This document shows, piece by piece, positions 1 through 64,000 of a stretch of 64,000 bases of DNA; the first letter of the stretch is position 1; each line of letters opens with the position of its first letter. The notes under the pieces were generated by a model. That model was not told where the DNA came from. It was given only the letters and a program-made list of their open reading frames with translations, and ran no database searches. This DNA comes from Cenarchaeum symbiont of Oopsacas minuta (GTDB taxonomy: Archaea; Thermoproteota; Nitrososphaeria; Nitrososphaerales; Nitrosopumilaceae). The stretch covers positions 36,068-100,067 of the forward strand of contig JAJIZT010000004.1 of NCBI GenBank assembly GCA_029948415.1. The letters are read 5' to 3'. Position numbers and translations under genes: made by a program.

Positions 1-221
1 CCGTCTGTAAATTTTTTTGTATACGACTCTGCAAGATCTTTGGCAATTTCATATGGGCTTTTTTTAAGACGTCCAGTAAGAAGAAAAGAGACGTTGCATG
101 AAGCATCACCAAATCCAGGTTTTGCTAGAGAGATCTGAAACTTTGCATCTCCTATATTATTCTCGTCTAGGATTATTTTTACATTTGATGCAATCTCATC
201 AAGTAATAGTTCAAAGCTCAT
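1..221 (-). CDS. argS: Arginyl-tRNA synthetase, N-terminal fragment (runs off the window)
   Basis: This is the first 73 or so codons of a minus-strand gene whose 3' part lies left of base 1. The visible protein begins MSFELLLDEIASNVK and continues with a G-D-A-x-F-Q-I-S-L-A-K-P-x-F-G-D pattern. That pattern is typical of the N-terminal additional domain of arginyl-tRNA synthetase, which contacts the D-loop of tRNA-Arg. The ATG (219-221) overlaps the TGA of the upstream HAD phosphatase in an ATGA junction, so the two are probably co-transcribed and translationally coupled. The catalytic domain is not visible, so the name rests on the N-terminal domain only. Confidence 0.7.
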   Translation of the reverse strand, partial: MSFELLLDEIASNVKIILDENNIGDAKFQISLAKPGFGDASCNVSFLLTGRLKKSPYEIAKDLAESYTKKFTD

Positions 222-919
222 TGTATAGTCCCTGCCATCTGCGGTCCGATCATATCCATTACTTCAATTAGTCCATCTCCTGCCTTTGAGTCTACTGTCA
301 AGCTAGCCTTTGATCGTACATATTCTGTGGCATTTCCAAGTGCAACGCTAGTCTCAGCTATGGCAAACATTGGCACGTCAGTTGCACTATCTCCTATAGC
401 AATCACATCTTTTGGATCAACTGTGAGCATGCGCATAGCTTTTCTCAGTCCAGAGCCCTTGTCAATACCTTGTGAGTTTATATGAAATGCGTATTGGCTG
501 TCGGTCAATAAAACTTTGTATCCAGCATCATCGAGTAATTTGACTGCATGTTTTATCTCAAAGGTACGCTCTAGTACGACCTCGGTCATTCTTTGAAATA
601 CAGGTTTCTCCTTTACGTTATCCATGTTATTCTGTAGATACTTTAATGCTGTAATGCATTCTAATTTTTTCCCCAAAAGCTTGTGAGTATAATCTCCAAA
701 AGTAATGCATCCGCCGTTTTCACCTATACAAAATTTTGTCATTCCGCCAAATACTGCAAGTATGTATCCTTCAATAGATGATCGTCCAGTTACAAATATG
801 ACATTATGACCAGCATCTACAACTGTTCGAAGAGACAAGAGTGCATCAAGATGTATTCGCTCACCTCTATTCTCGGTAATTGTGCCGTCAATGTCCACTG
901 CTATAGTAAGTCTTCTCAT
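218..919 (-). CDS. Phosphoglycolate phosphatase-like HAD hydrolase
   Basis: A 233-residue HAD-superfamily phosphatase of the archaeal phosphoglycolate/sucrose-phosphate phosphatase type. Motif I is D-I-D-G-T near residues 8-12, motif II lies at VTGR, and motif IV is G-D-S-A-T-D, giving the Mg-binding aspartates. Archaeal relatives remove 2-phosphoglycolate or act as general sugar-phosphate phosphatases. The open frame extends further upstream, but the ATG at 917-919 (MRRLTIAVDIDGT) fits the family start and avoids overlap with the divergent GTPase gene. It shares an ATGA overlap with argS downstream. Exact substrate is not determinable from sequence. Confidence 0.8.
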   Translation of the reverse strand: MRRLTIAVDIDGTITENRGERIHLDALLSLRTVVDAGHNVIFVTGRSSIEGYILAVFGGMTKFCIGENGGCITFGDYTHKLLGKKLECITALKYLQNNMDNVKEKPVFQRMTEVVLERTFEIKHAVKLLDDAGYKVLLTDSQYAFHINSQGIDKGSGLRKAMRMLTVDPKDVIAIGDSATDVPMFAIAETSVALGNATEYVRSKASLTVDSKAGDGLIEVMDMIGPQMAGTIQ

Positions 920-1010
920 GTGTATGCCAATACACATCTGAATAATAACAATATCCGTTAGAGTTACTCTATTGTAAACCTTATTTACAAAACATGCAGT
1001 ATCGCACGTA

Positions 1011-2114
1011 ATGGGAATTCCAGAAAAGATAAAAGCGATCCAAGATGAGATGTCAAAGACACAGATAAACAAAGCCACCGAACACCATATTGGACTGTTA
1101 AAGGCAAAGATTGCCAAGCTTCGTAGAGAGCAAGAAGAAGAACATACCAAAAAGAAAGGTGCAAAGACGGATGGTTTTGATGTAAGAAGAGCTGGAGATG
1201 CAACAGTAGTCTTAATTGGTCTACCTAGTGTAGGCAAATCCACATTACTCAACCGCATGACTGATGCAAGATCAACTGTTGGCGCGTTCCAATTTACAAC
1301 ACTAACTGTTGTACCAGGTATGATGGAATACAAAGGAGCACAGATACAGATACTCGATCTACCTGGAATAATAAAAGGCGCTTCTAGTGGAAGAGGACTT
1401 GGGAAGAGAATTCTGTCTGTGGCACGAAGTGCAGATTTGGTTCTCCTTGTGTTGGATGTATTTCAACCATATCATGAAGAAGTTCTCACAGTAGAACTTG
1501 CAAACATCGGAATAAGGTTGAATCAAAATCCACCAAATATTGTAATTGAAAAAACCCATACAGGAGGTATTGCAGTCGCACAACAAAAAAAACTTACAAA
1601 GACTAGTGAAAAATTCCTAAAAGATATTCTAAATCTTTATGGAATGACTAGTGCACGCGTCGTAATACGCGAAGATGTAACTTCTGAACAGATAATAGAT
1701 CACATATCTGGAAATAAAACTTATGCAAAAGCTATTACCATATTAAACAAGATCGATCTTGTTGATGATGCGTTTCTCAAAAATCTAAAGTCGCAGATCT
1801 CCAAAGGTTATGTAAGTGTCTCTGCAAGCTCTGATGACAATATCGACATACTTCGCGATCGCATATATGAAGAATTACAGTTTATTCGCATATACATGCG
1901 TCCAAAGGGAGGTCAAACAGACTATAAAGAGCCACTAATAATGAGAAAGTATGCCACAATAGGAAATGTCTGCGACAAGTTACACCGCAGGATGAGAAAG
2001 GCGTTTAGATATGGCATGGTGTGGGGCGATAGTGCAAAATTTGGTGGACAACGTGTAGGAATAAGTCATATGCTACAAGATGGAGATGTTTTGACCATAG
2101 TAAAGACAAAATAA
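1011..2114 (+). CDS. DRG-family translation-associated GTPase (Obg/TGS domain)
   Basis: A 367-residue GTPase of the DRG (developmentally regulated GTP-binding) family, universal in archaea and eukaryotes and thought to work with ribosomes. An N-terminal Lys/Glu-rich helical segment (residues 1-55) precedes the G domain with G1 GLPSVGKST, G3 DLPG and G4 NKID. A C-terminal TGS domain follows from about residue 290 and ends with the typical DGDVLTIV motif. Length matches the family. The ATG sits 91 bp from the start of the divergent HAD phosphatase, so this short space must hold both promoters. Confidence 0.93.
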   Translation: MGIPEKIKAIQDEMSKTQINKATEHHIGLLKAKIAKLRREQEEEHTKKKGAKTDGFDVRRAGDATVVLIGLPSVGKSTLLNRMTDARSTVGAFQFTTLTVVPGMMEYKGAQIQILDLPGIIKGASSGRGLGKRILSVARSADLVLLVLDVFQPYHEEVLTVELANIGIRLNQNPPNIVIEKTHTGGIAVAQQKKLTKTSEKFLKDILNLYGMTSARVVIREDVTSEQIIDHISGNKTYAKAITILNKIDLVDDAFLKNLKSQISKGYVSVSASSDDNIDILRDRIYEELQFIRIYMRPKGGQTDYKEPLIMRKYATIGNVCDKLHRRMRKAFRYGMVWGDSAKFGGQRVGISHMLQDGDVLTIVKTK

Positions 2115-2227
2115 AACATTTGGTAACCATCTACTCATTAAAATGATATTATTTTGACGTATGTCAAGTAAAATGTTTCAAAATTTTAAACAGTTGGAAC
2201 ATTTGTTACTATTTTTGCGATCTACTT

Positions 2228-2277
2228 GATCATAAATTATGATCGTGTGTATAATTTGCGTTATAATTTACGATCAT
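2228..2277. promoter_or_regulatory. Palindromic operator-like repeats upstream of the Lys/Arg repeat gene
   Basis: Bases 2228-2244 form a near-perfect palindrome (GATCATAAATTATGATC). A related inverted copy containing TAATTTACGATCAT follows at about 2263-2277. Both lie 60-110 bp upstream of the ATG at 2336 in an otherwise AT-rich 220-bp intergenic region. Paired palindromes at this spacing look like a dimeric transcription factor site, but no regulator can be named from sequence. Confidence 0.4.
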
Positions 2278-2335
2278 TTTGTGTAATTTTTTTTATGTTA
2301 CCTATACAAAAATATGCATTAGAGTTTGTCATTTA

Positions 2336-2674
2336 ATGGCTACCAAAAGAAAAGCAGTAAAACGTCGTACAACCACAAAGAAAGCTACTGGTACAAAACG
2401 TAAGACACGTCGTACAGCAGCAAAGAAAGCTACTGGTACAAAACGTAAGACACGTCGTACAGCAGCAAAGAAAGCTACTGGTACAAAACGTAAGACACGT
2501 CGTACAGCAGCAAAGAAAGCTACTGGTACAAAACGTAAGACACGTCGTACAGCAGCAAAGAAAGCTACTGGTACAAAACGTAAGACACGTCGTACAGCAG
2601 CAAAGAAAGCTACTGGTACAAAACGTAAAAGTACTACACGTCGTAAATCTACTGCAAAGAAAAGCAAGCGCTAA
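2336..2674 (+). CDS. Lys/Arg/Ala-rich repeat protein, histone H1-tail-like
   Basis: A 112-residue, extremely basic protein made almost entirely of a 15-residue unit ATGTKRKTRRTAAKK. There are five full copies and a sixth that diverges into an S/T/K/R tail. There is no folded domain, Cys or acidic residue. Composition resembles eukaryotic linker-histone tails and the bacterial HctB and Alba-independent chromatin proteins, so nucleic-acid binding or compaction is the natural inference, not a demonstrated function. The start is the ATG at 2336 (MATKRKAVKRR). An in-frame extension to 2279 begins with hydrophobic residues and is unlikely. A strong hairpin terminator follows the stop. Confidence 0.8.
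   Translation: MATKRKAVKRRTTTKKATGTKRKTRRTAAKKATGTKRKTRRTAAKKATGTKRKTRRTAAKKATGTKRKTRRTAAKKATGTKRKTRRTAAKKATGTKRKSTTRRKSTAKKSKR
2384..2629 (+). repeat. 45-bp tandem repeat inside the basic protein gene
   Basis: Five head-to-tail units of 45 bp run from 2384 to 2608, each starting GCTACTGGTACAAAACG, and a partial sixth unit follows to about 2629. As read here the copies are identical at nucleotide level, including synonymous positions. This points to recent unequal crossing-over or gene conversion rather than selection on the protein alone. Copy number could vary between strains. Confidence 0.92.
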
Positions 2675-2688
2675 TCACTTCAAATAAC

Positions 2689-2727
2689 TCAATCACTAAC
2701 TATGGTTAGTGATTGAAGACCTTTTTT
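2689..2727 (+). terminator. Hairpin plus T-tract downstream of the repeat protein gene
   Basis: TCAATCACTAAC (2689-2700) and GTTAGTGATTGA (2705-2716) form a perfect 12-bp stem with a 4-base loop, followed by a six-T run at 2722-2727. Archaeal termination usually needs only the T-tract. A stem this perfect is unusual and may also protect the mRNA end. Confidence 0.7.
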
Positions 2728-2801
2728 CAATAATATTTTAAATTTTCTTAAAATGTTCTGTGCATTTTATACAAAAATATATCATACTCGAATTAAATTA
2801 A

Positions 2802-3086
2802 TCAATGGAACATTTGGCTAGGTGGAGATTTTGTAGTCTTTGTTTGAGTTTTGTCTACGGTAAATTTTTTATCAGGTGGAATGACAGATGTCATGATTGA
2901 TGTGTTTATCGCATAATGTGGCGTCCCATCAGGATTTGTACTTTTTGTTGCTTTGCCCACACGTCCAAGATCAACTTTGACTTTGACGATCGCCCCATCC
3001 TCTAATTTGAATACAACGACCTCATCACCAATACGCTTGTAATCTAGCATTTTAAACTCCACTTTGTCAGTAGACATTATTGGCAA
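2802..3086 (-). CDS. Conserved-looking hypothetical protein, 94 aa
   Basis: I do not recognise a family. The N-terminal part (about residues 6-45) has alternating hydrophobic and charged residues with the pattern VVFKLEDGAIVKVKVDLGRV, suggesting a small beta-barrel or sandwich. The C-terminal 30 residues are Lys/Thr/Pro-rich and look unstructured. Translation may begin at MPIMSTDK or three codons later at MSTDKVEF. The gene is in the same orientation as the collagen-like gene upstream, 35 bp away, so they may share a transcript. Confidence 0.6.
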   Translation of the reverse strand: MPIMSTDKVEFKMLDYKRIGDEVVVFKLEDGAIVKVKVDLGRVGKATKSTNPDGTPHYAINTSIMTSVIPPDKKFTVDKTQTKTTKSPPSQMFH

Positions 3087-3120
3087 TTGTATTTGACGTT
3101 ATTTTAGTATGTGGTTATTT

Positions 3121-4581
3121 CTAATACAGGTGACTCATAAGTCGTATCTGCTCCTCTGTGGTTATCACAGACTTGCTAGTGAGTACTTCAAGTAGTTCTT
3201 TGATTAGTGCCTTTTGCTCCTCTGACATTACATTGCTAGATCCTTTATCTCCTGGTGGTCCTGGAGGACCACGTGGTCCTGCTTGTCCAATAGATCCTGG
3301 CTTTCCAATAGGACCGCGTTCTCCTGTGGCGCCTGCAGGTCCTGGAGGACCTCGTTCGCCTTGAGGACCTTGTATTCCTTGAGGGCCATGTGGACCAGAT
3401 TCCCCTGCAGAACCGCGCTCTCCAAGTGGTCCCTGTGGTCCAGGTGGACCTTTATCTCCTTGCAGCCCTGGAACTCCAGTCAAACCTTTATCGCCAGTCT
3501 CTCCTTGTTTGCCTTGTTGACCTCTACCACCTGCAACTCCTTGTGGACCTTGTGGACCTTGCTCGCCTTGAGGACCTGGTGGACCTATAGGTCCTTTATC
3601 TCCAATCATTCCTTGAGGACCTTTCTCGCCAGACTTTCCTGGTGGACCTTGAATGCCTTTATCACCTGATGGACCTGATGGACCTGTCTCGCCTTTTGAT
3701 CCAACAGTTCCACGTAGACCTGTTAATCCTTTATCGCCAGGAGAACCAATAGGACCCTTGTCTCCGATGTTACCTTCGGAACCTCGCGGACCTGATGGAC
3801 CTTTGTCACCTATTGGACCAATCGGACCTTTGTCACCTTTTGGTCCCTGAGGTCCAGGTGAACCTTTGTCACCTCGATCACCTTTGTCACCAGTCAATCC
3901 TTTTGATCCAACAGAACCTTTGTCACCTGGAGATCCTCTAACACCTGCAGCTCCTCTAGGACCTGTAGGACCGGATATACCTTTGTCACCGGTTGGACCT
4001 GTTTGACCTGTAAGTCCTTTATCACCTATTGGACCCTTGTCACCGGTTGGACCGTGCGAACCACGATTACCTGGAGGTCCAGACGGACCTTGAACGCCTT
4101 TGTCTCCTGGAACGCCTCGTATACCTTGTTCTCCAATCTGTCTTGGAGTATCTAATGATGTAGGTTCAGTTTCAAACTTGGGTTTTTTTGTAACAAAAGT
4201 CTTTAAACGTTTTGTACTAGCTGGAACGTTCACTTTGAATACTGTATGAATACTAGAGAGTTGATCCTCTACCAATATGTACACTTTATCGTTTGTAAAT
4301 ACCGACTCTGGTAATGGATCATCATCATCGCCCAACGTCTCTGAAAACTTGCCGTCTGTAACGTATAGATGAAATGGTTTTCTCCACAAAGGTGTATAGG
4401 TACCATCAGATATGGTTTTTTCTGTGGGTTTTTTATCTAAAATCGATATAAATGTCTCATATATTCCAGTCTGTTGAAATGGCGATTTTCCAGAAATTTT
4501 GAAGTTTGTATCAGACACACATGGGGTTGAAACAGCACATATTTTTACATTTTTTGCCACTTTACGCATAAAAGAGTACAA
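3121..4581 (-). CDS. Collagen-like Gly-X-Y repeat protein
   Basis: A 486-residue protein in three parts. Residues 1-149 form a non-repetitive N-terminal domain with two Cys and no clear hydrophobic signal peptide. Residues 150-447 are about 99 uninterrupted Gly-X-Y triplets rich in GDKG, GPP, GPQG and GERG. Residues 448-486 form a predicted helical tail ([16 protein letters not shown]) that could trimerise the chain. Collagen-like triplets form triple helices in bacterial and phage proteins even without hydroxyproline, and DKG/GER triplets stabilise them by ion pairs. An alternative start is the Met at residue 5. Location (surface or filament) is inference, since no export signal or anchor is visible. 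Confidence 0.9.
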
Positions 4582-4623
4582 ATTGACGTCAAAAGTTATA
4601 ACCGCAAATATGCAAGTCTGTTT

Positions 4624-5742
4624 GTGAAGAAATCATTCAAGAGAAAAATTCTCAAAGAATCAGATCTGCCAGTAAAGAGCAAACCAGGCAAAGTGGCGCT
4701 TACAGATAGCGATTATCAGCTCAAAAAGTTTTTCAAAAAAGGTGTGAATTTCATGGCAGATGAAAAACTCGAAGAGGCATGTGAAGCCTTTGAGCAGGCG
4801 CTCAGAATAGATCCAAACAATGTTGATGCAATGTTAAAGCTTGGATATTCAAGGTTTCATCTTGATGATTACGCAGAAGCTCTAAGCATATACGATCGCA
4901 TATTGGATTTAGATGTGACAAATTCTGAGGCATGGAATCTAAAATCACTGGTACATTACGAACAAAAAAATTATGCAAAAGCATTAGACTGTACAGAAAA
5001 ATCCATAGATTCGGATCCCACTTTTGGTATGGCATGGTACAACAAAGCATGTTATCTATCGATTTTAAATCAGATTCCTCAATCCATTGATGCACTAAAA
5101 AGATCTATCGAGATCGATGTAAAAAATGCAAGAAAGTCTGTAAAAGATAAAGACTTTACAAACGTACGTGCCGAAGATGGGTTTAAGAGAATCATAGAGG
5201 TTGTTGTAATTGAATCCGTGCGCCAAGGATATCATACAATAGGATCCATAGTATGGACGACATTTCTCTCAAAAATAGATGTTCAAGATGCTTTACGCAA
5301 GCTGATAGAAAAAGGTCTAATTATTCAAAACGAAAAACGCGAAGGTCTTCATCGCATACCCATATATGATTTGGCCGACAATGTTGCTAAAAATATGAAT
5401 GTGCGCAAAAAAAACATCTTTGGAATCAGCGTCATAAAGACGTCAGATAGTGTAAACGAGTTAAAAGAGATAAGTCATTCTGTGCAAGAGGCACGCGCTG
5501 CAATAAAAAATGGTGATGCAGATTCCGTGTTGGAATGTTTCGAACCGTTTGTAGATAACAAGCGACATGGTACATATATGATAGAAAGATTCTTTGAAGA
5601 TCATCGAGAGATAAGACTCTGGAAGATCAGAATAAAAGATCATGGTTCAGACTATATACATGAAAACAAGAAAAAAATGCTTACCATATTGGAAAATATC
5701 GATGCAGCCATTACAAAACAGCTCCGCATAGGAATATCCTAG
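4624..5742 (+). CDS. TPR-repeat protein with C-terminal winged-helix-like segment
   Basis: A 372-residue protein starting at a GTG (KKSFKRKILKE). Residues 38-160 hold about three to four tetratricopeptide repeats, for example ACEAFEQALRIDPNNVDAML and the next unit. These are protein-interaction scaffolds. Residues 190-250 (IVWTTFLSKIDVQDALRKLI and the turn after it) resemble a winged helix-turn-helix, followed by a charged C-terminal region. No enzymatic motif is visible. It is divergent from the collagen-like gene (42 bp apart) and convergent with the sulfurtransferase gene, which it abuts directly. Confidence 0.75.
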   Translation: MKKSFKRKILKESDLPVKSKPGKVALTDSDYQLKKFFKKGVNFMADEKLEEACEAFEQALRIDPNNVDAMLKLGYSRFHLDDYAEALSIYDRILDLDVTNSEAWNLKSLVHYEQKNYAKALDCTEKSIDSDPTFGMAWYNKACYLSILNQIPQSIDALKRSIEIDVKNARKSVKDKDFTNVRAEDGFKRIIEVVVIESVRQGYHTIGSIVWTTFLSKIDVQDALRKLIEKGLIIQNEKREGLHRIPIYDLADNVAKNMNVRKKNIFGISVIKTSDSVNELKEISHSVQEARAAIKNGDADSVLECFEPFVDNKRHGTYMIERFFEDHREIRLWKIRIKDHGSDYIHENKKKMLTILENIDAAITKQLRIGIS

Positions 5743-6543
5743 TTATTCAGCAGAGAGATCCCAATAATTTGCATCGGATTGTTTTTCTGTAGGTTTTTTG
5801 AGTGACTTCCACTCTTTGAAAGAACGTACATAGAGTCGTACATTATCTATTCCAACGGATTTTAGTGCATAGTATGCAAGGCCTGAAAGAGTTCCTACGC
5901 TGCCACAGTACGTTATGACTTTACTCTCTTTGGTAATTCCACGGTTTTCAAACAGTCTTTTCATCTCTACATTTGGGCGTATTATTCCATTTTTTGATGC
6001 AAGAGTCCTGTATGGGATGTTTACAGCTTTTGGTATGTGTTGCTCTAAAAAGTTGAGTCTCTCACGGTTGTCAAGCAATATCGTATCTTTATCTCCTCTA
6101 GATTCCAAATGATCAACAGTAGATACAATTTCAGGGTTTATCTTTACGGTATGCTCTTTTGCACTAGATTGAGATTGGGTATTATCTGTATCAAGACCAG
6201 CCCTCATCCATCCATCATATGTAACTCCAAGTAATGAAACATCTTTGTGTCCAAGGTATTCAAGTGACCATGCAACTCTTGAAGATAGTGCACCAAATGT
6301 GTTATCATATACAACAACACGTGTAGAGTCGCCTATTCCAATAGCACCTACAAGTTTTGCAATACGTTCTGGGTTATCATCTGAGAGCAGTTCTGAGAGT
6401 GGTAGATTTATCGCAGATGGTATGTGGGATATTTTATACTCTTCTGGTCGGCGCACATCTATGACGCTTACACTCTTGTCCCGAATTTCAGATCTTACAT
6501 AATCTGGATCAGAGGTCACATTTCTGCCGCTCAAGCGGCACAT
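5743..6543 (-). CDS. Two-domain rhodanese sulfurtransferase
   Basis: A 266-residue tandem-rhodanese protein related to thiosulfate/3-mercaptopyruvate sulfurtransferases. The N-terminal domain begins near SVIDVRRPEEY. The C-terminal catalytic domain carries the active loop CGSVGT preceded by VITY, which supplies the persulfide-forming Cys. The start overlaps the end of the upstream sulfite reductase by 13 bp on the same strand, so the two are almost certainly one operon. The likely role is moving sulfane sulfur in the same sulfur-assimilation pathway. The donor is not predictable from the loop alone. Confidence 0.88.
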   Translation of the reverse strand: MCRLSGRNVTSDPDYVRSEIRDKSVSVIDVRRPEEYKISHIPSAINLPLSELLSDDNPERIAKLVGAIGIGDSTRVVVYDNTFGALSSRVAWSLEYLGHKDVSLLGVTYDGWMRAGLDTDNTQSQSSAKEHTVKINPEIVSTVDHLESRGDKDTILLDNRERLNFLEQHIPKAVNIPYRTLASKNGIIRPNVEMKRLFENRGITKESKVITYCGSVGTLSGLAYYALKSVGIDNVRLYVRSFKEWKSLKKPTEKQSDANYWDLSAE

Positions 6544-8339
6544 TCACCCTTGCCAGTTTTGGCATGATAGCTATCATCTGTACCATAATCAGTGTAAAAC
6601 TCAGAATCATCGCTCTTTGCTGGAGGTATTGTCAATGGTTCTAGTAGTTTTTTAATATCAGATATTGATCTTGTTGAATTTTCGTTACCCTCTATGATTC
6701 GCTGTAACCATGATTTTAGCGTGTCAGATTCTCCTTGCGAGTTTTCTTTGAATATAGATATTATTTTTATGATAGCATCAATTACTCTACGTGCAGGTAT
6801 TCTCATACAATGCTCACCCAAAGTTGCTCTACCATCAAATCTTCCACCCAGTGACATTTGGTATATTGGATACATATCCTTGCCCACTCTACTGCCACCT
6901 CCAAAGAAACCAATTGTAGCAATTCCGTGCTGACCGCAAGAGTTTGGGCAACCACTTATCTTTATAGTAGAATCTACTAGTTGTGGATCCTCATCCATCT
7001 TTAATTCCAACAGTTTTCTTTGGATCTCTTTTGCAAGACGATGTGAGTTTGTGAGTGCAAGGTTGCAAGAGGTTGTTCCAGAGCATCCAACTGTTGCCGC
7101 CATTGTCAATCCACCTGGTTTGGCAAGTCCAGAATCCACCAATGTAGAATAAAGTGTACGTAGGTCGTCTGCATGTACATACCGTAGGACTATGTTTTGT
7201 GAAAAGCCCATACGCGCAACACCTTCATGCGAGTAATCCTGTACCATCATAGCAGTGGCGCGCAACTGATTTGCCGTAATATCTCCAGCTTCCAACGAGA
7301 TAAAGACAGAGTGGTATCCAGACTGGATCTGCTCCATTGTATTGGTTTGCAACCATCTATCATATCCTTGTGGAATATTTCCAGGTACATCATCTGAGAC
7401 TGTCAAAGGTCTACGTATCTCTTCGTCATTCATGTCCAAATCTAATTTTATTGTTGCAGATTGGGTGGCACGCACTATGGCTCTCTCTTTTAACACAAGA
7501 TTACGGAATTTTTCCCATCCCATCTCGTGTACTAGATATCTCAAACGATTGCGTGCAAGATTTTTTCTATTACCCAATCTATCAAATATCTGTACGGTGG
7601 CTATGGCAGTATAAAGAAAATCCTCTTCTAGTGTAAAGTCTTCTAGTTGATGTCCTATGAATGATCTGTTTCCAAGACCACCTCCCAAAAATATTCTAAA
7701 GCCGCGACGTCTTTCTCCATCTATGACCTTTATGCACGGTAGTGCGCCCACATCTACAATACGCACCATGCCATGTTTTTCACAACAAGTAAAATTAAAC
7801 TTGAATTTTCTTGGAAGAGTTTGCGCCATTGGATTACGAAGGAAAAATTTTGCAGTTGCAAGAGCATATGGTGTGGCATCAAATTCCTCATCAGGACATA
7901 CACCAGATAGTGGACTACACATAACGTTACGTACTGAATTTCCACATGCTTCACGCGAGGTAAGTCCCACGGTGCCAAGTTCACGCAATATTTCAGACAC
8001 ATCCTCTAGCACGACCCAATGTAGCTGTACGTTTTCACGTGTGGAAAAGTGTGCACTGCCTATTGAAAAAGACTCTGATAGATTTGCCAAATTTTCCAAC
8101 TGGTTTGGATAAATTCTACCTCCAGGAATCTTTACTCTAACCATAGCATAATCTCCGGTCATGCGAGTACCGTATGCTCCATGCTGTAGTCGGTAGCGCC
8201 TAAAGCTATCCTCATCATATTTTTTTTGTCGGAATAGTTTGACCGTTTTTGCAAAGTCTACTGCCTCTTCTGTTCTAGCCCAATCTATCTTTGGAGTTCT
8301 CCCTTCAATGGGCATTTGCTCTAAATTCGGATATGTCAT
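6531..8339 (-). CDS. Siroheme [4Fe-4S] ferredoxin-type sulfite/nitrite reductase
   Basis: A 602-residue siroheme reductase with the duplicated ferrite-reductase architecture. Cluster ligands are C419-x5-C425 and C464-x3-C468 (GCSGTTSC and GCPNSCGQH), with the conserved CGNSVRNVMCSP segment near residues 132-142. It performs the six-electron reduction of sulfite to sulfide or nitrite to ammonia. The operon with a rhodanese and nearby cysteine synthase and TusA-like genes favour an assimilatory sulfite role. In ammonia oxidisers the alternative, nitrite reduction, cannot be excluded. A TATA-like box lies about 25 bp upstream of the ATG. Confidence 0.9.
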   Translation of the reverse strand: MTYPNLEQMPIEGRTPKIDWARTEEAVDFAKTVKLFRQKKYDEDSFRRYRLQHGAYGTRMTGDYAMVRVKIPGGRIYPNQLENLANLSESFSIGSAHFSTRENVQLHWVVLEDVSEILRELGTVGLTSREACGNSVRNVMCSPLSGVCPDEEFDATPYALATAKFFLRNPMAQTLPRKFKFNFTCCEKHGMVRIVDVGALPCIKVIDGERRRGFRIFLGGGLGNRSFIGHQLEDFTLEEDFLYTAIATVQIFDRLGNRKNLARNRLRYLVHEMGWEKFRNLVLKERAIVRATQSATIKLDLDMNDEEIRRPLTVSDDVPGNIPQGYDRWLQTNTMEQIQSGYHSVFISLEAGDITANQLRATAMMVQDYSHEGVARMGFSQNIVLRYVHADDLRTLYSTLVDSGLAKPGGLTMAATVGCSGTTSCNLALTNSHRLAKEIQRKLLELKMDEDPQLVDSTIKISGCPNSCGQHGIATIGFFGGGSRVGKDMYPIYQMSLGGRFDGRATLGEHCMRIPARRVIDAIIKIISIFKENSQGESDTLKSWLQRIIEGNENSTRSISDIKKLLEPLTIPPAKSDDSEFYTDYGTDDSYHAKTGKGECAA

Positions 8340-8500
8340 CGGTATAAAGTTACTCAGATTCTATATAAATTAGAGCAGATGGTGCATAATTATGCCTATT
8401 CGTAGATATTAAAGATCATGCTCTTTTTTGCATTATATCTTGCTCAAAATAGAATATATGCATACTAAAGGTATTAATTATTTGAATAAAGTCCAACTGT
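8340..8500. promoter_or_regulatory. Divergent promoter region between sulfite reductase and thi4
   Basis: This 161-bp region separates the two divergent genes. CTATATAAAT at 8361-8370 (TTTATATAG on the minus strand) is a good TATA box for the reductase. An AT-rich TATTAATTATTT stretch at about 8470-8481 is suitably placed for thi4. I looked for TPP-riboswitch core motifs in front of thi4 and saw none. Confidence 0.5.
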
Positions 8501-9316
8501 ATGCAGATTGCAACGATAGCTGAAAATGAAAAGATCTTCAAGGATGTACGCGAGGTCGATATTACGCGTGCCATAGCTGCTGAATTCAACGAAGTGCTCA
8601 TGGACAGGGCAGAGTCTGATGTGATTGTTATTGGTGCTGGTCCAGCTGGACTTACAGCATCGTGTGAGCTCTCAAAAAAAGGTCTAAAAGTTTTGGTCAT
8701 AGAACAAAACAACTATCTTGGTGGCGGATACTGGCTTGGCGGATACATGATGAATCCTGTCACAGTAAGGGATCCAGCACAAAAGATATGGGAGGAGATG
8801 GGAGTTCCGTTCAAAAAAGTTGGAGATGGTTTGTATCTTACTCCCGGTCCACATGCAGTCTCAAAGCTGATAGCTAATGCATGTGATGCTGGTGTGAAAT
8901 TTCTAAACTTGACAAAATTTGACGATCTAGTACTAAAGAACAATAGAGTTGCAGGGGTTGTAGTAAACTGGATGCCTGTTTCAGCTCTTCCAAGAAATAT
9001 CACATGCGTTGATCCAATTGCATTTGAATCAAAGATGGTAATAGATGCATCAGGACATGACTCTGTAGCAGTGAAACGTCTCGTAGATAGAGGTCTTGTA
9101 GAATGGAAAGGCATGAATCCAATGCACGTTGAAGAAGGAGAAGATCAGGTGGTACACAAGACTGGGGAAATTTATCCAGGTCTTGTCATAGCAGGCATGT
9201 CTGTCACCGAGACGCACGGTTTGGCAAGAATGGGTCCAACATTTGGTGCAATGCTCTTCTCTGGCAAAAAAGCAGCAGAGGTTACAGCCTCAAAGATTAA
9301 TGTACTCGGCGTCTAG
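8501..9316 (+). CDS. thi4: Thiamine thiazole synthase Thi4
   Basis: A 271-residue Thi4 protein that makes the adenylated thiazole precursor of thiamine from NAD and glycine. The FAD/NAD-binding fold starts at VIVIGAGPAG (residues 41-50) and is followed by the GGGYWLGGYMM segment. The C-terminal GMSVTETHGLARMGPTFGAM motif is typical. Cys169 in ITCVDP aligns with the yeast Thi4 suicide Cys205 (CMDP). Some archaeal Thi4 enzymes have His there and use free sulfide instead. This suggests a single-turnover, sulfur-donating enzyme, suited to an aerobe. The downstream neighbour starts 11 bp later, so co-transcription is likely. Confidence 0.92.
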   Translation: MQIATIAENEKIFKDVREVDITRAIAAEFNEVLMDRAESDVIVIGAGPAGLTASCELSKKGLKVLVIEQNNYLGGGYWLGGYMMNPVTVRDPAQKIWEEMGVPFKKVGDGLYLTPGPHAVSKLIANACDAGVKFLNLTKFDDLVLKNNRVAGVVVNWMPVSALPRNITCVDPIAFESKMVIDASGHDSVAVKRLVDRGLVEWKGMNPMHVEEGEDQVVHKTGEIYPGLVIAGMSVTETHGLARMGPTFGAMLFSGKKAAEVTASKINVLGV

Positions 9317-9327
9317 GTTTCCAATAA

Positions 9328-10023
9328 TTGAAGATCTCTAAAGTGGTAATATATGATGAACCTACCGTGCCGCAGATACATTCTGATAGACTGGGCATAT
9401 TTTTGCGCAATGTATTTGATGTGGAGGCTAAAGTTTGTGATCCATTTTTCCCAAATGTTTTAACAGATATTTCATCATGCATCATAAATAATACACATCG
9501 TCCACTTGAGCGTCAAGTTAGTCAGTTGTCCACATACTCGGTTCCAATGTATGATGGCATATGCTTGCAACAGTTGTTTGCCAAGAATATTCCTCAAGAA
9601 TATAGGCAAACTGATTGGCTACATGTTGTATTTACCGACAAGTTGATTGGTACGTATGATTATGAAACATTACGATATCATGCAAGGGCAATAATTGGAT
9701 CAAATCCTGCAGTAATATCCACTACAGGCATCATCGAGGCACTAGCCAAACCACGTATGTACTATATCGCGCAGATGACCAAAGTACCATATGATGGATG
9801 GAATGGTTGGTTAGAGTACGGGGACGAGCGCCTTGCATATACGGCAAGAGGATATCTCATGCAGGCTTTGGCGTATTATGTTACAGGAGATGCATTTTGC
9901 AAAGATCCCAAATGTGTTTTGTATAATGCACACTGGCAACATGACCTAATAAAATCACAGATAGAATCTGGAACCATGTGTGAAAAACATGATGTCAGTG
10001 TGAGATGCATGATGCGGCTTTAA
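9328..10023 (+). CDS. Archaemetzincin-like hypothetical protein without HExxH
   Basis: A 231-residue protein with a TTG start (KISKVVIYDEP), 11 bp after thi4. The C-terminal segment CKDPKCVLYNAHWQHD followed by CEKHD resembles the C-x4-C-V-M-x-F/N and later C motifs of archaemetzincin zinc proteases. The metzincin HExxHxxGxxH helix itself is absent. I believe it belongs to an archaeal family annotated as putative metallopeptidase DUF6775, but this is from memory and not tested. His and Cys residues near the C-terminus could still bind zinc. Function unknown. Confidence 0.65.
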   Translation: MKISKVVIYDEPTVPQIHSDRLGIFLRNVFDVEAKVCDPFFPNVLTDISSCIINNTHRPLERQVSQLSTYSVPMYDGICLQQLFAKNIPQEYRQTDWLHVVFTDKLIGTYDYETLRYHARAIIGSNPAVISTTGIIEALAKPRMYYIAQMTKVPYDGWNGWLEYGDERLAYTARGYLMQALAYYVTGDAFCKDPKCVLYNAHWQHDLIKSQIESGTMCEKHDVSVRCMMRL

Positions 10024-10061
10024 CGAGATCACTTAAATTAATCTTGTACAGTATTTGTTTT

Positions 10062-11045
10062 ATGATGGCAGAATCCAATGGAGTCTCTCTTGTAGAGCAT
10101 AGAGATGTTCCAAAGATATCAAAAAAGAAAACAAGATACGATGTAATTATAATTGGTGCAGGTCCGGCAGGGTATACAGCTGGTATTTACTGCTCTCGAG
10201 CTCGCTATGAGACGCTCATAATATCAGGTGTTCTGCCTGGCGGACAGCTTGTAAATACTACAGAGGTTGAAAACTATCCTGGATTTGCCAAAGGCATAAT
10301 GGGGCCAGATCTCATGATCGATATGAAAGCACAAGCAGAAAGAATGGGCACGTTCATAGTTGACGATGAAGTCGTAAACGTAGATTTTAGAGAAAAACCT
10401 TTCAAAGTATTAACAGCAGAAGAAGAGTACGAGGGACGTGCAGTCATAATATGCACAGGTGCCAATCCAAGAAAGCTTGGCGTAAAGGGTGAGGCAGAGC
10501 TATCTGGTAAAGGCGTCTCGTATTGTGCCACATGCGATGGAGCATTTTTTAGAAACCAAGAGATACTAGTAGTCGGTGGAGGCGATTCTGCCATGGAAGA
10601 GGCCACATTTCTTACAAAATTTGCATCAAAGGTTCATGTATCACACAGACGTGACAAGCTACGCGCTAGTAAGGTAATGCAAGAACACGCATATGATAAT
10701 CCAAAGATAAAATTCCATCTAAACACCCAAGTTGAGAGTATTAATGGTGAAAGTAGAGTTAGCAACGTGGTTCTCAAAAACTCAAATGGTGAGAGAGAGA
10801 CATTAAACATCGGTGGCGTCTTTGTTGCCATCGGACATATACCAAATACAGAAATGTTTGTAGGTCAGATAGATATGGACAAACAGGGATATATTTTACA
10901 AAAAGATCACACGCAGACTAGTATCACAGGTATCTTTACGGCAGGTGATGTTCATGATTCAAGGTATAGACAAGCAGTAACTGCTGCAGGGTTTGGTTGC
11001 ATGGCTGCCTTGGATGTAGACAGATATCTTGAAGAAAATCCTTAA
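10062..11045 (+). CDS. trxB: Thioredoxin reductase
   Basis: A 327-residue low-molecular-weight thioredoxin reductase. It has an FAD site IIIGAGPAGYTAG near residue 30, redox-active C155-A-T-C158 and a NADPH-binding GGGDSAMEEA motif. A second FAD motif is GIFTAGDVHD near the C-terminus. It passes electrons from NADPH to thioredoxin, which in turn can reduce thioredoxin-like partners such as the YyaL-type protein at 21.6 kb. The frame is open to 10005 inside the previous gene, but the tandem ATGs at 10062 and 10065 (MMAESNG) are the plausible starts. The 3' end overlaps the convergent cysteine synthase by 4 bp. Confidence 0.92.
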   Translation: MMAESNGVSLVEHRDVPKISKKKTRYDVIIIGAGPAGYTAGIYCSRARYETLIISGVLPGGQLVNTTEVENYPGFAKGIMGPDLMIDMKAQAERMGTFIVDDEVVNVDFREKPFKVLTAEEEYEGRAVIICTGANPRKLGVKGEAELSGKGVSYCATCDGAFFRNQEILVVGGGDSAMEEATFLTKFASKVHVSHRRDKLRASKVMQEHAYDNPKIKFHLNTQVESINGESRVSNVVLKNSNGERETLNIGGVFVAIGHIPNTEMFVGQIDMDKQGYILQKDHTQTSITGIFTAGDVHDSRYRQAVTAAGFGCMAALDVDRYLEENP

Positions 11046-12049
11046 TTTTCCAAGTATGCAATATTTGATAAATGCTTTGCCTTTTGCAGCTCTGCATTAA
11101 ACTCATCATGGTTCATTATGTTTTGTTCCTTGTATACACTTTTGAATTTTCTGCCATCATCTGCAAATATTCCAACAATACAATTTTCATCTCTTGTTAT
11201 ATTGTATTTTTGCATACATTTGTAGACTGCTGCCGAAGATGGACTGATAAGCAGGTTGTCTTTATTACATACTGTTTTTACGACACCAAATGCCTCTGCG
11301 TTTGTAACCGAGACCCAATCGTCTACGATATCCTCACGTTTTAAAAATAAATCAGGTTTTGCAGATTCTTCAAAGTTGCGCCAACCCTGTATCAGATGGT
11401 TTTTTTGTGGTTGGCAACCGATTATTTTGATATTTGGATTTTTCTCCTTTAGATACGTTCCAACACCAGTTATAGTTCCTCCAGTTCCAACTCCAGTAAA
11501 AAAATGTGTAATCTTTCCCTTTGTCTGTTCCCATAGTTCAGGACCTGTGCCTCGATAATGTCCCATATAGTTGGCCTCGTTTGCATACTGGTTTGGAGAA
11601 TAATATGTATCAGGGCGCGAGGATGCAATCGATGTAGCAAGTGCTATGCTTTGATCAGTTCCTGCACCAACCTTTGGACATAGATCATCAGAGGTTTCAT
11701 GGACTTTGGCTCCAAGTCTCTTGATAATGTCTTTTGTCTCTTGGCTCACCTTTTCGGGTATGACAATCTCAACTTTGTAACCTAGGATATTGGCGATTCC
11801 AGTTAAAGCGATTCCTGTGTTGCCCGAGGTTGGTTCTATTATTATGCTCTTGCCAGCCTCAAGTTTGCCACGTTCTTCACCATCACGAATCATCCAATAT
11901 GCAGCTCTATCTTTAACCGAACCAAATGGATTGTTTCCTTCTAGTTTTGCATAAAACATATCTGTAGAATTAGAGAGAGATTCAAGTTTTACAAGTGGCG
12001 TATTACCCACGCGAGAGAGATCACCCTTGTCGGCGATAGTCTGTGCCAT
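11042..12049 (-). CDS. cysK: Cysteine synthase (PLP-dependent)
   Basis: A 335-residue fold-type II PLP enzyme. The Schiff-base Lys is K46 in NNPFGSVKDRA. The substrate loop is PTSGNTG (about 73-79) and the phosphate-binding loop is GTGGTITGVG. Family members condense O-acetylserine (or O-phosphoserine in some archaea) with sulfide to make cysteine, so it would consume the sulfide made by the siroheme reductase nearby. The start is 2 bp after the stop of the TusA-like gene on the same strand, so they form an operon. CysM or cystathionine beta-synthase-type activity cannot be excluded. Confidence 0.9.
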   Translation of the reverse strand: MAQTIADKGDLSRVGNTPLVKLESLSNSTDMFYAKLEGNNPFGSVKDRAAYWMIRDGEERGKLEAGKSIIIEPTSGNTGIALTGIANILGYKVEIVIPEKVSQETKDIIKRLGAKVHETSDDLCPKVGAGTDQSIALATSIASSRPDTYYSPNQYANEANYMGHYRGTGPELWEQTKGKITHFFTGVGTGGTITGVGTYLKEKNPNIKIIGCQPQKNHLIQGWRNFEESAKPDLFLKREDIVDDWVSVTNAEAFGVVKTVCNKDNLLISPSSAAVYKCMQKYNITRDENCIVGIFADDGRKFKSVYKEQNIMNHDEFNAELQKAKHLSNIAYLEN

Positions 12050-12051
12050 AT

Positions 12052-12288
12052 CTATTTCACCTTTTTGATGGAGAATTTTATTACTCCGTCATCTTTTTTT
12101 TCCATACCAAGTAATTCATGTCCACTTTTTGTCACCCAACGTGAAATATCATCCTCAGCTGCTGGATCATCTGCAAGTACCAAAAGTTTTTCACCCACCT
12201 GCATTCGTTCTATCTCGATCTTTGTTCTAAATACAGGTTCTGGACAAAAGAGACCTACAGCATCAAGTGTTTTTATATCTTCAGACAT
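12052..12288 (-). CDS. TusA-like sulfur carrier protein
   Basis: A 78-residue TusA/SirA-family protein. The signature is LDAVGLFCPEPVFRTK, where the Cys of the CPxP motif carries a persulfide. The ending DGVIKFSIKKVK is the usual last beta-strand. TusA proteins relay sulfur to tRNA thiolation, molybdopterin or dissimilatory pathways. Here it is co-transcribed with cysteine synthase, suggesting sulfur trafficking around cysteine formation. About 130 bp separate it from the cofE gene upstream, with no feature I can name. Confidence 0.9.
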   Translation of the reverse strand: MSEDIKTLDAVGLFCPEPVFRTKIEIERMQVGEKLLVLADDPAAEDDISRWVTKSGHELLGMEKKDDGVIKFSIKKVK

Positions 12289-12419
12289 TACAAAATATTA
12301 TACTTTATCTATATTAAAATCTATACTGACATGGGGATTTTTTCATTGTTACAGCTCAATTTCATGCACGATATTGGATAAAATATCCAAGTCAAGAGTC
12401 CATATTATAATACACAACT

Positions 12420-13151
12420 TTATCGAAATAGATCTTCGCTACGTGTCCGCAGTAAATCGCTAGAATCACACTCAGTACTCTCGTACACATATCCTCGTAC
12501 GATGGTTATAGGCGAACCCGTGGTCTTTTTGGATACAAGTTCAGCAGCAGCACATATTTGATCTGCTACAGCTATGGCGGTAACTCGTAATGTGCGACCA
12601 AACGAATCTTGCATTCCAGTATAATCTACTATTGGTCGGATGCCAGCAGACCCTATCGCACAGTCAGTCTGCCCCATACGAAACGGTCGTCCAAACGTGT
12701 CAGATATAATTACGGCGATATTTTTACCTGTCTTCTCTAAAATTGATCTGCGTAATCGTGCAGCAGAGGCATCAGAATCTATCGGCAAAAGTGTAGCACA
12801 TCCTGGCTGTACATTACTCTCATCTATTCCTGCATTTGCACAAACGAGTCCAGAATTTGTCTCCATTATAAGAATGCCCGAACGCATACGCACTATGCGC
12901 GATGACTCATCTAGTATGAGCTGTACTATGCGCGAATCTTTGCCATATGCAGATGCAATTCCAGATGCAAGTCCTGTTGGTTTTACAGAGTCAAGAGATA
13001 TCATTCTACCTTCTTGTTTTGAGATTATTTTTTGCGATATGACAACTATATCTCCGTTCTGTATTGAAAGCAGATCTTTGGCAGATTCTATAATATTTTG
13101 CCCCTCTACAATCTCCCCATCAATATGTACGGGTAATACCTCTATGCTCAT
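12420..13151 (-). CDS. cofE: Coenzyme F420-0:L-glutamate ligase
   Basis: A 243-residue CofE that adds gamma-linked glutamates to F420-0 using GTP. Recognisable segments are NGDIVVISQKIISKQEGR, CANAGIDESNV and ISDTFGRPFRMGQTDCAIG, the last two lining the metal and GTP site. The ending TIVRGYVYE is also typical. F420 is widespread in ammonia-oxidising archaea. A diverged paralogue lies at 38800-39576. The HAD phosphatase gene upstream reads the same way with a 31-bp gap. Confidence 0.93.
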   Translation of the reverse strand: MSIEVLPVHIDGEIVEGQNIIESAKDLLSIQNGDIVVISQKIISKQEGRMISLDSVKPTGLASGIASAYGKDSRIVQLILDESSRIVRMRSGILIMETNSGLVCANAGIDESNVQPGCATLLPIDSDASAARLRRSILEKTGKNIAVIISDTFGRPFRMGQTDCAIGSAGIRPIVDYTGMQDSFGRTLRVTAIAVADQICAAAELVSKKTTGSPITIVRGYVYESTECDSSDLLRTRSEDLFR

Positions 13152-13182
13152 GTGATACAGTTTTTATGCTCAAAGATGTGTT

Positions 13183-13830
13183 TTACTGTTTGTTTTGGCG
13201 TAATGGTTTGCCATAATGATCTTCAATTATGTCTATTATCTGCAAGAGATCTTTTTCTTTAATGATATTATCAGCAAGACGCTGCACCTGCTCTTGTGCC
13301 CTGTATGCAATTCCCAAGCCACATATATCAAATAGATTCAAATCATTTGCACCATCCACTGTAACGACTATGTTTTCAGGTTTTTCTTTCCATTCAGATA
13401 TCTTTTGTAACGCAGGTTTTGCTTTATCAGAGTCGACGTTTATCTTTACGCCGTCAAGTTTGTCATCATTAAACAAGAGCTCATTTGAATAAATATAATC
13501 TAAATCTAGTTCGTTTTTTAGTCGGTCAGTCATGATTGTAAACCCACCAGATACTGCCATTAGTTTCCATCCGGCGTTCTTTAAGATAGAACAGGCCTCA
13601 CGTGCTCCCGGCATGAGTGGAAGTAGATCAGCCACTTTTTTACATTCTGTATACGATATACCACGTAGTTCTTCCACACGCATACGTAACCCTTTTTCCC
13701 AGTTTATGCTACCAGAGATCCCTTTTTTTGTAATCTCCCATATGTGATCTCCTTTTCCGATCGTCTCAGCTAAAATTGGCAGATATTCAGCATCAAAGAG
13801 AACCCCTTCTACATCAAAAATGGCCAACAA
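13183..13830 (-). CDS. SerB-like HAD phosphatase with a DxE motif
   Basis: A 215-residue HAD phosphatase resembling phosphoserine phosphatases. Motif I is D-V-E-G-V-L, so the usual second Asp (general acid) is Glu, as in the ThrH-type phosphotransferase LEGVL motif. Motif II is AVSGGFTIM, and motif IV is DGANDL. It starts at tandem TTG codons (13828-13830, then 13825-13827). The substrate could be phosphoserine, which would link it to the cysteine-forming genes nearby, but the substrate loop is not diagnostic. Confidence 0.75.
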   Translation of the reverse strand: MLAIFDVEGVLFDAEYLPILAETIGKGDHIWEITKKGISGSINWEKGLRMRVEELRGISYTECKKVADLLPLMPGAREACSILKNAGWKLMAVSGGFTIMTDRLKNELDLDYIYSNELLFNDDKLDGVKINVDSDKAKPALQKISEWKEKPENIVVTVDGANDLNLFDICGLGIAYRAQEQVQRLADNIIKEKDLLQIIDIIEDHYGKPLRQNKQ

Positions 13831-13940
13831 TCTTTAACATGCCATTTTAAGACTGATTAATAATGTTAGCTATATGACTCCATATATACAATATAGCGTT
13901 TTTATGATTCGAATAGTTACCAATAAATCACGCTATAGAG

Positions 13941-14237
13941 GTGTTACAAATATTGAATGATATAGGATACAAATATGAAGTGGATGTAATAAAGACCGAC
14001 AATACACAAAAAATCACTCCCGAGGTAAAAGAGTCTTTAAAGTCAGCTGGAATGGTAGATGATAAAGGGAAATTAAAGATCAAAGGTGTGAGTGCCAAAA
14101 TGCTAAAACGCATGAAACAAGAGTACGTGAAATGCCCTGTACTAAAGGATGAGATACAGTTTGTCCAGTGTTTTGTATGTCCCAATTTTCAGAGTAGGGT
14201 GATGGGATCCATCCTCTGTAAAGGCAACAAGCTGTAA
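13941..14237 (+). CDS. Hypothetical protein with four-Cys cluster
   Basis: A 98-residue protein beginning at GTG (LQILNDIGYKYEVDVI). The N-terminal 60 residues are Lys-rich with no known motif. The C-terminal part holds C65, C77, C80 and C93 in a C-x11-C-x2-C-x12-C arrangement suited to zinc or a [4Fe-4S] cluster. I do not recognise the family. An 81-bp MITE begins 4 bp after its stop codon. Confidence 0.6.
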   Translation: MLQILNDIGYKYEVDVIKTDNTQKITPEVKESLKSAGMVDDKGKLKIKGVSAKMLKRMKQEYVKCPVLKDEIQFVQCFVCPNFQSRVMGSILCKGNKL

Positions 14238-14241
14238 AATC

Positions 14242-14322
14242 GTACAAGGTCAGCTACTCTATAATTTTGTGCGTAAATCTAGAACTTTCTTGATAATTAT
14301 AGGCAGGGACGTGATCTCATAT
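14242..14322 (+). mobile_element. 81-bp MITE, copy 1
   Basis: A non-coding element beginning GTACAAGGTCAGCTACTCT and ending with the imperfect inverted repeat GTGATCTCATAT. It is the same length as copies 2 (25121-25201) and 3 (61700-61780), with a shared core containing TTCTTGATAATTATAGGCAG. It sits between a hypothetical gene and proS, 47 bp upstream of the proS start, so it may now contribute the proS promoter or 5' region. Confidence 0.85.
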
Positions 14323-14369
14323 GTCTTTATTTTGCAAAGGCTCATAATACATGGTAGCATGTATCAAGC

Positions 14370-15836
14370 GTGAGCAAAGAGGAGATCGGCATTACGGCCT
14401 CCAAAAAAGACAATTTTAGCGAATGGTACACGCAGGTAGTTTTAAAATCCAAACTAGCTGATTATGCACCTGTAAAAGGACTCATCGTGTTACGGCCTGA
14501 TGGTTATTCGATATGGGAGTCACTAAAATCTTCACTTGATAAAAAACTTGGACGCCGTGGAGTTGGAAATGGATTTTTACCCACACTTATACCAGAGTCG
14601 CTTCTTGCCAAGGAAAAGAAACATTTTGCTGGATTTGATCCAGAAGTATTTTGGGTTACACATTCCGGTAAAGAAGAGATTGGAGACAAGCTTGCCTTAC
14701 GACCTACTTCGGAGACTTTGGCATACACGATGTATTCGAGATGGATAAAGAGTTGGCGTGATCTACCACTTCGCATAAATTTTTGGAATACTGCATTACG
14801 TGCAGAGATAAAAGCCACAAAACCATTTTTGCGCACGTCCGAATTTTTATGGCAAGAAGGACATACTGTTCATACAGACAGCAAAGATGCAAAAGATGAA
14901 GCTGATGCAATAATGAACATATACATAGAGACTGTAGAGAATGAACTTGCCATACCGGTGATCACTGGTAGAAAAAGCGAAAAAGAGCAGTTTGTTGGTG
15001 CAGAATACACCATAACAATGGAGTCCATGATGCCAGATGGTCGTGCCCTACAGATGGGTACATCTCACTTTTTGGGCCAAAATTTTTCAAAACCATTTGA
15101 GGTAAAATATGCAGACAAGGACAATGTCGAGAAATTTGCATGGCAGACATCATGGGGTGTTTCATGGAGACTTTTAGGAGCTATGATTATGGTTCATGGA
15201 GATGATCATGGGCTAATCTTACCCCCAAAGATGGCTCCAATTCAGACGGTCATAATACCCATCTATTATTCAAAACAAGATGAGATGGCAGTTATCTCAA
15301 AGGCAGAACAGATGCATAAAGAGATCTCAGGGATCGGAGTACGTGTACACATAGACAGAAGGGAAGGCATGACGCCAGGATTCAAGTATCATGATTGGGA
15401 GATGCGCGGGGTTCCATTGCGCATAGAGATTGGGCCAAGAGATTTGAAAGATGATAAATCAATATTTGCAAAGAGGACAGGTGGTAAAGAAAAGATTCCA
15501 CTCAAAGATACAGCTAGTCATGTAAAAACAGCACTAGATACAATCCAATCTGAGATGCTAAAAGCTGCAAGGACTATACTCTATGAAAATATGCACGATG
15601 CTACAACATATCAAGAATTCAAGTCGATACTTGGAATAAAAGATGATTTGGTTCGGGGTGGAGGATTTTTGCGATCCCCGTGGTGTGGTAAAACTATTTG
15701 TGAAGATGCAATAAAAGAAGAGACTGGGGCAGAGATTCGTGTCATACCAAACGATGAACATGTTTTAGATGATGCCAAATGTGTATACTGTGGCAAAGAT
15801 GCAGAACATATGCCACTTTTTGCAAGAGGTTACTAG
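14370..15836 (+). CDS. proS: Prolyl-tRNA synthetase (archaeal/eukaryotic type)
   Basis: A 488-residue class II synthetase without the bacterial editing insertion. Motif 2 is LRTSEFLWQEGHTVH, preceded by LRPTSETLAY (proline/ATP site). Motif 3 is GSWR-like in the region near LEIGPRDL. The C-terminal zinc-type domain has CVYCGKDAEHM and ends with a Tyr, as in archaeal ProRS. The start is a GTG (SKEEIGITASKKDNF). It charges tRNA-Pro in the cytoplasm. Confidence 0.95.
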   Translation: MSKEEIGITASKKDNFSEWYTQVVLKSKLADYAPVKGLIVLRPDGYSIWESLKSSLDKKLGRRGVGNGFLPTLIPESLLAKEKKHFAGFDPEVFWVTHSGKEEIGDKLALRPTSETLAYTMYSRWIKSWRDLPLRINFWNTALRAEIKATKPFLRTSEFLWQEGHTVHTDSKDAKDEADAIMNIYIETVENELAIPVITGRKSEKEQFVGAEYTITMESMMPDGRALQMGTSHFLGQNFSKPFEVKYADKDNVEKFAWQTSWGVSWRLLGAMIMVHGDDHGLILPPKMAPIQTVIIPIYYSKQDEMAVISKAEQMHKEISGIGVRVHIDRREGMTPGFKYHDWEMRGVPLRIEIGPRDLKDDKSIFAKRTGGKEKIPLKDTASHVKTALDTIQSEMLKAARTILYENMHDATTYQEFKSILGIKDDLVRGGGFLRSPWCGKTICEDAIKEETGAEIRVIPNDEHVLDDAKCVYCGKDAEHMPLFARGY

Positions 15837-15873
15837 CAAGGCGAATATATACAACTAGATATTCTGCATTTTT

Positions 15874-17184
15874 ATGGCATTACTTGAACCAAATCTAGAG
15901 ACCAAATTATTAAAAGATTTTGAGCGCATACGTGCCACCACAATTAATCTTGTAAAAACGTTAGAGTATGACGACTATGTAATTCAAACTGCACCATATA
16001 CGAGTCCCCCAAAGTGGCACATTGGACATACAAGCTGGATATATGAGGCAATAATGAACAAGATTGATTCAAAATGTGAGTTTTATTCTGCAGAGTTTTC
16101 CAAATACTTGAACTCGTATTATCAACAATATGGTAAACCACATAATAAAGCAGAACGTGGTATAATGTCAAGACCCACCATAAATCAAATATTCGAGTAT
16201 TCTGAAATTGTCAACAAACGTGTCAGAGATTTTGTGACATCGCATGATATAGATGCAAAGATTATCAAATTATTAACCATTGGATTACACCATGAATGTC
16301 AACATCAAGAACTGCTTGTATACGATCTGCAACATATGTTGGCAGAAAAATACAAGCCAATACAAAAAAACAACTCTCCTCAATCTATGCATGTTGATTC
16401 ACAAAAAACAGTGTACATGGATGGCGGTACATACCGTATGGGATACAATGGTAAAAAATTTTGTTATGATATCGAACTGCCAGAACACAATGTGTATCTC
16501 GAAGATTATCGTATCGACGCGTTTCCAGTTACATGTGGACAATATGTTGAATTTATCAATGACGCAGGTTACAAGAATTTTAGATATTGGCTTGCAGACG
16601 GATGGGAAAAAGTAAATGAAAATGGATGGAGTTGTCCAATGTATTGGACAAAATTAGACGGGAAATGGCACGTACGTGATTTTGCAGGGTTGCGACCAAT
16701 TGATCCTGATGAACCAGTCTGTAACGTAAGCTATTACGAGGCTAGCGCATATTGCAAGTGGGCAGATAAGAGACTGCCAACAGAAGCCGAATGGGAAAAA
16801 GCTGCAGTCTTTGATTCAGACAAGGATTGTAAGAGAGAGTATCCATGGGGAGTACAAGCACCTGATTCAACAAGAGCAAATCTATTAGAGTCTTACATAT
16901 GGAAACCCTCACGTATAGGATCATATCCGTCTAGTTCAAGTCCATCAGGATGCGAGCAGATGATTGGAGACGTGTGGGAGTGGACATCATCCGAGTTTAT
17001 CGGATATCCAAGATTCAAGTCTGAATTTGACGAATATAATGACAAATGGTTTACAGGTCAAAAAGTTCTCAGAGGTGGCTCATTTGGTACTCCAAGTATG
17101 TCGGTGCGTTCAAGCTATAGAAATTTTTTCAGACTAGATGAGAGATGGATGTTTGCAGGATTCCGATGCGCTCAAGATGTTTAG
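15874..17184 (+). CDS. egtB: EgtB-type sulfoxide synthase (ergothioneine biosynthesis)
   Basis: A 436-residue protein with an N-terminal DinB-like four-helix domain and a C-terminal FGE-sulfatase (C-type lectin-like) domain. The expected non-heme iron ligands are H52 (GHTSW) and H140/H144 in HHECQHQE. The C-terminal domain shows GGTYRMGYNG, RLPTEAEWEKAA, GDVWEWTSSEF and LRGGSFGTP and ends in FRCAQDV. EgtB joins a cysteine thiol to hercynine using O2. There is no fused methyltransferase, which argues against OvoA or fungal Egt1. A TATA-like GAATATATACA lies about 25 bp upstream, so it probably has its own promoter. Confidence 0.9.
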   Translation: MALLEPNLETKLLKDFERIRATTINLVKTLEYDDYVIQTAPYTSPPKWHIGHTSWIYEAIMNKIDSKCEFYSAEFSKYLNSYYQQYGKPHNKAERGIMSRPTINQIFEYSEIVNKRVRDFVTSHDIDAKIIKLLTIGLHHECQHQELLVYDLQHMLAEKYKPIQKNNSPQSMHVDSQKTVYMDGGTYRMGYNGKKFCYDIELPEHNVYLEDYRIDAFPVTCGQYVEFINDAGYKNFRYWLADGWEKVNENGWSCPMYWTKLDGKWHVRDFAGLRPIDPDEPVCNVSYYEASAYCKWADKRLPTEAEWEKAAVFDSDKDCKREYPWGVQAPDSTRANLLESYIWKPSRIGSYPSSSSPSGCEQMIGDVWEWTSSEFIGYPRFKSEFDEYNDKWFTGQKVLRGGSFGTPSMSVRSSYRNFFRLDERWMFAGFRCAQDV

Positions 17185-18200
17185 GTTGCTAGTGTAAGTG
17201 AAAAAAGATCATCTTTATCATGCCACATATTTTCAACTCTCATACCTGCCTGAGAAAGCATATGCTTTATTGCGTTTGACGTGTATTTGAACGAATTTTC
17301 CGTATGTACTAGCTCGCCTTTTTCAAAGACGGGGCATATGTTGGATTTTGGTATAGATACAACCTGTTTTTGTATGGATTTTAAGTACATGTTGATACAC
17401 ATATTTTTTTTATCATATACGACATGATGTTCAAATTGTTTCAAATCAAAGTCTGCTCCAAGCTCTTGATTTATACGTTCTAGTATGTTTTTGTTGAATC
17501 TAGCTGTAACTCCAATAGTATCATCATATGCAGCATGCAGAATCCTGGCGTCTTTTACCAAATCTAGTCCGACTAGAAACATATCTCCCTTGTGCATGCA
17601 CGAGCGTACCTTTTGTAAAAATGCCAACGCTTCACTTGGATTCATGTTACCAAGACTAGATCCCAAAAATGCAAACAAGGTTGGCACGTGTTTGATATTT
17701 TTAATCAATTCTAGACCTCCTTCATAAGTATCCACAATCCCTTTTACAGTCATGTTTTCATATGTATCAAGTAGAGGTAGGCAATTTTCTCCTATGACCT
17801 CAGATATATCAACTGGCATGTATTCGATGTAACGTCTACTAGCATCCATCGCATCTAATATCATCTGTGTTTTTATCGATGCTCCACTACCAAGTTCTAC
17901 AAGACGCATCACATCTCCAAGATGTGTAGCAAGGTCATCTGTGTGCATGTGAAGAAGTTTCGATTCAGTGCGTGCAATATAATATTCATCAAGATCACAG
18001 ATCTGCTCAAATAGTTCAGAACCAGCATCATCATAAAAAAATTTTGGATAAAGATATTTTGGTAAAGCAGTGAGTCCTTTTGCCACCTCGTGTGCAAACA
18101 CTTTTTCAGATTCTATAGATCTACGTTTTAGACATTCTAGTCGTTGGTTTATGATGTGGCGTTCATATTCAAGAATCAGTGTCTTTGCATCAGATGTCAA
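17181..18200 (-). CDS. egtD: EgtD-type histidine N-alpha-methyltransferase
   Basis: A 339-residue SAM-dependent methyltransferase that converts histidine to hercynine, the substrate of EgtB. Diagnostic segments are KFFYDDAGSELFEQICDL (about 53-70), EYYIARTES, VELGSGASIKT (SAM site) and YMPVDISE, then FLGSSLGNM. It starts at TTG (TSDAKTLILEYE). It is convergent with egtB, with 4 bp of overlap at the stop codons, so the two are transcribed separately yet physically linked. No egtA, egtC or egtE is visible nearby, so a short pathway using cysteine directly is plausible. Confidence 0.92.
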   Translation of the reverse strand: MTSDAKTLILEYERHIINQRLECLKRRSIESEKVFAHEVAKGLTALPKYLYPKFFYDDAGSELFEQICDLDEYYIARTESKLLHMHTDDLATHLGDVMRLVELGSGASIKTQMILDAMDASRRYIEYMPVDISEVIGENCLPLLDTYENMTVKGIVDTYEGGLELIKNIKHVPTLFAFLGSSLGNMNPSEALAFLQKVRSCMHKGDMFLVGLDLVKDARILHAAYDDTIGVTARFNKNILERINQELGADFDLKQFEHHVVYDKKNMCINMYLKSIQKQVVSIPKSNICPVFEKGELVHTENSFKYTSNAIKHMLSQAGMRVENMWHDKDDLFSLTLAT

Positions 18201-18479
18201 TACAGGCAGGCAAAAATAACATCATAAAACCCTATCTCATGTCCTGATGATGACTATTATTTTTAGATCGTTCACATCTAGATGTATCTGTAAAATTGGC
18301 ATGCATGTTTTTATTTTAAAAAATGATATTGATCGTCGATAAGATACTGTCTTGTTTTCGATATTTTTCGAAACTGTCACTTTAATCATATGATCTGCAA
18401 CATAATTGCAATTATACGCAAGAGTAAGTCATATCCACATTTGGTATTCTTGATATAACCGTAATTTCATATTGCACTT
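18201..18479. promoter_or_regulatory. 279-bp divergent intergenic region
   Basis: This AT-rich spacer separates divergent egtD and the ABC ATPase gene and must carry both promoters. I see a short TCGATATTTTTCGA inverted repeat (about 18358-18371) and a GATGATGA box, but nothing I can assign firmly. No ORF or RNA gene is evident. Confidence 0.3.
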
Positions 18480-19457
18480 GTGGATGATATTCTAGTTGTC
18501 AATGATTTGTGCAAATATTATGTAAAAAAGAATTTTTTTGGTAAAAAATCACTTCCAGTTAAAGCAGCAGATGGTATCTCTTTTTCAATAAAAGCAGGAA
18601 GTGTATTTGTTTTGGCAGGCGAATCAGGTTCTGGTAAATCCACCATAGCGAGATTGATACTAGGAGCTGAAGAGGCAGACCATGGTATGATTTACTTTAA
18701 TGGTAACCGTGTAGACTATGCAACAGGGAATGGAGTCAAAAAGATGCGTGCAGAATGTCAAATGGTGCATCAAAATCCATACGATTCTGTAAACCCTCGT
18801 ATGCGCATCTCTGATATAGTGATGGAACCATTGCATATACACCATTGGGGAAATAACAAAAAAGATAGAATGCAACGAATGTTTCAAGTATTACGCGAAG
18901 TAAAGCTAGAACCAGTTGAGGATATTGCCGAGATGTTTCCTCATCAGTTATCTGGAGGTCAAAGACAAAGAGTGGTATTAGCACGTGCTTTGACACTAAA
19001 ACCCAAAATTATCATAGCAGATGAACCCGTATCCATGCTAGATGTTTCAATCCGTGCCGAGATGCTCGGAATAATGGAATCGCTTCAAAAGAGATCAAAC
19101 ATTGCATTTTTGTACATTACTCACGATTTATCTACTGCAAAATACTTTGGGAATGAAATTGCCATAATGTACAAAGGTCGCATAGTAGAATTAGGTCCTG
19201 TACGCACTGTTCTTGACGATCCAAGGCATCCATATACACAAGCTCTCATAGACGCAGTCTCTGATCTAGATCCAAAAAACTTGAACAAGAAAAAAACCAT
19301 CAGAATATTGAACAATAAAACTAAAGATTTTGAAGGGTGTGCATTTCATCCAAGATGTCCATATGCAGTAGAGAATTGTATGAAAGAGCCAAAATTAAAA
19401 GAGATCGATGTGGATAGAAAAGTCTCATGTTTTGTTCCTATCAGAGCAAGAAGTTAA
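18480..19457 (+). CDS. OppF/DppF-type ABC transporter ATPase, orphan
   Basis: A 325-residue ATPase of the oligopeptide/nickel importer type with a GTG start. Walker A is GESGSGKST, the signature is LSGGQRQR, and Walker B is IIIADEP followed by the D-loop and H-loop (ITHD). The C-terminal oligopeptide extension has HPYTQALIDAV and a Cys cluster (GCAFHPRCPYAVENC, then C near the end) that in relatives binds a [4Fe-4S] cluster. Normally it pairs with OppD, two permeases and a binding protein. None is in this window, so partners must be elsewhere or lost. Confidence 0.88.
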   Translation: MDDILVVNDLCKYYVKKNFFGKKSLPVKAADGISFSIKAGSVFVLAGESGSGKSTIARLILGAEEADHGMIYFNGNRVDYATGNGVKKMRAECQMVHQNPYDSVNPRMRISDIVMEPLHIHHWGNNKKDRMQRMFQVLREVKLEPVEDIAEMFPHQLSGGQRQRVVLARALTLKPKIIIADEPVSMLDVSIRAEMLGIMESLQKRSNIAFLYITHDLSTAKYFGNEIAIMYKGRIVELGPVRTVLDDPRHPYTQALIDAVSDLDPKNLNKKKTIRILNNKTKDFEGCAFHPRCPYAVENCMKEPKLKEIDVDRKVSCFVPIRARS

Positions 19458-19485
19458 TAATCCAACATGTAGATTATAGTACGAT

Positions 19486-19980
19486 TTGGATAGAAAAATT
19501 GTTCTCGGGTTGATCTTGATAACAGTTATGATGTTGATCATTGTGTCAATTATGACGTACAATTACAACATAGACCAAAAAAATGCTAGAGGTCTAATAT
19601 TTGGTCACATGTTACAATCGATACAGAATAATTTAGAGACAGAGCAGATAGATTTTGATGCCAAACTCTCCGTTATGCGTAATAATAAAAGCACACTAGA
19701 AGAGTTTTCTATTGATGCAGAAAAGCATTTTACTGTAATGAAAGATCTCATAAGCAGATACGAAACGTTGGAACCACCGGAGCCTTACGAGTCAGCAGTA
19801 AAGTTTTTCAAACTCTCTACACAATCGCAGCTTGATCGAGATCGCCAAATAGTATTGTTCATAAAAACTGGCGATTCAGCATATGAGGCACGTGCAGACG
19901 ATCTTCATCAAGAATCGTTTGAATACGAGTTGGCAGCTTTGGCAGATTACAAAACGGCACAGACAGGACAAAATCCATAA
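19486..19980 (+). CDS. Membrane-anchored hypothetical protein
   Basis: A 164-residue protein with a TTG start, 28 bp after the ABC ATPase stop. Residues 4-24 (KIVLGLILITVMMLIIVSIM) form a single membrane anchor. The rest is helical and charged, reminiscent of extracytoplasmic sensor or four-helix domains, ending in a Gly/Gln-rich tail. No Cys and no enzyme motif. Family not recognised. Confidence 0.65.
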   Translation: MDRKIVLGLILITVMMLIIVSIMTYNYNIDQKNARGLIFGHMLQSIQNNLETEQIDFDAKLSVMRNNKSTLEEFSIDAEKHFTVMKDLISRYETLEPPEPYESAVKFFKLSTQSQLDRDRQIVLFIKTGDSAYEARADDLHQESFEYELAALADYKTAQTGQNP

Positions 19981-20008
19981 CCATACACTAGTAAATCTTG
20001 GATTTTTT

Positions 20009-20900
20009 GTAACTATCTAGAGTTTTAAAGTAATCTGACCATCTGATCTAATATTTTTCATCATCACATTTTTGGATCAGGTGCATAATACAAAAAATCG
20101 TTCATGAATAATGAAAAGATAGACCACATTTGTCCTATCTGAGAATCTAGAGAAAGAAATTGTATTATTACGCAAGGAAGACAAACAGAAAGGGAAATGA
20201 TACAACAGACAAAAAATGAGAATAGAGAATTAAAAATCACGATAAATGCTCTTGCAGCAAAGAATATTCGTGCAAAACCCAACAAACCAGATTCAATTGT
20301 AAAACTTAACATGCAAGAACCAGCAGAAAAAGACCAGTTCACATTGATAACAAAACCAAGGTGGATCAAAAATCATGTCATATCTGCGGAAACAAACTAT
20401 CCAAAATTGTGCACAAATACACAAGGGCTAGTAGAAGATAGTATTCCCGCACGAGCATGTAATACTATATCTAGAAGATATTGTAAATGTTGCAAAAAAC
20501 AATCACGCCAAAAATCCATACTGCATTACCAAATGAAAGATTTGGAATCAGACTAGCTGTATTTCTAGTTGTGCTCAAAACATCTAGGATTATCATATCA
20601 AAAAATATCCAAACTATTAGAAATGATGTACGGCATACACATGAATGAATCTATCATAAATCATACAGTAAGAAAAACTGCTACAGCATTTGGTTCATTA
20701 TGACCAGATGATAGGGGATCTAAAAACCGAGTTGAATATACATGGGAATGAGACTAGCTGGCACATCAACGGTAAGAATCATTGGCTGTGGGCATTTGTT
20801 TGAAGATTTACAACCATATATGAGATTGACAAATCACGTGGTAGAATATATCCAATGAGAGTATTGCATCCGCCTGATGTGTCAATTTTGCTATTGTTTC
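20009..20900 (+). pseudogene. IS66-like transposase remnant, copy A
   Basis: A decayed element with a GTAACT start at 20009 and a broken ORF from ATG 20104. Frames include MIQQTKNENRELKITINALA, CKCCKKQ and LNIHGNETSWHINGKNHWL, matching copy B at 47-48 kb. Stops appear at several points (for example after NNEKIDHICPI). Similarity to copy B ends after the RIYPMRVL segment at about 20874, beyond which it cannot be followed. GTAA termini and the DETSW motif fit the IS66 family. It is not functional. Confidence 0.75.
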
Positions 20901-20969
20901 ATTTGTCTTTTCTGTATAAACTCTAAAGCATTCTTCCCATTCACTGTTTGTCAGACGTCTACTCTTCAT

Positions 20970-21051
20970 GAAATGGATCAGTTATTGATATACTTGGATC
21001 GATATGATCGTGTGTTATTGACTAATTTGTTAGTAATGAGCTGACATCATA
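20970..21051 (-). repeat. Left-end fragment of the IS5-like element
   Basis: These 82 bp are nearly identical, in reverse complement, to 62250-62332, the left end of the IS5-like element. They end in the same inverted-repeat type (GCTGACATCATAC). Only the terminus remains, next to the IS66-like copy A. Confidence 0.85.
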
Positions 21052-21361
21052 CAATCATTCTAGGTGTAAAAATTCAATATGTCTTATCCTGACTTGGCAA
21101 AAGCTCGCAAATTAAGTTGAAATTTGGAAAAACACAAGATTTACCAGTGCATACACAAGATTTTGATAAAAAAACTTATGCATGACAACAATTATTAGCA
21201 TTTACATATGATATAAAACATGAATGCTATACTGTATATTTTACCTCCAACTATATTGAATAGATTATAGGTGTAAAAATTTGCCTAAAAACAACATGAA
21301 CTTTATCATGTATGCACAATGCCAAATGTACGCATTTGTGTATGTACTATAGGGTCCTAGT
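21052..21361. other. Non-coding stretch with a repeated 14-mer
   Basis: I see no gene in these 310 bp. The only structure is TAGGTGTAAAAATT, present at about 21061-21074 and again at about 21269-21282, possibly another element edge. Confidence 0.45.
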
Positions 21362-21592
21362 ATGGTCGACTATAAACTGACAAAAGAGGACAAGGATAGA
21401 ATTGAACTTTTGCATATCGTGGAAAAAAAAGGACTCAAACCTCTTAATCTTGAACAATTAAAACGACTTGAAGAACTGATGACAGAAAAAGACTATAGCC
21501 ATAATAAAAAAGCACAAAAATCAAAAATAAAATTGCTCAACAAGATAAATGTGGCAATATATGAATCATCAGAAGGAAAAGATGGAATATGA
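21362..21592 (+). CDS. Small hypothetical protein, 76 aa
   Basis: A Lys/Glu-rich, probably helical protein (MVDYKLTKEDKDRIELL). No recognised domain. It lies 18 bp upstream of the YyaL-like gene on the same strand, so the two are probably co-transcribed. Confidence 0.55.
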   Translation: MVDYKLTKEDKDRIELLHIVEKKGLKPLNLEQLKRLEELMTEKDYSHNKKAQKSKIKLLNKINVAIYESSEGKDGI

Positions 21593-21610
21593 AGTCAAGA
21601 GGTATTAAAA

Positions 21611-23641
21611 ATGAATGAAAACCTACTTGCAAAAGAATCTAGTCCATATTTGTTACAGCATGCAAAAAATCCAGTAGACTGGCATGGATGGAATTCAGAA
21701 TCACTACAAAAAGCAAAATCTGAAAACAAACCAATATTTCTAAGCGTTGGATATAGCTCGTGTCATTGGTGTCATGTTATGGCGCATGAATCTTTTGAGA
21801 ACAATGACATTGCCCAGCTTTTGAATGAGAGCTTTGTCAACATAAAAGTGGATAGAGAAGAACGACCTGATATAGACGATATTTACCAAAAAGCTTGTCA
21901 GATGGTAACAGGACAGGGAGGATGGCCACTCAGTGTTTTTTTGACACCAGATCAAAAACCATTCTACGTGGGAACGTATTTTCCTCCTTTGGACTCGTAT
22001 GGTAGACCTGGATTTGGCAGTATAGTACGACAACTTGCACAGGCTTGGACAGAAAACCACAAAGATGTTGTAAAAAAAGCGGAAAAATTTGTTGAACAGA
22101 TGTCTAAGCCGATTAAATCTGAAAAGATCACAGTTGAAAAATCAGTTATTGATGAGGCAGCCGTGAATCTACTACAGATAGGAGATATGACATATGGAGG
22201 ATTCGGACGCGCGCCAAAATTTCCAAGTGCAGCAAATATTTCTTTTCTATTTAGATATGGGCAGATCTCAGGAATCTCAAAATTTACTAGTTTTGCACTG
22301 TTGACATTACGTAAGATGGCTCGAGGTGGAATATTTGATCAAATAGGTGGAGGGTTTCACAGATATTCGACAGATACTATGTGGTTGGTGCCACATTTTG
22401 AAAAAATGTTGTATGATAATGCATTATTATCTGTAAACTATGCAGAAGCGTATCAAATAACTTGTGATGAATTCTATTTGGATATAATGAAAAAAACATT
22501 AAATTATGTTCTAAAAGAGATGACCTCACTAGAAGGATATTTTTATTCAGCACAAGATGCTGATACGGACGGAGAAGAGGGAAAATATTATGTCTGGTCA
22601 AAGAAAGAGATTCAGGATATACTAGGTAAAGGAAATGATTTTGATGCATTTTGTTTGTACTATGATGTAACTGATGGTGGGAACTGGGAAGGAAAGACAA
22701 TTCTGTGTAACAATGTTGACATGTCGACGGTAGCTTTTCATGATGGACGAAAGCTAGATGAGATATCACCTATAATAGAGAAATGTGCAAAGAAACTTTT
22801 AGCTGCAAGATATGATCGTAGTAAATTAGGTCTTGACGACAAGATGTTAACTTCGTGGAATTCTCTCATGATTACCGCAATGGCAAAAGGTGCACGTGTC
22901 TCCAACGAAAAGAAATACCTTGATGCTGCACACTCTTGCTTGGAATTTATTAAAAATAAAATGCATCATAACGGACAACTACTTCACACTTGTAGAAATG
23001 GAAATGCACGCATAAATGCATACCTTGATGATCATGCATATTACGCAATTGCATTACTCGATGTATTTGAAAACTCACCTAATGTCGAATATTTAGAGCG
23101 TGCAAAAAGAGAATGCGATATAATGCTAGAGCATTTTTGGGACGGAGAGGGAGGATTTTATATGATATCAAAGAGAGATGATGATCTTATCTTGAGACCA
23201 AAAAACGATTATGATCTCTCTCTACCATCAGGAAATTCTGTAGCTGCATATGCAATGTTACGTTTGTACCACATGACACATGAAGAAAAATATCTGTCTG
23301 CTTCTGAGGCAGTGATGCACACACAAGCTAGACAGGCTGCAGAAAATCCTTTTGGATTTGGCTATTTGCTAAATGTCATATACGCATATCTAAAAAAACC
23401 CCTCGAGATAACGATTACAGGAGAACATTCTAGAGAGATTGCATCAGAGTTGTCTAGTAAATTTCTACCAGAGTCGATCTTGATCCAAATACATGATGCA
23501 CAGATTATAAAGTCGCTTTCAAAGTATGCATTCTTTATGGGAAAAGAGTTTACAGATACACCTCTAGCATACGTCTGTCGGAACTTTGTTTGCTCGCAAC
23601 CAGTAAATACAGCACAACAGGTTCTAAATCTTGTAAAATAA
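21611..23641 (+). CDS. YyaL/SPATA20-type thioredoxin-domain protein
   Basis: A 676-residue protein. The N-terminal thioredoxin-like domain (DUF255) has SSCHWCHVM near residues 46-54 with a CxxC pair, plus the NPVDWHGW and [11 protein letters not shown] signatures. A long alpha/alpha toroid with N-acylglucosamine-2-epimerase/glycosidase fold fills the rest ([24 protein letters not shown]-like segments). The family is widespread and poorly understood, with redox or carbohydrate-linked roles proposed. A thioredoxin reductase is at 10 kb. Length agrees with the family (about 680). Confidence 0.92.
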
Positions 23642-23643
23642 GA

Positions 23644-23970
23644 TCATATAGTTGAGCGTTGTATGTTTATATTCATTATCTGACCTACCTGCGGCCTGCC
23701 CATTCCATCGTATCTACTCTTTGGCATTGTTATGGTAACTGTTGTATGTTGGTATGATTTCATTTTTATGGTCGGTTGTGCTTGTAGTATGGCATCCAAC
23801 AAAGGCATTACATGATCTTTTGTCTCTTTGTCTATGTTTTTGATCACCGATTCTCTGATCATCTGTTTTTGGGATATGGGTTCGGTGTTGACATTTTCAA
23901 CAAGTGATATTTGAATGGCTTTACCATTGTCGATAATCTGTTGTATGGCAAATTCAATAATTTCAGGCAT
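23644..23970 (-). CDS. Hypothetical protein, 108 aa
   Basis: A protein with no recognised domain. It begins MPEIIEFAIQQIIDNGKAIQ, has no Cys, and ends in a Met-rich beta-strand-like region. It reads against the YyaL-like gene, 2 bp past its stop. A 36-bp gap separates it from the next same-strand gene, so the two may form a unit. Confidence 0.6.
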   Translation of the reverse strand: MPEIIEFAIQQIIDNGKAIQISLVENVNTEPISQKQMIRESVIKNIDKETKDHVMPLLDAILQAQPTIKMKSYQHTTVTITMPKSRYDGMGRPQVGQIMNINIQRSTI

Positions 23971-24006
23971 GAATTCTGGATATTATTGTTTAAATTTAAC
24001 TGTACT

Positions 24007-24282
24007 CTAACTCTTTAACGCTTTTCTAATTTCAAAAGAACGACTCTTTACGATGCGATTGAATTCTGCTACATCTTCAGAGGATGGTGATGCTCCGCGA
24101 GATTGAAATGCTTGTAAAAATGCTAGATACGTACAGCCAGTTATAATGCCAAAAGCCATATCTGTTACAGAATCAATCTCTGGTACGTATCCTTCAGCAA
24201 TCTGTCTGTATGATGCAGCTTCTTCTACATAATAGTCTATCTGGGATTTTAGATAATCTTGGATATCTTTTGCAAGTGGCAT
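24007..24282 (-). CDS. Hypothetical protein, 91 aa
   Basis: A small, mostly helical protein (MPLAKDIQDYLKSQIDYYVE) with one Cys and no recognised family. It is upstream of, and in the same orientation as, the 108-aa hypothetical gene. The 297 bp to the next gene are AT-rich, with a few TTTATA-like stretches and no other feature I can name. Confidence 0.55.
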   Translation of the reverse strand: MPLAKDIQDYLKSQIDYYVEEAASYRQIAEGYVPEIDSVTDMAFGIITGCTYLAFLQAFQSRGASPSSEDVAEFNRIVKSRSFEIRKALKS

Positions 24283-24579
24283 ATCATATGTATAATATGC
24301 GGAGCTATTTGTGTCAATCTGTAATCTAAAAATATGTGATCATATACATCAGTATCACCATAAACTATTTTACTTTCTTGAATTTACCTAGACTTTTTGT
24401 ATAAAGATCATTAAATCAGTACGTATGCTCTAATCATAGATCTTAATTATGTACCTATATCTATCGGTTAAAAGAGTAGATTTTGACATATTTCAAGCAC
24501 GCCTCAACTTTAGACAATTAATAATTATACTTTGGTTACACAAGTGGTTTTTTATGTGAGATTTGAACACATAATATTC

Positions 24580-25035
24580 ATGTCTAAATGGTATATAGAA
24601 GAAGATGAAGATTATTTTCGCATTTTTGATTCCAAAAAAGAGATTGCAGGATATTTTGATCCAGAGTATGGTCAAAATAATAACCAAAACGAATCCGAGG
24701 AGATTGAGCGCATAGTACGCGAGCATATTCCAGTTCCAGGAGGATATCTGATGGTGCCGTTTGTAAAATTTGGAATATTTGATACAGACTATGAATCAGA
24801 TCTGAATTCACTAGAAGAGAAAATAGAGTCTGTGATCACAAGAATAAAAATATGGAAAATATTTATAGCAAAAGACAACATGGATCACCAAATTCGTATA
24901 TCACATACGGATCATGATATGCTTAGTATAACGTTTCCAGTCAAGTTTGAAAAACCCATTCCAGTAGATAAAAAACTAATACTGCCATATCTAGAACCAA
25001 TGCTTGAAACATTAAGTAGAGATGGACTGCTCTAA
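24580..25035 (+). CDS. Hypothetical protein, 151 aa
   Basis: Starts at the ATG at 24580 (MSKWYIEEDEDYFRIFDSKK). An in-frame TTG at 24532 would add a hydrophobic tail of doubtful value. It is acidic and mixed alpha/beta, with a central PVPGGYLMVPFVKFG segment and no Cys. I do not recognise the family. The gene is isolated between two intergenic regions. Confidence 0.6.
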   Translation: MSKWYIEEDEDYFRIFDSKKEIAGYFDPEYGQNNNQNESEEIERIVREHIPVPGGYLMVPFVKFGIFDTDYESDLNSLEEKIESVITRIKIWKIFIAKDNMDHQIRISHTDHDMLSITFPVKFEKPIPVDKKLILPYLEPMLETLSRDGLL

Positions 25036-25120
25036 AATGCGAGTTTTTTACCCGATATAATACAACACTGCAATATGATATTTTGTTGTCTAAAACGATC
25101 TCACATCTATAGGTTGAATG

Positions 25121-25201
25121 GTATGAGGTCAGCTACTCTGTATTTTTGTGTGTAAATGCAGAACTTTCTTGATAATTATAGGCAGAGACTTGACCTCTTA
25201 C
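25121..25201 (+). mobile_element. 81-bp MITE, copy 2 with likely target duplication
   Basis: The most regular copy: it begins GTATGAGGTCAGCTACTCTG and ends TTGACCTCTTAC. The flanks show GTTGAAT on both sides (25113-25119 and 25202-25208), consistent with a 7-bp target-site duplication if one extra G belongs to the element. Nothing else is seen in the remaining bases between 25036 and 25329. Confidence 0.85.
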
Positions 25202-25329
25202 GTTGAATAGTATCGTACAATTATATGCTCTTTTTGTATCAAATTCTAATCTATCAAAAAAGATAACATATTCAATTAGACGTATTTACGGCAAATATTT
25301 TATAAATATCAATAATATAGATTCTACAT

Positions 25330-26361
25330 ATGACAAAAATGCGTGCCATGGTTTTATCAAAGATTGGACCCATCGAAGAATCTCCACTAAAGTTAACCTG
25401 GATAGAAAGACATGAGATAAAAAGACCAAACGAGATTTTGTTAAAGATCAAAGCATGTGGAGTATGTCGATCACAACTACATGGTATTGAAGGAGACTGG
25501 AAAGATTCTGGAATACCATCAGATCTTCCCATAGTTCCTGGACATGAGATAGTGGGATCTATAGTAGAGATTGGAAAAAACGTTACAAGATTCAAAGTAG
25601 GAGATCGCGTAGGGGTCTCACCACTATTAGAATCGTGTAGAGTATGTGATTATTGTAAAAGTGGTAAAGAGCAGCTATGCGAATCCATGGACATACTTGG
25701 TGAGACACTAAAGGGAGGGTATTCAGAATATGTTACCGTTTCAGAAGACTTTGCTACAAAGATTCCCTCTGGAATGAAATCAGAGTATGCAGCCCCCCTC
25801 TTTTGTGCAGGGGTTACAGCATACGGTTCGATAAGAGCAAGCGAACCATCACCTGGGAAAAAAATTGGAATATTTGGCATAGGTGGTGTAGGTCACATGG
25901 CTATACAGTTTGGAAAACTAGAAAAATTGGATATGCTTGCAGTATCTAGAAACAAAAAACATCTAGAGCTTGCAAAAAGACTTGGAGCTCTACATACGGT
26001 ATCTTATTCTGATGCATCTAGTACTTTAAATGAAATAAAATCAAAGACAGGTTTGCTAGATGCTGCAATAGTTTTTGCACCATCAGAAGATGTTACAGAA
26101 CTTGCAATAAACGCTGTCAAAAAAGGCGGTCTTGTAGTAATTGCTACAGTAGGAAAGATAAAAGGATTTGTAGCCTTTGATGAAAAGACCATCCGAGGTA
26201 CGCTAATAGGCTCTCGCCAAGACATGGAAGACGTTGTAAAAATTGCATACGAAAATAACATAGAGGTAGTATACGAAACGCATCCTCTTGAAAAAGCAAA
26301 TAAAGTTCTCGCAAAACTAAAAAACTCTCAAATAGAGGCAAGAGCCGTGTTGATTCCTTGA
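25330..26361 (+). CDS. Zinc-dependent alcohol dehydrogenase
   Basis: A 343-residue medium-chain dehydrogenase/reductase. Catalytic zinc ligands lie in CGVCRSQLHGIEG and GHEIVG. The structural zinc is bound by the CRVCDYCKSGKEQLC segment with four Cys. A GIGGVGHMA Rossmann motif binds NAD(P). It oxidises an alcohol or reduces an aldehyde, with no substrate clue in the neighbourhood. The start is ATG 25330, with a second Met three codons in. Confidence 0.9.
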   Translation: MTKMRAMVLSKIGPIEESPLKLTWIERHEIKRPNEILLKIKACGVCRSQLHGIEGDWKDSGIPSDLPIVPGHEIVGSIVEIGKNVTRFKVGDRVGVSPLLESCRVCDYCKSGKEQLCESMDILGETLKGGYSEYVTVSEDFATKIPSGMKSEYAAPLFCAGVTAYGSIRASEPSPGKKIGIFGIGGVGHMAIQFGKLEKLDMLAVSRNKKHLELAKRLGALHTVSYSDASSTLNEIKSKTGLLDAAIVFAPSEDVTELAINAVKKGGLVVIATVGKIKGFVAFDEKTIRGTLIGSRQDMEDVVKIAYENNIEVVYETHPLEKANKVLAKLKNSQIEARAVLIP

Positions 26362-26408
26362 TTATATTCCACATCTTTGTTTAAATATACATACATGCAC
26401 GTTTGTTT

Positions 26409-26561
26409 GTGCTTTGTCGTAGATGTCATCATGCAGATTTAATCCATGCTTCTCCAAAAAATTCCAATGAGCCATTCAATCTAGGAATGTGTAATGTTCC
26501 AGAATGCACGTGTACATCATATATTGATGCAATAGTCAAGATAGACGAAGACTTACTCTGA
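26409..26561 (+). CDS. Small Cys-rich zinc-finger-like protein
   Basis: A 50-residue ORF that starts at GTG (LCRRCHHADLIHAS). It has the pattern C-x2-C ... C-x4-C-x-C (GMCNVPECTCTSY), consistent with zinc binding, plus two adjacent His. The TGA is at 26559-26561. The translation looks protein-like and has no internal stops, but the start codon and family are uncertain. Confidence 0.5.
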   Translation: MLCRRCHHADLIHASPKNSNEPFNLGMCNVPECTCTSYIDAIVKIDEDLL

Positions 26562-26595
26562 TGGTTCATATACTAATGATTCATAGTCATGTAAC

Positions 26596-26850
26596 ATGGA
26601 AAAACATATTTCATCGACCATGGCCATAGGTCGTCTTGATGGCATAATCTCAAAGATGAATGCGATAGAGACTAGTTCACAAGATGACAGAGGTGCAGAT
26701 CTTTTAGGCGCCATCAGGGTTCTAGCAGAAGGGCAAAAACACTGTATAGGCGAGATTGAACATCTAAAGAAAGCCATAGATCTACTTACGCTAGAGCTCT
26801 TCAAAGTTAGTTCTAGACACAATTCTAATGAAAAAGCAATAGATCGGTAA
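26596..26850 (+). CDS. Hypothetical protein, 84 aa
   Basis: A small helical protein (MEKHISSTMAIGRLDGIISK) with heptad-like hydrophobic spacing in residues 35-75, suggesting a coiled coil. Family not recognised. Flanked by two other small genes on the same strand. Confidence 0.55.
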   Translation: MEKHISSTMAIGRLDGIISKMNAIETSSQDDRGADLLGAIRVLAEGQKHCIGEIEHLKKAIDLLTLELFKVSSRHNSNEKAIDR

Positions 26851-26883
26851 GTGTTAAATTCCACAATATACGGTGTATAACAA

Positions 26884-27240
26884 ATGTCCGATCCTCACAA
26901 CTATCGAAAAGTTGGTTATTCGATGATACTAGTTTCAGCTTCTCTTGTATCCATAGCTTTGATCGGCATAGCCATCGGCGAAGACGTGTTGTATGGAGAC
27001 AAAATACAGAGAGAGAGTACTGCTCATTTTGAAGAATGTTTAGAGACAGATTTTGTAGCCGAGAGCTGTCAGCCATATATGATACATATGAAGTATGAGC
27101 AGTGTGTGGCAGAGAAAGATATTGATAGTAAAGAATGCTTTAGATATAGAACATGGGTTGAATCTGCAATATTTGAAGAATGTAGAGCAAATAATGATAC
27201 AACTAGTATGCTATGCATAAAGTATAAAGGAAATTACTAG
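26884..27240 (+). CDS. Anchored small protein with three CX9-10C modules
   Basis: A 118-residue protein with an N-terminal membrane segment (residues 13-31) followed by a charged region outside the membrane. Six Cys form three repeated units: C52-x9-C62, C74-x10-C85 and C100-x10-C111, each ending in an aromatic (QPY, FRY, IKY). The regular spacing recalls the twin CX9C helical-hairpin proteins of eukaryotes, stabilised by disulfides. This is a sequence resemblance, with no family recognised. The gene overlaps the convergent membrane protein gene by 4 bp. Confidence 0.65.
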   Translation: MSDPHNYRKVGYSMILVSASLVSIALIGIAIGEDVLYGDKIQRESTAHFEECLETDFVAESCQPYMIHMKYEQCVAEKDIDSKECFRYRTWVESAIFEECRANNDTTSMLCIKYKGNY

Positions 27241-27920
27241 TTTCCATTTAGATAATCTTCCCAATAATTTGAATTCCTTGTTAGTTTGTTCATCGAATAT
27301 AGTATACCTCCCACTATACCAGCATGATAAAATGTATACAGATAGATGACAGATTTTGTTGGATCACTCTGTGTCAGTGTCAGAAACAGCATTGAAAAAA
27401 AGATAAATGTTCCAACCATTGTAAATATATGTGAAAATATTCCTTCAAATCCAACCACACGACGTGTTGCAGCTGCCATCAGAGATATGCTAGATATTAT
27501 CAAGAAAACAGCTCCTCCGTTATTTGCCACATATTCGTATGTCCAACTGATAAGACCTTCTTCAAGTATTCCAGATACTGGAGAGACATTTCCTCCATTG
27601 ATTGCAAAATTTACAGAGCTAAACATACTTCCCATGACGAATAAAAATAAGAATATTTTCGATATAGAACGCTTGAATTGACTACGGGTCTCACTTGGAC
27701 TTATTGCTCGTTCGGTGATACGTTTACCGTACAATAATCCAAGTATTGCAGCAGGTAAAAACATTATAGTAATCAGCGTAGTCGATTCGCTGTTTATACT
27801 TGTTATAAAAGGATAAAACACAAAAAATGCCAAAGTTGCTGCTAGAAATGATCCTCCATATAATATCAGATTCATGTACTTGTAGCTAAATTTTTGCTCA
27901 CGCGTATTCCATTCAAACAT
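27237..27920 (-). CDS. Six-helix integral membrane protein
   Basis: A 227-residue membrane protein with about six hydrophobic helices, at residues 16-40, 44-64, 88-112, 136-152, 160-182 and 192-214. The loops are short, with basic residues on the cytoplasmic side. No substrate motif is visible, so function is unknown. It sits between a convergent anchored Cys protein and the truD gene on the same strand, 81 bp from the latter. Confidence 0.7.
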   Translation of the reverse strand: MFEWNTREQKFSYKYMNLILYGGSFLAATLAFFVFYPFITSINSESTTLITIMFLPAAILGLLYGKRITERAISPSETRSQFKRSISKIFLFLFVMGSMFSSVNFAINGGNVSPVSGILEEGLISWTYEYVANNGGAVFLIISSISLMAAATRRVVGFEGIFSHIFTMVGTFIFFSMLFLTLTQSDPTKSVIYLYTFYHAGIVGGILYSMNKLTRNSNYWEDYLNGN

Positions 27921-28001
27921 ACTAGTTTATCACAAAAATCAATTAAAGAAATAGTTTGGAAATCATTTGTCTAAAGTATCAACTCTCTTTTACATTTTTT
28001 A

Positions 28002-29207
28002 TTAGGAAAATCCAGCCATTATAGGATTTTCTGGCTTTATTATCTCTCGAAGAACTACCGTAGCGTATGAGCCACGTGAGAGAGTAAATTCCACAAGTCC
28101 ATCCTTTGCAGTACAGTCAGAGCATACTAACAATGCCCTTCGAAATCCACCTTCTATACTAGTCTCTTGCATATGAGGCGTAAAAAAATCCCTAGCCGAG
28201 ATCTCCTCTTCTTGCAGTATCTGTTGTATATAATGATCAAATCGCGTTTTTTTATAATAAGAGTGTCCTACCAATGGGATGGCTATTGCCTGCATTTTTT
28301 CTCCAAACAATGTGCGCCCCAAAATCCCATCAGAGTTAAAGCAGACATCATTCTTTTGGGGAGTTGTGAGTTCTTCTCCAGTCTTTTTTGCCATGGTTAT
28401 AGTTTTGTTAAATATATAGGACTGGAACGATTGAACAAAGAATCTGCGCATACGCGACGGTAATGCTCTAATTGCAGATTCAGCTGTTCCTCCATCGACT
28501 AGCTCTGAGACTGCCATACGTTCTAAATCCATACTATGTGGTATTTTTTCAAATGTCTGCGCAAATTTTGAAACATCTGCAAGCTGTTTACGAAGTTCTG
28601 TACGATCTTTTGTATCGTATTCTGATGTTTCAGACAACAAGGTCTGCAGTGCACTATCATAATTTTTCATCATGATGTGTTTGCCTATGCGATGAGATAC
28701 TGGTCTTCCCGAACCAAATCTCTGATATCCAAAGTAATTCAGTATTTTATCATATTCGTCAAATATTTCCACATCAGTGTTTGAATCAGAGACTCTGATA
28801 GAGAATCTATTTCCTACCATGTCTTTAGCTGTTAATGGTCTTTGAGAAAATCCAATTTGTTTTATTGAGAATTTAGAGCCATCATACTTTGTAATACGAG
28901 TTGCCTTTGATGTGGCACATACATATTGTGATGTAACAGCTCTTGAGTCTTTTAGTCCTAGAGCTTTTAATCTTGTGCCAGTTTTTTTTTGCACCTCTGC
29001 TAGTGCATGGTTTGTATCTATTCCATCTTTTTCTAGCTCGTATACTGCATATCCGCCAGTTGTAGTAATTTTTGAGAGTGTTTTTTTAGAGAGTGTTTCA
29101 CGTACTAGAAAATCTTCTCGTCTTTTCTTTATTGAACCACCAGTGCCTAGCGTACTTGTGCTGTATAGATCCATGCCTATAAGAGAATCAAGTTTTGGAA
29201 TGTTCAA
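28002..29207 (-). CDS. truD: TruD family tRNA pseudouridine synthase
   Basis: A 401-residue TruD enzyme, which makes pseudouridine-13 in tRNA. The catalytic aspartate is D87 in GLKDSRAVTSQ. Conserved segments include YFGYQRFGSGRPVSHRIG and SYATVVLREI near the end. Length and motif match archaeal TruD. The start ATG overlaps the stop of the upstream beta-propeller gene by 4 bp (ATGA), implying translational coupling. Confidence 0.93.
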   Translation of the reverse strand: MNIPKLDSLIGMDLYSTSTLGTGGSIKKRREDFLVRETLSKKTLSKITTTGGYAVYELEKDGIDTNHALAEVQKKTGTRLKALGLKDSRAVTSQYVCATSKATRITKYDGSKFSIKQIGFSQRPLTAKDMVGNRFSIRVSDSNTDVEIFDEYDKILNYFGYQRFGSGRPVSHRIGKHIMMKNYDSALQTLLSETSEYDTKDRTELRKQLADVSKFAQTFEKIPHSMDLERMAVSELVDGGTAESAIRALPSRMRRFFVQSFQSYIFNKTITMAKKTGEELTTPQKNDVCFNSDGILGRTLFGEKMQAIAIPLVGHSYYKKTRFDHYIQQILQEEEISARDFFTPHMQETSIEGGFRRALLVCSDCTAKDGLVEFTLSRGSYATVVLREIIKPENPIMAGFS

Positions 29208-30766
29208 GACCGTACAATAATGTCAATATATTCTGAAATTGCCACATCCCCAGTATCTACTCCAATTATTACCTTGTACGTTCCTTTTGGCACCATCTCA
29301 TTGACAAAAACTTTAACGTTTGCAGTTACCAGTTCATCAACTGGAAATGGTTTTTCGTCAAACGTCATTATAATCCCATCCACAGGTACATTATATGAGA
29401 TCTTTACTACCTCTGCAGTATCTCCTAACGGAGAGATACTTAATTGGATGTTGTTTGATTCATTATTTTTAATTTCAAGTGTTTTAGAATCAAATTTCAC
29501 ATCAAGTGGAAGTTTTTTTGAGAGATCTAGTACTCCAATATTGTTCTCTACCCATTCAGTAAACCATACTTTGTCACCGTATATGTCAAATCCAAAAGCC
29601 TGCGCCAAACCACAATTGAATGCAACCCCACAGTCTCCCCAGTTGGGATTTGTAGAGGGTATAAGATATTCTATGAGTTTGGATTCAGCAGGGTATAATA
29701 CGCCTATGCGATTCCCCGTCTGTTCGTTAAACACTAGAATCTCGCCATCTGTTTCTATCCAATATGGTCTAGATATTGGGTCTAGTATGAGACCTGTGGC
29801 ATTTCCATACGAGGATAATGGTGGAGGCAATGTTACATATTCAGTAAATGTGTCAGTCTGTTTATCAAATCGATACAAAGAACTTGACGAAGTGTCAGCA
29901 ATCCAAACGTGTCCTTGTGGTCCTATTGTCACACCATTTGGAGTTTGGATTTTTTCTGGCAGGTCTATAGTTTTTATGTATACGTCGAGTGTATTATTTT
30001 TCATAGCATCATTTTCATATTTGTCACGATCAAAACGTACAAGTGCACCTTCGCCTTTGTGTATCCAGTTTGCATACCAAACATATCCACCATCAAGGGC
30101 AAAGTCAGATGCAAATGATTCTTGTAATGGTGATGGTATACTGATAAACTGCGCAGGTATACCTTTTTGAACAGCTTGTTCTATGAACGATATTCTAGCT
30201 CCAGAAAAGTCATTTATTACAAGAGATGAGCCATCTACTTGTATCTTTTGTGGAAATGCATCTCCGTCCGCGTATGCTATGCGACTATATTCTTCATCCA
30301 TAATAGAAAACTTCCATAATGTATCATATGCATCATCAGTATACCACATGGAATTATCTGGAGAATAATCCATTCCCCAAATCATGCTTCGTGCAGATTT
30401 TGGCCAAGCGTCGTTTTCAAATTCAGTGAATACTTTACTAGATGGTTCAAAACTGGCAATATTTCCAGTGTTGGTCTGTGCAAACCATACCGTTCCCTGT
30501 GGATCTACCTTTATGGCAAGTGGTTGCGTGCAAGCAGTAGGTATTTTATATTCGGTGATATATCTTCCAGATTGTGCATCACCTGTGCTACAAAACTGCA
30601 CCCTTTGTGCATCTGGAAAATTATCTGCGGGCGTTCCTGTCACAGTTTGTTGTGTAGATTGCAGTTCACTAGGGATGATTCCAGGTAATGCGACTAGTAC
30701 TCCAGACGTCACCATTATTCCTCCTAGAAATATAAACATGATCAGACCTTTTGTGCGCTGTTTCAT
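29204..30766 (-). CDS. Secreted or membrane-anchored NHL/SMP-30-like beta-propeller
   Basis: A 520-residue protein with an N-terminal membrane segment (residues 9-31, GLIMFIFLGGIMVTSGVLVA). It is followed by propeller blades with the streptogramin-lyase type signature, such as KVDPQGTVWFAQTNTGNIAS and GPQGHVWIADTSSSSLYRF. The last 110 residues look like an immunoglobulin-like sandwich. The protein would face outside the cell. Its ligand is unknown. It overlaps truD by ATGA at the 3' end. Confidence 0.8.
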   Translation of the reverse strand: MKQRTKGLIMFIFLGGIMVTSGVLVALPGIIPSELQSTQQTVTGTPADNFPDAQRVQFCSTGDAQSGRYITEYKIPTACTQPLAIKVDPQGTVWFAQTNTGNIASFEPSSKVFTEFENDAWPKSARSMIWGMDYSPDNSMWYTDDAYDTLWKFSIMDEEYSRIAYADGDAFPQKIQVDGSSLVINDFSGARISFIEQAVQKGIPAQFISIPSPLQESFASDFALDGGYVWYANWIHKGEGALVRFDRDKYENDAMKNNTLDVYIKTIDLPEKIQTPNGVTIGPQGHVWIADTSSSSLYRFDKQTDTFTEYVTLPPPLSSYGNATGLILDPISRPYWIETDGEILVFNEQTGNRIGVLYPAESKLIEYLIPSTNPNWGDCGVAFNCGLAQAFGFDIYGDKVWFTEWVENNIGVLDLSKKLPLDVKFDSKTLEIKNNESNNIQLSISPLGDTAEVVKISYNVPVDGIIMTFDEKPFPVDELVTANVKVFVNEMVPKGTYKVIIGVDTGDVAISEYIDIIVRS

Positions 30767-30874
30767 GTGTATACGAGAATACAGTCCTTGTTATATCTGA
30801 TGGTTTTACAAACCATCATAGATTGGAAAAGTGTACGAATTCATAATCTTTTGAAAAAATAAAATCATATCGTG

Positions 30875-31222
30875 TTAAAGAAGTTTCAGTTTGCGTGTTA
30901 GTTTGTCGATATGCTCTTCTAGTGCAGGTCCAAGTGCCATACATGTGATCGTTCCAGGTGCGATCTGAGTTCTTCCTGCATCCTCTACTGTACACCATGG
31001 AAGATTTAGTGTTATTGCATCTTTTCTTATCTCATCAAGCTCCAAAGGCCCTGGAATCTTTAGCACAATCTTTGGTTGACCTTCATTTAGCCATTTATCC
31101 ACCCATTGTGAATTCGGGTTTTTTGACGCCATAACGCTAGCATGTCCCACTTGGGCGGCGATCTTGCCTTTTCCCATATCTAGATCCGTTCTGACTATTA
31201 TGACTAGTTTTATCTTTCCCAT
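30875..31222 (-). CDS. pth2: Peptidyl-tRNA hydrolase Pth2
   Basis: A 115-residue archaeal/eukaryotic Pth2, which frees tRNA from stalled peptidyl-tRNA. The hallmark is KLVIIVRTDLDMGKGKIAAQ followed by VGHAS. The later segment TVEDAGRTQIAPGTITCMALGP is also conserved. Family length (about 115-120) fits. The gene is 108 bp upstream of the beta-propeller gene on the same strand. Confidence 0.95.
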   Translation of the reverse strand: MGKIKLVIIVRTDLDMGKGKIAAQVGHASVMASKNPNSQWVDKWLNEGQPKIVLKIPGPLELDEIRKDAITLNLPWCTVEDAGRTQIAPGTITCMALGPALEEHIDKLTRKLKLL

Positions 31223-31309
31223 GGGATCTACTAGGGTGTAGTGCTGATAAAGTTTTGAAGTTTTTCTAGATTATACCGAGTTAAATATTCCTCATAATGT
31301 CTATACAAT

Positions 31310-32443
31310 ATGTATGATGTACTCATCGCAGGTGGCAGTATAGCTGGTTTGTGCTGTGCAAGAGAAGCTGCACTTGGAGGATGTTCTGTAATGGTAATAG
31401 AAGATGATATAGAAGTTGGAACCCCAGACCATTGTGGTGGCATGGTAAGTGTCTCTGCATTACAGAGGCTACAAGTTGTACCAAGAATTAAAATGTCAAG
31501 CCACAAGGTACATACAGCAAAAATATTTTCTCCATCAGGTCATTCTGTAAGTATCAATGCAAAAACACAAAATGTAATATCCATCGACAGGCGAGAGCTT
31601 GACAAAGAGGTTGCACATCAAGCACAAAAAGCAGGTGCCGTAATACGTGTTGGAACAAAATATGTCAAACGTACACAAGATGGCATACGTACAGGTTCCG
31701 AAGAGATTGCATGTAAAGAGTTTGTTGATGCAAGAGGTATAGGCCCACTTGCAAAGAACAATCCATCTGGCATTATACCTTGTTGTCAATGCGAAGTGTA
31801 TGCAGACTGGATAAAACCTGAAACAGTAGAGGTGCATGTAGACGCTGTAAAGTATCCAGGGTTTTTTGCATGGGTCATACCAGTAGGCGATGGACATGGA
31901 AAAATTGGCATGGCTGGAACCAGAATAGATCCAGTTACCACATTGGACAAATTTATGACTTTAAAGGGAACCCATTCTGTAATACGCAGAATAATCTCCC
32001 CTGTTTGGGTAGGCGGACCAGTGAAAGAGTTTGTGAGTAAAGAGGCAGTTATAATAGGTGATGCAGCAGGTCAGACAAAACCAACCACTGCAGGAGGCAT
32101 ATTCTCGTGTGGTATGGGAGGCATTATTGCAGGAAGGATGCTTGTAAAACATATCTTTGAAGGTTCTAGTACCGAGTCATATCAGAGAGATTGGAATACC
32201 ATATTTGGTGGCGAATTTTCAAGACAGCTTTTAGCAAGAAAAATTCTTGGTAGAATAGATAATGCCACATTGGAAAAGTTGCTAAAAGCAGTAACCCCCG
32301 AGATGGCAAAATCAATCTCCGATAGTGATGATTTTGATTTTCATGCATATGCCATTGTAAGACTTTTGGGCATAAAGGGTACAGCTAAAGCGGCAGGCAT
32401 AGTTTTTGGTGAAAAGATGCGAAAAGTTTTAGACAAGGTATAA
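31310..32443 (+). CDS. Geranylgeranyl reductase family flavoprotein
   Basis: A 377-residue FAD enzyme of the digeranylgeranylglycerophospholipid reductase family, which saturates archaeal lipid isoprenoids. It begins with VLIAGGSIAGLCCAREAA (Rossmann FAD site). It contains the PxxYxWVxP-like FFAWVIPVGDG and a second FAD loop, GDAAGQTKPTTAGGI. The start is close to Pth2, divergent, with an 87-bp spacer. The substrate may instead be a quinone, as paralogues exist. Confidence 0.88.
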   Translation: MYDVLIAGGSIAGLCCAREAALGGCSVMVIEDDIEVGTPDHCGGMVSVSALQRLQVVPRIKMSSHKVHTAKIFSPSGHSVSINAKTQNVISIDRRELDKEVAHQAQKAGAVIRVGTKYVKRTQDGIRTGSEEIACKEFVDARGIGPLAKNNPSGIIPCCQCEVYADWIKPETVEVHVDAVKYPGFFAWVIPVGDGHGKIGMAGTRIDPVTTLDKFMTLKGTHSVIRRIISPVWVGGPVKEFVSKEAVIIGDAAGQTKPTTAGGIFSCGMGGIIAGRMLVKHIFEGSSTESYQRDWNTIFGGEFSRQLLARKILGRIDNATLEKLLKAVTPEMAKSISDSDDFDFHAYAIVRLLGIKGTAKAAGIVFGEKMRKVLDKV

Positions 32444-32470
32444 ATTCAGTATCAAGACAATTTCATAAAT

Positions 32471-32647
32471 ATGTCCACCATCGAGCTTCCCATTTGTGAC
32501 TGTTGTGGCAGGCACATCATGCCCAACGACAAGTGTGTTAAATTTGACTGTCCAAACTGTGGTCTAGTTGTAGTATGGAGATGTCAGAGCTGCAGAAAAG
32601 CTGCTAGAGCATATGTTTGTGAATCTTGTAAATTCGAGGGACCCTAA
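32471..32647 (+). CDS. Zn-ribbon translation-associated protein (DUF1610-type)
   Basis: A 58-residue Cys-rich protein starting [13 protein letters not shown]. Four C-x2-C pairs (CDCC, CPNC, CQSC, CESC) arranged in two zinc ribbons match the archaeal Zn-ribbon RNA-binding family that regularly precedes aEF-1beta. The next gene starts one base after its stop, confirming the pairing. Confidence 0.85.
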
Positions 32648-32648
32648 A

Positions 32649-32930
32649 ATGGCACAGTTGCTTATAGTGGGAAAGATTATGCCCACTGGGACAGAGATTG
32701 ATCTTGATTCTCTAATGGAAAAGATAAAATCATCTCTTCAAGACGGAATTATATTAAAACGATATGCAAAAGAACCTCTTGCGTTTGGACTCTATTTTAC
32801 AAAAGCAGAATTTATCGTTGAAGACAAGCAAGGACAGATGGACTCACTTGAAAACAGCGTAAAAGAGATAGAGGGCGTTGGCGGATTTGAAGTTTTGAAT
32901 ATGAGTCGAATGTCCGTGGACATGAAATAA
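32649..32930 (+). CDS. Translation elongation factor 1-beta
   Basis: A 93-residue archaeal EF-1beta, the nucleotide-exchange factor for aEF-1alpha. It starts at the ATG at 32649 ([14 protein letters not shown]) and has the [18 protein letters not shown] and [16 protein letters not shown] segments. The frame is open further upstream into the Zn-ribbon gene. The position directly after the Zn-ribbon gene fits the usual archaeal pair. Confidence 0.93.
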
Positions 32931-32949
32931 CTCATGTGTGATATGCAAG

Positions 32950-35124
32950 ATGGTTGACGAACCACTACAGATGAGGATCGGCGAAGCAAAGCAACGAGAT
33001 GTTGGTAAAAAGCGTGCAAGAATAGGTCCTGAAGCCATGGACTATCTCAAAGCCACACCAGGTGACATTGTAGAGATTATAGGTGAACGTAAAACATCTG
33101 CTGTGGTATGGCCAGCTGATGAGGATGAAAAACATATGGAAGTCATCAGGATAGATGGTCAACTTCGAAAAAACCTTGGTGTCTCACTAAATGATACAGT
33201 TAGTATAGTAAAGGTAACTTCAAAGATAGCAAATTCCATAACACTAGTTCCGACATCAGATGCAGTAACCGTGGACAAAGAGTTTACAGACTTTGTGAAA
33301 AATCGATTAAAAGGACTGCCACTCTCACAGGGGGATGAGATATCTGTCACGATTCTTGGAAATTCCATGTCGTTTCAGATAGCAAAATGTTCTCCCAAAA
33401 CAATAGTAAAGATAGATCATTCAACTATACTACACATACTAGAAGATGCAGTACATAACGACAAGCCTCATATCACATATGAAGAGATTGGAGGTCTATC
33501 AGACAAGATAAAAGCCATGAGAGAGATTGTAGAAGTTCCTTTACGTCATCCCGAACTGTTTGCAAGACTTGGTGTAGAAGCACATAGCGGCATACTTTTG
33601 TATGGTCCTCCAGGTTGTGGCAAGACTCTCATAGCAAAAGTTCTTGCAAGCGAATCTGACGCAAAGATGTATCTAATAAACGGTCCTGAGATAATAAACA
33701 AGTATTATGGCGAGACGGAGGCAAAATTGCGTGACATATTCAAAGAAGCAAAAAACAATTCACCTAGCATTATATTCATAGATGAGATGGATGCGATTGC
33801 TCCAAAACGTGAAGATGTATACGGTGATGTAGAAAAAAGAGTGGTTGCTCAGCTACTTGCTCTCATGGATGGCCTCACAGAGAGAGGAAACGTAATAGTA
33901 CTTGGAGCGACAAATAGACGTGATAGTATTGATCCTGCTCTAAGACGTCCTGGCAGATTTGATCGTGAAGTTGAGATCACCGTTCCCGACGAAGACGGTA
34001 GATATGAAGTGCTACAGATACACACGAGGGGTATGCCAGTGGCAGAGGGAGTAGATTTGAGAGATTTGGCATTTAATCTACACGGCTATACTGGGGCAGA
34101 CATAAAATCACTGTGTAGAGAATCTGCAATAAAGTCAATACGTCGTTATCTTCCACAGATAGATTTAGAGACTGAAAAGATACCATACGGGGTTTTACAG
34201 TCTATGGAGATAAAGATCATCGATTTTTATGAAGCCATGCGCGAGGTGGTTCCCACTGTAATGCGAGAATTTTATGTCGAGCGACCCAAGATATGGTGGG
34301 ATGACATTGGAGGTTTAGAGGATACCAAAACATCTCTTACAGAGAACATTATACTTGCCATGCGCGATCCAAACAAGTTTCACTCCATGGGAATACGTCC
34401 GCCGCGAGGCGCACTCATATACGGTCCACCAGGATGTGGTAAATCACTTGTAGCCAAAGCCATGGCCGCAGAGAGCGGTGCCAATATGATACTAGTTAAA
34501 GGTCCAGAGATACTTTCAAAGTGGGTAGGAGAATCAGAGAAAGCAATTAGAGAGATATTCCGCAAGGCTACAACTTCTGCTCCATGCATCATAATACTAG
34601 ACGAGATAGACTCACTAGCAGGTATTCGTCAGACAGAGGGCGGTGTTCAGGATGGTTCTAGTAAACCCATGCTAGGTCAATTGTTAACAGAGATGGAAGA
34701 TATAACATCTAATCGAGTTGCAGTAATCGGTATAACAAATAGGCCAGACATTCTTGATCCTGCCATGCTTAGAACCGGAAGACTTGATCTTTTGTTGTAT
34801 GTTGCACCTCCAGATGAAAAAAGTCGGCGCGAGATCATAAAGATAATCACTCGCAATATGCCTCTTGCCAATGATGTAAATTTTGCAGAGATTGCAGTAT
34901 CTACGCAAAACTATACTGGTGCCGATCTTGCATCTTTATGCAGAGAGGCAGGAATATCTGCCATCAGGTCAAAATCAAAGTTGGTCAATAGTTCGGATTT
35001 TGCATCAGCACTCAAAAAGACGAGTCCTTCTATAACACCCGAGATTGAAAAATGGTATCTGAATGCACAAAAGAGCATATCCAACGCACTTCCAAAGCCT
35101 TTAGATAAGCCGTTTTATCGATAA
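32950..35124 (+). CDS. cdc48: CDC48/VAT-type AAA+ ATPase
   Basis: A 724-residue protein unfoldase that extracts proteins for the archaeal proteasome. It has an N-domain (residues 1-175), D1 with GPPGCGKT (219-226) and [14 protein letters not shown], and D2 with GPPGCGKS and [12 protein letters not shown]. It starts best at [11 protein letters not shown] (ATG 32950). A GTG at 32938 is an alternative. It follows aEF-1beta by 19 bp, so it shares the transcript. Confidence 0.96.
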
Positions 35125-35129
35125 ATCTT

Positions 35130-35420
35130 ATGCCACAACCTATCAAACACACCGTATTTGATATTATAGAAAAGGCAAAATCACTTACCGATTCAGAACT
35201 TGAAAAAGTACTCATAAAAAATACCATAGTCATTCCTAATGACATGTTGAACAAAATACTTTTGGATCTTGAGATAATGGGAAAAATAAATGTCACGTGG
35301 CTCTCAAAAGATGCTAGAAGAATAGAGATTATAGATACAGTATACGAGATCGATGAGGTGGATCAGCAAAATGCAAAAGTTGCCGAACGCGACTATGAAT
35401 CAGTCTTTCCAGGAACTTAG
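35130..35420 (+). CDS. Hypothetical winged-helix-like protein, 96 aa
   Basis: A small protein (MPQPIKHTVFDIIEKAKSLT) with a helix-rich first half and a beta-hairpin (INVTWLSKDARRIEII) reminiscent of a winged helix. It starts 5 bp after cdc48 and overlaps the convergent ctaB by 4 bp. Its closeness to cdc48 suggests co-expression, perhaps as an adaptor or regulator. This is inference. Confidence 0.6.
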   Translation: MPQPIKHTVFDIIEKAKSLTDSELEKVLIKNTIVIPNDMLNKILLDLEIMGKINVTWLSKDARRIEIIDTVYEIDEVDQQNAKVAERDYESVFPGT

Positions 35421-36295
35421 ATCCTTACGTGAAAGGCTGCATCCAATGCAACTCCTACAAATATTATTGTAAGATAAGGGGCAGTTACCTTGTAAGCTTT
35501 CCAAGCAAATTCTGATGTTGGATTTTTAGTGAGTTTGTAATGATATACAAGCATCAATACTCCAGAGACTGCAGCTATTGCAAGATATACTAATCCTAGT
35601 CCAAATGCATACAGTACAAGCGAGTATGGTAACAGTATTGCAGTATTTACTAGTATGTACTTTGATGTTTTGTGCATTCCAATTACCACAGGCAACATTG
35701 GAACTTTGGCTGCAGCATACTCGTCTTTGATCTTCATTGCAAGACACCAAAAATGAGATGGCGTCCATACAAAGACTAGAAATCCCACTAAAAATCCAAG
35801 TAAGTTGATAGATCCATCAGCTCCGGCCCACCCTGCCATCGAGGCAGCACTACCAGCAAATCCACCTATTACGATGTTTGATGTGTTACGGCGCTTTAAC
35901 CACACCGTATATATCATTACGTAAAAAAATATCCCAACTGCAGTAAACAACGCAGTCATTGCATTTAGTGCAAAAAAAGCATAAATGACAGATATACAGC
36001 TTGTCACTAATCCATATACTAGTACAATAGTAGGAGATATAGCACCAGATGGTATTGGTCTATTGCGTGTCCTAGTCATAGCAGGATCTATATCTCTATC
36101 ATAATAGTGGTTGAGTGCACTAGAACCAGCAGATGCAACAGTGCCGACTATGATTATATTCAAATATGCTAGATAGTTTGGCGAATCTGGCATCACGATT
36201 AGTGTCTCAGCAGCATACATTGACGTAACTGCCGTAATTACCAGTAAAACCACTATACGTGGTTTTGAGACTTCTAGTATTTGCGATAGTACCAA
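35417..36295 (-). CDS. ctaB: Protoheme IX farnesyltransferase (heme O synthase)
   Basis: A 292-residue UbiA-type prenyltransferase with about nine membrane helices. The first Asp-rich motif is NHYYDRDIDPAMTRTRNRP (about residues 62-80), and a second lies in the SHFWCLAMKIKDEYAAAKVPML segment. It attaches farnesyl to heme B to make heme O for a heme-copper terminal oxidase. A membrane cupredoxin gene starts 233 bp away on the opposite strand, consistent with a respiratory context. Confidence 0.92.
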   Translation of the reverse strand: MVLSQILEVSKPRIVVLLVITAVTSMYAAETLIVMPDSPNYLAYLNIIIVGTVASAGSSALNHYYDRDIDPAMTRTRNRPIPSGAISPTIVLVYGLVTSCISVIYAFFALNAMTALFTAVGIFFYVMIYTVWLKRRNTSNIVIGGFAGSAASMAGWAGADGSINLLGFLVGFLVFVWTPSHFWCLAMKIKDEYAAAKVPMLPVVIGMHKTSKYILVNTAILLPYSLVLYAFGLGLVYLAIAAVSGVLMLVYHYKLTKNPTSEFAWKAYKVTAPYLTIIFVGVALDAAFHVRI

Positions 36296-36528
36296 GGAAA
36301 ATCTTTGATATGTCGGGATTTTTAACTCTATAGCAACTTGACGCCATACATGACATTATTTTAGTACAATTGGAATGATTTTCACTCATCTTGAATTTAT
36401 AGGATACATTTTTTCACATATCTAACCCATGTATTTGCACTTTTTATGGATCATGGCCTGTCACTTGGCACAATCTATACACATACGTGTTTACAAAGGA
36501 TTAATTATTACGCCTAGAGCTGGCATTT

Positions 36529-37314
36529 ATGAGCAACTGGGATTTGATGATGCCAGGAATGGGATTGACTTCCATAGGTCTTGCTGGCGTGGTCATATCG
36601 TATTCTGGTATAGCTCATACGTTCATAGACGGTATGCACGCCCTTACTGGTCTTACCATGTTTATAGGACTGATCTTTTTGGCAGCAGGAATACTAGATG
36701 GGGGAGTCTCTACTAGTAACAGAGCAAAAGCTACAGTTCTTGTCATATTATCAATATCGTTGGCATTTGGTACTGCTGCGCTAATTTTTAACACAGTAAG
36801 TAGTGTTCCATTATTTGCCGGAATTATGATGGTTATTGCAATACCATCCATAATCATTGCATACATGTCGACAAAGACTCCAGCTTATGCCCGCCCCATG
36901 GCAATAATATTCGTTCTTTCGGCAATAACTGGCATTGGTTCGTTTACAGCATTTGGTCTAATCGGTCCTTCACCATATCTTGTAGAGGAGCCGATAAAAG
37001 TTGAAACAATTCCTGCAATTCCTCAAGGTCCCATCTTTGCAATATCCATACTAGCTGACTCGGCCGAACAAGGCAATCCAGATTATGAACCAGATGCTGC
37101 AATAGTTCCTTTTGGGGATATCATAAAATGGACAAACGATGATACCGTAGCTCATACAGTAACAAGTACAAAAGACGTTGGAGAATTATTTGATTCTGGA
37201 TTGTTGTTAGAAAATGAAGAGTTTTTGTTAGACTCTACAACGCTAGAATCTGGAATATATGATTATCTGTGCATAGTCCATCCATGGATGAGTGCGTCAA
37301 TTACAGTAGAATAA
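36529..37314 (+). CDS. Membrane-anchored blue-copper (plastocyanin-like) protein
   Basis: A 261-residue protein. Residues 10-147 hold about four or five membrane helices, and the C-terminal 100 residues form a type-1 copper domain facing outside. The copper ligands are H209 (VAHTVTS), C248, H251 and M254 in CIVHPWM, the classical Cys-x2-His-x2-Met loop. Such cupredoxins carry electrons in thaumarchaeal respiration. The position divergent from ctaB supports an electron-transport role. The donor is unknown. Confidence 0.9.
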   Translation: MSNWDLMMPGMGLTSIGLAGVVISYSGIAHTFIDGMHALTGLTMFIGLIFLAAGILDGGVSTSNRAKATVLVILSISLAFGTAALIFNTVSSVPLFAGIMMVIAIPSIIIAYMSTKTPAYARPMAIIFVLSAITGIGSFTAFGLIGPSPYLVEEPIKVETIPAIPQGPIFAISILADSAEQGNPDYEPDAAIVPFGDIIKWTNDDTVAHTVTSTKDVGELFDSGLLLENEEFLLDSTTLESGIYDYLCIVHPWMSASITVE

Positions 37315-37316
37315 AA

Positions 37317-37730
37317 TTGATAAAACGTATACTGTTGAGAGAATTGCACACACAAAAAATGATAGATTATGCCAAAAGTTGTCTGCCGAATGAATCGTGT
37401 GCAATGTTGCTTGGGAGCATACATGGTGAGTGCGTCACTGTAAAAGAGGTAATACTTGCAGAAAATACAGATGCATCAACTGTAAAATTTTCCATAAACC
37501 CAGATCAGGTATTCAATACATATGCAAAGGCAAAGAAGTATGATCTTGATGTTGTAGGAATTTTCCATTCTCATCCAACCTCTGAAGCAAAGCCATCTGA
37601 GACTGATAAAAAATTCATGCTGATAAATCCTAGCGTGTGGTTGATCTATTCGGAGATAAACAAAGAGCTTGCCGCATACGGTCTTGATATCAACAAAAAC
37701 GTATACAGTGTTGAAATTTTCAAATCCTAG
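37317..37730 (+). CDS. JAMM/MPN-domain metalloprotease
   Basis: A single-domain JAMM protein of about 137 residues, starting best at a TTG 2 bp after the cupredoxin stop (IKRILLRELHTQ). It carries the full catalytic set: the Glu of NESCAMLLG, the HSHP zinc motif (GIFHSHPTSEAKPSETD) and the downstream Asp. Archaeal JAMM proteins remove ubiquitin-like SAMP tags or process MoaD/ThiS-like sulfur carriers. Its stop is directly followed by the methyltransferase ATG. Confidence 0.85.
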   Translation: MIKRILLRELHTQKMIDYAKSCLPNESCAMLLGSIHGECVTVKEVILAENTDASTVKFSINPDQVFNTYAKAKKYDLDVVGIFHSHPTSEAKPSETDKKFMLINPSVWLIYSEINKELAAYGLDINKNVYSVEIFKS

Positions 37731-38588
37731 ATGGATTTTTTACCTAGATGTAAGGGATTTGAAATAATGGATTCAATATCTGCAACATCTGCACTAGTGT
37801 TACTTATGGGAAGAGATTATTATACTAGCGCGTCTGCAAAAAAATTTCTTAATTCTATAAACCTTGATTCAGGTCTTGCCATGAAGAAACTCACAGACAA
37901 GATTTGGTTAAATTATGGCGAAATTGTAAAAAATCGCAAGGATTCTGTATACAGAACTATATCAAACAGCTCAAACGAGGTGAGTCAAGTTGTTATTCTA
38001 GCTGCAGGGTATGATGCACAGGCGTTGAATATCGTTGAAAATATAGAGAGATTTTCTGTATTTGAAGTTGACATGTACAATATGGATGATAAAGCTATAA
38101 AGTATGATCAGATACTTGATCAAAGGATACGCAAACGCATATCCACTATAACGTGTGATGTTACATCCAAAAATCTCATTTCAAAACTAGAGAATGCAGG
38201 ATTGGATATCCAAAAATCTACGATAATAGTTGCAGAAGGTATCAGTTATTATTTACAGTATGATCAATTTTGGGATATAGTATCATCGTTTTCTTTAAAA
38301 AATGATCGTAATCGCATAGTGTTAGACTATATGGTTCCATTGCATATGATGGATTTTGAAAATAGTGTTAGAATGTCAGGCGTATTCAACATAATCTGCG
38401 ACAATGTCGGTATTAATTATTTGACAATGTATGAATATGAAAAAATACGTAAGCATGTATTATATCTCAAAGGCAAACTAGTCTCACATGAAACGCTTCA
38501 TAAAATGGAGCTTGCACGTACAGGAAAAAGTACGTATTTTAGAGCAGATTCACGTGGCGGAATAGAGACATGCTCATTTGACATATGA
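37731..38588 (+). CDS. LCM/PPM1-type SAM-dependent methyltransferase
   Basis: A 285-residue class I methyltransferase of the leucine-carboxyl-methyltransferase type. The SAM-site motif is VVILAAGYDAQALNI (about residue 85), followed by FEVDMYNMDDKAIKYDQILDQR-like helices, TCDVTS and IVAEGISYYLQ. The family methylates carboxylates or alcohols. The true substrate is not evident. The ATG abuts the JAMM stop, so they are co-translated. Confidence 0.82.
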   Translation: MDFLPRCKGFEIMDSISATSALVLLMGRDYYTSASAKKFLNSINLDSGLAMKKLTDKIWLNYGEIVKNRKDSVYRTISNSSNEVSQVVILAAGYDAQALNIVENIERFSVFEVDMYNMDDKAIKYDQILDQRIRKRISTITCDVTSKNLISKLENAGLDIQKSTIIVAEGISYYLQYDQFWDIVSSFSLKNDRNRIVLDYMVPLHMMDFENSVRMSGVFNIICDNVGINYLTMYEYEKIRKHVLYLKGKLVSHETLHKMELARTGKSTYFRADSRGGIETCSFDI

Positions 38589-38799
38589 TAAAATTATAGT
38601 CACATTTGATCAAACACAGTTACAACTAGAGGTTCCATCCACGAATAGGAAAATTTACCAATAATTCCAACACATCTCTCTTAATATCAATTGGCATTCA
38701 AAATACAAACATAGATTTTTGGTTTTATTCATGCAGACATATAGAATCAAATCTAGAATATTTTTGTGATATATATGCAGCTCGTTTTTTACATAATTT

Positions 38800-39576
38800 G
38801 TGCTCACGGTAACTCCAATCAAAGCTTCAAAGCAGTGTAATATGTTCAATCTCTTTGATGCAATAACTTTGGCACTAAAAGAATCAGAAAAAACTTTACA
38901 AAATGGAGATATTCTAGTAGTATCCACAAAATATGTATCATATTCTCAAGGCCGGCGCATACTACTAGAAGATATTCAATGCTCGCAAGATGGTCGCATA
39001 CTAGGGAAAAAATATGGATTGGATGAAAATATGGCAGAGGTTATACTACGTGAATCCGATATTGTGTTTGGAGGGGTACGTGGTTTTGTCATGGCAGTAT
39101 GTGGGAAAATTCTTGCACCCAATGCCGGAATAGATATGTCAAACTCGGAAGGCAATGTTGCAATTTTGTATCCAACAGACCCACATACGGTGGCAGAGCA
39201 GCTACGACGCAAGATATTTTTGAAATGGCATGTGCACGTTGGCATCATACTCTCAGATAGTAGGCTAGCTCCAGCAAGGTCAGGTACCACTGGCGTGGCA
39301 ATCTCTTGTTCTGGAATATCCCCCACTGATGACAAGAGGGGAACAGTGGATCTTGATGGTAGGCCACTACTCGTCACCGTACAAGCAACTGCAGACAATA
39401 TTGCTACAATTGCAAATCATACAATGGGGGAAGGAGCCGAGTCCATGCCTCTGACCATAGTAAGGGATTCAAAAATTGCGATGACTGGTAAAAGATCAAG
39501 CATAGATGATGGAACAGTGCCGTACGAAAAATGCCTCTATATTCGTAGCATCGGCAGTATACAAAGCACCATATGA
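38800..39576 (+). CDS. CofE paralogue (F420-0:glutamate ligase family)
   Basis: A 258-residue second CofE-family protein starting at GTG. It keeps the fold landmarks NGDILVVSTKYVSYSQGR, LAPNAGIDMSN and SRLAPARSGTTGVAISCSGI. Where canonical CofE reads DTFGRPFRMGQTD, it reads DSRLAPARSGTTG. This suggests a changed metal/substrate site, perhaps a different ligase or an accessory role. It stands 211 bp after the methyltransferase with no gene between them. Confidence 0.82.
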   Translation: MLTVTPIKASKQCNMFNLFDAITLALKESEKTLQNGDILVVSTKYVSYSQGRRILLEDIQCSQDGRILGKKYGLDENMAEVILRESDIVFGGVRGFVMAVCGKILAPNAGIDMSNSEGNVAILYPTDPHTVAEQLRRKIFLKWHVHVGIILSDSRLAPARSGTTGVAISCSGISPTDDKRGTVDLDGRPLLVTVQATADNIATIANHTMGEGAESMPLTIVRDSKIAMTGKRSSIDDGTVPYEKCLYIRSIGSIQSTI

Positions 39577-39612
39577 TGTATTAAATATAACCCAAATTTA
39601 CCATTAAAATGA

Positions 39613-40164
39613 ATGGATTACGCTACAAAATATCCAAAGACGATAAAGTTTACCAATGGAAAAAAAATAAAGATAAAGATAAACAAAGACGAGGTAGAAC
39701 ATTTGCATGTGGTAGTACGTAGAAATATAGACGAACTAGTTTGTATGTTTAAAAAAGAAGGATTTACTGGAGTAAAATTTGAACATAAAAAAGTCTCACA
39801 GATAGGCAAGGGTTTGAATTTAAAACTCAAAAGACCTTGGGAGATGCACATACGATTTATAGATATGAAAAAAGGTCTTGTTGCCATACAAGGAGAAGTA
39901 GAAGTTTCTAGAGATTATCTTCAACACTTGTTTTGCCAAAGCACTCCAGTCATATATGAGATAGAAAATGTACTCAAAAAAAATCTGATAGATTATCGTA
40001 TATGGAATTCAAGAATTGGTAGTTATGTCATCTCCGTGTTGGACAATTATGCAATAAAGCTAGCAAGGCCAAATATACCAGTATTTGCATGGAAACCAAT
40101 GGTCTACGTCATAGGATGCATCGGAACATTGTACCTGTGCAGGTATCTTTTCAGAGTATTCTAG
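39613..40164 (+). CDS. Hypothetical protein with C-terminal membrane anchor
   Basis: A 183-residue protein. Residues 1-150 are mixed alpha/beta and strongly basic. Residues 160-182 (MVYVIGCIGTLYLCRYLF) form a single C-terminal membrane helix, giving a tail-anchored topology. The start is ATG 39613 (MDYATKYPKTIKF). No family recognised. Confidence 0.6.
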   Translation: MDYATKYPKTIKFTNGKKIKIKINKDEVEHLHVVVRRNIDELVCMFKKEGFTGVKFEHKKVSQIGKGLNLKLKRPWEMHIRFIDMKKGLVAIQGEVEVSRDYLQHLFCQSTPVIYEIENVLKKNLIDYRIWNSRIGSYVISVLDNYAIKLARPNIPVFAWKPMVYVIGCIGTLYLCRYLFRVF

Positions 40165-40204
40165 CTACCAAGTTTTAATTACATACAGAATAGATTAGTT
40201 TCAC

Positions 40205-40756
40205 ATGGAAGATAGTACACATGTTCTAATGCAACATTATGGGATATCCCCATGGGAGTTGGAAGTAGCATATGGCATATTTAACAACAAATTCTCCGTT
40301 GAACAAGAGGATACTGAATATGAAGGTGATGAATATGTCAGCATATTTGAGATAGATATACCAGTGGTTTTTGGAGATGCATTCTTTGATTGGTTTGGAC
40401 GCAAAGAATGGAACAAGTTAAAATTTCTCCTAAAAGAGATGAAACGTAGAAGAGGTGGCAGAAAGGCCATAAAAACGATCGTGAATTTTTCTAGTGTACC
40501 TGCAGTACGTTTTGTTGTAGACGTGCAAGATCGTGACTGGTACAACGATGCCATAGAAAAAATTGATTTTATGACAGAGCTCATATCACATCATTTGTCT
40601 GCAGATGAGATACCCAAAGGCACGAATGCTGTAACATACAGATATATCGAAAAGACAAAAAAATGGTCCATTCTAAAAGCTGTTGCAGATGGATGCAATT
40701 TTATAAAAAAAGATGATGTGTGGATAAACCAATCAAAGAGAGATCTAGACCTCTAG
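40205..40756 (+). CDS. Hypothetical protein, 183 aa
   Basis: No recognised domain. The protein is acidic and Glu/Asp-rich at the N-terminus (QEDTEYEGDEYVSIF), with a basic central helix (KEMKRRRGGRKAIKT) and no export signal. Two Trp/Tyr-rich stretches may form beta-strands. The 3' end overlaps the convergent korB by 12 bp. Confidence 0.6.
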   Translation: MEDSTHVLMQHYGISPWELEVAYGIFNNKFSVEQEDTEYEGDEYVSIFEIDIPVVFGDAFFDWFGRKEWNKLKFLLKEMKRRRGGRKAIKTIVNFSSVPAVRFVVDVQDRDWYNDAIEKIDFMTELISHHLSADEIPKGTNAVTYRYIEKTKKWSILKAVADGCNFIKKDDVWINQSKRDLDL

Positions 40757-41701
40757 AGAATCTAGAATGTTTTGTACAGTCTCGATTGGTTTTCCATCAG
40801 ATGCAATCTGCTGTACTGCTGGCGGATTTTCTTCATATCCTGGTATATTATCACCCATACGACTTACAAACGGACGTGCAGTATTGTTTTTGTAAAAGAC
40901 TCCAACAGGTATCCGTGTTCCCCATTCAAGTGATTTTACAATGGCCGTGCCCATCTTTTCGTCAGTCTCATTTACATTGTTTACTGTGCCATCATATCCA
41001 GTATCATCTAGACGGTATATTCGCGAATGCCGTTCGGTAGCTTTTGATACGAGATCTTCACCGGCGTACCAATCACGTGTGTTTATATCATTATACGTAG
41101 GACATGGTTGCAACACATCTAGAAAAGACGTCCCTCTGTGTTGTATGGCCTCGATGATTAGATCTTTTAAATGTCGAACATCGTACGAGTATCCCCTAGC
41201 CACGAATGTAAATCCACTTGCAACTGCAAGTCCTATTGGATTTACAGCATAGTTTGGGTTTGGAACAGCAAGTGATTTTGTCTGATCTCCAAGCTTTAGT
41301 GTCGGTGATGCTTGACCCTTTGTGAGTCCATATACACCATTGTTGAATATGATGTATGTAATGTCTACGTTGCGCCTTCCAGCTGCAACAAAATGTCCTG
41401 CCCCTATTCCTAATCCGTCGCCATCACCTCCTGCAGCCAAAACTGTGAGTTTGGGGTTTGCAAGTTTTGCACCTTGTGCAAATGTCAAAACTCTTCCATG
41501 TAGCGTATGTACGCCATAGACGTTTACAAAGTGAGATGTCTTTCCAGAGCATCCTATTCCAGTAAATAGTGCAGTTTTGTGACGAGGTATATCCATCTCA
41601 GCTAGAGCCATTTGGATGGAATTTACTATACCAAAATCGCCACATCCCGGACACCAGTCGTTGTGCGTGTCGGTCTTAAAGTCGGAGAGTTTAGACACCA
41701 T
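40745..41701 (-). CDS. korB: 2-oxoacid:ferredoxin oxidoreductase, beta subunit
   Basis: A 318-residue thiamine-diphosphate subunit. It starts with a Cys motif (NDWCPGCGDFGIV) and has GDGDGLGIGAGHF plus NNGVYGLTKGQASPT for TPP-Mg binding. With the alpha subunit it oxidatively decarboxylates a 2-oxoacid, probably 2-oxoglutarate, reducing ferredoxin. It may also run in reverse during carbon fixation. The ATG overlaps the end of the alpha-subunit gene by 11 bp, an obvious operon. Confidence 0.93.
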   Translation of the reverse strand: MVSKLSDFKTDTHNDWCPGCGDFGIVNSIQMALAEMDIPRHKTALFTGIGCSGKTSHFVNVYGVHTLHGRVLTFAQGAKLANPKLTVLAAGGDGDGLGIGAGHFVAAGRRNVDITYIIFNNGVYGLTKGQASPTLKLGDQTKSLAVPNPNYAVNPIGLAVASGFTFVARGYSYDVRHLKDLIIEAIQHRGTSFLDVLQPCPTYNDINTRDWYAGEDLVSKATERHSRIYRLDDTGYDGTVNNVNETDEKMGTAIVKSLEWGTRIPVGVFYKNNTARPFVSRMGDNIPGYEENPPAVQQIASDGKPIETVQNILDSLEV

Positions 41702-43586
41702 ATGTTAAGACCTCACGTTTTTTTCCAGAGCCTGAAACTATAGACTCGATAGTATTGTATAATTCTGTACATGTCATTGCCCTGCCAGTATATTTTACAA
41801 TGTTTACATTGGGTTTTATTCCAGTCTGTTGTCTTAAGAGCATGCCAAACTGTGAAGTTTGATTTGATTCAATGTTTATGATTGTTTTTGCGCCCTCTAG
41901 TAGTGAATAGACTATCTTTGCTGGAAACGGCCAGAGAAGCTTTACTTGTACAAATCCTACGCATACTCCTTTTTCTTTCAACATGTGCATAGCATCAAGT
42001 ATAGGTCCTTTGCAAGAACCCCAGCTTGTTATCATTACTGGTTGTTTATCTCCATGCAAAACTGCTTGTTCTTTAAAAGGTAGTTCGTTTAATAGCTTTT
42101 CATATTTGGACATACGTTTTTCCATCATTTTTTTCCGCATTGTAGGATCTTCTGTTATATGTCCACTCTCATCGCGTTCATCTCCGGTATTCCAAAATAT
42201 TCCACCTTTCATACCGAGACTTGAGCGCGGAGATATACCATCTGGTGTCAACTTGAATCGTTGGTAATCACCTTTTACATGGTCTAGCATTTTTCCTCGG
42301 TCTATGTTTATGCGTTCAGGCTCAAAGCGTGGACATGTACACACAGAACTAGCAATATACTTGTCCATCATGTGTATCACCGGTAATTGATAGTGTTCTG
42401 CATAGTTGAAACATTTTGCCGTATCGTAAAAGCTCTCCTCAACATCTCCAGAGGCATATACAAGGCGCGGAAATTCTCCATGTCCAGCATGAACTGCACA
42501 TAATAGATCATCTTGTCCGTGTCGTGTCGGAAGTCCAGTTGATGGGCCGCTTCTTTGATAGAGGGTGATAACCATTGGAACCTCGTTGATGCCAGCCCAG
42601 CCTAGGGTTTCAGCCATTAGTGAAAATCCAGGACCAGATGTGCATGTGGCCGTACGGCATCCAGTAAGAACTGAACCAATTGTCATTCCTGCAGCACATA
42701 TCTCATCTTCGGTTTGAACAACAATCACTGAACCAGGTTTTGAGCCTCCAAGTTTTTGATGTGATTCTAAAAAATAGCTTTCATCTGTTGCTGGCGTTAT
42801 TGGATAGTATGGTTGCATACGACATCCACATACAAGTTTGCCTATTGCAGTGCCGTGATAACCTTGTACAAGTATTGTACTCTTTTTGTGTTTTGATATG
42901 GGTATTTTGATACGAGTATTTCCTAGTGATTCTCCTATAGCATGTGCATGACGCGAGGCTGATGCATTTATCTTTGCAAGTACAGGTTTTGTGGCAAAGA
43001 TAGATTCGGTTGTAGATGCAACCATATCTGATGATGCTCCAAGCATTCCAAATGAGGCAGAGACACCTATAACGTTAAAGAGTCGGATCATGCGAGCTAG
43101 CTCTGGCTTGTCAAGATCCTTTGCAAGATTGTCCAATATTCCATGAAACGATATTGGATGCAAGTTTACGCCAGCAGTGTCTGCAGACTCTAGTATATCA
43201 CGTACACGTATGTCATCTCTGCCATAACGTTCTTTGAGCATATCTAAAGATGGTCTATCGAGTGTCGGAACATCTGAAACTGACACATTCTCTAGTTTTA
43301 GATCATACATTATGATCCCGCCTTTGTTTACGCTCGAAGCATGTCTAAATATGGTCTCTGCATCATATGATGTCAAAAAATCTACTCCGCTGACGTTGGA
43401 ACGGATCAGTTCTTCAGATGCACGTATGACAAAATAGCTATGTTCACCTTTTATGTTAGAATGGTATTCGCGTTTACCAAATATGTGGCAACCATTTGCA
43501 GCACATACTGAAGAGAAAATATTTGAGGCAGTCTCCACGCCACTACCTTGTGGACCTCCAATCATCCATGAAAGTTCCTGCGTCAT
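41691..43586 (-). CDS. korA: 2-oxoacid:ferredoxin oxidoreductase, fused gamma/alpha subunit
   Basis: A 631-residue fusion. The gamma domain occupies residues 1-190 (MIGGPQGSGVETASNIF). The alpha domain begins near residue 225 with QGYHGTAIGKL and contains QTEDEICAAGMTIGS and TSGPGFSLMAET. The C-terminal pyruvate-ferredoxin-type domain follows. 2-Oxoglutarate is the likeliest substrate from architecture, but pyruvate or branched-chain acids cannot be excluded. A TATA-like TTTTATTAATAC lies about 20-30 bp upstream. Confidence 0.92.
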   Translation of the reverse strand: MTQELSWMIGGPQGSGVETASNIFSSVCAANGCHIFGKREYHSNIKGEHSYFVIRASEELIRSNVSGVDFLTSYDAETIFRHASSVNKGGIIMYDLKLENVSVSDVPTLDRPSLDMLKERYGRDDIRVRDILESADTAGVNLHPISFHGILDNLAKDLDKPELARMIRLFNVIGVSASFGMLGASSDMVASTTESIFATKPVLAKINASASRHAHAIGESLGNTRIKIPISKHKKSTILVQGYHGTAIGKLVCGCRMQPYYPITPATDESYFLESHQKLGGSKPGSVIVVQTEDEICAAGMTIGSVLTGCRTATCTSGPGFSLMAETLGWAGINEVPMVITLYQRSGPSTGLPTRHGQDDLLCAVHAGHGEFPRLVYASGDVEESFYDTAKCFNYAEHYQLPVIHMMDKYIASSVCTCPRFEPERINIDRGKMLDHVKGDYQRFKLTPDGISPRSSLGMKGGIFWNTGDERDESGHITEDPTMRKKMMEKRMSKYEKLLNELPFKEQAVLHGDKQPVMITSWGSCKGPILDAMHMLKEKGVCVGFVQVKLLWPFPAKIVYSLLEGAKTIINIESNQTSQFGMLLRQQTGIKPNVNIVKYTGRAMTCTELYNTIESIVSGSGKKREVLTYGV

Positions 43587-43640
43587 AATTATATCGAATG
43601 TACCGTATTAATAAAATATGTCCCTAAATTTGAAAAGTGC

Positions 43641-43775
43641 TCAGCCACCAGTAGCAGCGTCAAATAATGCACATTCACATTTATCTCGCTCTCCGCAAAA
43701 TGAACAGACACATTGACATATCTCATACAGGTTACCACAGTCATCACATTCTGTAAAGCCCAAGTTTTTTTCCAT
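43641..43775 (-). CDS. Small eight-Cys zinc-binding-like protein
   Basis: A 44-residue protein starting MEKNLGFTECDDCG at ATG 43773-43775. Eight Cys occur at residues 10, 13, 20, 22, 24, 27, 33 and 35, enough for two metal sites. The frame is open to 43925, but the upstream part overlaps the divergent dehydrogenase and reads as a shadow. It is otherwise unrecognised. Confidence 0.6.
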   Translation of the reverse strand: MEKNLGFTECDDCGNLYEICQCVCSFCGERDKCECALFDAATGG

Positions 43776-43824
43776 AATAGTATATGGGCGCAATCGTATA
43801 AATTGTTTGAGTTTGTATATATAC

Positions 43825-44799
43825 ATGATGGCAGATGTAATAATCACACGTCGCGTGCACGACTTTATATCTAAAAAACTCCTCACAAGATATACCGTAT
43901 GGCAAAACCCATACTCATCACCCATTACAAAAACTATACTACTAAAACGTATGAAGAGTTGTAGAGGATTACTCTGTATGCCTTATGATGTTATAAATTC
44001 AAAAATCATTGATGCAGCTCCCAACTTGTCTACCATTAGTACGTTTAGTGTAGGTTATGATCATATTGACGTAAAATATGCAAAGAGCAAAGGCATATCC
44101 ATAGGATACACACCTGATGTACTTTCAGATGCAACTGCCAACATGACGCTAGCACTCATGTTAGATGTTACCCGTGGAATCTCACATGGAGATAGAATAA
44201 TACGTTCTAGTCAGTGGAAATTTGTCTATGCGCCACAACAGCTATGTGGCATCGACATATCAGGGAAAACACTTGGAATACTTGGAATGGGTCGTATAGG
44301 TACTCTTGTGGCAGAGCGCGCACGTGCTCTAGGTATGAAGATTGCATATCATAATAGACATAGACTTGCTACAAATATCGAAGAAAAGATCGGTGCCAAA
44401 TACAAGAGTATGCGTTCGCTCTTTAGCGAATGCGATATTTTATCCATACATGTTCCTCATACTATCGACACACATCATCTTGTAAATGAGAGGATCATAT
44501 CCATGATGCACCCTAGATCTTTTTTGATAAATACATCACGTGGTGCAGTCGTAGATGAGAAAAGCCTTGCTCGTGCAATAAAAGATGGTAGTATAAAGGG
44601 TGCAGGTTTAGATGTATTTGAATCAGAACCACTTTGTACAAAAAATCCACTAGTAAAGTTGGACAATGTAACATTGGTGCCTCACCTTGGCAGTGCCACA
44701 AAAGAGACAAGATACGCCATGGCTCGTATGGCACTAGATAACTTGTTGGCAGGCCTTGCAAAAAAGAAAATTCCCCATGCAGTTCCATATACTGATTAG
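43825..44799 (+). CDS. D-isomer-specific 2-hydroxyacid dehydrogenase
   Basis: A 324-residue NAD-dependent dehydrogenase. The nucleotide motif is GILGMGRIGTLVAERA, and the catalytic Arg/Glu/His set lies in TSRGAVVDEKSLARAI, the Glu of FESEP and PHLGSAT. It may act on glyoxylate, hydroxypyruvate or phosphoglycerate-like substrates. Start is ATG 43825 or 43828 (MMADVIITRR). It overlaps the convergent Cys-rich gene by 4 bp. Confidence 0.88.
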   Translation: MMADVIITRRVHDFISKKLLTRYTVWQNPYSSPITKTILLKRMKSCRGLLCMPYDVINSKIIDAAPNLSTISTFSVGYDHIDVKYAKSKGISIGYTPDVLSDATANMTLALMLDVTRGISHGDRIIRSSQWKFVYAPQQLCGIDISGKTLGILGMGRIGTLVAERARALGMKIAYHNRHRLATNIEEKIGAKYKSMRSLFSECDILSIHVPHTIDTHHLVNERIISMMHPRSFLINTSRGAVVDEKSLARAIKDGSIKGAGLDVFESEPLCTKNPLVKLDNVTLVPHLGSATKETRYAMARMALDNLLAGLAKKKIPHAVPYTD

Positions 44800-45056
44800 A
44801 GATTTATAAGATCATCACACGATCCCTTTACACAGTTCGTACCAACTGCTTTTAAGACCGAAAAAGAGATCATGCCTTTTGGTACAGATCCCTTTGATTG
44901 CAAATGTGTCAGCTTTTCGCTCACCGCTAGACGATGTCTTGCACATGTAACTCCCACCATATATTCACCATCGTTTGTAGATATCGTAATTACATATTCT
45001 GGAGGACTTTTGCATTGTTTTCCATCATTTGCCATAGAACATCTGTCAGGTAACAC
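44796..45056 (-). CDS. Small Cys/His protein, 86 aa
   Basis: An 86-residue protein (MLPDRCSMANDGKQCKSPPE) with C6, C15, C38 and H41 in a C-x8-C ... C-x2-H arrangement, probably a zinc site, and two further Cys near the C-terminus. Family not recognised. Lies 26 bp downstream of the L-2-hydroxyglutarate-oxidase-like gene on the same strand. Confidence 0.6.
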   Translation of the reverse strand: MLPDRCSMANDGKQCKSPPEYVITISTNDGEYMVGVTCARHRLAVSEKLTHLQSKGSVPKGMISFSVLKAVGTNCVKGSCDDLINL

Positions 45057-45082
45057 AAATGATCATAATTTGCATCACGATA

Positions 45083-46375
45083 TTAATCTTGGTCATTCAT
45101 TTTCCAAATAGCACCGTCTTTATGACCTGTATATTCTAGTATTCCTTTTTCGCACAATCCTCTTACAATATGTTTTGCAAAGAACGGAGCCCCAGTTGCA
45201 CCTGGTGAATTATAGTTTAGGATATGAATCGAATTTGTGCCATATTCTACCAACACATCTGGTACAAATTTTCCCTCTGGAGATATCAAGGGTGTTCTTA
45301 TTCCAGCAGTTCCTCTCTTTAAGAAAAATTCTGGACGTATGTTTGGAATGAATGAGCGTATACGATTTATCATGGCAGATTTTGAAAGTGAGCTGTGCCA
45401 TTCCTTTGAGATCAGGGACATAAATTCAGGATTTGTTAAAAGTTTCAAGGTACCACCTTGTAGCATTTGGCGCATCTTTGAAAATATTGTTTCAATATCT
45501 CCCACATATCCAGAGTACATCTCTGAACCCAAAACAGGTACGGCGTTTGGTCCGACCTCTACTGTTCCATCGGCTTTTTTTATCCAATGTGGATCCAAAA
45601 ACGGATAGTTTGGGTATTTGGCCACCGTGTATACAGTAGTTTCAACCATCTTTGCATACTGTTCATCTGCCACCCAATATTCTCCTCTAAAGTGCATATC
45701 CGTATATTGTTTAGCAGATCCTGACATTTTTGCAATGTCAAGTGAATTTGCACCAGCACAATTTATCATATAATCACATTCTATTCTAGTACCGCCATCA
45801 AATTCCAACTCGTGACCATCGGTCACAGATTTGACATCTTTGAGATGCATTCCCATCATATATTCAGCACCAGCTCTTTGCGATTCAATAGCCATTCTTC
45901 TAGTAAGGGCTCCAAAATCTGTAGAGACCTCACGCGAACAATACAATGCAGAATGGCACTGTATGTGTGGTTCCATCTTTTTTACCTGCATAGCATCAAG
46001 AATTAAAATCTCTTCTTCTAGTATGCCGTTTTCTTTGGCCCATTTTGAATATTTTTCAAGTGTTGCATCATGTTCAGATTTTATTGCTAATTCTAAAAGG
46101 CCAGTTTTTTTCCATGGTATTTTATTATCAATGGCAATTTTTTCCCACATTGGATACGACTGTAATGAAGCTTTTGCCATTGTGGATTTTGTTTTTGGAT
46201 CAAGGTAAAATGGCGAATGCATTACACCCGTATTACGTGAGCTTGCATGCTCTGCTTGCAACCTCTCCTTATCTATGACACATACGTTAGCTTTACACGT
46301 AGAGGATATCCAGTATGCCATACATACACCAAGTACTCCAGCACCCACGATTGCCACATCATACTGTTTAGACAT
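45083..46375 (-). CDS. L-2-hydroxyglutarate oxidase-like FAD enzyme
   Basis: A 430-residue FAD-dependent oxidoreductase of the LhgO/DAO superfamily. It begins with YDVAIVGAGVLGVCMAYWI (FAD site), then ASSRNTGVMHSPFY and PNYPFLDPHWIKKADGTVEVGPNAVPV-type segments. L-2-hydroxyglutarate oxidation regenerates 2-oxoglutarate, which fits the 2-oxoacid oxidoreductase 3 kb upstream. Related sugar-acid or glycerol-phosphate dehydrogenases cannot be excluded. Confidence 0.8.
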   Translation of the reverse strand: MSKQYDVAIVGAGVLGVCMAYWISSTCKANVCVIDKERLQAEHASSRNTGVMHSPFYLDPKTKSTMAKASLQSYPMWEKIAIDNKIPWKKTGLLELAIKSEHDATLEKYSKWAKENGILEEEILILDAMQVKKMEPHIQCHSALYCSREVSTDFGALTRRMAIESQRAGAEYMMGMHLKDVKSVTDGHELEFDGGTRIECDYMINCAGANSLDIAKMSGSAKQYTDMHFRGEYWVADEQYAKMVETTVYTVAKYPNYPFLDPHWIKKADGTVEVGPNAVPVLGSEMYSGYVGDIETIFSKMRQMLQGGTLKLLTNPEFMSLISKEWHSSLSKSAMINRIRSFIPNIRPEFFLKRGTAGIRTPLISPEGKFVPDVLVEYGTNSIHILNYNSPGATGAPFFAKHIVRGLCEKGILEYTGHKDGAIWKMNDQD

Positions 46376-46479
46376 TACATATAGATACCATGATCGACAT
46401 TAAACCGTTTTGTGCAACTTTCTTCTTTAGTTATGCATACATGTGCAATTTTATAAATTCAAAAGTTATTTTTATCCAG

Positions 46480-46630
46480 TTATCGTTTTTTCATATATTG
46501 TGAACCTAGTACAGTTATCGATATGATTATTATCAGTGTTGGAATTATTAAAAATGACTCGTTTAATTTTACTAGTTGGTTGTATGTGTCTATTTGACCC
46601 ACATAGTAATATGGTGCATATGCATATGTA
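46480..46630 (-). pseudogene. C-terminal fragment of a membrane protein
   Basis: The minus strand encodes a Tyr-rich stretch, then NESFLIIPTLIIIISITVLG and a short basic tail ending at a stop at 46480. This is the kind of C-terminal anchor seen on surface proteins. The 5' part is missing where the IS66-like C-half begins at about 46631, so the gene was probably interrupted. Confidence 0.35.
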
Positions 46631-47072
46631 GACAATTTTGATAGTGTTGCAGTAACTGATTGGTATCGCGTGTACAAGGGCGAGGAATGCATCAGCGATG
46701 CCTAGGCTCACGAGCTGCGTGCTGCTAAACACATGATGGCTCATATCGGAAACTCTATGAAGAGATGTGCATACTGTTTGAGAATGCCAATTGTGATGCA
46801 TGTGTTTGAATACACATTTGCTTGCATGTTGGATGGATATCATAGTTTTGAAATGCAGAATCTGATCAAACGGTTGGAGAATGTAATAAAAGATCTATAT
46901 GCATTTATTGAGCATAAAGACATTCCATCTACAAACAATGCCTGCCGAGTGTGATGTTGTGGTTCGCCGTAAGATAAACAGTATATGAAAAGAATCAAAC
47001 TTTCTAACGTGTGTTTTGACATGGAAAGCACACGGTAAGAGCGTCTTTGAAGAGGTGTTATGTATTGTTTAA
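46631..47072 (+). pseudogene. IS66-like transposase, C-terminal half (inverted)
   Basis: The plus strand reads DNFDSVAVTDWYRVYKG, then a frameshifted QRCWAHELRAAKHM segment, then IPSTNNA and VVVRRKINSI, and ends GKSVFEEVLCIV-stop at 47072. These are the catalytic C-half motifs of IS66 transposases. Stops and frameshifts make it inactive. It points toward the N-half at 47093-47867 (minus strand) instead of continuing it. Confidence 0.75.
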
Positions 47073-47092
47073 TAGCTTATCTCATACGTATC

Positions 47093-47867
47093 ATTTTAAC
47101 ACTCTCATTGGATCTATTCTACCACGTGATTTGTCAATCTCATATATGGTCGCCCATCTTCCAACAAATGTCCACAGTCAATGATTATTCCCAGTTATGT
47201 TCCAGCTAGTCTCATCCCCATGTATATTCAACTCGGTTTTTAGATCTTCCACCATCTGTTCATATAATGGACCAAATGCTGTAGCAGTTTTTCTTACTGC
47301 ACGATTTATGGTAGATTCATTCATGTGTATGTTATATACCATTTCTAATAGTTTGGATATTTTTTTATATGATAATCCAGATGTTTTGAGTGTAGCTAGA
47401 AATACGGCTAGTTGGATTCCAAATCTTTCATTTGGTAATGCAGTATTGATTTTTGGCGTGATTGTTTTTTTGCAATATTTACAATATCTTCTAGATATAG
47501 TATATTCAGTATTGTATGCTCGTGCTGGAATAATATCTTCTACTATGCGTGTGTATTTGTGCACAATTTTGGATAGTTTGTTTCCGCAGATATGACATGA
47601 TTTTTGATCCACCTTGGTTTTGTTATCTATTTGAACTGGTCTTTTTCTGCTGGTTCTTGCATGTTTGGAGCGTTTTCTTTTTATGTCTGAATCTGGTTTG
47701 TCGGGTTTTGCACGAATATTCTTTGCTACAAGAGCATTTGTCTTGATTTTTAATTCTTCAATATCTCGTATCATTTCTCCTTGTTTGTTTTCCTTGCGTA
47801 ATAATGCATTTTCTTTCTCTAGATTCTTAGACCTAGGATAATTGTGTTTTATCTTTTCATTATTCAT
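47093..47867 (-). pseudogene. IS66-like transposase, N-terminal half
   Basis: The minus strand starts MNNEKIKHNYPRSKNLEKEN and has CHICGNKLSKI, CKYCKK and LNIHGDETSWNITGNNH. An in-frame TGA then replaces a Trp codon, after which LWTFVGRWATIYEIDKSRG continues to MRVLK-stop at 47091-47093. The element's left end GTAACT sits at 47951-47956. The catalytic half is missing in this orientation. Confidence 0.8.
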
Positions 47868-47970
47868 GAACGATTTTTTGTATTATACACCTGATCCAAA
47901 AATGTGATGATGAAAAATATTAGATCAGATGGTCAGACTTTTAAAACTCTAGTTACAAAAATTGTTAAAA

Positions 47971-48069
47971 TGGCGCCGGGAGGGAGATTTGAACTCCCGT
48001 TCCCTTGCGAGAACGCGCTATATGGCGATGTTTCCAGGCGCGCGCCCTACCAGGCTAGGCGATCCCGGC
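47971..48069 (-). tRNA. tRNA-Ser(GGA) with a 12-nt anticodon-loop intron
   Basis: The minus-strand transcript folds as a type II tRNA. It has acceptor GCCGGGA/TCCCGGC, discriminator G and an encoded CCA. The D arm is GCCTAGCCTGGTAGGGC, the T arm GGGAGTTCAAATCTCCC, and the variable arm TTCTCGCAAGGGAAC. The anticodon stem CGCGC/GCGCG encloses CTGGAAA followed by CATCGCCATATA. Reading GGA as anticodon 34-36, an intron of 12 nt lies at the canonical 37/38 position. Total 99 nt, mature 87. Confidence 0.9.
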
Positions 48070-48115
48070 ACGGTCATAAAGACCGTATGGAGTGACTGTT
48101 GGTCATTAAATAAAG
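48070..48115 (-). promoter_or_regulatory. tRNA-Ser promoter and leader hairpin
   Basis: On the minus strand CTTTATTTAATG (48104-48115) is a good TATA box. Bases 48070-48086 (ACGGTC...GACCGT) form a 6-bp stem with a 5-base loop directly before the tRNA 5' end, which may help leader processing. Confidence 0.55.
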
Positions 48116-48197
48116 ATTAGTCAAGGTATGGTAAACGTAATTCTATCAGTCAATGTACACTCTTCAAATGTGGATCATTTCTTCTGCATGGTAATCA

Positions 48198-48593
48198 TCA
48201 TATGATCTCTATCATAATAGATGCACTGATTATAGATACATGCGACCAGATCGTATACGTTCCAGTAGCAAAATTTGTAGTATCCCACGATATAGTCTGC
48301 ACCTGGTTGGGTTCAATGGTCTCATACTTTTCCCCATGAGATGGGCGCCACACTATTAGACCTTTAGAGTCGGTCACGCTAACTCCAAAAGCATCGTTTG
48401 GAAAAGAGAGTGGGTACAAGCCTTTATTTTTGATCGCAATTATTACAGATTCGCCTGCTGTGTATTCTGTTTTTGGTATAGTTAACAAGAGAGGTAAATG
48501 TTTGTTGTCAGTTTGATCTGCAAATAAAATTCCCAATATAACAGCAGAGATCATCCCTACACAAACAGCCATGAGAAGATTTTTGTTTATCAT
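48198..48593 (-). CDS. Exported or anchored Ig-like domain protein
   Basis: A 131-residue protein with an N-terminal membrane segment (residues 5-24). It is followed by an all-beta region with TIPKTEYTAGESVIIAIKN and IPNDAFGVSVTDSKGL-like strands, typical of small cell-surface immunoglobulin folds. No ligand or enzyme motif. The stop of cbf5's upstream partner is not involved, as the next same-strand gene (cbf5) starts at 49617. Confidence 0.65.
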   Translation of the reverse strand: MINKNLLMAVCVGMISAVILGILFADQTDNKHLPLLLTIPKTEYTAGESVIIAIKNKGLYPLSFPNDAFGVSVTDSKGLIVWRPSHGEKYETIEPNQVQTISWDTTNFATGTYTIWSHVSIISASIMIEII

Positions 48594-48600
48594 TATTGTC

Positions 48601-49617
48601 TCAGCGTCTATTTTTTGCAGATTTTGGATCTACTGCTCTTGTACGCCAGCTTTTTTTGTACGTGCCAGGCTCCATTATTATACGCCTTGTCTCAAAAGCA
48701 TGTCCTTTTGCCCCTTCCGATATTGTATCTTTGTCCATTATGGCATTTGCAAGTGCGACTGCTTCTCCTTTTTGTGTATAAATTGCTACAAAATCTCCCT
48801 TTTCAAGATCACGAGGTATCTGTAGTACACCAGGTATTGCAAGTTGTGCTCCATGACATAATGCATCAACTGCAGAATCACGTATGATGACTGATTTTAT
48901 CTCGCCGAGTGCATCTTCCACTGGATGTATCATGCTCCGAAGTTTTGAATCATCATCATTCTCTTTCCACACAGCGTATGCGTTAGATAGTGCATGCATT
49001 GTAACAAGACCCATCTCTTCGCCAAACTGTGCCACTCGAGTTCGTCTTAATTCGATCATCGATGCACCTGATCCCATAACTTCACCCATATCGTAGATAA
49101 GTTTGCGTATGTATGTTCCAGATTCACATACAGTACGCATCAAAACAAGTGAGTCTTTTTGTTCCATTATCTCGATCTCATATATCGTCCGTATTCTAGT
49201 ACGACGTAGAACAGAGGAGCGTTGTGGAGGTTTTTGGTAGATTTCTCCAGTAAACGTATTTTTTAGTGACTCTAGTACCTGATGCGATGGCATAGAGTGA
49301 AACCGCCCAATGCCCACATACTCTTTTGTGCCAAAGAGTAAAACACCCAATGCTTTTGTAGCATTTCCAAGTCCCAACGGTAAAACACCTGAGACTTGTG
49401 GATCGAGAGTACCGCTATGACCTATCTTTGGTAGATCTAGCATTCGTTTTGTCCATGCTACTACCTCATGGCTTGTAGGACCAGGAGGTTTATCCAACAA
49501 AACGATGCCATTATCAAGTAGCTGTTTTGTAGTGCGTTTGTCGTAATAGCATCCATGTTCTGCATCTATAATATCTTGATCTAGTATCTGTAGATCTTGC
49601 AGTTGTTTTAGAGTCAA
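48601..49617 (-). CDS. cbf5: H/ACA pseudouridine synthase Cbf5
   Basis: A 338-residue archaeal Cbf5, the catalytic subunit of H/ACA guide RNPs. The catalytic Asp is D72 in GHSGTLDPQVSGVLP. LLDKPPGPTSHEVVAW (about 40-55) is the TruB motif, and the C-terminal PUA domain includes GDFVAIYTQKGEAVALA. It is the last gene of the ribosomal-protein/secY operon and overlaps cmk by 4 bp (ATGA). Confidence 0.95.
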   Translation of the reverse strand: MTLKQLQDLQILDQDIIDAEHGCYYDKRTTKQLLDNGIVLLDKPPGPTSHEVVAWTKRMLDLPKIGHSGTLDPQVSGVLPLGLGNATKALGVLLFGTKEYVGIGRFHSMPSHQVLESLKNTFTGEIYQKPPQRSSVLRRTRIRTIYEIEIMEQKDSLVLMRTVCESGTYIRKLIYDMGEVMGSGASMIELRRTRVAQFGEEMGLVTMHALSNAYAVWKENDDDSKLRSMIHPVEDALGEIKSVIIRDSAVDALCHGAQLAIPGVLQIPRDLEKGDFVAIYTQKGEAVALANAIMDKDTISEGAKGHAFETRRIIMEPGTYKKSWRTRAVDPKSAKNRR

Positions 49618-50171
49618 ATTAATTTTTTCACTCCATCTTGTGCTTTTGCTATTACGCTTGTAGCATCAAGTAAATCAGTATCTATGATGATGTCAAAGAC
49701 AGATTGTTGACCAAAGTCAAATCCATAAAGACGTCTATATAGTGTTTTATTGCCATCGTATCTTTTCTTTGATATATTCATCGCTTTTCTTACATCCATA
49801 CCATCACGGGACTGCATACGATTTGCACTTATTTTGTGTGAACCATCTAGCCAAATCTTTATTCCACCTTTTGCAATCCAGGGAATTGTATAGCTGGTCA
49901 TCACGATCCCTCCTGTTTGGTATGCATCTATGAGTTTTTTATCCACTTGTTTGTCATATTTATCATCTTTAGAGCGCATCTGGAGAAATTTCAGACCATC
50001 CTGTGTGTCCCACCAGTCATCACCGGCAGCATTAAAACCACATTCGAATGCAATGTCCTTCAAGACATCGCCACCACTTATGTATTTGAGATCGAATTTT
50101 TCTCCAAGTGCCTTTGCCACTGTAGTCTTTCCTACTGCTGGTGGTCCTGAAACTACGACCGACTTTGTCAA
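49614..50171 (-). CDS. cmk: Cytidylate kinase (archaeal type)
   Basis: A 185-residue NMP kinase. Walker A is SGPPAVGKTTVAKALG. The substrate-side GGDVLKDIAFECG segment and SRDGMDVRKAM Arg-rich region follow. It phosphorylates CMP/dCMP. It is flanked by cbf5 and the EMC3-like gene with 4-bp overlaps at both ends, the usual archaeal order. Confidence 0.92.
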   Translation of the reverse strand: MTKSVVVSGPPAVGKTTVAKALGEKFDLKYISGGDVLKDIAFECGFNAAGDDWWDTQDGLKFLQMRSKDDKYDKQVDKKLIDAYQTGGIVMTSYTIPWIAKGGIKIWLDGSHKISANRMQSRDGMDVRKAMNISKKRYDGNKTLYRRLYGFDFGQQSVFDIIIDTDLLDATSVIAKAQDGVKKLI

Positions 50172-50803
50172 CTTAGATCCATCGATGTCTTTGTCAGTTT
50201 CATTATCATGCCACTAAACGCTATTGATGACAAAAAGTACCACGCCCACAGATATAGTGCATTCTCTTGTGTACAGACATGTTCTGGATCAACTGCTTGT
50301 TCAGCTGTACATGTAAGTTGGAAAAAATCTCCAGGGATCACGTTGAGTGAGATGGGCGAGAGTGCCACAGTATATGAAAATAGCTCTGGCAGTACAAAAT
50401 AAAAGATCAAAAGCAACGGTACAAATGTTATGAGCATTGGACGCATATTCATCTGCATCATCTCCATATTCATCTTGTTCATGTATGATGATTTTTTGTT
50501 CAATGATGCTTGTTTTTCAAGATCTTTAGATCGGAATGCTGCCATGCGTGCTTTTTGCCAAGCGCGTGTTTCTTTCATTATACGTTTTAATTTTACTTGA
50601 TCGACTAGTTTTTTTCTCACAGCAGAGTTGAATATATTTAATAGTATTCCAAATCCAGTAACTGCAAATAATGTTGCAACGGTTCCTTTTATCAATGGAT
50701 CATCACTGCCAAGTGCTCCTCCATCTCCAATACCAAACAGATCCATGCCCTGTAAGAATATCGCATCCAAAAAGAGATGTATTGTGCCAAAATCTACAAT
50801 CAT
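50168..50803 (-). CDS. EMC3/DUF106 membrane insertase-like protein
   Basis: A 211-residue membrane protein of the Oxa1/EMC3 superfamily. Three or four membrane helices flank a basic cytosolic coiled-coil region (KRIMKETRAWQKARMAAFR, about 68-86), and a Met-rich MNKMNMEMMQMNMRP segment precedes the second helix. It probably aids insertion of small membrane proteins, working with SecY upstream. Overlaps cmk by 4 bp. Confidence 0.88.
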   Translation of the reverse strand: MIVDFGTIHLFLDAIFLQGMDLFGIGDGGALGSDDPLIKGTVATLFAVTGFGILLNIFNSAVRKKLVDQVKLKRIMKETRAWQKARMAAFRSKDLEKQASLNKKSSYMNKMNMEMMQMNMRPMLITFVPLLLIFYFVLPELFSYTVALSPISLNVIPGDFFQLTCTAEQAVDPEHVCTQENALYLWAWYFLSSIAFSGMIMKLTKTSMDLS

Positions 50804-50806
50804 ATA

Positions 50807-51391
50807 CTAGACACCAATTCCCTCAATAATCTCTACTGCCACATCGTTTGCCTTACCTTCGGAGTTTAGAACTGTAAGTATCGGAGAACCAGATAGCACT
50901 GAACACGCTGCAACCATAGAATCTTGTACTGCAAGCTCCTTTTTAATCGACTCTATTGTTACAATGTCTCGACTGCGCGTATTATCACTCATGCGTCTAT
51001 TGTACACCTCTTCTGGACGCGCCGAGACGGATATGTAGTGATCTGGTTTTATTATCTCCAGTATGTTGTTTGGTAGTCCAGGATAGAATCCCGAGTCTGT
51101 CGATATAAAGGCGTGTGTATCCACTAGAACTATATCTTCTGTAAAAGAGGCTATCTTTGTAGCAACTCTATTTTGTAGTTTTTTCTGCTTAAAAATATCG
51201 AGTTTACGTAGTTCATCTCTATTTGAAATGTCGTTGTGCACCTCTTCCAACATCAAAGTACCAAAGCTGTCCACTCTTACACTATGTTGCTTGGCTTTTA
51301 ATAATTCAACCAATTTTTTGACAAGCGTGGTTTTTCCCACTCCAGGAATTCCAACTATGATTATTTTTTTATTTTCTGCCAAGCAGTGCAC
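50807..51391 (-). CDS. adkA: Archaeal adenylate kinase
   Basis: A 194-residue AdkA, with IIIVGIPGVGKTTLVKKL as Walker A (residues 10-27) and the DNTRSRDIVTIESIKKE segment near residue 134. It equilibrates AMP, ADP and ATP. It follows SecY with a 23-bp overlap of reading frames, the standard archaeal secY-adk order. Confidence 0.92.
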   Translation of the reverse strand: MHCLAENKKIIIVGIPGVGKTTLVKKLVELLKAKQHSVRVDSFGTLMLEEVHNDISNRDELRKLDIFKQKKLQNRVATKIASFTEDIVLVDTHAFISTDSGFYPGLPNNILEIIKPDHYISVSARPEEVYNRRMSDNTRSRDIVTIESIKKELAVQDSMVAACSVLSGSPILTVLNSEGKANDVAVEIIEGIGV

Positions 51392-52799
51392 CTAACCTAG
51401 GCATGACCACTTCCACTTGCTCTCTCACAAGCTGGTTGTAGTAATTGATCAATATATCAACCATCAAGAGTACGCCAATGCCACTACCAAATACTCCTAG
51501 CACGTCAGAGAAACCTGCCAAGGCTCCAAGTATAATTGAACCAATTATAGTAACTGCTGGAATGTACTTGTTCAACAAAACTTCTATTGGTTGTTTTGAG
51601 CGTCTGAATCCTGGAATTTGTACATCTGCATCAAGTAGGTTTTTTGCCGCACTCTTTGGCGAGAGTCCTCCAAGTTCCACCCAAAGCCTACCAAAGATTA
51701 CCACTATGCCAATCATAAAGAGTACATAGAGAACTGCACGTATTGGATCCTGTGCAGCTACGTCCAATCCTCTCGGCGGAGTGATATAATATATGATTCC
51801 ACCTATGGGTGTCGACGGACTAGTAGGATCAAACTGTCCTATAATGTTCATAAACGGACTAGCGTTTCGCAGATTAAAGTTTGCCCACAAAAGTTGTCCC
51901 AAAAAGACAGCGTTTGCAGTAAGCGCAGATGCTAAAATTACAGGTATATTTGAGACGTACATTAGTTTTATCGGATACACTGCTGAAAATCCTCTGTATT
52001 TGGTGGATACGAGTGGTATCTCTACTTTCATTCCCTGTACATATACTAGTATCAACAAAACACCAGCTGTAATACACAGTCCAAATATGCTTGGTAGTTG
52101 GTTAAATCTGAAAAATACGTTTGAGAGATCGCCTCCAAGTATCGACTGTCCAATGTACGGAATTATTCCCACTGTCCCACCATCTCCGGCAGGTAGTGGA
52201 CTGAACATACTCCAAAGTATCTGCTGCGCTACGCCAGCCATGATAAACAAGCTTATTCCACTTCCAAGACCCCATCCTTTTTGGATAAGCTCGTCAAGGA
52301 ACATGATTATGACAGAGGCGGCCATCAGTTGACCTACCAATATATACAGAATGGTCGGATCTGTAATGTTTGGACCATATACGGCTATGCCGTATACGAT
52401 AGATTCACCTACTATGACAACATATGTTACCAGTTTTGTGGCAGTCTGAAATATTGCCCTCTCATTTGGTTTTTTAAAATCAAATTTTAGTATATCCGAG
52501 CCCCTCAAAAGTTGCATAAGCAGGCCAGATGTTACTATTGGTCCTATACCAAGCTCTACAAGTGTGCCTTGTTGTGATGCAAAGATGACTCTTGCAAACT
52601 CTAAAAAGTCAAATTCTGGCGTTGTTGCGCCAAACAACGGAGTCTGACTCATTACCATGTATATGAGTAATGCAAGAGCAGACCATACAAGGCGCATCTG
52701 GAGTGAGAGTTTTTTTTTCGGCTTTGGTACCTGTGGAAGATACGGTTCTGCTACCGAGACTAGTTTGCGTATATAGGTAGTAGCAGTTCCTTCAGTCAT
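51369..52799 (-). CDS. secY: Preprotein translocase subunit SecY
   Basis: A 476-residue ten-helix channel protein. It shows the plug-region GTLVELGIGPIVTSGLLMQ, the GLGSGISLFIMAGV segment and the cytoplasmic loop with STKYRGFSAVYPIKLMYVSN. It forms the Sec61-type export pore. It is preceded by rpl15 with a 4-bp overlap. Confidence 0.96.
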   Translation of the reverse strand: MTEGTATTYIRKLVSVAEPYLPQVPKPKKKLSLQMRLVWSALALLIYMVMSQTPLFGATTPEFDFLEFARVIFASQQGTLVELGIGPIVTSGLLMQLLRGSDILKFDFKKPNERAIFQTATKLVTYVVIVGESIVYGIAVYGPNITDPTILYILVGQLMAASVIIMFLDELIQKGWGLGSGISLFIMAGVAQQILWSMFSPLPAGDGGTVGIIPYIGQSILGGDLSNVFFRFNQLPSIFGLCITAGVLLILVYVQGMKVEIPLVSTKYRGFSAVYPIKLMYVSNIPVILASALTANAVFLGQLLWANFNLRNASPFMNIIGQFDPTSPSTPIGGIIYYITPPRGLDVAAQDPIRAVLYVLFMIGIVVIFGRLWVELGGLSPKSAAKNLLDADVQIPGFRRSKQPIEVLLNKYIPAVTIIGSIILGALAGFSDVLGVFGSGIGVLLMVDILINYYNQLVREQVEVVMPRLGALLGRK

Positions 52800-53254
52800 T
52801 CTTTGGTCGAAACCTCTTTGGGCACAGCCAAAGGCATTACTGTTACATCTCCACCGATTTTTTCAAGTTTTGCTTTGGCAGATTTTGTACAACGTCTCAC
52901 CTTTACAGAATATGCACCAAAAGTAGAACCTCCACCCAACAGCTTGTCATAACCGGCTGCGGTCAGATCTATTGTTTTTTTACCGTCTTTATCTTTTCCT
53001 ATTTTTGCATATATATCATCAAGATCTCTCACACATGCCCAAGATTTTACTAGATTAAGGTTGCGTGGCGTGTGTGTTGATTCATGTCCAAAATGATCTG
53101 GATCATCACGCAACATTGAGCTAAAATGATGTTTCAGCATTCCCGAAGATCCCAATCCGCCTCTATGTCCGCTTGCACGATGTTGTCCAACCTGTCCCCA
53201 GCCGCACGTACGCGAACCACGATTCTTTCTAGTTTTTCTATATCTAGTAGCCAT
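52796..53254 (-). CDS. rpl15: Ribosomal protein L15
   Basis: A 152-residue large-subunit protein. The basic N-terminus (RYRKTRKNRGSRTCGWGQVG) contains the conserved glycine-rich GHRGGLGSSG loop. The C-terminal domain ends with KAKLEKIGGDVTVM. Located 5 bp after rpl30 and overlapping secY. Confidence 0.95.
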   Translation of the reverse strand: MATRYRKTRKNRGSRTCGWGQVGQHRASGHRGGLGSSGMLKHHFSSMLRDDPDHFGHESTHTPRNLNLVKSWACVRDLDDIYAKIGKDKDGKKTIDLTAAGYDKLLGGGSTFGAYSVKVRRCTKSAKAKLEKIGGDVTVMPLAVPKEVSTKE

Positions 53255-53259
53255 TTGCC

Positions 53260-53733
53260 TTACATCATATTCCTAACTATATCAGTCAATTCTTTGTTGT
53301 GTCCAAGTATACCTTTTTGTGTGTATAGTCGTTTTGTACTAGATTTGAATCCATGGCGTGGTGGATCCAATGCAAACCAAGGCTTTAGTGCCTTTATTTT
53401 TGACATTGAAACTTTACCTTTTGCAATAGATGATGCCATCTCATCTATATCTTTGAATCCCATGTCAACTATATCTGCAGATTCAATCTTTCGGTATCCT
53501 GACTTTCGACCTTTTTTATCCAAGAGTTGTTTGGTAATATCAACATCTGCCTCTTGCCAACAAATATAGTGTTTTACCTTGTCTAGCATGCCAAGAGTAT
53601 TTACTTGAGTCTGTAGTATGGTTGCACGGTATTTTTTGTCTAATCTTAATAGTTCCAAAGTAGTGCGTGCCCAATATGGCACGTCAACTTGACCCTTTAT
53701 TCGTACTACAAGATATGATTTTGCCATATTCAC
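53260..53733 (-). CDS. rpl30: Ribosomal protein L30
   Basis: A 157-residue archaeal/eukaryotic-type L30. It has YLVVRIKGQVDVPYWARTTL, LRLDKKYRATIL and FALDPPRHGFKSSTKR-like segments, the extended form versus the 60-aa bacterial protein. One base separates it from rps5 upstream in the same operon. Confidence 0.93.
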   Translation of the reverse strand: MNMAKSYLVVRIKGQVDVPYWARTTLELLRLDKKYRATILQTQVNTLGMLDKVKHYICWQEADVDITKQLLDKKGRKSGYRKIESADIVDMGFKDIDEMASSIAKGKVSMSKIKALKPWFALDPPRHGFKSSTKRLYTQKGILGHNKELTDIVRNMM

Positions 53734-53734
53734 A

Positions 53735-54421
53735 TCAACCTTGACTGAACGTTTGCCTCAAACATTCAAGTACGGCATTTGCAGTAGAGTTCATGGTAGG
53801 CGTGGAGCCTTTTGCCGTAGTATATGCATCCTTTAATCCTGCAAGCTCTAATAGACGACGTATCTTTCCTCCAGCTACTAGACCTAATCCACGTGGTGCT
53901 GGAAGTATTTCTACTACGACACTACCTCCTTTGCCACGCACTTTGAATGGTACAGAGTGTTTTTGAGTGCATTTACATTCCCAGCTGCCGCATCCTAACT
54001 TTATCGGACTGACATTGATGTATGCTTGGTTTGTCGCCTTTTCTATCGCTATACGTATCTGTTTTGACTTGCCTTGTCCTATTCCTAACCAGCCGTTCTC
54101 ATTACCGGCTGCAACAATTGCACGGAATTTTGTAGACTGACCATTTGCTGTCATTTTTTGTATCATGCTCACATCTATAACCTCGGTCTTCAAATCAGGT
54201 AAAAGTTTTTTGATAATTCCAGATTCTTGTATGCGAGCACCGCTCTCCAATATGGGTTCAATATGGTCAATCTCTCCAGATGAAACTTTTTTTCCGAGTA
54301 TGGTTTTAGGTATCCATGGAGCTTCTGCACGCGGTTCACGACGTTTGCGCACCTTGTCTGATGGACCAGAATGATTTGTCCTTGGAGGAGGCTTGCTTTT
54401 TGTCTGAGTTGCATAGCTCAA
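53735..54421 (-). CDS. rps5: Ribosomal protein S5
   Basis: A 228-residue S5. The N-terminal extension is basic and Pro-rich. The double-stranded-RNA-binding core has RFRAIVAAGNENGWLG and GIGQGKSKQIRIAIEKA. The C-terminal domain includes AGGKIRRLLELAGLKDAYT. Its ATG adjoins the stop of rpl18. Confidence 0.95.
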   Translation of the reverse strand: MSYATQTKSKPPPRTNHSGPSDKVRKRREPRAEAPWIPKTILGKKVSSGEIDHIEPILESGARIQESGIIKKLLPDLKTEVIDVSMIQKMTANGQSTKFRAIVAAGNENGWLGIGQGKSKQIRIAIEKATNQAYINVSPIKLGCGSWECKCTQKHSVPFKVRGKGGSVVVEILPAPRGLGLVAGGKIRRLLELAGLKDAYTTAKGSTPTMNSTANAVLECLRQTFSQG

Positions 54422-54904
54422 TTATTTTACATCTCCGTCAATTGTAGATTTCATGCTAGTAATGTCGTTTTTTACGGTAAGAAATTTCCCCTCTATGCGT
54501 TCTTTTGATGGAAACGTCTCTGAGTTTGCCGGAACATGTAGGCCAGCATCGACTAGACCATTTAGTGCAGCAGCCATCCTTTGGGTGTATCTACGTGTGC
54601 CACTATACATCAAGGCAGATTTTGCTCCTTTTGATATGGCTTTTTTTCCAGCAAGATATCCGATTAGATATGAAGCAGGTATACTTTTGCGTGATCCTTT
54701 CCAGCCTTTTGATGTAAGATAATGTGAATGTGCCGAAGCAATTACCTTGTCTCCAGTTATGTTTGGGGTCAAAATTTGTACTTGGGTATTTTCGTTTGTG
54801 ATTACAACTGTGATAAAGTCACGTTTTCCCATAAGCATTATACCTCGCTTTTTATAGTTGGTTTTTTCTGCCCTCTGTCGTCTAAGTATCTTAGAATAAG
54901 CCAT
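54422..54904 (-). CDS. rpl18: Ribosomal protein L18
   Basis: A 160-residue L18/L5e-type protein, binding 5S rRNA. It starts MAYSKILRRQRAEKTNYKKRG and has SYLIGYLAGKKAISKGAKSA and MYSGTRRYTQRMAAALNGLVDAGLHVP. It is the first gene here of the L18-S5-L30-L15-SecY-Adk-EMC3-Cmk-Cbf5 operon and has a TATA box just upstream. Confidence 0.95.
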   Translation of the reverse strand: MAYSKILRRQRAEKTNYKKRGIMLMGKRDFITVVITNENTQVQILTPNITGDKVIASAHSHYLTSKGWKGSRKSIPASYLIGYLAGKKAISKGAKSALMYSGTRRYTQRMAAALNGLVDAGLHVPANSETFPSKERIEGKFLTVKNDITSMKSTIDGDVK

Positions 54905-54928
54905 CTAACGCTCAACCTTCAATATGCT

Positions 54929-54938
54929 CTTATAAACC
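54929..54938 (-). promoter_or_regulatory. TATA box of the ribosomal protein/secY operon
   Basis: On the minus strand GGTTTATAAG ends about 24 bp upstream of the rpl18 ATG. The spacing suggests a leaderless or near-leaderless mRNA, common in this phylum. Confidence 0.6.
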
Positions 54939-55853
54939 TTAGATGGCAGAGGCGCCAGTTAGATACAACAGTAGAGCTTTTTGAGTATGCAATCTGTTTT
55001 CAGTCTCATCCCATACTACGGATCTTTTGCCATCTATGACAAGAGCTTCAACCTCCCTTCCACGCTTTGCTGGAAGACAGTGCATGAATATTGCATCTTT
55101 TGAGGCTTTTGACATCAATGATCTTCCAACCCTGTATTTTGGAACAAATGCCTTTGTTTTCTTTGACGAATTTTGATCATGTATGGAGGTAAATGTGTCG
55201 GTGACTACAACGTCAGCATCTTTTACTGCCTTTGCTGGATCTGTCATTATGTTGACTGTTGTTGATTTTGAAGCATCGCGTACGACGTTTGCGTCAGGCG
55301 CATATCCTTTTGGTGAAGCAACTGTAATTTTCATGCCTGTTTTTGCACATCCATATAGCCAAGAGTTACACACATTGTTTCCATCTCCAATCCAAGCCAC
55401 TTTTAGTCCATCTAGTTTCTTCTTTTTTTCATGTACTGTGAGCAGATCTGCCAATATTTGACATGGATGAAAAGAGTTTGAGAGTCCGTTTATTACTGGT
55501 ATAGATGAATATTTTGCTAGTTCAACCACTGTACGATGATCAAATACTCTAGCCATTAGTATATCAGCATATCTTGATAATGTCCTTGCCGTATCCGCGT
55601 GCGATTCACCGCGCGATAGTTGCATGGAATCTGAAGAGAGGATAACAGAATTTCCTCCTAGTTGGTACATTCCAACTTCAAAACTGACCCTTGTACGAGT
55701 TGATGGTTTTTCAAATATCATTGCCAATGTTTTTCCCTTTAATGGCATACTAGTCATGGCACGGCGTTTTTTTAGACTAGATGCTAATGAGATTATTCCC
55801 ATAGTCTCTTTTGCAGATAGTTCATCAAATGTAAGAAAGTCTTTTTTTGTCAT
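54939..55853 (-). CDS. argF: Ornithine carbamoyltransferase
   Basis: A 304-residue OTCase for arginine biosynthesis, with carbamoyl-phosphate loop EKPSTRTRVSFE and the HPCQILADLLT and FMHCLPAKRG motifs. The ATG overlaps the ftsY stop by 4 bp. An argS fragment elsewhere in the window is not linked. The stop lies just upstream of the rpl18 promoter. Confidence 0.94.
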   Translation of the reverse strand: MTKKDFLTFDELSAKETMGIISLASSLKKRRAMTSMPLKGKTLAMIFEKPSTRTRVSFEVGMYQLGGNSVILSSDSMQLSRGESHADTARTLSRYADILMARVFDHRTVVELAKYSSIPVINGLSNSFHPCQILADLLTVHEKKKKLDGLKVAWIGDGNNVCNSWLYGCAKTGMKITVASPKGYAPDANVVRDASKSTTVNIMTDPAKAVKDADVVVTDTFTSIHDQNSSKKTKAFVPKYRVGRSLMSKASKDAIFMHCLPAKRGREVEALVIDGKRSVVWDETENRLHTQKALLLYLTGASAI

Positions 55854-57118
55854 TTCTTACGCCAACCAAACATCGAGTGTTTTTTAGTTTTATGTATATC
55901 GGGCTTGCCTTTTTTTATCCAATCTCGTATCTTCTCTGCCATATATGCAGCATCTGTATCGTTCTCTGGTGGAGTTTCATCGTATAGATCTGAATATGTT
56001 TTAATATCATCGTCTGTTATCCCTTCAAACGGATCATGACCGTCAGTTTGTTTTTTCTGATCTGCATCAGATTTAAGTTTTGATTCCATGGTAGATTGTA
56101 TCGTCTCTGAGATTTGTGTTTTAGTTTGAATTTTTGAGTTTGGTATAGATTCAGATTTTGTATCTAAATTTTCCAAAACCGGTTTTTTCTCTTTTAGAGT
56201 CTGTGTCAAGGTATCACCAAAGACAGATTTTACAAATACGTTCTTGTTAAATGGTTCAAGGTCTTCATACTCTTGACCTGTTCCAATATACATAATTGGT
56301 GTAGAGGTTGCTGCTATAATTGATAGTGCAGCTCCACCACGTGAATCTGCGTCGGTCTTTGTAAGTATGGAAGCGTCAAAATTTGTATACTTGTAAAACT
56401 CTCGAGCTTGATTTATTGTATCGTTGCCTGCCAACGAATCTCCTACGAATATTTTAAAATCAGGTTTTACCACATTTGTTATTTTTTCAATCTGTGCCAT
56501 AAGGTTTTGGCTTGTCTGCATACGCCCTGCAGTATCTATCAGTACGCAGTCCACTTTGTGGGATTTTGCATACAAAACAGCATCTCGTGCTACTGCAGCC
56601 GGATCGGACCCATAGTTTTGTGCCACGAGTTTCACTCCAAGACGGTTTGTGTGTTCACGTATCTGCTCTATCGCCCCAGCTCTAAACGTATCAGCTGCAG
56701 CTATGACGACGGAGATTTTTTGTTCTTTTAGCATATGTGCCATCTTTGAGAGCGTGGTAGTTTTACCAGTTCCATTTATTCCTAAAAATAATACAAGATA
56801 TGGCTCTTGAAATTTATCACGTTTTTTTTCAATGTTTGCAACTAGCTCGCATGTTCCAGCATTATCAAACATCTCTGATACGGTCGTTACAAGTCCTTTA
56901 CGAATGTGTTCGATCATGTGTTTTTTTTCCACATTAGATCCGATCATGGATTCTTGTAATCTTGATTTTATTAATTCTACAGCTTCCACTGCAACATCTG
57001 CATCCATCAAGGCAAACTCTAGATCAGATATAGCAGAATCTACATCCTGCTCTTTTAATTCTCGCTCCCCTAAACTTTTAACTGCCGTAGCAAATGCAGA
57101 TTTTAGTTTTTCAAACAT
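55850..57118 (-). CDS. ftsY: Signal recognition particle receptor FtsY
   Basis: A 422-residue FtsY. An N-terminal helical domain (residues 1-95) precedes the SRP GTPase NG-type domain, with LFLGINGTGKTTTLSKMA, DTAGRMQTSQNLM and TKTDADSRGGAALSI. After the domain closes near residue 300 (TGQEYEDLEPF) there is a roughly 120-residue tail. It is rich in Lys/Thr/Ser and acidic residues and ends with KKGKPDIHKTKKHSMFGWRK. Most FtsY proteins end at the G domain. The start overlaps pfdA by 8 bp. Confidence 0.93.
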   Translation of the reverse strand: MFEKLKSAFATAVKSLGERELKEQDVDSAISDLEFALMDADVAVEAVELIKSRLQESMIGSNVEKKHMIEHIRKGLVTTVSEMFDNAGTCELVANIEKKRDKFQEPYLVLFLGINGTGKTTTLSKMAHMLKEQKISVVIAAADTFRAGAIEQIREHTNRLGVKLVAQNYGSDPAAVARDAVLYAKSHKVDCVLIDTAGRMQTSQNLMAQIEKITNVVKPDFKIFVGDSLAGNDTINQAREFYKYTNFDASILTKTDADSRGGAALSIIAATSTPIMYIGTGQEYEDLEPFNKNVFVKSVFGDTLTQTLKEKKPVLENLDTKSESIPNSKIQTKTQISETIQSTMESKLKSDADQKKQTDGHDPFEGITDDDIKTYSDLYDETPPENDTDAAYMAEKIRDWIKKGKPDIHKTKKHSMFGWRKK

Positions 57119-57545
57119 TGGTTTTCGCCGAAGGCTTTGCTGCAGCTTTACCCATATTTGAGATCACCTGCCTTCCTTGTTCCATACGCTCTATTGCTTC
57201 ATGCTTGCGTGAAGCAGTATCTTGCATTGCCACATCTATCTCTTTAATTCTAGATTCAATATAGTTTATGGCAGAACCATGTTCTTTTTCCACTGCAATA
57301 CCAGCACCGATATTTACTATGAGTTTCGCATTTGGATATATCTCTGTTCTAGCAAATGCACCTAGTCCGAGTGGAACAAGTGATTTAACAGGCGTTGTAC
57401 CCTCTAGGGATTTTATAGATTGGGTCGCAGCTATGGCTTCACGCAGTACTGCCTCAAGACTAGATTCACGCCTGTTCAATTCTGTAATATGGCTTTCTAA
57501 CATCTGCATCTCGTATAGTAACTGCTGGGTTTGCTCCTGACTCAT
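57111..57545 (-). CDS. pfdA: Prefoldin alpha subunit
   Basis: A 144-residue coiled-coil chaperone. The N-terminal helix (QQLLYEMQMLESHITEL) and C-terminal helix flank two beta-hairpins with PVKSLVPLGLGAFARTE and IVNIGAGIAVEK. With prefoldin beta it forms a hexameric holdase that delivers unfolded chains to the thermosome. It is the first gene of the pfdA-ftsY-argF operon. Confidence 0.93.
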   Translation of the reverse strand: MSQEQTQQLLYEMQMLESHITELNRRESSLEAVLREAIAATQSIKSLEGTTPVKSLVPLGLGAFARTEIYPNAKLIVNIGAGIAVEKEHGSAINYIESRIKEIDVAMQDTASRKHEAIERMEQGRQVISNMGKAAAKPSAKTNV

Positions 57546-57563
57546 ACAGTATGTAGTCTTTGT

Positions 57564-57573
57564 GATTATAAAT
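57564..57573 (-). promoter_or_regulatory. TATA box of the pfdA-ftsY-argF operon
   Basis: ATTTATAATC on the minus strand ends about 19 bp upstream of the pfdA ATG, again suggesting a very short leader. Confidence 0.5.
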
Positions 57574-57625
57574 TCATTTCACAAGCAATATTTTAAAAAA
57601 ACCATAAATATGAAAAATAAAAAAA

Positions 57626-58246
57626 TTAGTTTGCCTTTGAGAGCCTAGAGTCTATTTCATCCCAGTTTATGACGTTCCACCATGCAGCGATATAATCTGG
57701 ACGTTTGTTTTGGTATTTGAGATAGTATGCGTGTTCCCATACGTCACATCCTAGTAATGGCACTAATCCATTTGTTCTTGGACTTGTCTGATTTGGCATC
57801 TGTGTATATTCGACCTTTGATGTAGACTTGTTGTATACTAGCCAACCCCATCCGCTACCTTGTATTACAGCAGTTGTAGAGGAAAACTTTTCCTTGAATG
57901 CATCAAAGCTGCCAAAAGAGGTATTTATCGCATCAGCGAGTGCACCTCCAGGTGATCCGCCACCGTTAGATTTCATGCTATTCCAAAACAGTCTATGGTT
58001 GTCAAATCCTCCACCGTTAAAGTTTACTGCACCTCGTATCTCATCAGGTATAGACTTTATGTCGGCTAGAATCTCCAAGATGTCCTTTGATTGTATCTCA
58101 GATGGACATTTCTCTAGTGCTGCATTGAGCTTGTCAGTATACGCTTGGTGGTGTTTTGTGTGGTGTATCTCCATAGTGCGTGCGTCTAAATGCGGTTCTA
58201 GTGCATCATACGTGTATGGCATTTCAGGTAGTGTGTATTTATTCAT
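57626..58246 (-). CDS. sod: Superoxide dismutase (Fe/Mn)
   Basis: A 206-residue Fe/Mn SOD. Metal ligands are H28 (MEIHHTKHHQ), H84 (FDNHRLFW) and the Asp/His of CDVWEHAYYLKYQNKRPDY. GGGFDNHRLFWNSM and GSGWGWLVYN are typical. Metal preference is not decidable with confidence. It dismutates superoxide, relevant in an oxygen-using ammonia oxidiser. A CTTAATAAG element lies about 25 bp upstream. Confidence 0.94.
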   Translation of the reverse strand: MNKYTLPEMPYTYDALEPHLDARTMEIHHTKHHQAYTDKLNAALEKCPSEIQSKDILEILADIKSIPDEIRGAVNFNGGGFDNHRLFWNSMKSNGGGSPGGALADAINTSFGSFDAFKEKFSSTTAVIQGSGWGWLVYNKSTSKVEYTQMPNQTSPRTNGLVPLLGCDVWEHAYYLKYQNKRPDYIAAWWNVINWDEIDSRLSKAN

Positions 58247-58456
58247 ACACTAGCTTACCAGGCTCTACTTATTAAGTTCACGGTAGTTTTGTAGATGCAT
58301 CATCATCCCGAGTATGCTAGGAAAATTAAAGTGTGCAAGATCACATATGAGAGAGAGATTGATCTCTTTTTTCACATATCAAAGCATGGATTTATTTTCA
58401 GATATATGCCGACTAGAATGTAAACTAAATATCCAACCTCTTCAAAACTACTCTAT

Positions 58457-61156
58457 ATGACTAACAAAAATGATATACAAGGACGATTTTCAGCAGATCC
58501 TGACAGATATTACAAAGTAAGACTCTTTGAAGAACAAGGATTTGTTAGGAGATCATGTACTATATGTAAGAGATTCTTTTGGGCGCTAGATGGCAGAGAC
58601 AGATGTCCAGATCACTCTCAAGATGTCTATTCATTTATCGGTGATCCACCAACTTCTAAGCGGTTTGATTATTCTGAATCATGGGTTCAGATTGCAGATT
58701 TTTTTAAAAAGAATGATCACACACAGATTGGTAGATATCCAGTTGTATGTAGATGGCGCGATGATCTATACTTTACTATAGCATCCATTGTTGATTTTCA
58801 GAGAAAGGTCGGATCAAATATTACATTTGAATTTCCTGCAAATCCACTCATAGTACCCCAAACATGTCTGCGCTTCAAAGATATGGAGAATGTGGGAGCT
58901 ACGGGTAGACATTTTTCTAGTTTTTGTATGATAGGGCAACATAGTATTGCAGATTCAAAAGGATATTGGAAAGATGAATGTATCAATTTAGATTATTTAT
59001 TACTTACAGATCAATTTGGAATTAAAAAAGAAGAGATTGTTTTTGTAGAAGATGTTTGGGAAGGGGGAGGGTCATTTGGATCGTCACTTGAGTATTTTGT
59101 ACGAGGTCTAGAGCTTGGCAACGCTGTCTTTACAGAGTTTCAAGGAAGCGTAGACTCTCCAACCACATTAGACAAGCGCATCATAGACATGGGTGCAGGG
59201 TTGGAACGTTTTGCATGGATAACTATGGGTACCCCTACCGCATATGATTGCTGTTTTGGATCTGCCATTACAGAATTGTTGGATAAGATAGGATGTGATT
59301 TACAAGATCCAAAACTTGTATCATATTTTACTGGTGTTGCAAAAAACATAGACAGAGTTGGACTTGCACAAGCACGCAAGATAGCCATGGCAGATGCTGG
59401 ATTTGACTCAAACCAAATACAAAAAACAATCAATCCGTTAGAAGATGCGTATACGGTAGCAGATCATATCAGAACGTTAGTATTTGCAATATCTGATGGA
59501 GCACTTCCAAGCAATGTAGGAGGCGGATACAATCTAAGAATGCTTCTTCGACGCGCAGTAGCAGCTGCAGGTAGAATAGGCATTGGACGTGACTTTACAT
59601 GGCTAGTTGATTCTCACATAGACTATCTTGTAAAAACGTATCCAGAATTGACACAAACGCGCGATGATGTTAAAAAAATATTGAATATAGAAACAGGTAG
59701 ATATGATCAGTCAAAGGAACGCATGGAAAAAATTGCACGCAGTATAAAATCAGAGCCATCTACAAAAGATTTGGTTAGATTGTATGAATCAGATGGAATA
59801 ACACCAGATTATTTGTTAGAGACCAATGTCATAAAGTGTATTCCAGAGGATTTTTACTCAAAGCTCTCAGATCTTCATCAATCAAGAAAACTCGAATCCG
59901 TCAAACCTTTTGAAGAGTTACGCAGAATACCAGATACAAAACTAGTCTACTATACAAAAAAAGCACACGATGTAGAATTTGAGGCAAAAGTACTCAAAGT
60001 GATCAACGGTGGAGTCATATTAGATAAAACTAATTTTTATGCAAGAGGCGGTGGACAAGAGCCGGACTTTGGAACAATAGACGGATATAATGTCACAGAT
60101 GTTACAAAACACGGTAGAGTCGTTATTCATTCACTAAAAGAAGATGTGTTCAAAGAAGGTAAAATTGTAAAATGTTGTATAGACATGACTAGGAGGAAGA
60201 ACATATCTATACATCACACCTGCACTCACATTCTCAATGCATCTGCAAGAAAGATCCTAGGATCATGGATTTGGCAACATTCTGCATTCAAAGAAGACAA
60301 ACATGCAAGACTCGATATCACTCACCACTCTGCATTATCAGAAAAAGAGATATCGCAGATAGAAACAGAAGCAAATTCTGTTATACGCAATAATTTACAG
60401 ATCTCGATAAACGAAGTTGAACGTGGAGATGCAGAACAAGAATATGGGTTTAGAATTTATCAAGGAGGTGTTGTTCCAGTAAATGCTGTACGTATTGTAA
60501 AGATTGAGGGTATCGATGTAGAAGCATGTGGAGGCACACATATTTCAAGAACAGGTGATGCTGGACTGTTGAAGATAATTCGTACCGAACGCATACAAGA
60601 TGGGGTGGTGCGCCTAGAATTTGTTGCAGGTAGTAGAGCTCTTGAGTATATGCAGAAACAAAATGATGCAATATCAAATATTGCGCACGTCCTAGGAGCA
60701 GATAGGCACAAAGTTACAGAATCTGTTACAAAGTCACAAGAAGATGCCGAATATACTCGACGTCGGTTAAAACACCTTATGCGACGCACTAAAGAATATG
60801 TTACAAATGCAGCAATACAAAATGCAGAACGAATAGACACCACACTATTTTATGGTATGATTGATGATGAGATGGATGCAGAATACCACATAATGATAGG
60901 ACAATCTGCAGTCGAATTAGAGCCAAATATGGTATACTGTGCCCTAATTGTCACAGCCGATCAGAGCGTAAAGATAGTCGTATATTGTGGCAAAAAAGCT
61001 CAGAAAACAATCAAAGCAGGAGTCATTGTAAAGGAGATGTCAAAAATTTTAGGAGGTTTTGGTGGCGGCTCTGATACATTTGCACAAGGTGGAAGTAAGA
61101 ATGCATCGAGATCTTCAGATGCCATCGATTTAGCCCGTAAACTAGTCTTTGGATGA
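58457..61156 (+). CDS. alaS: Alanyl-tRNA synthetase (archaeal type)
   Basis: An 899-residue class II synthetase. The catalytic domain is N-terminal. The editing domain carries the HHTCTHILNASARKI and CGGTHISRTGD zinc-type sites. The C-terminal glycine-rich GGFGGGSDTFAQGG segment closes the oligomerisation domain. It starts MTNKNDIQGRFSADPDRYYK. It charges tRNA-Ala and clears mischarged Ser/Gly. A 210-bp spacer with a T-rich hairpin-like stretch separates it from sod. Confidence 0.96.
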   Translation: MTNKNDIQGRFSADPDRYYKVRLFEEQGFVRRSCTICKRFFWALDGRDRCPDHSQDVYSFIGDPPTSKRFDYSESWVQIADFFKKNDHTQIGRYPVVCRWRDDLYFTIASIVDFQRKVGSNITFEFPANPLIVPQTCLRFKDMENVGATGRHFSSFCMIGQHSIADSKGYWKDECINLDYLLLTDQFGIKKEEIVFVEDVWEGGGSFGSSLEYFVRGLELGNAVFTEFQGSVDSPTTLDKRIIDMGAGLERFAWITMGTPTAYDCCFGSAITELLDKIGCDLQDPKLVSYFTGVAKNIDRVGLAQARKIAMADAGFDSNQIQKTINPLEDAYTVADHIRTLVFAISDGALPSNVGGGYNLRMLLRRAVAAAGRIGIGRDFTWLVDSHIDYLVKTYPELTQTRDDVKKILNIETGRYDQSKERMEKIARSIKSEPSTKDLVRLYESDGITPDYLLETNVIKCIPEDFYSKLSDLHQSRKLESVKPFEELRRIPDTKLVYYTKKAHDVEFEAKVLKVINGGVILDKTNFYARGGGQEPDFGTIDGYNVTDVTKHGRVVIHSLKEDVFKEGKIVKCCIDMTRRKNISIHHTCTHILNASARKILGSWIWQHSAFKEDKHARLDITHHSALSEKEISQIETEANSVIRNNLQISINEVERGDAEQEYGFRIYQGGVVPVNAVRIVKIEGIDVEACGGTHISRTGDAGLLKIIRTERIQDGVVRLEFVAGSRALEYMQKQNDAISNIAHVLGADRHKVTESVTKSQEDAEYTRRRLKHLMRRTKEYVTNAAIQNAERIDTTLFYGMIDDEMDAEYHIMIGQSAVELEPNMVYCALIVTADQSVKIVVYCGKKAQKTIKAGVIVKEMSKILGGFGGGSDTFAQGGSKNASRSSDAIDLARKLVFG

Positions 61157-61316
61157 ATCATTAGTACAATACTTGGATTTTAGTAACTGTCTAGAGTACC
61201 ATCCTCAAGATATTAGACCGTATGTATATTACGACTTTTTCATTACTAATTTTTGTACATGACATTTCACATATACTGTGCTACACTTTTACCTCATACC
61301 ATGTCTTTACCTCACA
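61157..61316. repeat. Intergenic region with an IS66-terminus-like match
   Basis: No gene is seen. Bases 61172-61196 (CTTGGATTTTAGTAACTGTCT and the following bases) match the left edge of IS66-like copy A at 19998-20020, including GTAACT. This may be another element terminus or a hot spot. Confidence 0.5.
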
Positions 61317-61458
61317 TCATTCTCCATATCTATGATTTTGTTGTATGTATAATGCGATCTCTTGACGTATATTTGTCCAGTTTTTTGCCATTATTGCATT
61401 TACCATAGACGCGTTTGAGTGTAGAGAATGCAATCTCAGCTGCCCTGTCTTTTGCCAT
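61317..61458 (-). pseudogene. IS5-family transposase C-terminal remnant
   Basis: The minus strand reads MAKDRAAEIAFSTLKRVYG in one frame, then MAKNWTNIRQEIALYIQQN in a second, ending at TGA (61317-61319). Together these resemble the conserved C-terminus of DDE transposases, with a frameshift between them. No intact element surrounds it. The 241 bp to the MITE hold no gene I can support. Confidence 0.55.
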
Positions 61459-61699
61459 AATTATTATCCTTTAACCATTTTTTTTGATTTTCTAATCTTT
61501 GATTACGATCAAGCTTTGAAATAACTATATGTGCCCAAGAGATCAAAGAATTCAGATGATTGTCTAAATGACAAATCAAAGTCCAAAAGAAAATCTCAAA
61601 ATGCAAACAAAAACACTAGAGCCTGTTGGGCGAAAGTCCATGTTCGTTAGAGTCTACGTGTACAAGGAATTCTCCAGATAGTAATGGTGGATAACAAAA

Positions 61700-61780
61700 G
61701 TATGAGGTCACGTCCCTGCCTATAATTATAAAGAAAGTTATGCATTTATGCACAAAAATACAAAATAGCTGACCTCATAC
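61700..61780 (-). mobile_element. 81-bp MITE, copy 3 (opposite orientation)
   Basis: Identical in length to copies 1 and 2 and reverse-complementary in orientation. Perfect 11-bp ends, GTATGAGGTCA and TGACCTCATAC. It lies 470 bp from the IS5-like element, the probable source of the family's ends. Confidence 0.88.
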
Positions 61781-61810
61781 AAATTCATGTAGATTATATA
61801 AAAATACGTT

Positions 61811-62068
61811 TCAGTGTTCTTTTAAATCTTCAATGTAAATAGTATTTTTAACATCTTTATGAAAAGTCCATACAATGCTATATTTTGAATGTTTAACTTT
61901 AGTAACTAAAGAAAGATGTTGAATGTTTACTATTTTCTTACATTCCATATAACATTTTTTTATTAGCTTTATATGATCTTTAATGTATTTTAGATCCTCT
62001 GGCGTTACTTTTGTGTTATGATCGTTGTATGGTGTATTAAATTTAATTATTAGGGTTTGCACGATCAT
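61811..62068 (-). CDS. Small hypothetical protein, 85 aa (partner of the next gene)
   Basis: An 85-residue basic protein (MIVQTLIIKFNTPYNDHN) with three His, two Cys and no recognised domain. Its first codons overlap the 58-aa gene upstream by 26 bp, so it is probably translated from the same mRNA. It lies in a stretch full of mobile-element debris, suggesting acquisition by transfer. Confidence 0.5.
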   Translation of the reverse strand: MIVQTLIIKFNTPYNDHNTKVTPEDLKYIKDHIKLIKKCYMECKKIVNIQHLSLVTKVKHSKYSIVWTFHKDVKNTIYIEDLKEH

Positions 62069-62219
62069 ATGTTTTTTGCATGCCTGTTAAAGCTTCTTTT
62101 ATTCCATAGTATGTACATGCCACATTTTTTTCAGATGGAATTGGCATATCAAATTTGCCAATAGATGTAATTCGCTTTGTGTATTTTCGTTCAGATTTAA
62201 CTATTTTTTTTTGACTCAT
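62043..62219 (-). CDS. Small basic hypothetical protein, 58 aa
   Basis: Starts MSQKKIVKSERKYTKRITSI at ATG 62217-62219 and ends at TAA 62043-62045. It is Lys-rich with a possible helix in the second half (IKEALTGMQKTYDRAN). It overlaps the next small gene, a layout common in toxin-antitoxin pairs, but no known toxin or antitoxin family is recognised. Confidence 0.5.
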   Translation of the reverse strand: MSQKKIVKSERKYTKRITSIGKFDMPIPSEKNVACTYYGIKEALTGMQKTYDRANPNN

Positions 62220-62249
62220 ATTATTATGACAGGATCATATAATATATAG

Positions 62250-63632
62250 GTATGAAGTCAGCAGCTCATGACTAACAAATTAGTCAATAACACATGATCA
62301 TATCGATCCAAGTATATCAATAACTGATCCATTTCTACTTAGTTGCACAACTTTTGATCGCCTTAACTCATACCAGCAAAAATGTGTCACCAAAGTACAA
62401 TAATACAATGAAAATAAACAATACGGTACAAAATAAGAATAATAGTCAGATAGATACGCGTTTTCTCATCAAGGTGTACTCAAACCGGCATCACAAAACA
62501 TGTTGTAAACCCATACCTTTAATCGAAGCTCTTGCACAATGTGATCCTATTTTCTTGACATGACAGAATCTCTTAAATGCAGAAAACACTACCTCAATTA
62601 TCCAACGTTGACCATATCTAACACGTTTTTTCCACTCTGCTTGGTTTTTTAGCATTGCATCATTTGGAGTAAATGCAAGATGCTTTATCTCCCAAGCTGC
62701 TCACGGACCGCATCGTTACGTGTATAACAACCAGCATAAAGTGCAGAATTTGATCAAACCTTTATCGCAGGTTTAATGCCAAGCTTTTGGCAGCGGTTAA
62801 AATTGGCGTTTGTATCATACGCACCATCTCCATACAGTACGATATTGCATTTGTTTACAGCTGTCGTTGATGCTATCTTTAACAAGATAGAGAATTGCGA
62901 GCTGTCTGTTTTCTCCTCTGTGGTGACTGTAAAAGAGACAATTTTTCGAGTTTTAACATTTATGAGAAAATGTATCTTGATAAATCCGCGGCGTATCTTC
63001 CATTTGTCACGTATCCATTCGCCACGCTCATTTGGTTTTATGCCACTACCATCTATTGCAAGATAGATATCTTTTAACTGATCAGATGGTTGTTGAACTC
63101 TTTCAGGTGTATTTATTTTTAGCGCGTTTATTCTGCGGCATATTGTGGTATGATCTGGAGCATTTGAACCTAGAACATTCTGTGCAATTCCTTGACACGC
63201 TCTATATGAGATACTCGTGTATGTTTTGATTATTGCAAGACTCTCAAATAGTTTATCAGAATACTCAAATCGCCTTCCATTCTTTCCTTTATTTTAATTT
63301 TACTTGTGTTTTCCAAGATTTGGATTTTTGAATGGTTAGATGCGTGCCCCATTTGACGTATTTGCTATCAGCCATGTATGCAGAACCTCCTGATTGCACA
63401 CATGTCAGATAAAATCCGTACAGTAAACAATACCATCGTATTCAACGTGGATCATTCCTGTTGTGGTTTGTTTTCAATCAATAACCCATAATCATGGGAT
63501 GAACTATTTGTTTAGGTTTGAATTCTGTCTATATGATATTTAGGCAGGTTATGCAACTAAGTAAAAAGCACGGAATACTTAATGCACATAGATACATTTA
63601 TGCACAAAATTACAGAGTGGTTGACCTCGTAC
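62250..63632 (-). mobile_element. IS5-like insertion sequence, inactive
   Basis: A 1383-bp element with imperfect terminal inverted repeats, GTATGAAGTCAGCAG at the left and GTTGACCTCGTAC at the right. It contains one broken transposase gene on the minus strand. The right end (TTATGCACAAAATTACAGAG) matches the MITE end, and the left end matches 20970-21051. Confidence 0.8.
62469..63375 (-). pseudogene. IS5-family transposase, broken
   Basis: A minus-strand transposase starting MADSKYVKWGTHLTIQKS and containing LAIDGSGIKPNERGEWIRD, the DDE-type catalytic region, and RYGQRWIIEVVFSAFKR. It is interrupted by a frameshift near the start, a TGA for an Arg codon after PAIKV and at least two more frameshifts, so it is not functional. 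Confidence 0.8.
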
Positions 63633-63651
63633 TATCAATCTTAGTGTATGA

Positions 63652-63996
63652 TTAAATTTCTCTAATCCAATATTTTGTTTTATCATTCTCATCTAATTTT
63701 AATTCTAACGCTACACTACAATCATCACAATACGTTTCTTTTGGAAATTTTGGATTCTTTTTAAAATCAGATTCATCCTTCTCAATTGGTTTATGATAGC
63801 CTTTTCTTTTACAAAAAAATTCATATTTTTGTATATTTCTAATAAAACTTAATCCACCCATATATCCACTATGTATGATCCTACTTATATACCGATGATC
63901 CGAAGTCAGTTTAATTTCATAGAAACTTTTATTGATCCGAGTTTTTAACCATACAAACATGGAAAGAAATGATAAAGCCATCCTTGGGGCATTCAA
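63652..63996 (-). CDS. Hypothetical protein near the window end
   Basis: A 114-residue reading frame with a C-terminal C-x2-C (ETYCDDCSVALELKL) and basic segments. The start is unclear. ATG 63979-63981 (MALSFLSMFVWL) or TTG 63994-63996 are candidates, and the gene may begin beyond base 64000. Family not recognised. Confidence 0.45.
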   Translation of the reverse strand: MNAPRMALSFLSMFVWLKTRINKSFYEIKLTSDHRYISRIIHSGYMGGLSFIRNIQKYEFFCKRKGYHKPIEKDESDFKKNPKFPKETYCDDCSVALELKLDENDKTKYWIREI

Positions 63997-64000
63997 AAAA

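What the first reader, a model, noticed from the sequence alone, without database searches (positions are those of the whole stretch)
14242..61780. A three-copy 81-bp MITE family sharing ends with a decayed IS5-like element
Copies at 14242-14322, 25121-25201 and 61700-61780 are all exactly 81 bp and share a core (TTCTTGATAATTATAGGCAG type) and GTATGAGGTCA ends. The first 35 or so bases, including TTTTGTG(C/T)(A/G)TAAAT, match the right end of the IS5-like element at 62250-63632, so that element or a relative probably mobilised them. Copy 2 shows GTTGAAT on both flanks, a possible target duplication. As far as I know, such MITEs are little described in this phylum.
Basis: partly seen in the sequence, partly recalled or inferred. 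Interest (0 to 1): 0.7.

Follow-up and report, generated by a model that had tools for sequence, protein, structure and literature searches.

The report
MITE that hosts an RNA-guided transposon
The 81-bp repeats are small passive jumping elements, about sixty in this archaeal genome, that carry the end signals of an IS66-type transposon and also appear to serve as the landing site for a second, RNA-guided transposon whose predicted guide RNA matches them.

Summary
The 81-bp repeat is real and is a MITE, but the IS5-like element did not mobilise it. The genome holds at least 61 full-length copies. Of 49 copies checked, 19 have perfect 8-bp target duplications, against 0 of 2,000 mispaired controls. 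Ends (GTATGAGGTCA) and duplication length match a resident IS66-family IS with one intact transposase gene. The "IS5-like element" at 62250-63632 is a nest: a true IS5-type IS (about 62336-63563) between an IS66 left end and a fragment of a loaded MITE.

The unexpected part: the centre of the MITE is the exact empty site of an IS110-family element of IS1111 layout. Six MITEs carry it; one loaded MITE equals an empty copy over the 78 compared bases. The RNA predicted downstream of its recombinase gene contains guides matching the MITE on both sides of the insertion point. Guides track targets: 15 of 18 guide-target combinations pair at 8 or 9 of 9 positions, G-U included. Most of the homologous RNAs found in related genomes fit too. 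A second IS110 subfamily sits in a second MITE family. All of this is sequence inference; nothing was tested at the bench.

The parts
14242..14322 (+). MITE-A copy 1 (81 bp), intergenic; no target duplication
   Evidence: ORFs end at 14237 and start at 14370
25121..25201 (+). MITE-A copy 2 (81 bp), intergenic
   Evidence: long ORFs 24532-25035 and 25330-26361 flank it
25113..25120 (+). left target duplication of copy 2, GTTGAATG (7 of 8 match right side)
25202..25209 (+). right target duplication of copy 2, GTTGAATA
61700..61780 (-). MITE-A copy 3 (81 bp), centre GTTAT|GCATTT; lies beside an IS110-A fragment
61522..61698 (+). left-end fragment of IS110-A
   Evidence: C4:97589-97765, 84% to query 42-212
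   Evidence: (query 1298-1383 repeats at other places, among them IS66 left ends)
62336..63563 (-). the true IS5-type IS (broken transposase ORFs); 14 near-full relatives elsewhere in the genome
   Evidence: DDE_Tnp_1; IS5_2, 131.9 bits, cut-off 140
63564..63592 (-). last ~29 bp of IS110-A (right end, ATCTATGTGC... read on -)
63593..63632 (-). right half (40 bp) of a MITE-A
   Evidence: C4:99660-99699, model 1-40
20906..21052 (-). IS66 left-end fragment (GTATGATGTCAGCTCAT...)
   Evidence: C4:56973-57119
46622..47087 (+). IS66 right-end fragment
   Evidence: C4:82689-83154

Best explanation
The 81-bp repeats are a MITE family (MITE-A). Shown by sequence: terminal inverted repeats GTATGAGGTCA and 8-bp duplications, as in the resident single-gene IS66-family IS (1,418 bp, 439-aa transposase). 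Inferred: that transposase copied them in trans. The centre of the MITE, AAGAAAGTTC-T-GCATTTACG, is the empty insertion site of IS110-A, an IS110-family element of IS1111 layout (T|AACCATATGTGC ... GCACATAGA|T). The RNA predicted just downstream of its recombinase gene folds into a target loop and a donor loop like a bridge RNA/seekRNA. In the target loop, one side (GUAAAUGUA) is complementary to the top strand right of the cut and the other (GUUCU) reads the left side; the donor loop matches the element's own end. Inferred: the recombinase-RNA complex inserts IS110-A into MITE copies, in the same orientation in all six loaded copies, and excises again, which would explain why the centre is the most variable spot of the MITE. 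A second subfamily (IS110-B) does the same with a second MITE family (MITE-B).
For: MITE: 61 full copies; 8-bp duplications, 19 of 49 exact and 22 of 49 with at most one mismatch, control 0 of 2,000 exact and 1 of 2,000 with one mismatch. Mobiliser: ends shared with the IS66 IS, 439-aa ORF intact in L062, Pfam IS66 1.7e-34, NCBIfam IS66 2.2e-62, TACTTTTT on both sides of L062 (flanks). Landing site: six MITEs have both halves around IS110-A; loaded L067 and empty L029 have 0 differences in 78 bases. Element: intact 360-aa and 369-aa IS110 recombinases. RNA: four sequences fold better than shuffles (z -2.1 to -2.9); the consensus structure of 24 sequences places both target guides in one internal loop. 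Guides: 15 of 18 unique guide-target combinations pair at 8-9 of 9 counting G-U; 148 of 162 pairs in all, 0 of 20,000 permutations reach this. Compensatory changes: guide A with target T and guide G with target C in loaded MITEs; solo copy L084 at another target pairs 9 of 9. Left guide: 56 of 84 pairs, 151 of 20,000 permutations. Relatives: RNA model E<1e-5 in 7 of 32 loci, each starting from 3 bases before to 78 bases after the end of the recombinase match; guide pairs 8 of 9 with the flank in L167, L178, L166, L170, 7 of 9 in L164; combined p 2e-4 over 7 with L168 as a miss. Donor guide equals the right-end hexamer in A, B and 5 of 7 relatives. Centre is the most variable five-column window, H 0.85 against 0.24 elsewhere.
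Against: Three of 18 combinations pair poorly: L085 and L097 6 of 9, L098 7 of 9. The pairing register was set by eye for each subfamily (A includes the core T, B starts one base later), the combinations are not independent by descent, and the pooled permutation partly reflects the difference between A and B: A alone 111 of 20,000, B alone 1,459 of 20,000. The left guide is weaker: L085 and L143 pair 1-2 of 6. In the relatives the best of six registers was taken, and L164 and L165 are unremarkable alone (fractions 0.11 and 0.23); L167 does not show the donor hexamer and L168 shares only five bases at a divergent end. The consensus fold does not include the donor hairpin, which appears only in single-sequence folds. 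The only open IS110-A gene found (L084) now has a guide for a non-MITE target. No Rfam family matches the RNA. The subterminal repeat is short, 6-7 bp. No expression or movement was tested; trans-mobilisation by IS66 rests on shared ends and duplication length.
Confidence: 0.85

Rival explanations
1. MITE-A arose as an internal-deletion product of the ~1.3-1.7 kb loaded element (GTATGAGGTCA ends with IS110 recombinase inside), so the loaded form is ancestral and the 81-bp form is a deletion, not a landing site.
For: Loaded forms carry both MITE halves and two of six have perfect 8-bp duplications.
Against: The 81-bp form is the precise empty site (single T core); IS110-A also exists outside MITEs (L084 and others); loaded copies resemble different MITE variants (L067 = L029; L068 and L080 are 2-3 changes from others). 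Precise excision of IS110 would look the same, so the order of events is open.
Confidence: 0.2
2. The IS5-like element at 62250-63632 mobilised the MITE.
For: ~40 bp match at the right edge of that interval.
Against: The 14 other near-full copies of that IS begin at query 53-70 and end at 1226-1309 of 1383, so the edges are not part of it; its own ends are ACTTAGTTGC; the shared bases are a MITE half and the IS110-A right end.
Confidence: 0.02
3. The 81-bp unit is an ancestral structured RNA or regulatory element rather than a mobile element.
For: Imperfect inverted repeat; two window copies are intergenic.
Against: 8-bp duplications, not found in 249 other family genomes, no Rfam match in the window at gathering scores, some copies lie inside other mobile elements (L025 inside an IS110-A, L067 inside an IS66 copy).
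Confidence: 0.02
4. Guide-target complementarity reflects recombination of element ends with flanks rather than RNA guiding.
For: Some copies are chimeric (L085, and the hybrid at 62250-63632).
Against: The guides lie ~190 bp from the end, on both sides of a hairpin, in the order reported for IS1111 seekRNAs; compensatory changes in two subfamilies and matching flanks in relatives.
Confidence: 0.06

Closest known systems
IS1111-group IS with seekRNA / IS110 bridge RNA (PMC11187229, PMC11208160; passages read)
   Same: IS110-family recombinase, non-coding region downstream of the gene, two-part target guide with the top-strand complement 5' of the bottom-strand match, target repeated in the genome
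   Different: Archaeal host; target is a MITE; several natural guide variants matched to target variants within one genome; subterminal repeats only 6-7 bp
IS4321/IS5075, IS1111-family IS that target Tn21-family terminal inverted repeats (title seen in reference lists, paper not read)
   Same: An IS of this group uses another transposon as its site; IS110-B here hits the TIR of MITE-B
   Different: Here the hosts include non-autonomous MITEs; IS110-A hits the MITE centre, not the TIR
IS66 family (ISPpa5a and ISPpa7 listed with 8-bp repeats in PMC3281130, passages read)
   Same: IS66 transposase, 8-bp duplication
   Different: One transposase gene, no accessory ORF of 100 aa or more seen; ends GTATGAGGTCA
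Bacterial IS-derived MITEs, e.g. the Cardinium IS982 MITE (PMC9769881, abstract and outline read)
   Same: Lineage-specific MITE kept mobile by a resident IS
   Different: Only ends, not internal sequence, are shared with the IS; additionally a target for an RNA-guided IS

Membership tests
MITE | Short, no transposase gene, terminal inverted repeats | tested here: met
   77-85 bp, 35 of 49 exactly 81; TIR GTATGAGGTCA
MITE | Target duplications at dispersed copies | tested here: met
   19 of 49 exact 8 bp, 22 of 49 with <=1 mismatch
MITE | Resident autonomous element with the same ends | tested here: met
   IS66 IS, intact ORF in L062
MITE | Movement in trans by that transposase | not testable with these tools
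   inferred from ends and duplication length
IS66 family (mobiliser) | DDE_Tnp_IS66 transposase | tested here: met
   PF03050 1.7e-34; NF033517 above cut-off
IS66 family (mobiliser) | 8-bp target duplication | tested here: met
   L062 flanks TACTTTTT on both sides, read; of the degenerate copies, L059, L060, L061 and L063 show none
IS66 family (mobiliser) | Accessory ORFs beside the transposase (multi-ORF structure, called typical in PMC3281130) | tested here: not met
   L062 shows one ORF of >=100 aa; that single-gene members exist is recalled, from no call
IS110 family | DEDD + Transposase_20 recombinase | tested here: met
IS1111 group | Long non-coding region downstream of the gene | tested here: met
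IS1111 group | Top-strand complement 5' of bottom-strand match in the RNA | tested here: met
   order as in PMC11187229
IS1111 group | Subterminal inverted repeats (7-17 bp in PMC11208160, usually 11-13 bp in PMC11187229) | tested here: inconclusive
   A: TATGTGC 7 bp, B: ATGTGC 6 bp
IS1111 group | RNA expressed and bound to the recombinase | not testable with these tools
   needs RNA-seq or pull-down

The most novel reading that the evidence does not exclude
In this archaeon RNA-guided IS110 elements are specialised parasites of other transposons: IS66-type and DDE-type transposases spread MITEs as landing pads, the IS110 guide RNAs have been re-programmed repeatedly to track pad variants, insertion-excision cycles diversify the pad centre, and loaded MITEs can move as one unit by the IS66 machinery, carrying the RNA-guided recombinase along.
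Probability: 0.35. Interest if true: 0.75.

Novelty: new variant of a known kind. Interest (0 to 1): 0.6.

Why it matters
In the two papers I saw, bridge RNA/seekRNA systems were worked out with bacterial elements and a few targets. Here one archaeal genome holds two IS110 subfamilies, many copies, their empty and filled sites and matched guide variants, so natural re-programming can be followed step by step. It suggests an RNA-guided element using dispersed MITEs, a target that multiplies by itself, and offers ready-made natural guide-target pairs for testing archaeal recombinases.

Tried and rejected
IS5 as mobiliser: rejected. Exact core pattern in the 84,980-genome collection: 0 matches, own genome possibly left out; in viral contigs: 0. 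Rfam on three loci: one chance-level match, E 0.97; Rfam on the window at gathering scores: none. IS66 DNA in the family: matches of at most 162 bp in 11 other genomes; IS66 protein: 24 of 250 genomes including own, next best 45% identity. Literature: ten searches listed no paper whose title points to MITEs as IS110/IS1111 targets or to IS66 MITEs in archaea; one search was swamped by papers on mites (20 of 71 shown), most listed papers were not opened, and only the held open-access library was covered. Passages of PMC3189936 and PMC2246112 gave nothing on this point. Whether loaded MITEs move as a unit could not be decided: two of six have perfect duplications, which insertion into an existing MITE would also give. 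Three combinations (L085, L097, L098) do not fit and were kept in the counts. In one search, 30 rows contain five repeats of one physical copy under another locus id (25 copies by my reading); the permutation used 18 unique combinations; one internal junction of a tandem duplication in L068 was dropped, and for L067 the outermost flank was used. In one search, 3 of 48 matches (E>1e-15) were dropped and 4 loci added, giving 49; one of the 49 (L058) may be an assembly duplicate of window copy 3. One search aligned 36 of the 49. Relative L184 (RNA E 8e-5) was looked at but not scored.
Full report
What is there. The three window copies are exact 81-bp units. The genome (1.63 Mb, 11 contigs; the window is C4:36068-100067) holds many more: a sequence model built from 36 copies gives 84 matches at E<=0.001, 61 full-length and 23 halves (recounted). 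This is a lower bound, since 150 of 1,745 first-look candidates were scored. Of 249 other genomes of the same family none has the unit, apart from one 26-bp match at E=7e-4.

It is a mobile element. Of 49 copies with flanks, 19 have perfect 8-bp direct repeats and 22 have at most one mismatch; among lengths 4-11 only 8 stands out, and mispaired flanks gave 0 exact in 2,000. Window copy 2 has 7 of 8; copies 1 and 3 have none. The ends are GTATGAGGTCA. Of GTAYGAGGTCA there are 136 occurrences against 2 for the reversed control.

The mobiliser. Pairs of these ends about 1.4 kb apart enclose an IS66-family IS. Copy L062 (C1:959857-961274, 1,418 bp) has an open 439-aa transposase, IS66 by Pfam (1.7e-34) and NCBIfam (2.2e-62, above cut-off), and its flanks read TACTTTTT on both sides. 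The five other own-genome matches that were scored carry stops. The MITE shares 11 bp at one end and 14 bp at the other with this IS, not the interior, so I take it to be mobilised in trans rather than a simple deletion derivative; this step is inferred. The 8-bp duplication of IS66 elements is in PMC3281130 (table passage).

The supposed IS5-like parent. The interval 62250-63632, used as a query, matches 14 near-full copies elsewhere; these begin at query 53-70 and end at 1226-1309 of 1383. So the true IS5-type IS is about 62336-63563, with ends ACTTAGTTGC, DDE_Tnp_1 and IS5 family by NCBIfam just under cut-off. On one side lies an IS66 left end; on the other the last ~29 bp of an IS110 element plus the right half of a MITE. 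The outer flanks show no duplication. I read this as recombination between two IS5 copies, which is inference.

The MITE as a landing site. Elements of 1.3-1.7 kb begin with the MITE's left 42 bp and end with its right 39 bp. Between them lies an IS110-family element: DEDD_Tnp_IS110 and Transposase_20. The same element also sits outside MITEs, which fixes its ends as T|AACCATATGTGC ... GCACATAGA|T. One solo copy, L084, has an intact 360-aa gene (IS110 family RNA-guided transposase 3.8e-61). Taking the element away in thought leaves ...AAGAAAGTTCT-GCATTTACG..., the 81-bp MITE. Six MITEs have both halves around IS110-A, all six in the same orientation; 11 further halves lack a partner. The halves of loaded L067 are identical to the empty copy L029 at a different place, 0 differences in 78 bases. 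Two of the six loaded MITEs have perfect 8-bp duplications.

The guide RNA. Downstream of the recombinase gene is a ~160-nt conserved region. It folds into an outer stem, an inner stem and an apical hairpin, with an internal loop between the last two; the free-energy z-scores of four sequences are -2.1 to -2.9 and RNAalifold recovers the same target loop on 24 sequences, with 3 of 22 pairs showing double changes; it does not recover the donor hairpin. The 5' side of the loop reads GUAAAUGUA, complementary to T-GCATTTAC right of the cut with one G-U pair; the 3' side reads GUUCU, the same as the left flank. That order is the one reported for IS1111 seekRNAs (PMC11187229, passages), and the downstream location is the IS1111 one (PMC11208160, passages). 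A second loop holds ATAGAT, equal to the element's right end.

Guides follow targets. One search lists guides and flanks of the copies found in the own-genome loci I held. One search scores them in one register for each subfamily, chosen by eye: 18 unique guide-target combinations, 148 of 162 pairs counting G-U, 0 of 20,000 permutations as good; 15 of 18 pair at 8 or 9 of 9. Inside loaded MITEs, guide GUAAAUAUA goes with target GTATTTAC and GUAAAUGUA with GCATTTAC or ACATTTAC. L084, at a different site, has guide GCCACUAUA and flank TATAGTGGT, 9 of 9 with one G-U. The pooled test partly reflects the difference between A and B: subfamily A alone gives 111 of 20,000 permutations, B alone 1,459 of 20,000 (its targets are nearly the same). 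L085, L097 and L098 do not fit (6, 6 and 7 of 9). The left guide is less strict: 17 of 19 copies pair at 4 or more of 6, and 14 unique combinations give 56 of 84 pairs, reached by 151 of 20,000 permutations.

Second system. IS110-B (369-aa intact gene in L102, 58% identical to A) has the left part of a second MITE family at its left end in L139, L142, L143, L145 and L146. MITE-B is ~101 bp with ends TAGACCTTATGCAC; one search finds 20 matches. In other B copies the left flank is a different repeated sequence, in L102 beside another transposase-like ORF. Empty MITE-B copies read ...AATTCATT|ATGCATACGATCTA, the exact empty site, and the B guides CUUAUGCAU, CUUGUGCAU and CGUAUGCAU pair with the right flank, with compensatory changes in L102 and L143.

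Relatives. IS110 relatives occur in 25 of 250 family genomes including the own one. The RNA model finds homologues at E<1e-5 in 7 of 32 relative loci searched; each starts between 3 bases before and 78 bases after the end of the recombinase match. In L167, L178, L166 and L170 the guide pairs 8 of 9 with the sequence at the conserved right end, in L164 7 of 9, in L165 6 of 9, taking the best of six registers; the fraction of positions in the locus that do as well is 0.010-0.025 for the first four, 0.11 and 0.23 for the last two. L168 has a different right end (CCATAAGGT) and was counted as a miss in the combined test (p=2e-4), although its best-pairing site is at that end. The donor guide repeats the right-end hexamer in A, B and 5 of 7 relatives; L168 shares five bases and L167 does not fit.

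Traces of traffic. In 36 aligned MITEs the most variable five-column window is the IS110 junction (mean entropy 0.85 against 0.24 for the other 76 columns), and insertions against the consensus, of 1 or 4 bp, occur only there; small deletions also occur at columns 16-22 and 69. Copy 3 of the window has GTTAT|GCATTT, as expected if the right-end AT replaced the CT core on excision; this is suggestive, not proof.

Assessment. The MITE as such is an ordinary new family. The pairing of MITEs with re-programmable RNA-guided elements in one archaeal genome is a new variant of a known behaviour: IS1111 members are known to sit in repeats and in transposon ends (references seen). My ten searches listed no report of MITE targets. 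The host was not identified by name; that it is an archaeon rests on window proteins above NCBIfam cut-offs for the archaeal 2-oxoacid:ferredoxin oxidoreductase alpha subunit and the CDC48 family, 2 of 10 ORFs scanned that point this way.

Noticed in passing
C2:73057-73346, C7:7298-7587, C1:962935-963237, C1:782336-782554 (locus L069): A second, ~220-300 bp internally deleted IS66 derivative (left ~144 bp and right ~55-63 bp of the IS, with part of 142-215 repeated in three of the four), another MITE-like family with the same ends.
   Followed up: partly
C1:595096-595180 and 595216-595300 (L028): Two 85-bp MITE copies 35 bp apart with the same sequence, both with four extra bases at the centre that equal the IS110-A right end (AGAT); only one has an 8-bp duplication.
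   Followed up: partly
window 61700-61780 and C8:11692-11772 (L058): Identical MITE copies with the same 25-bp left flank on two contigs; C8 continues into Ns, so this may be an assembly duplicate.
   Followed up: no
L084 (C1:181068-182369): The only open IS110-A gene found lies next to, and apparently interrupts, a tandemly repeated gene that reads like a plastocyanin-type protein (my reading of the translation, not searched).
   Followed up: no
L068:401-2121 and L067:1268-2725: Loaded MITEs with tandem duplications of the IS110 right-hand region (about 360 bp and 108 bp), doubling all or part of the guide RNA region.
   Followed up: partly
window 61299 (-) and L077 2442-2545: Repeated sequence around GTATGAGGTAAAAGTGTAGC..., seen interrupted by IS110-A in L092; another dispersed repeat not classified.
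   Followed up: no
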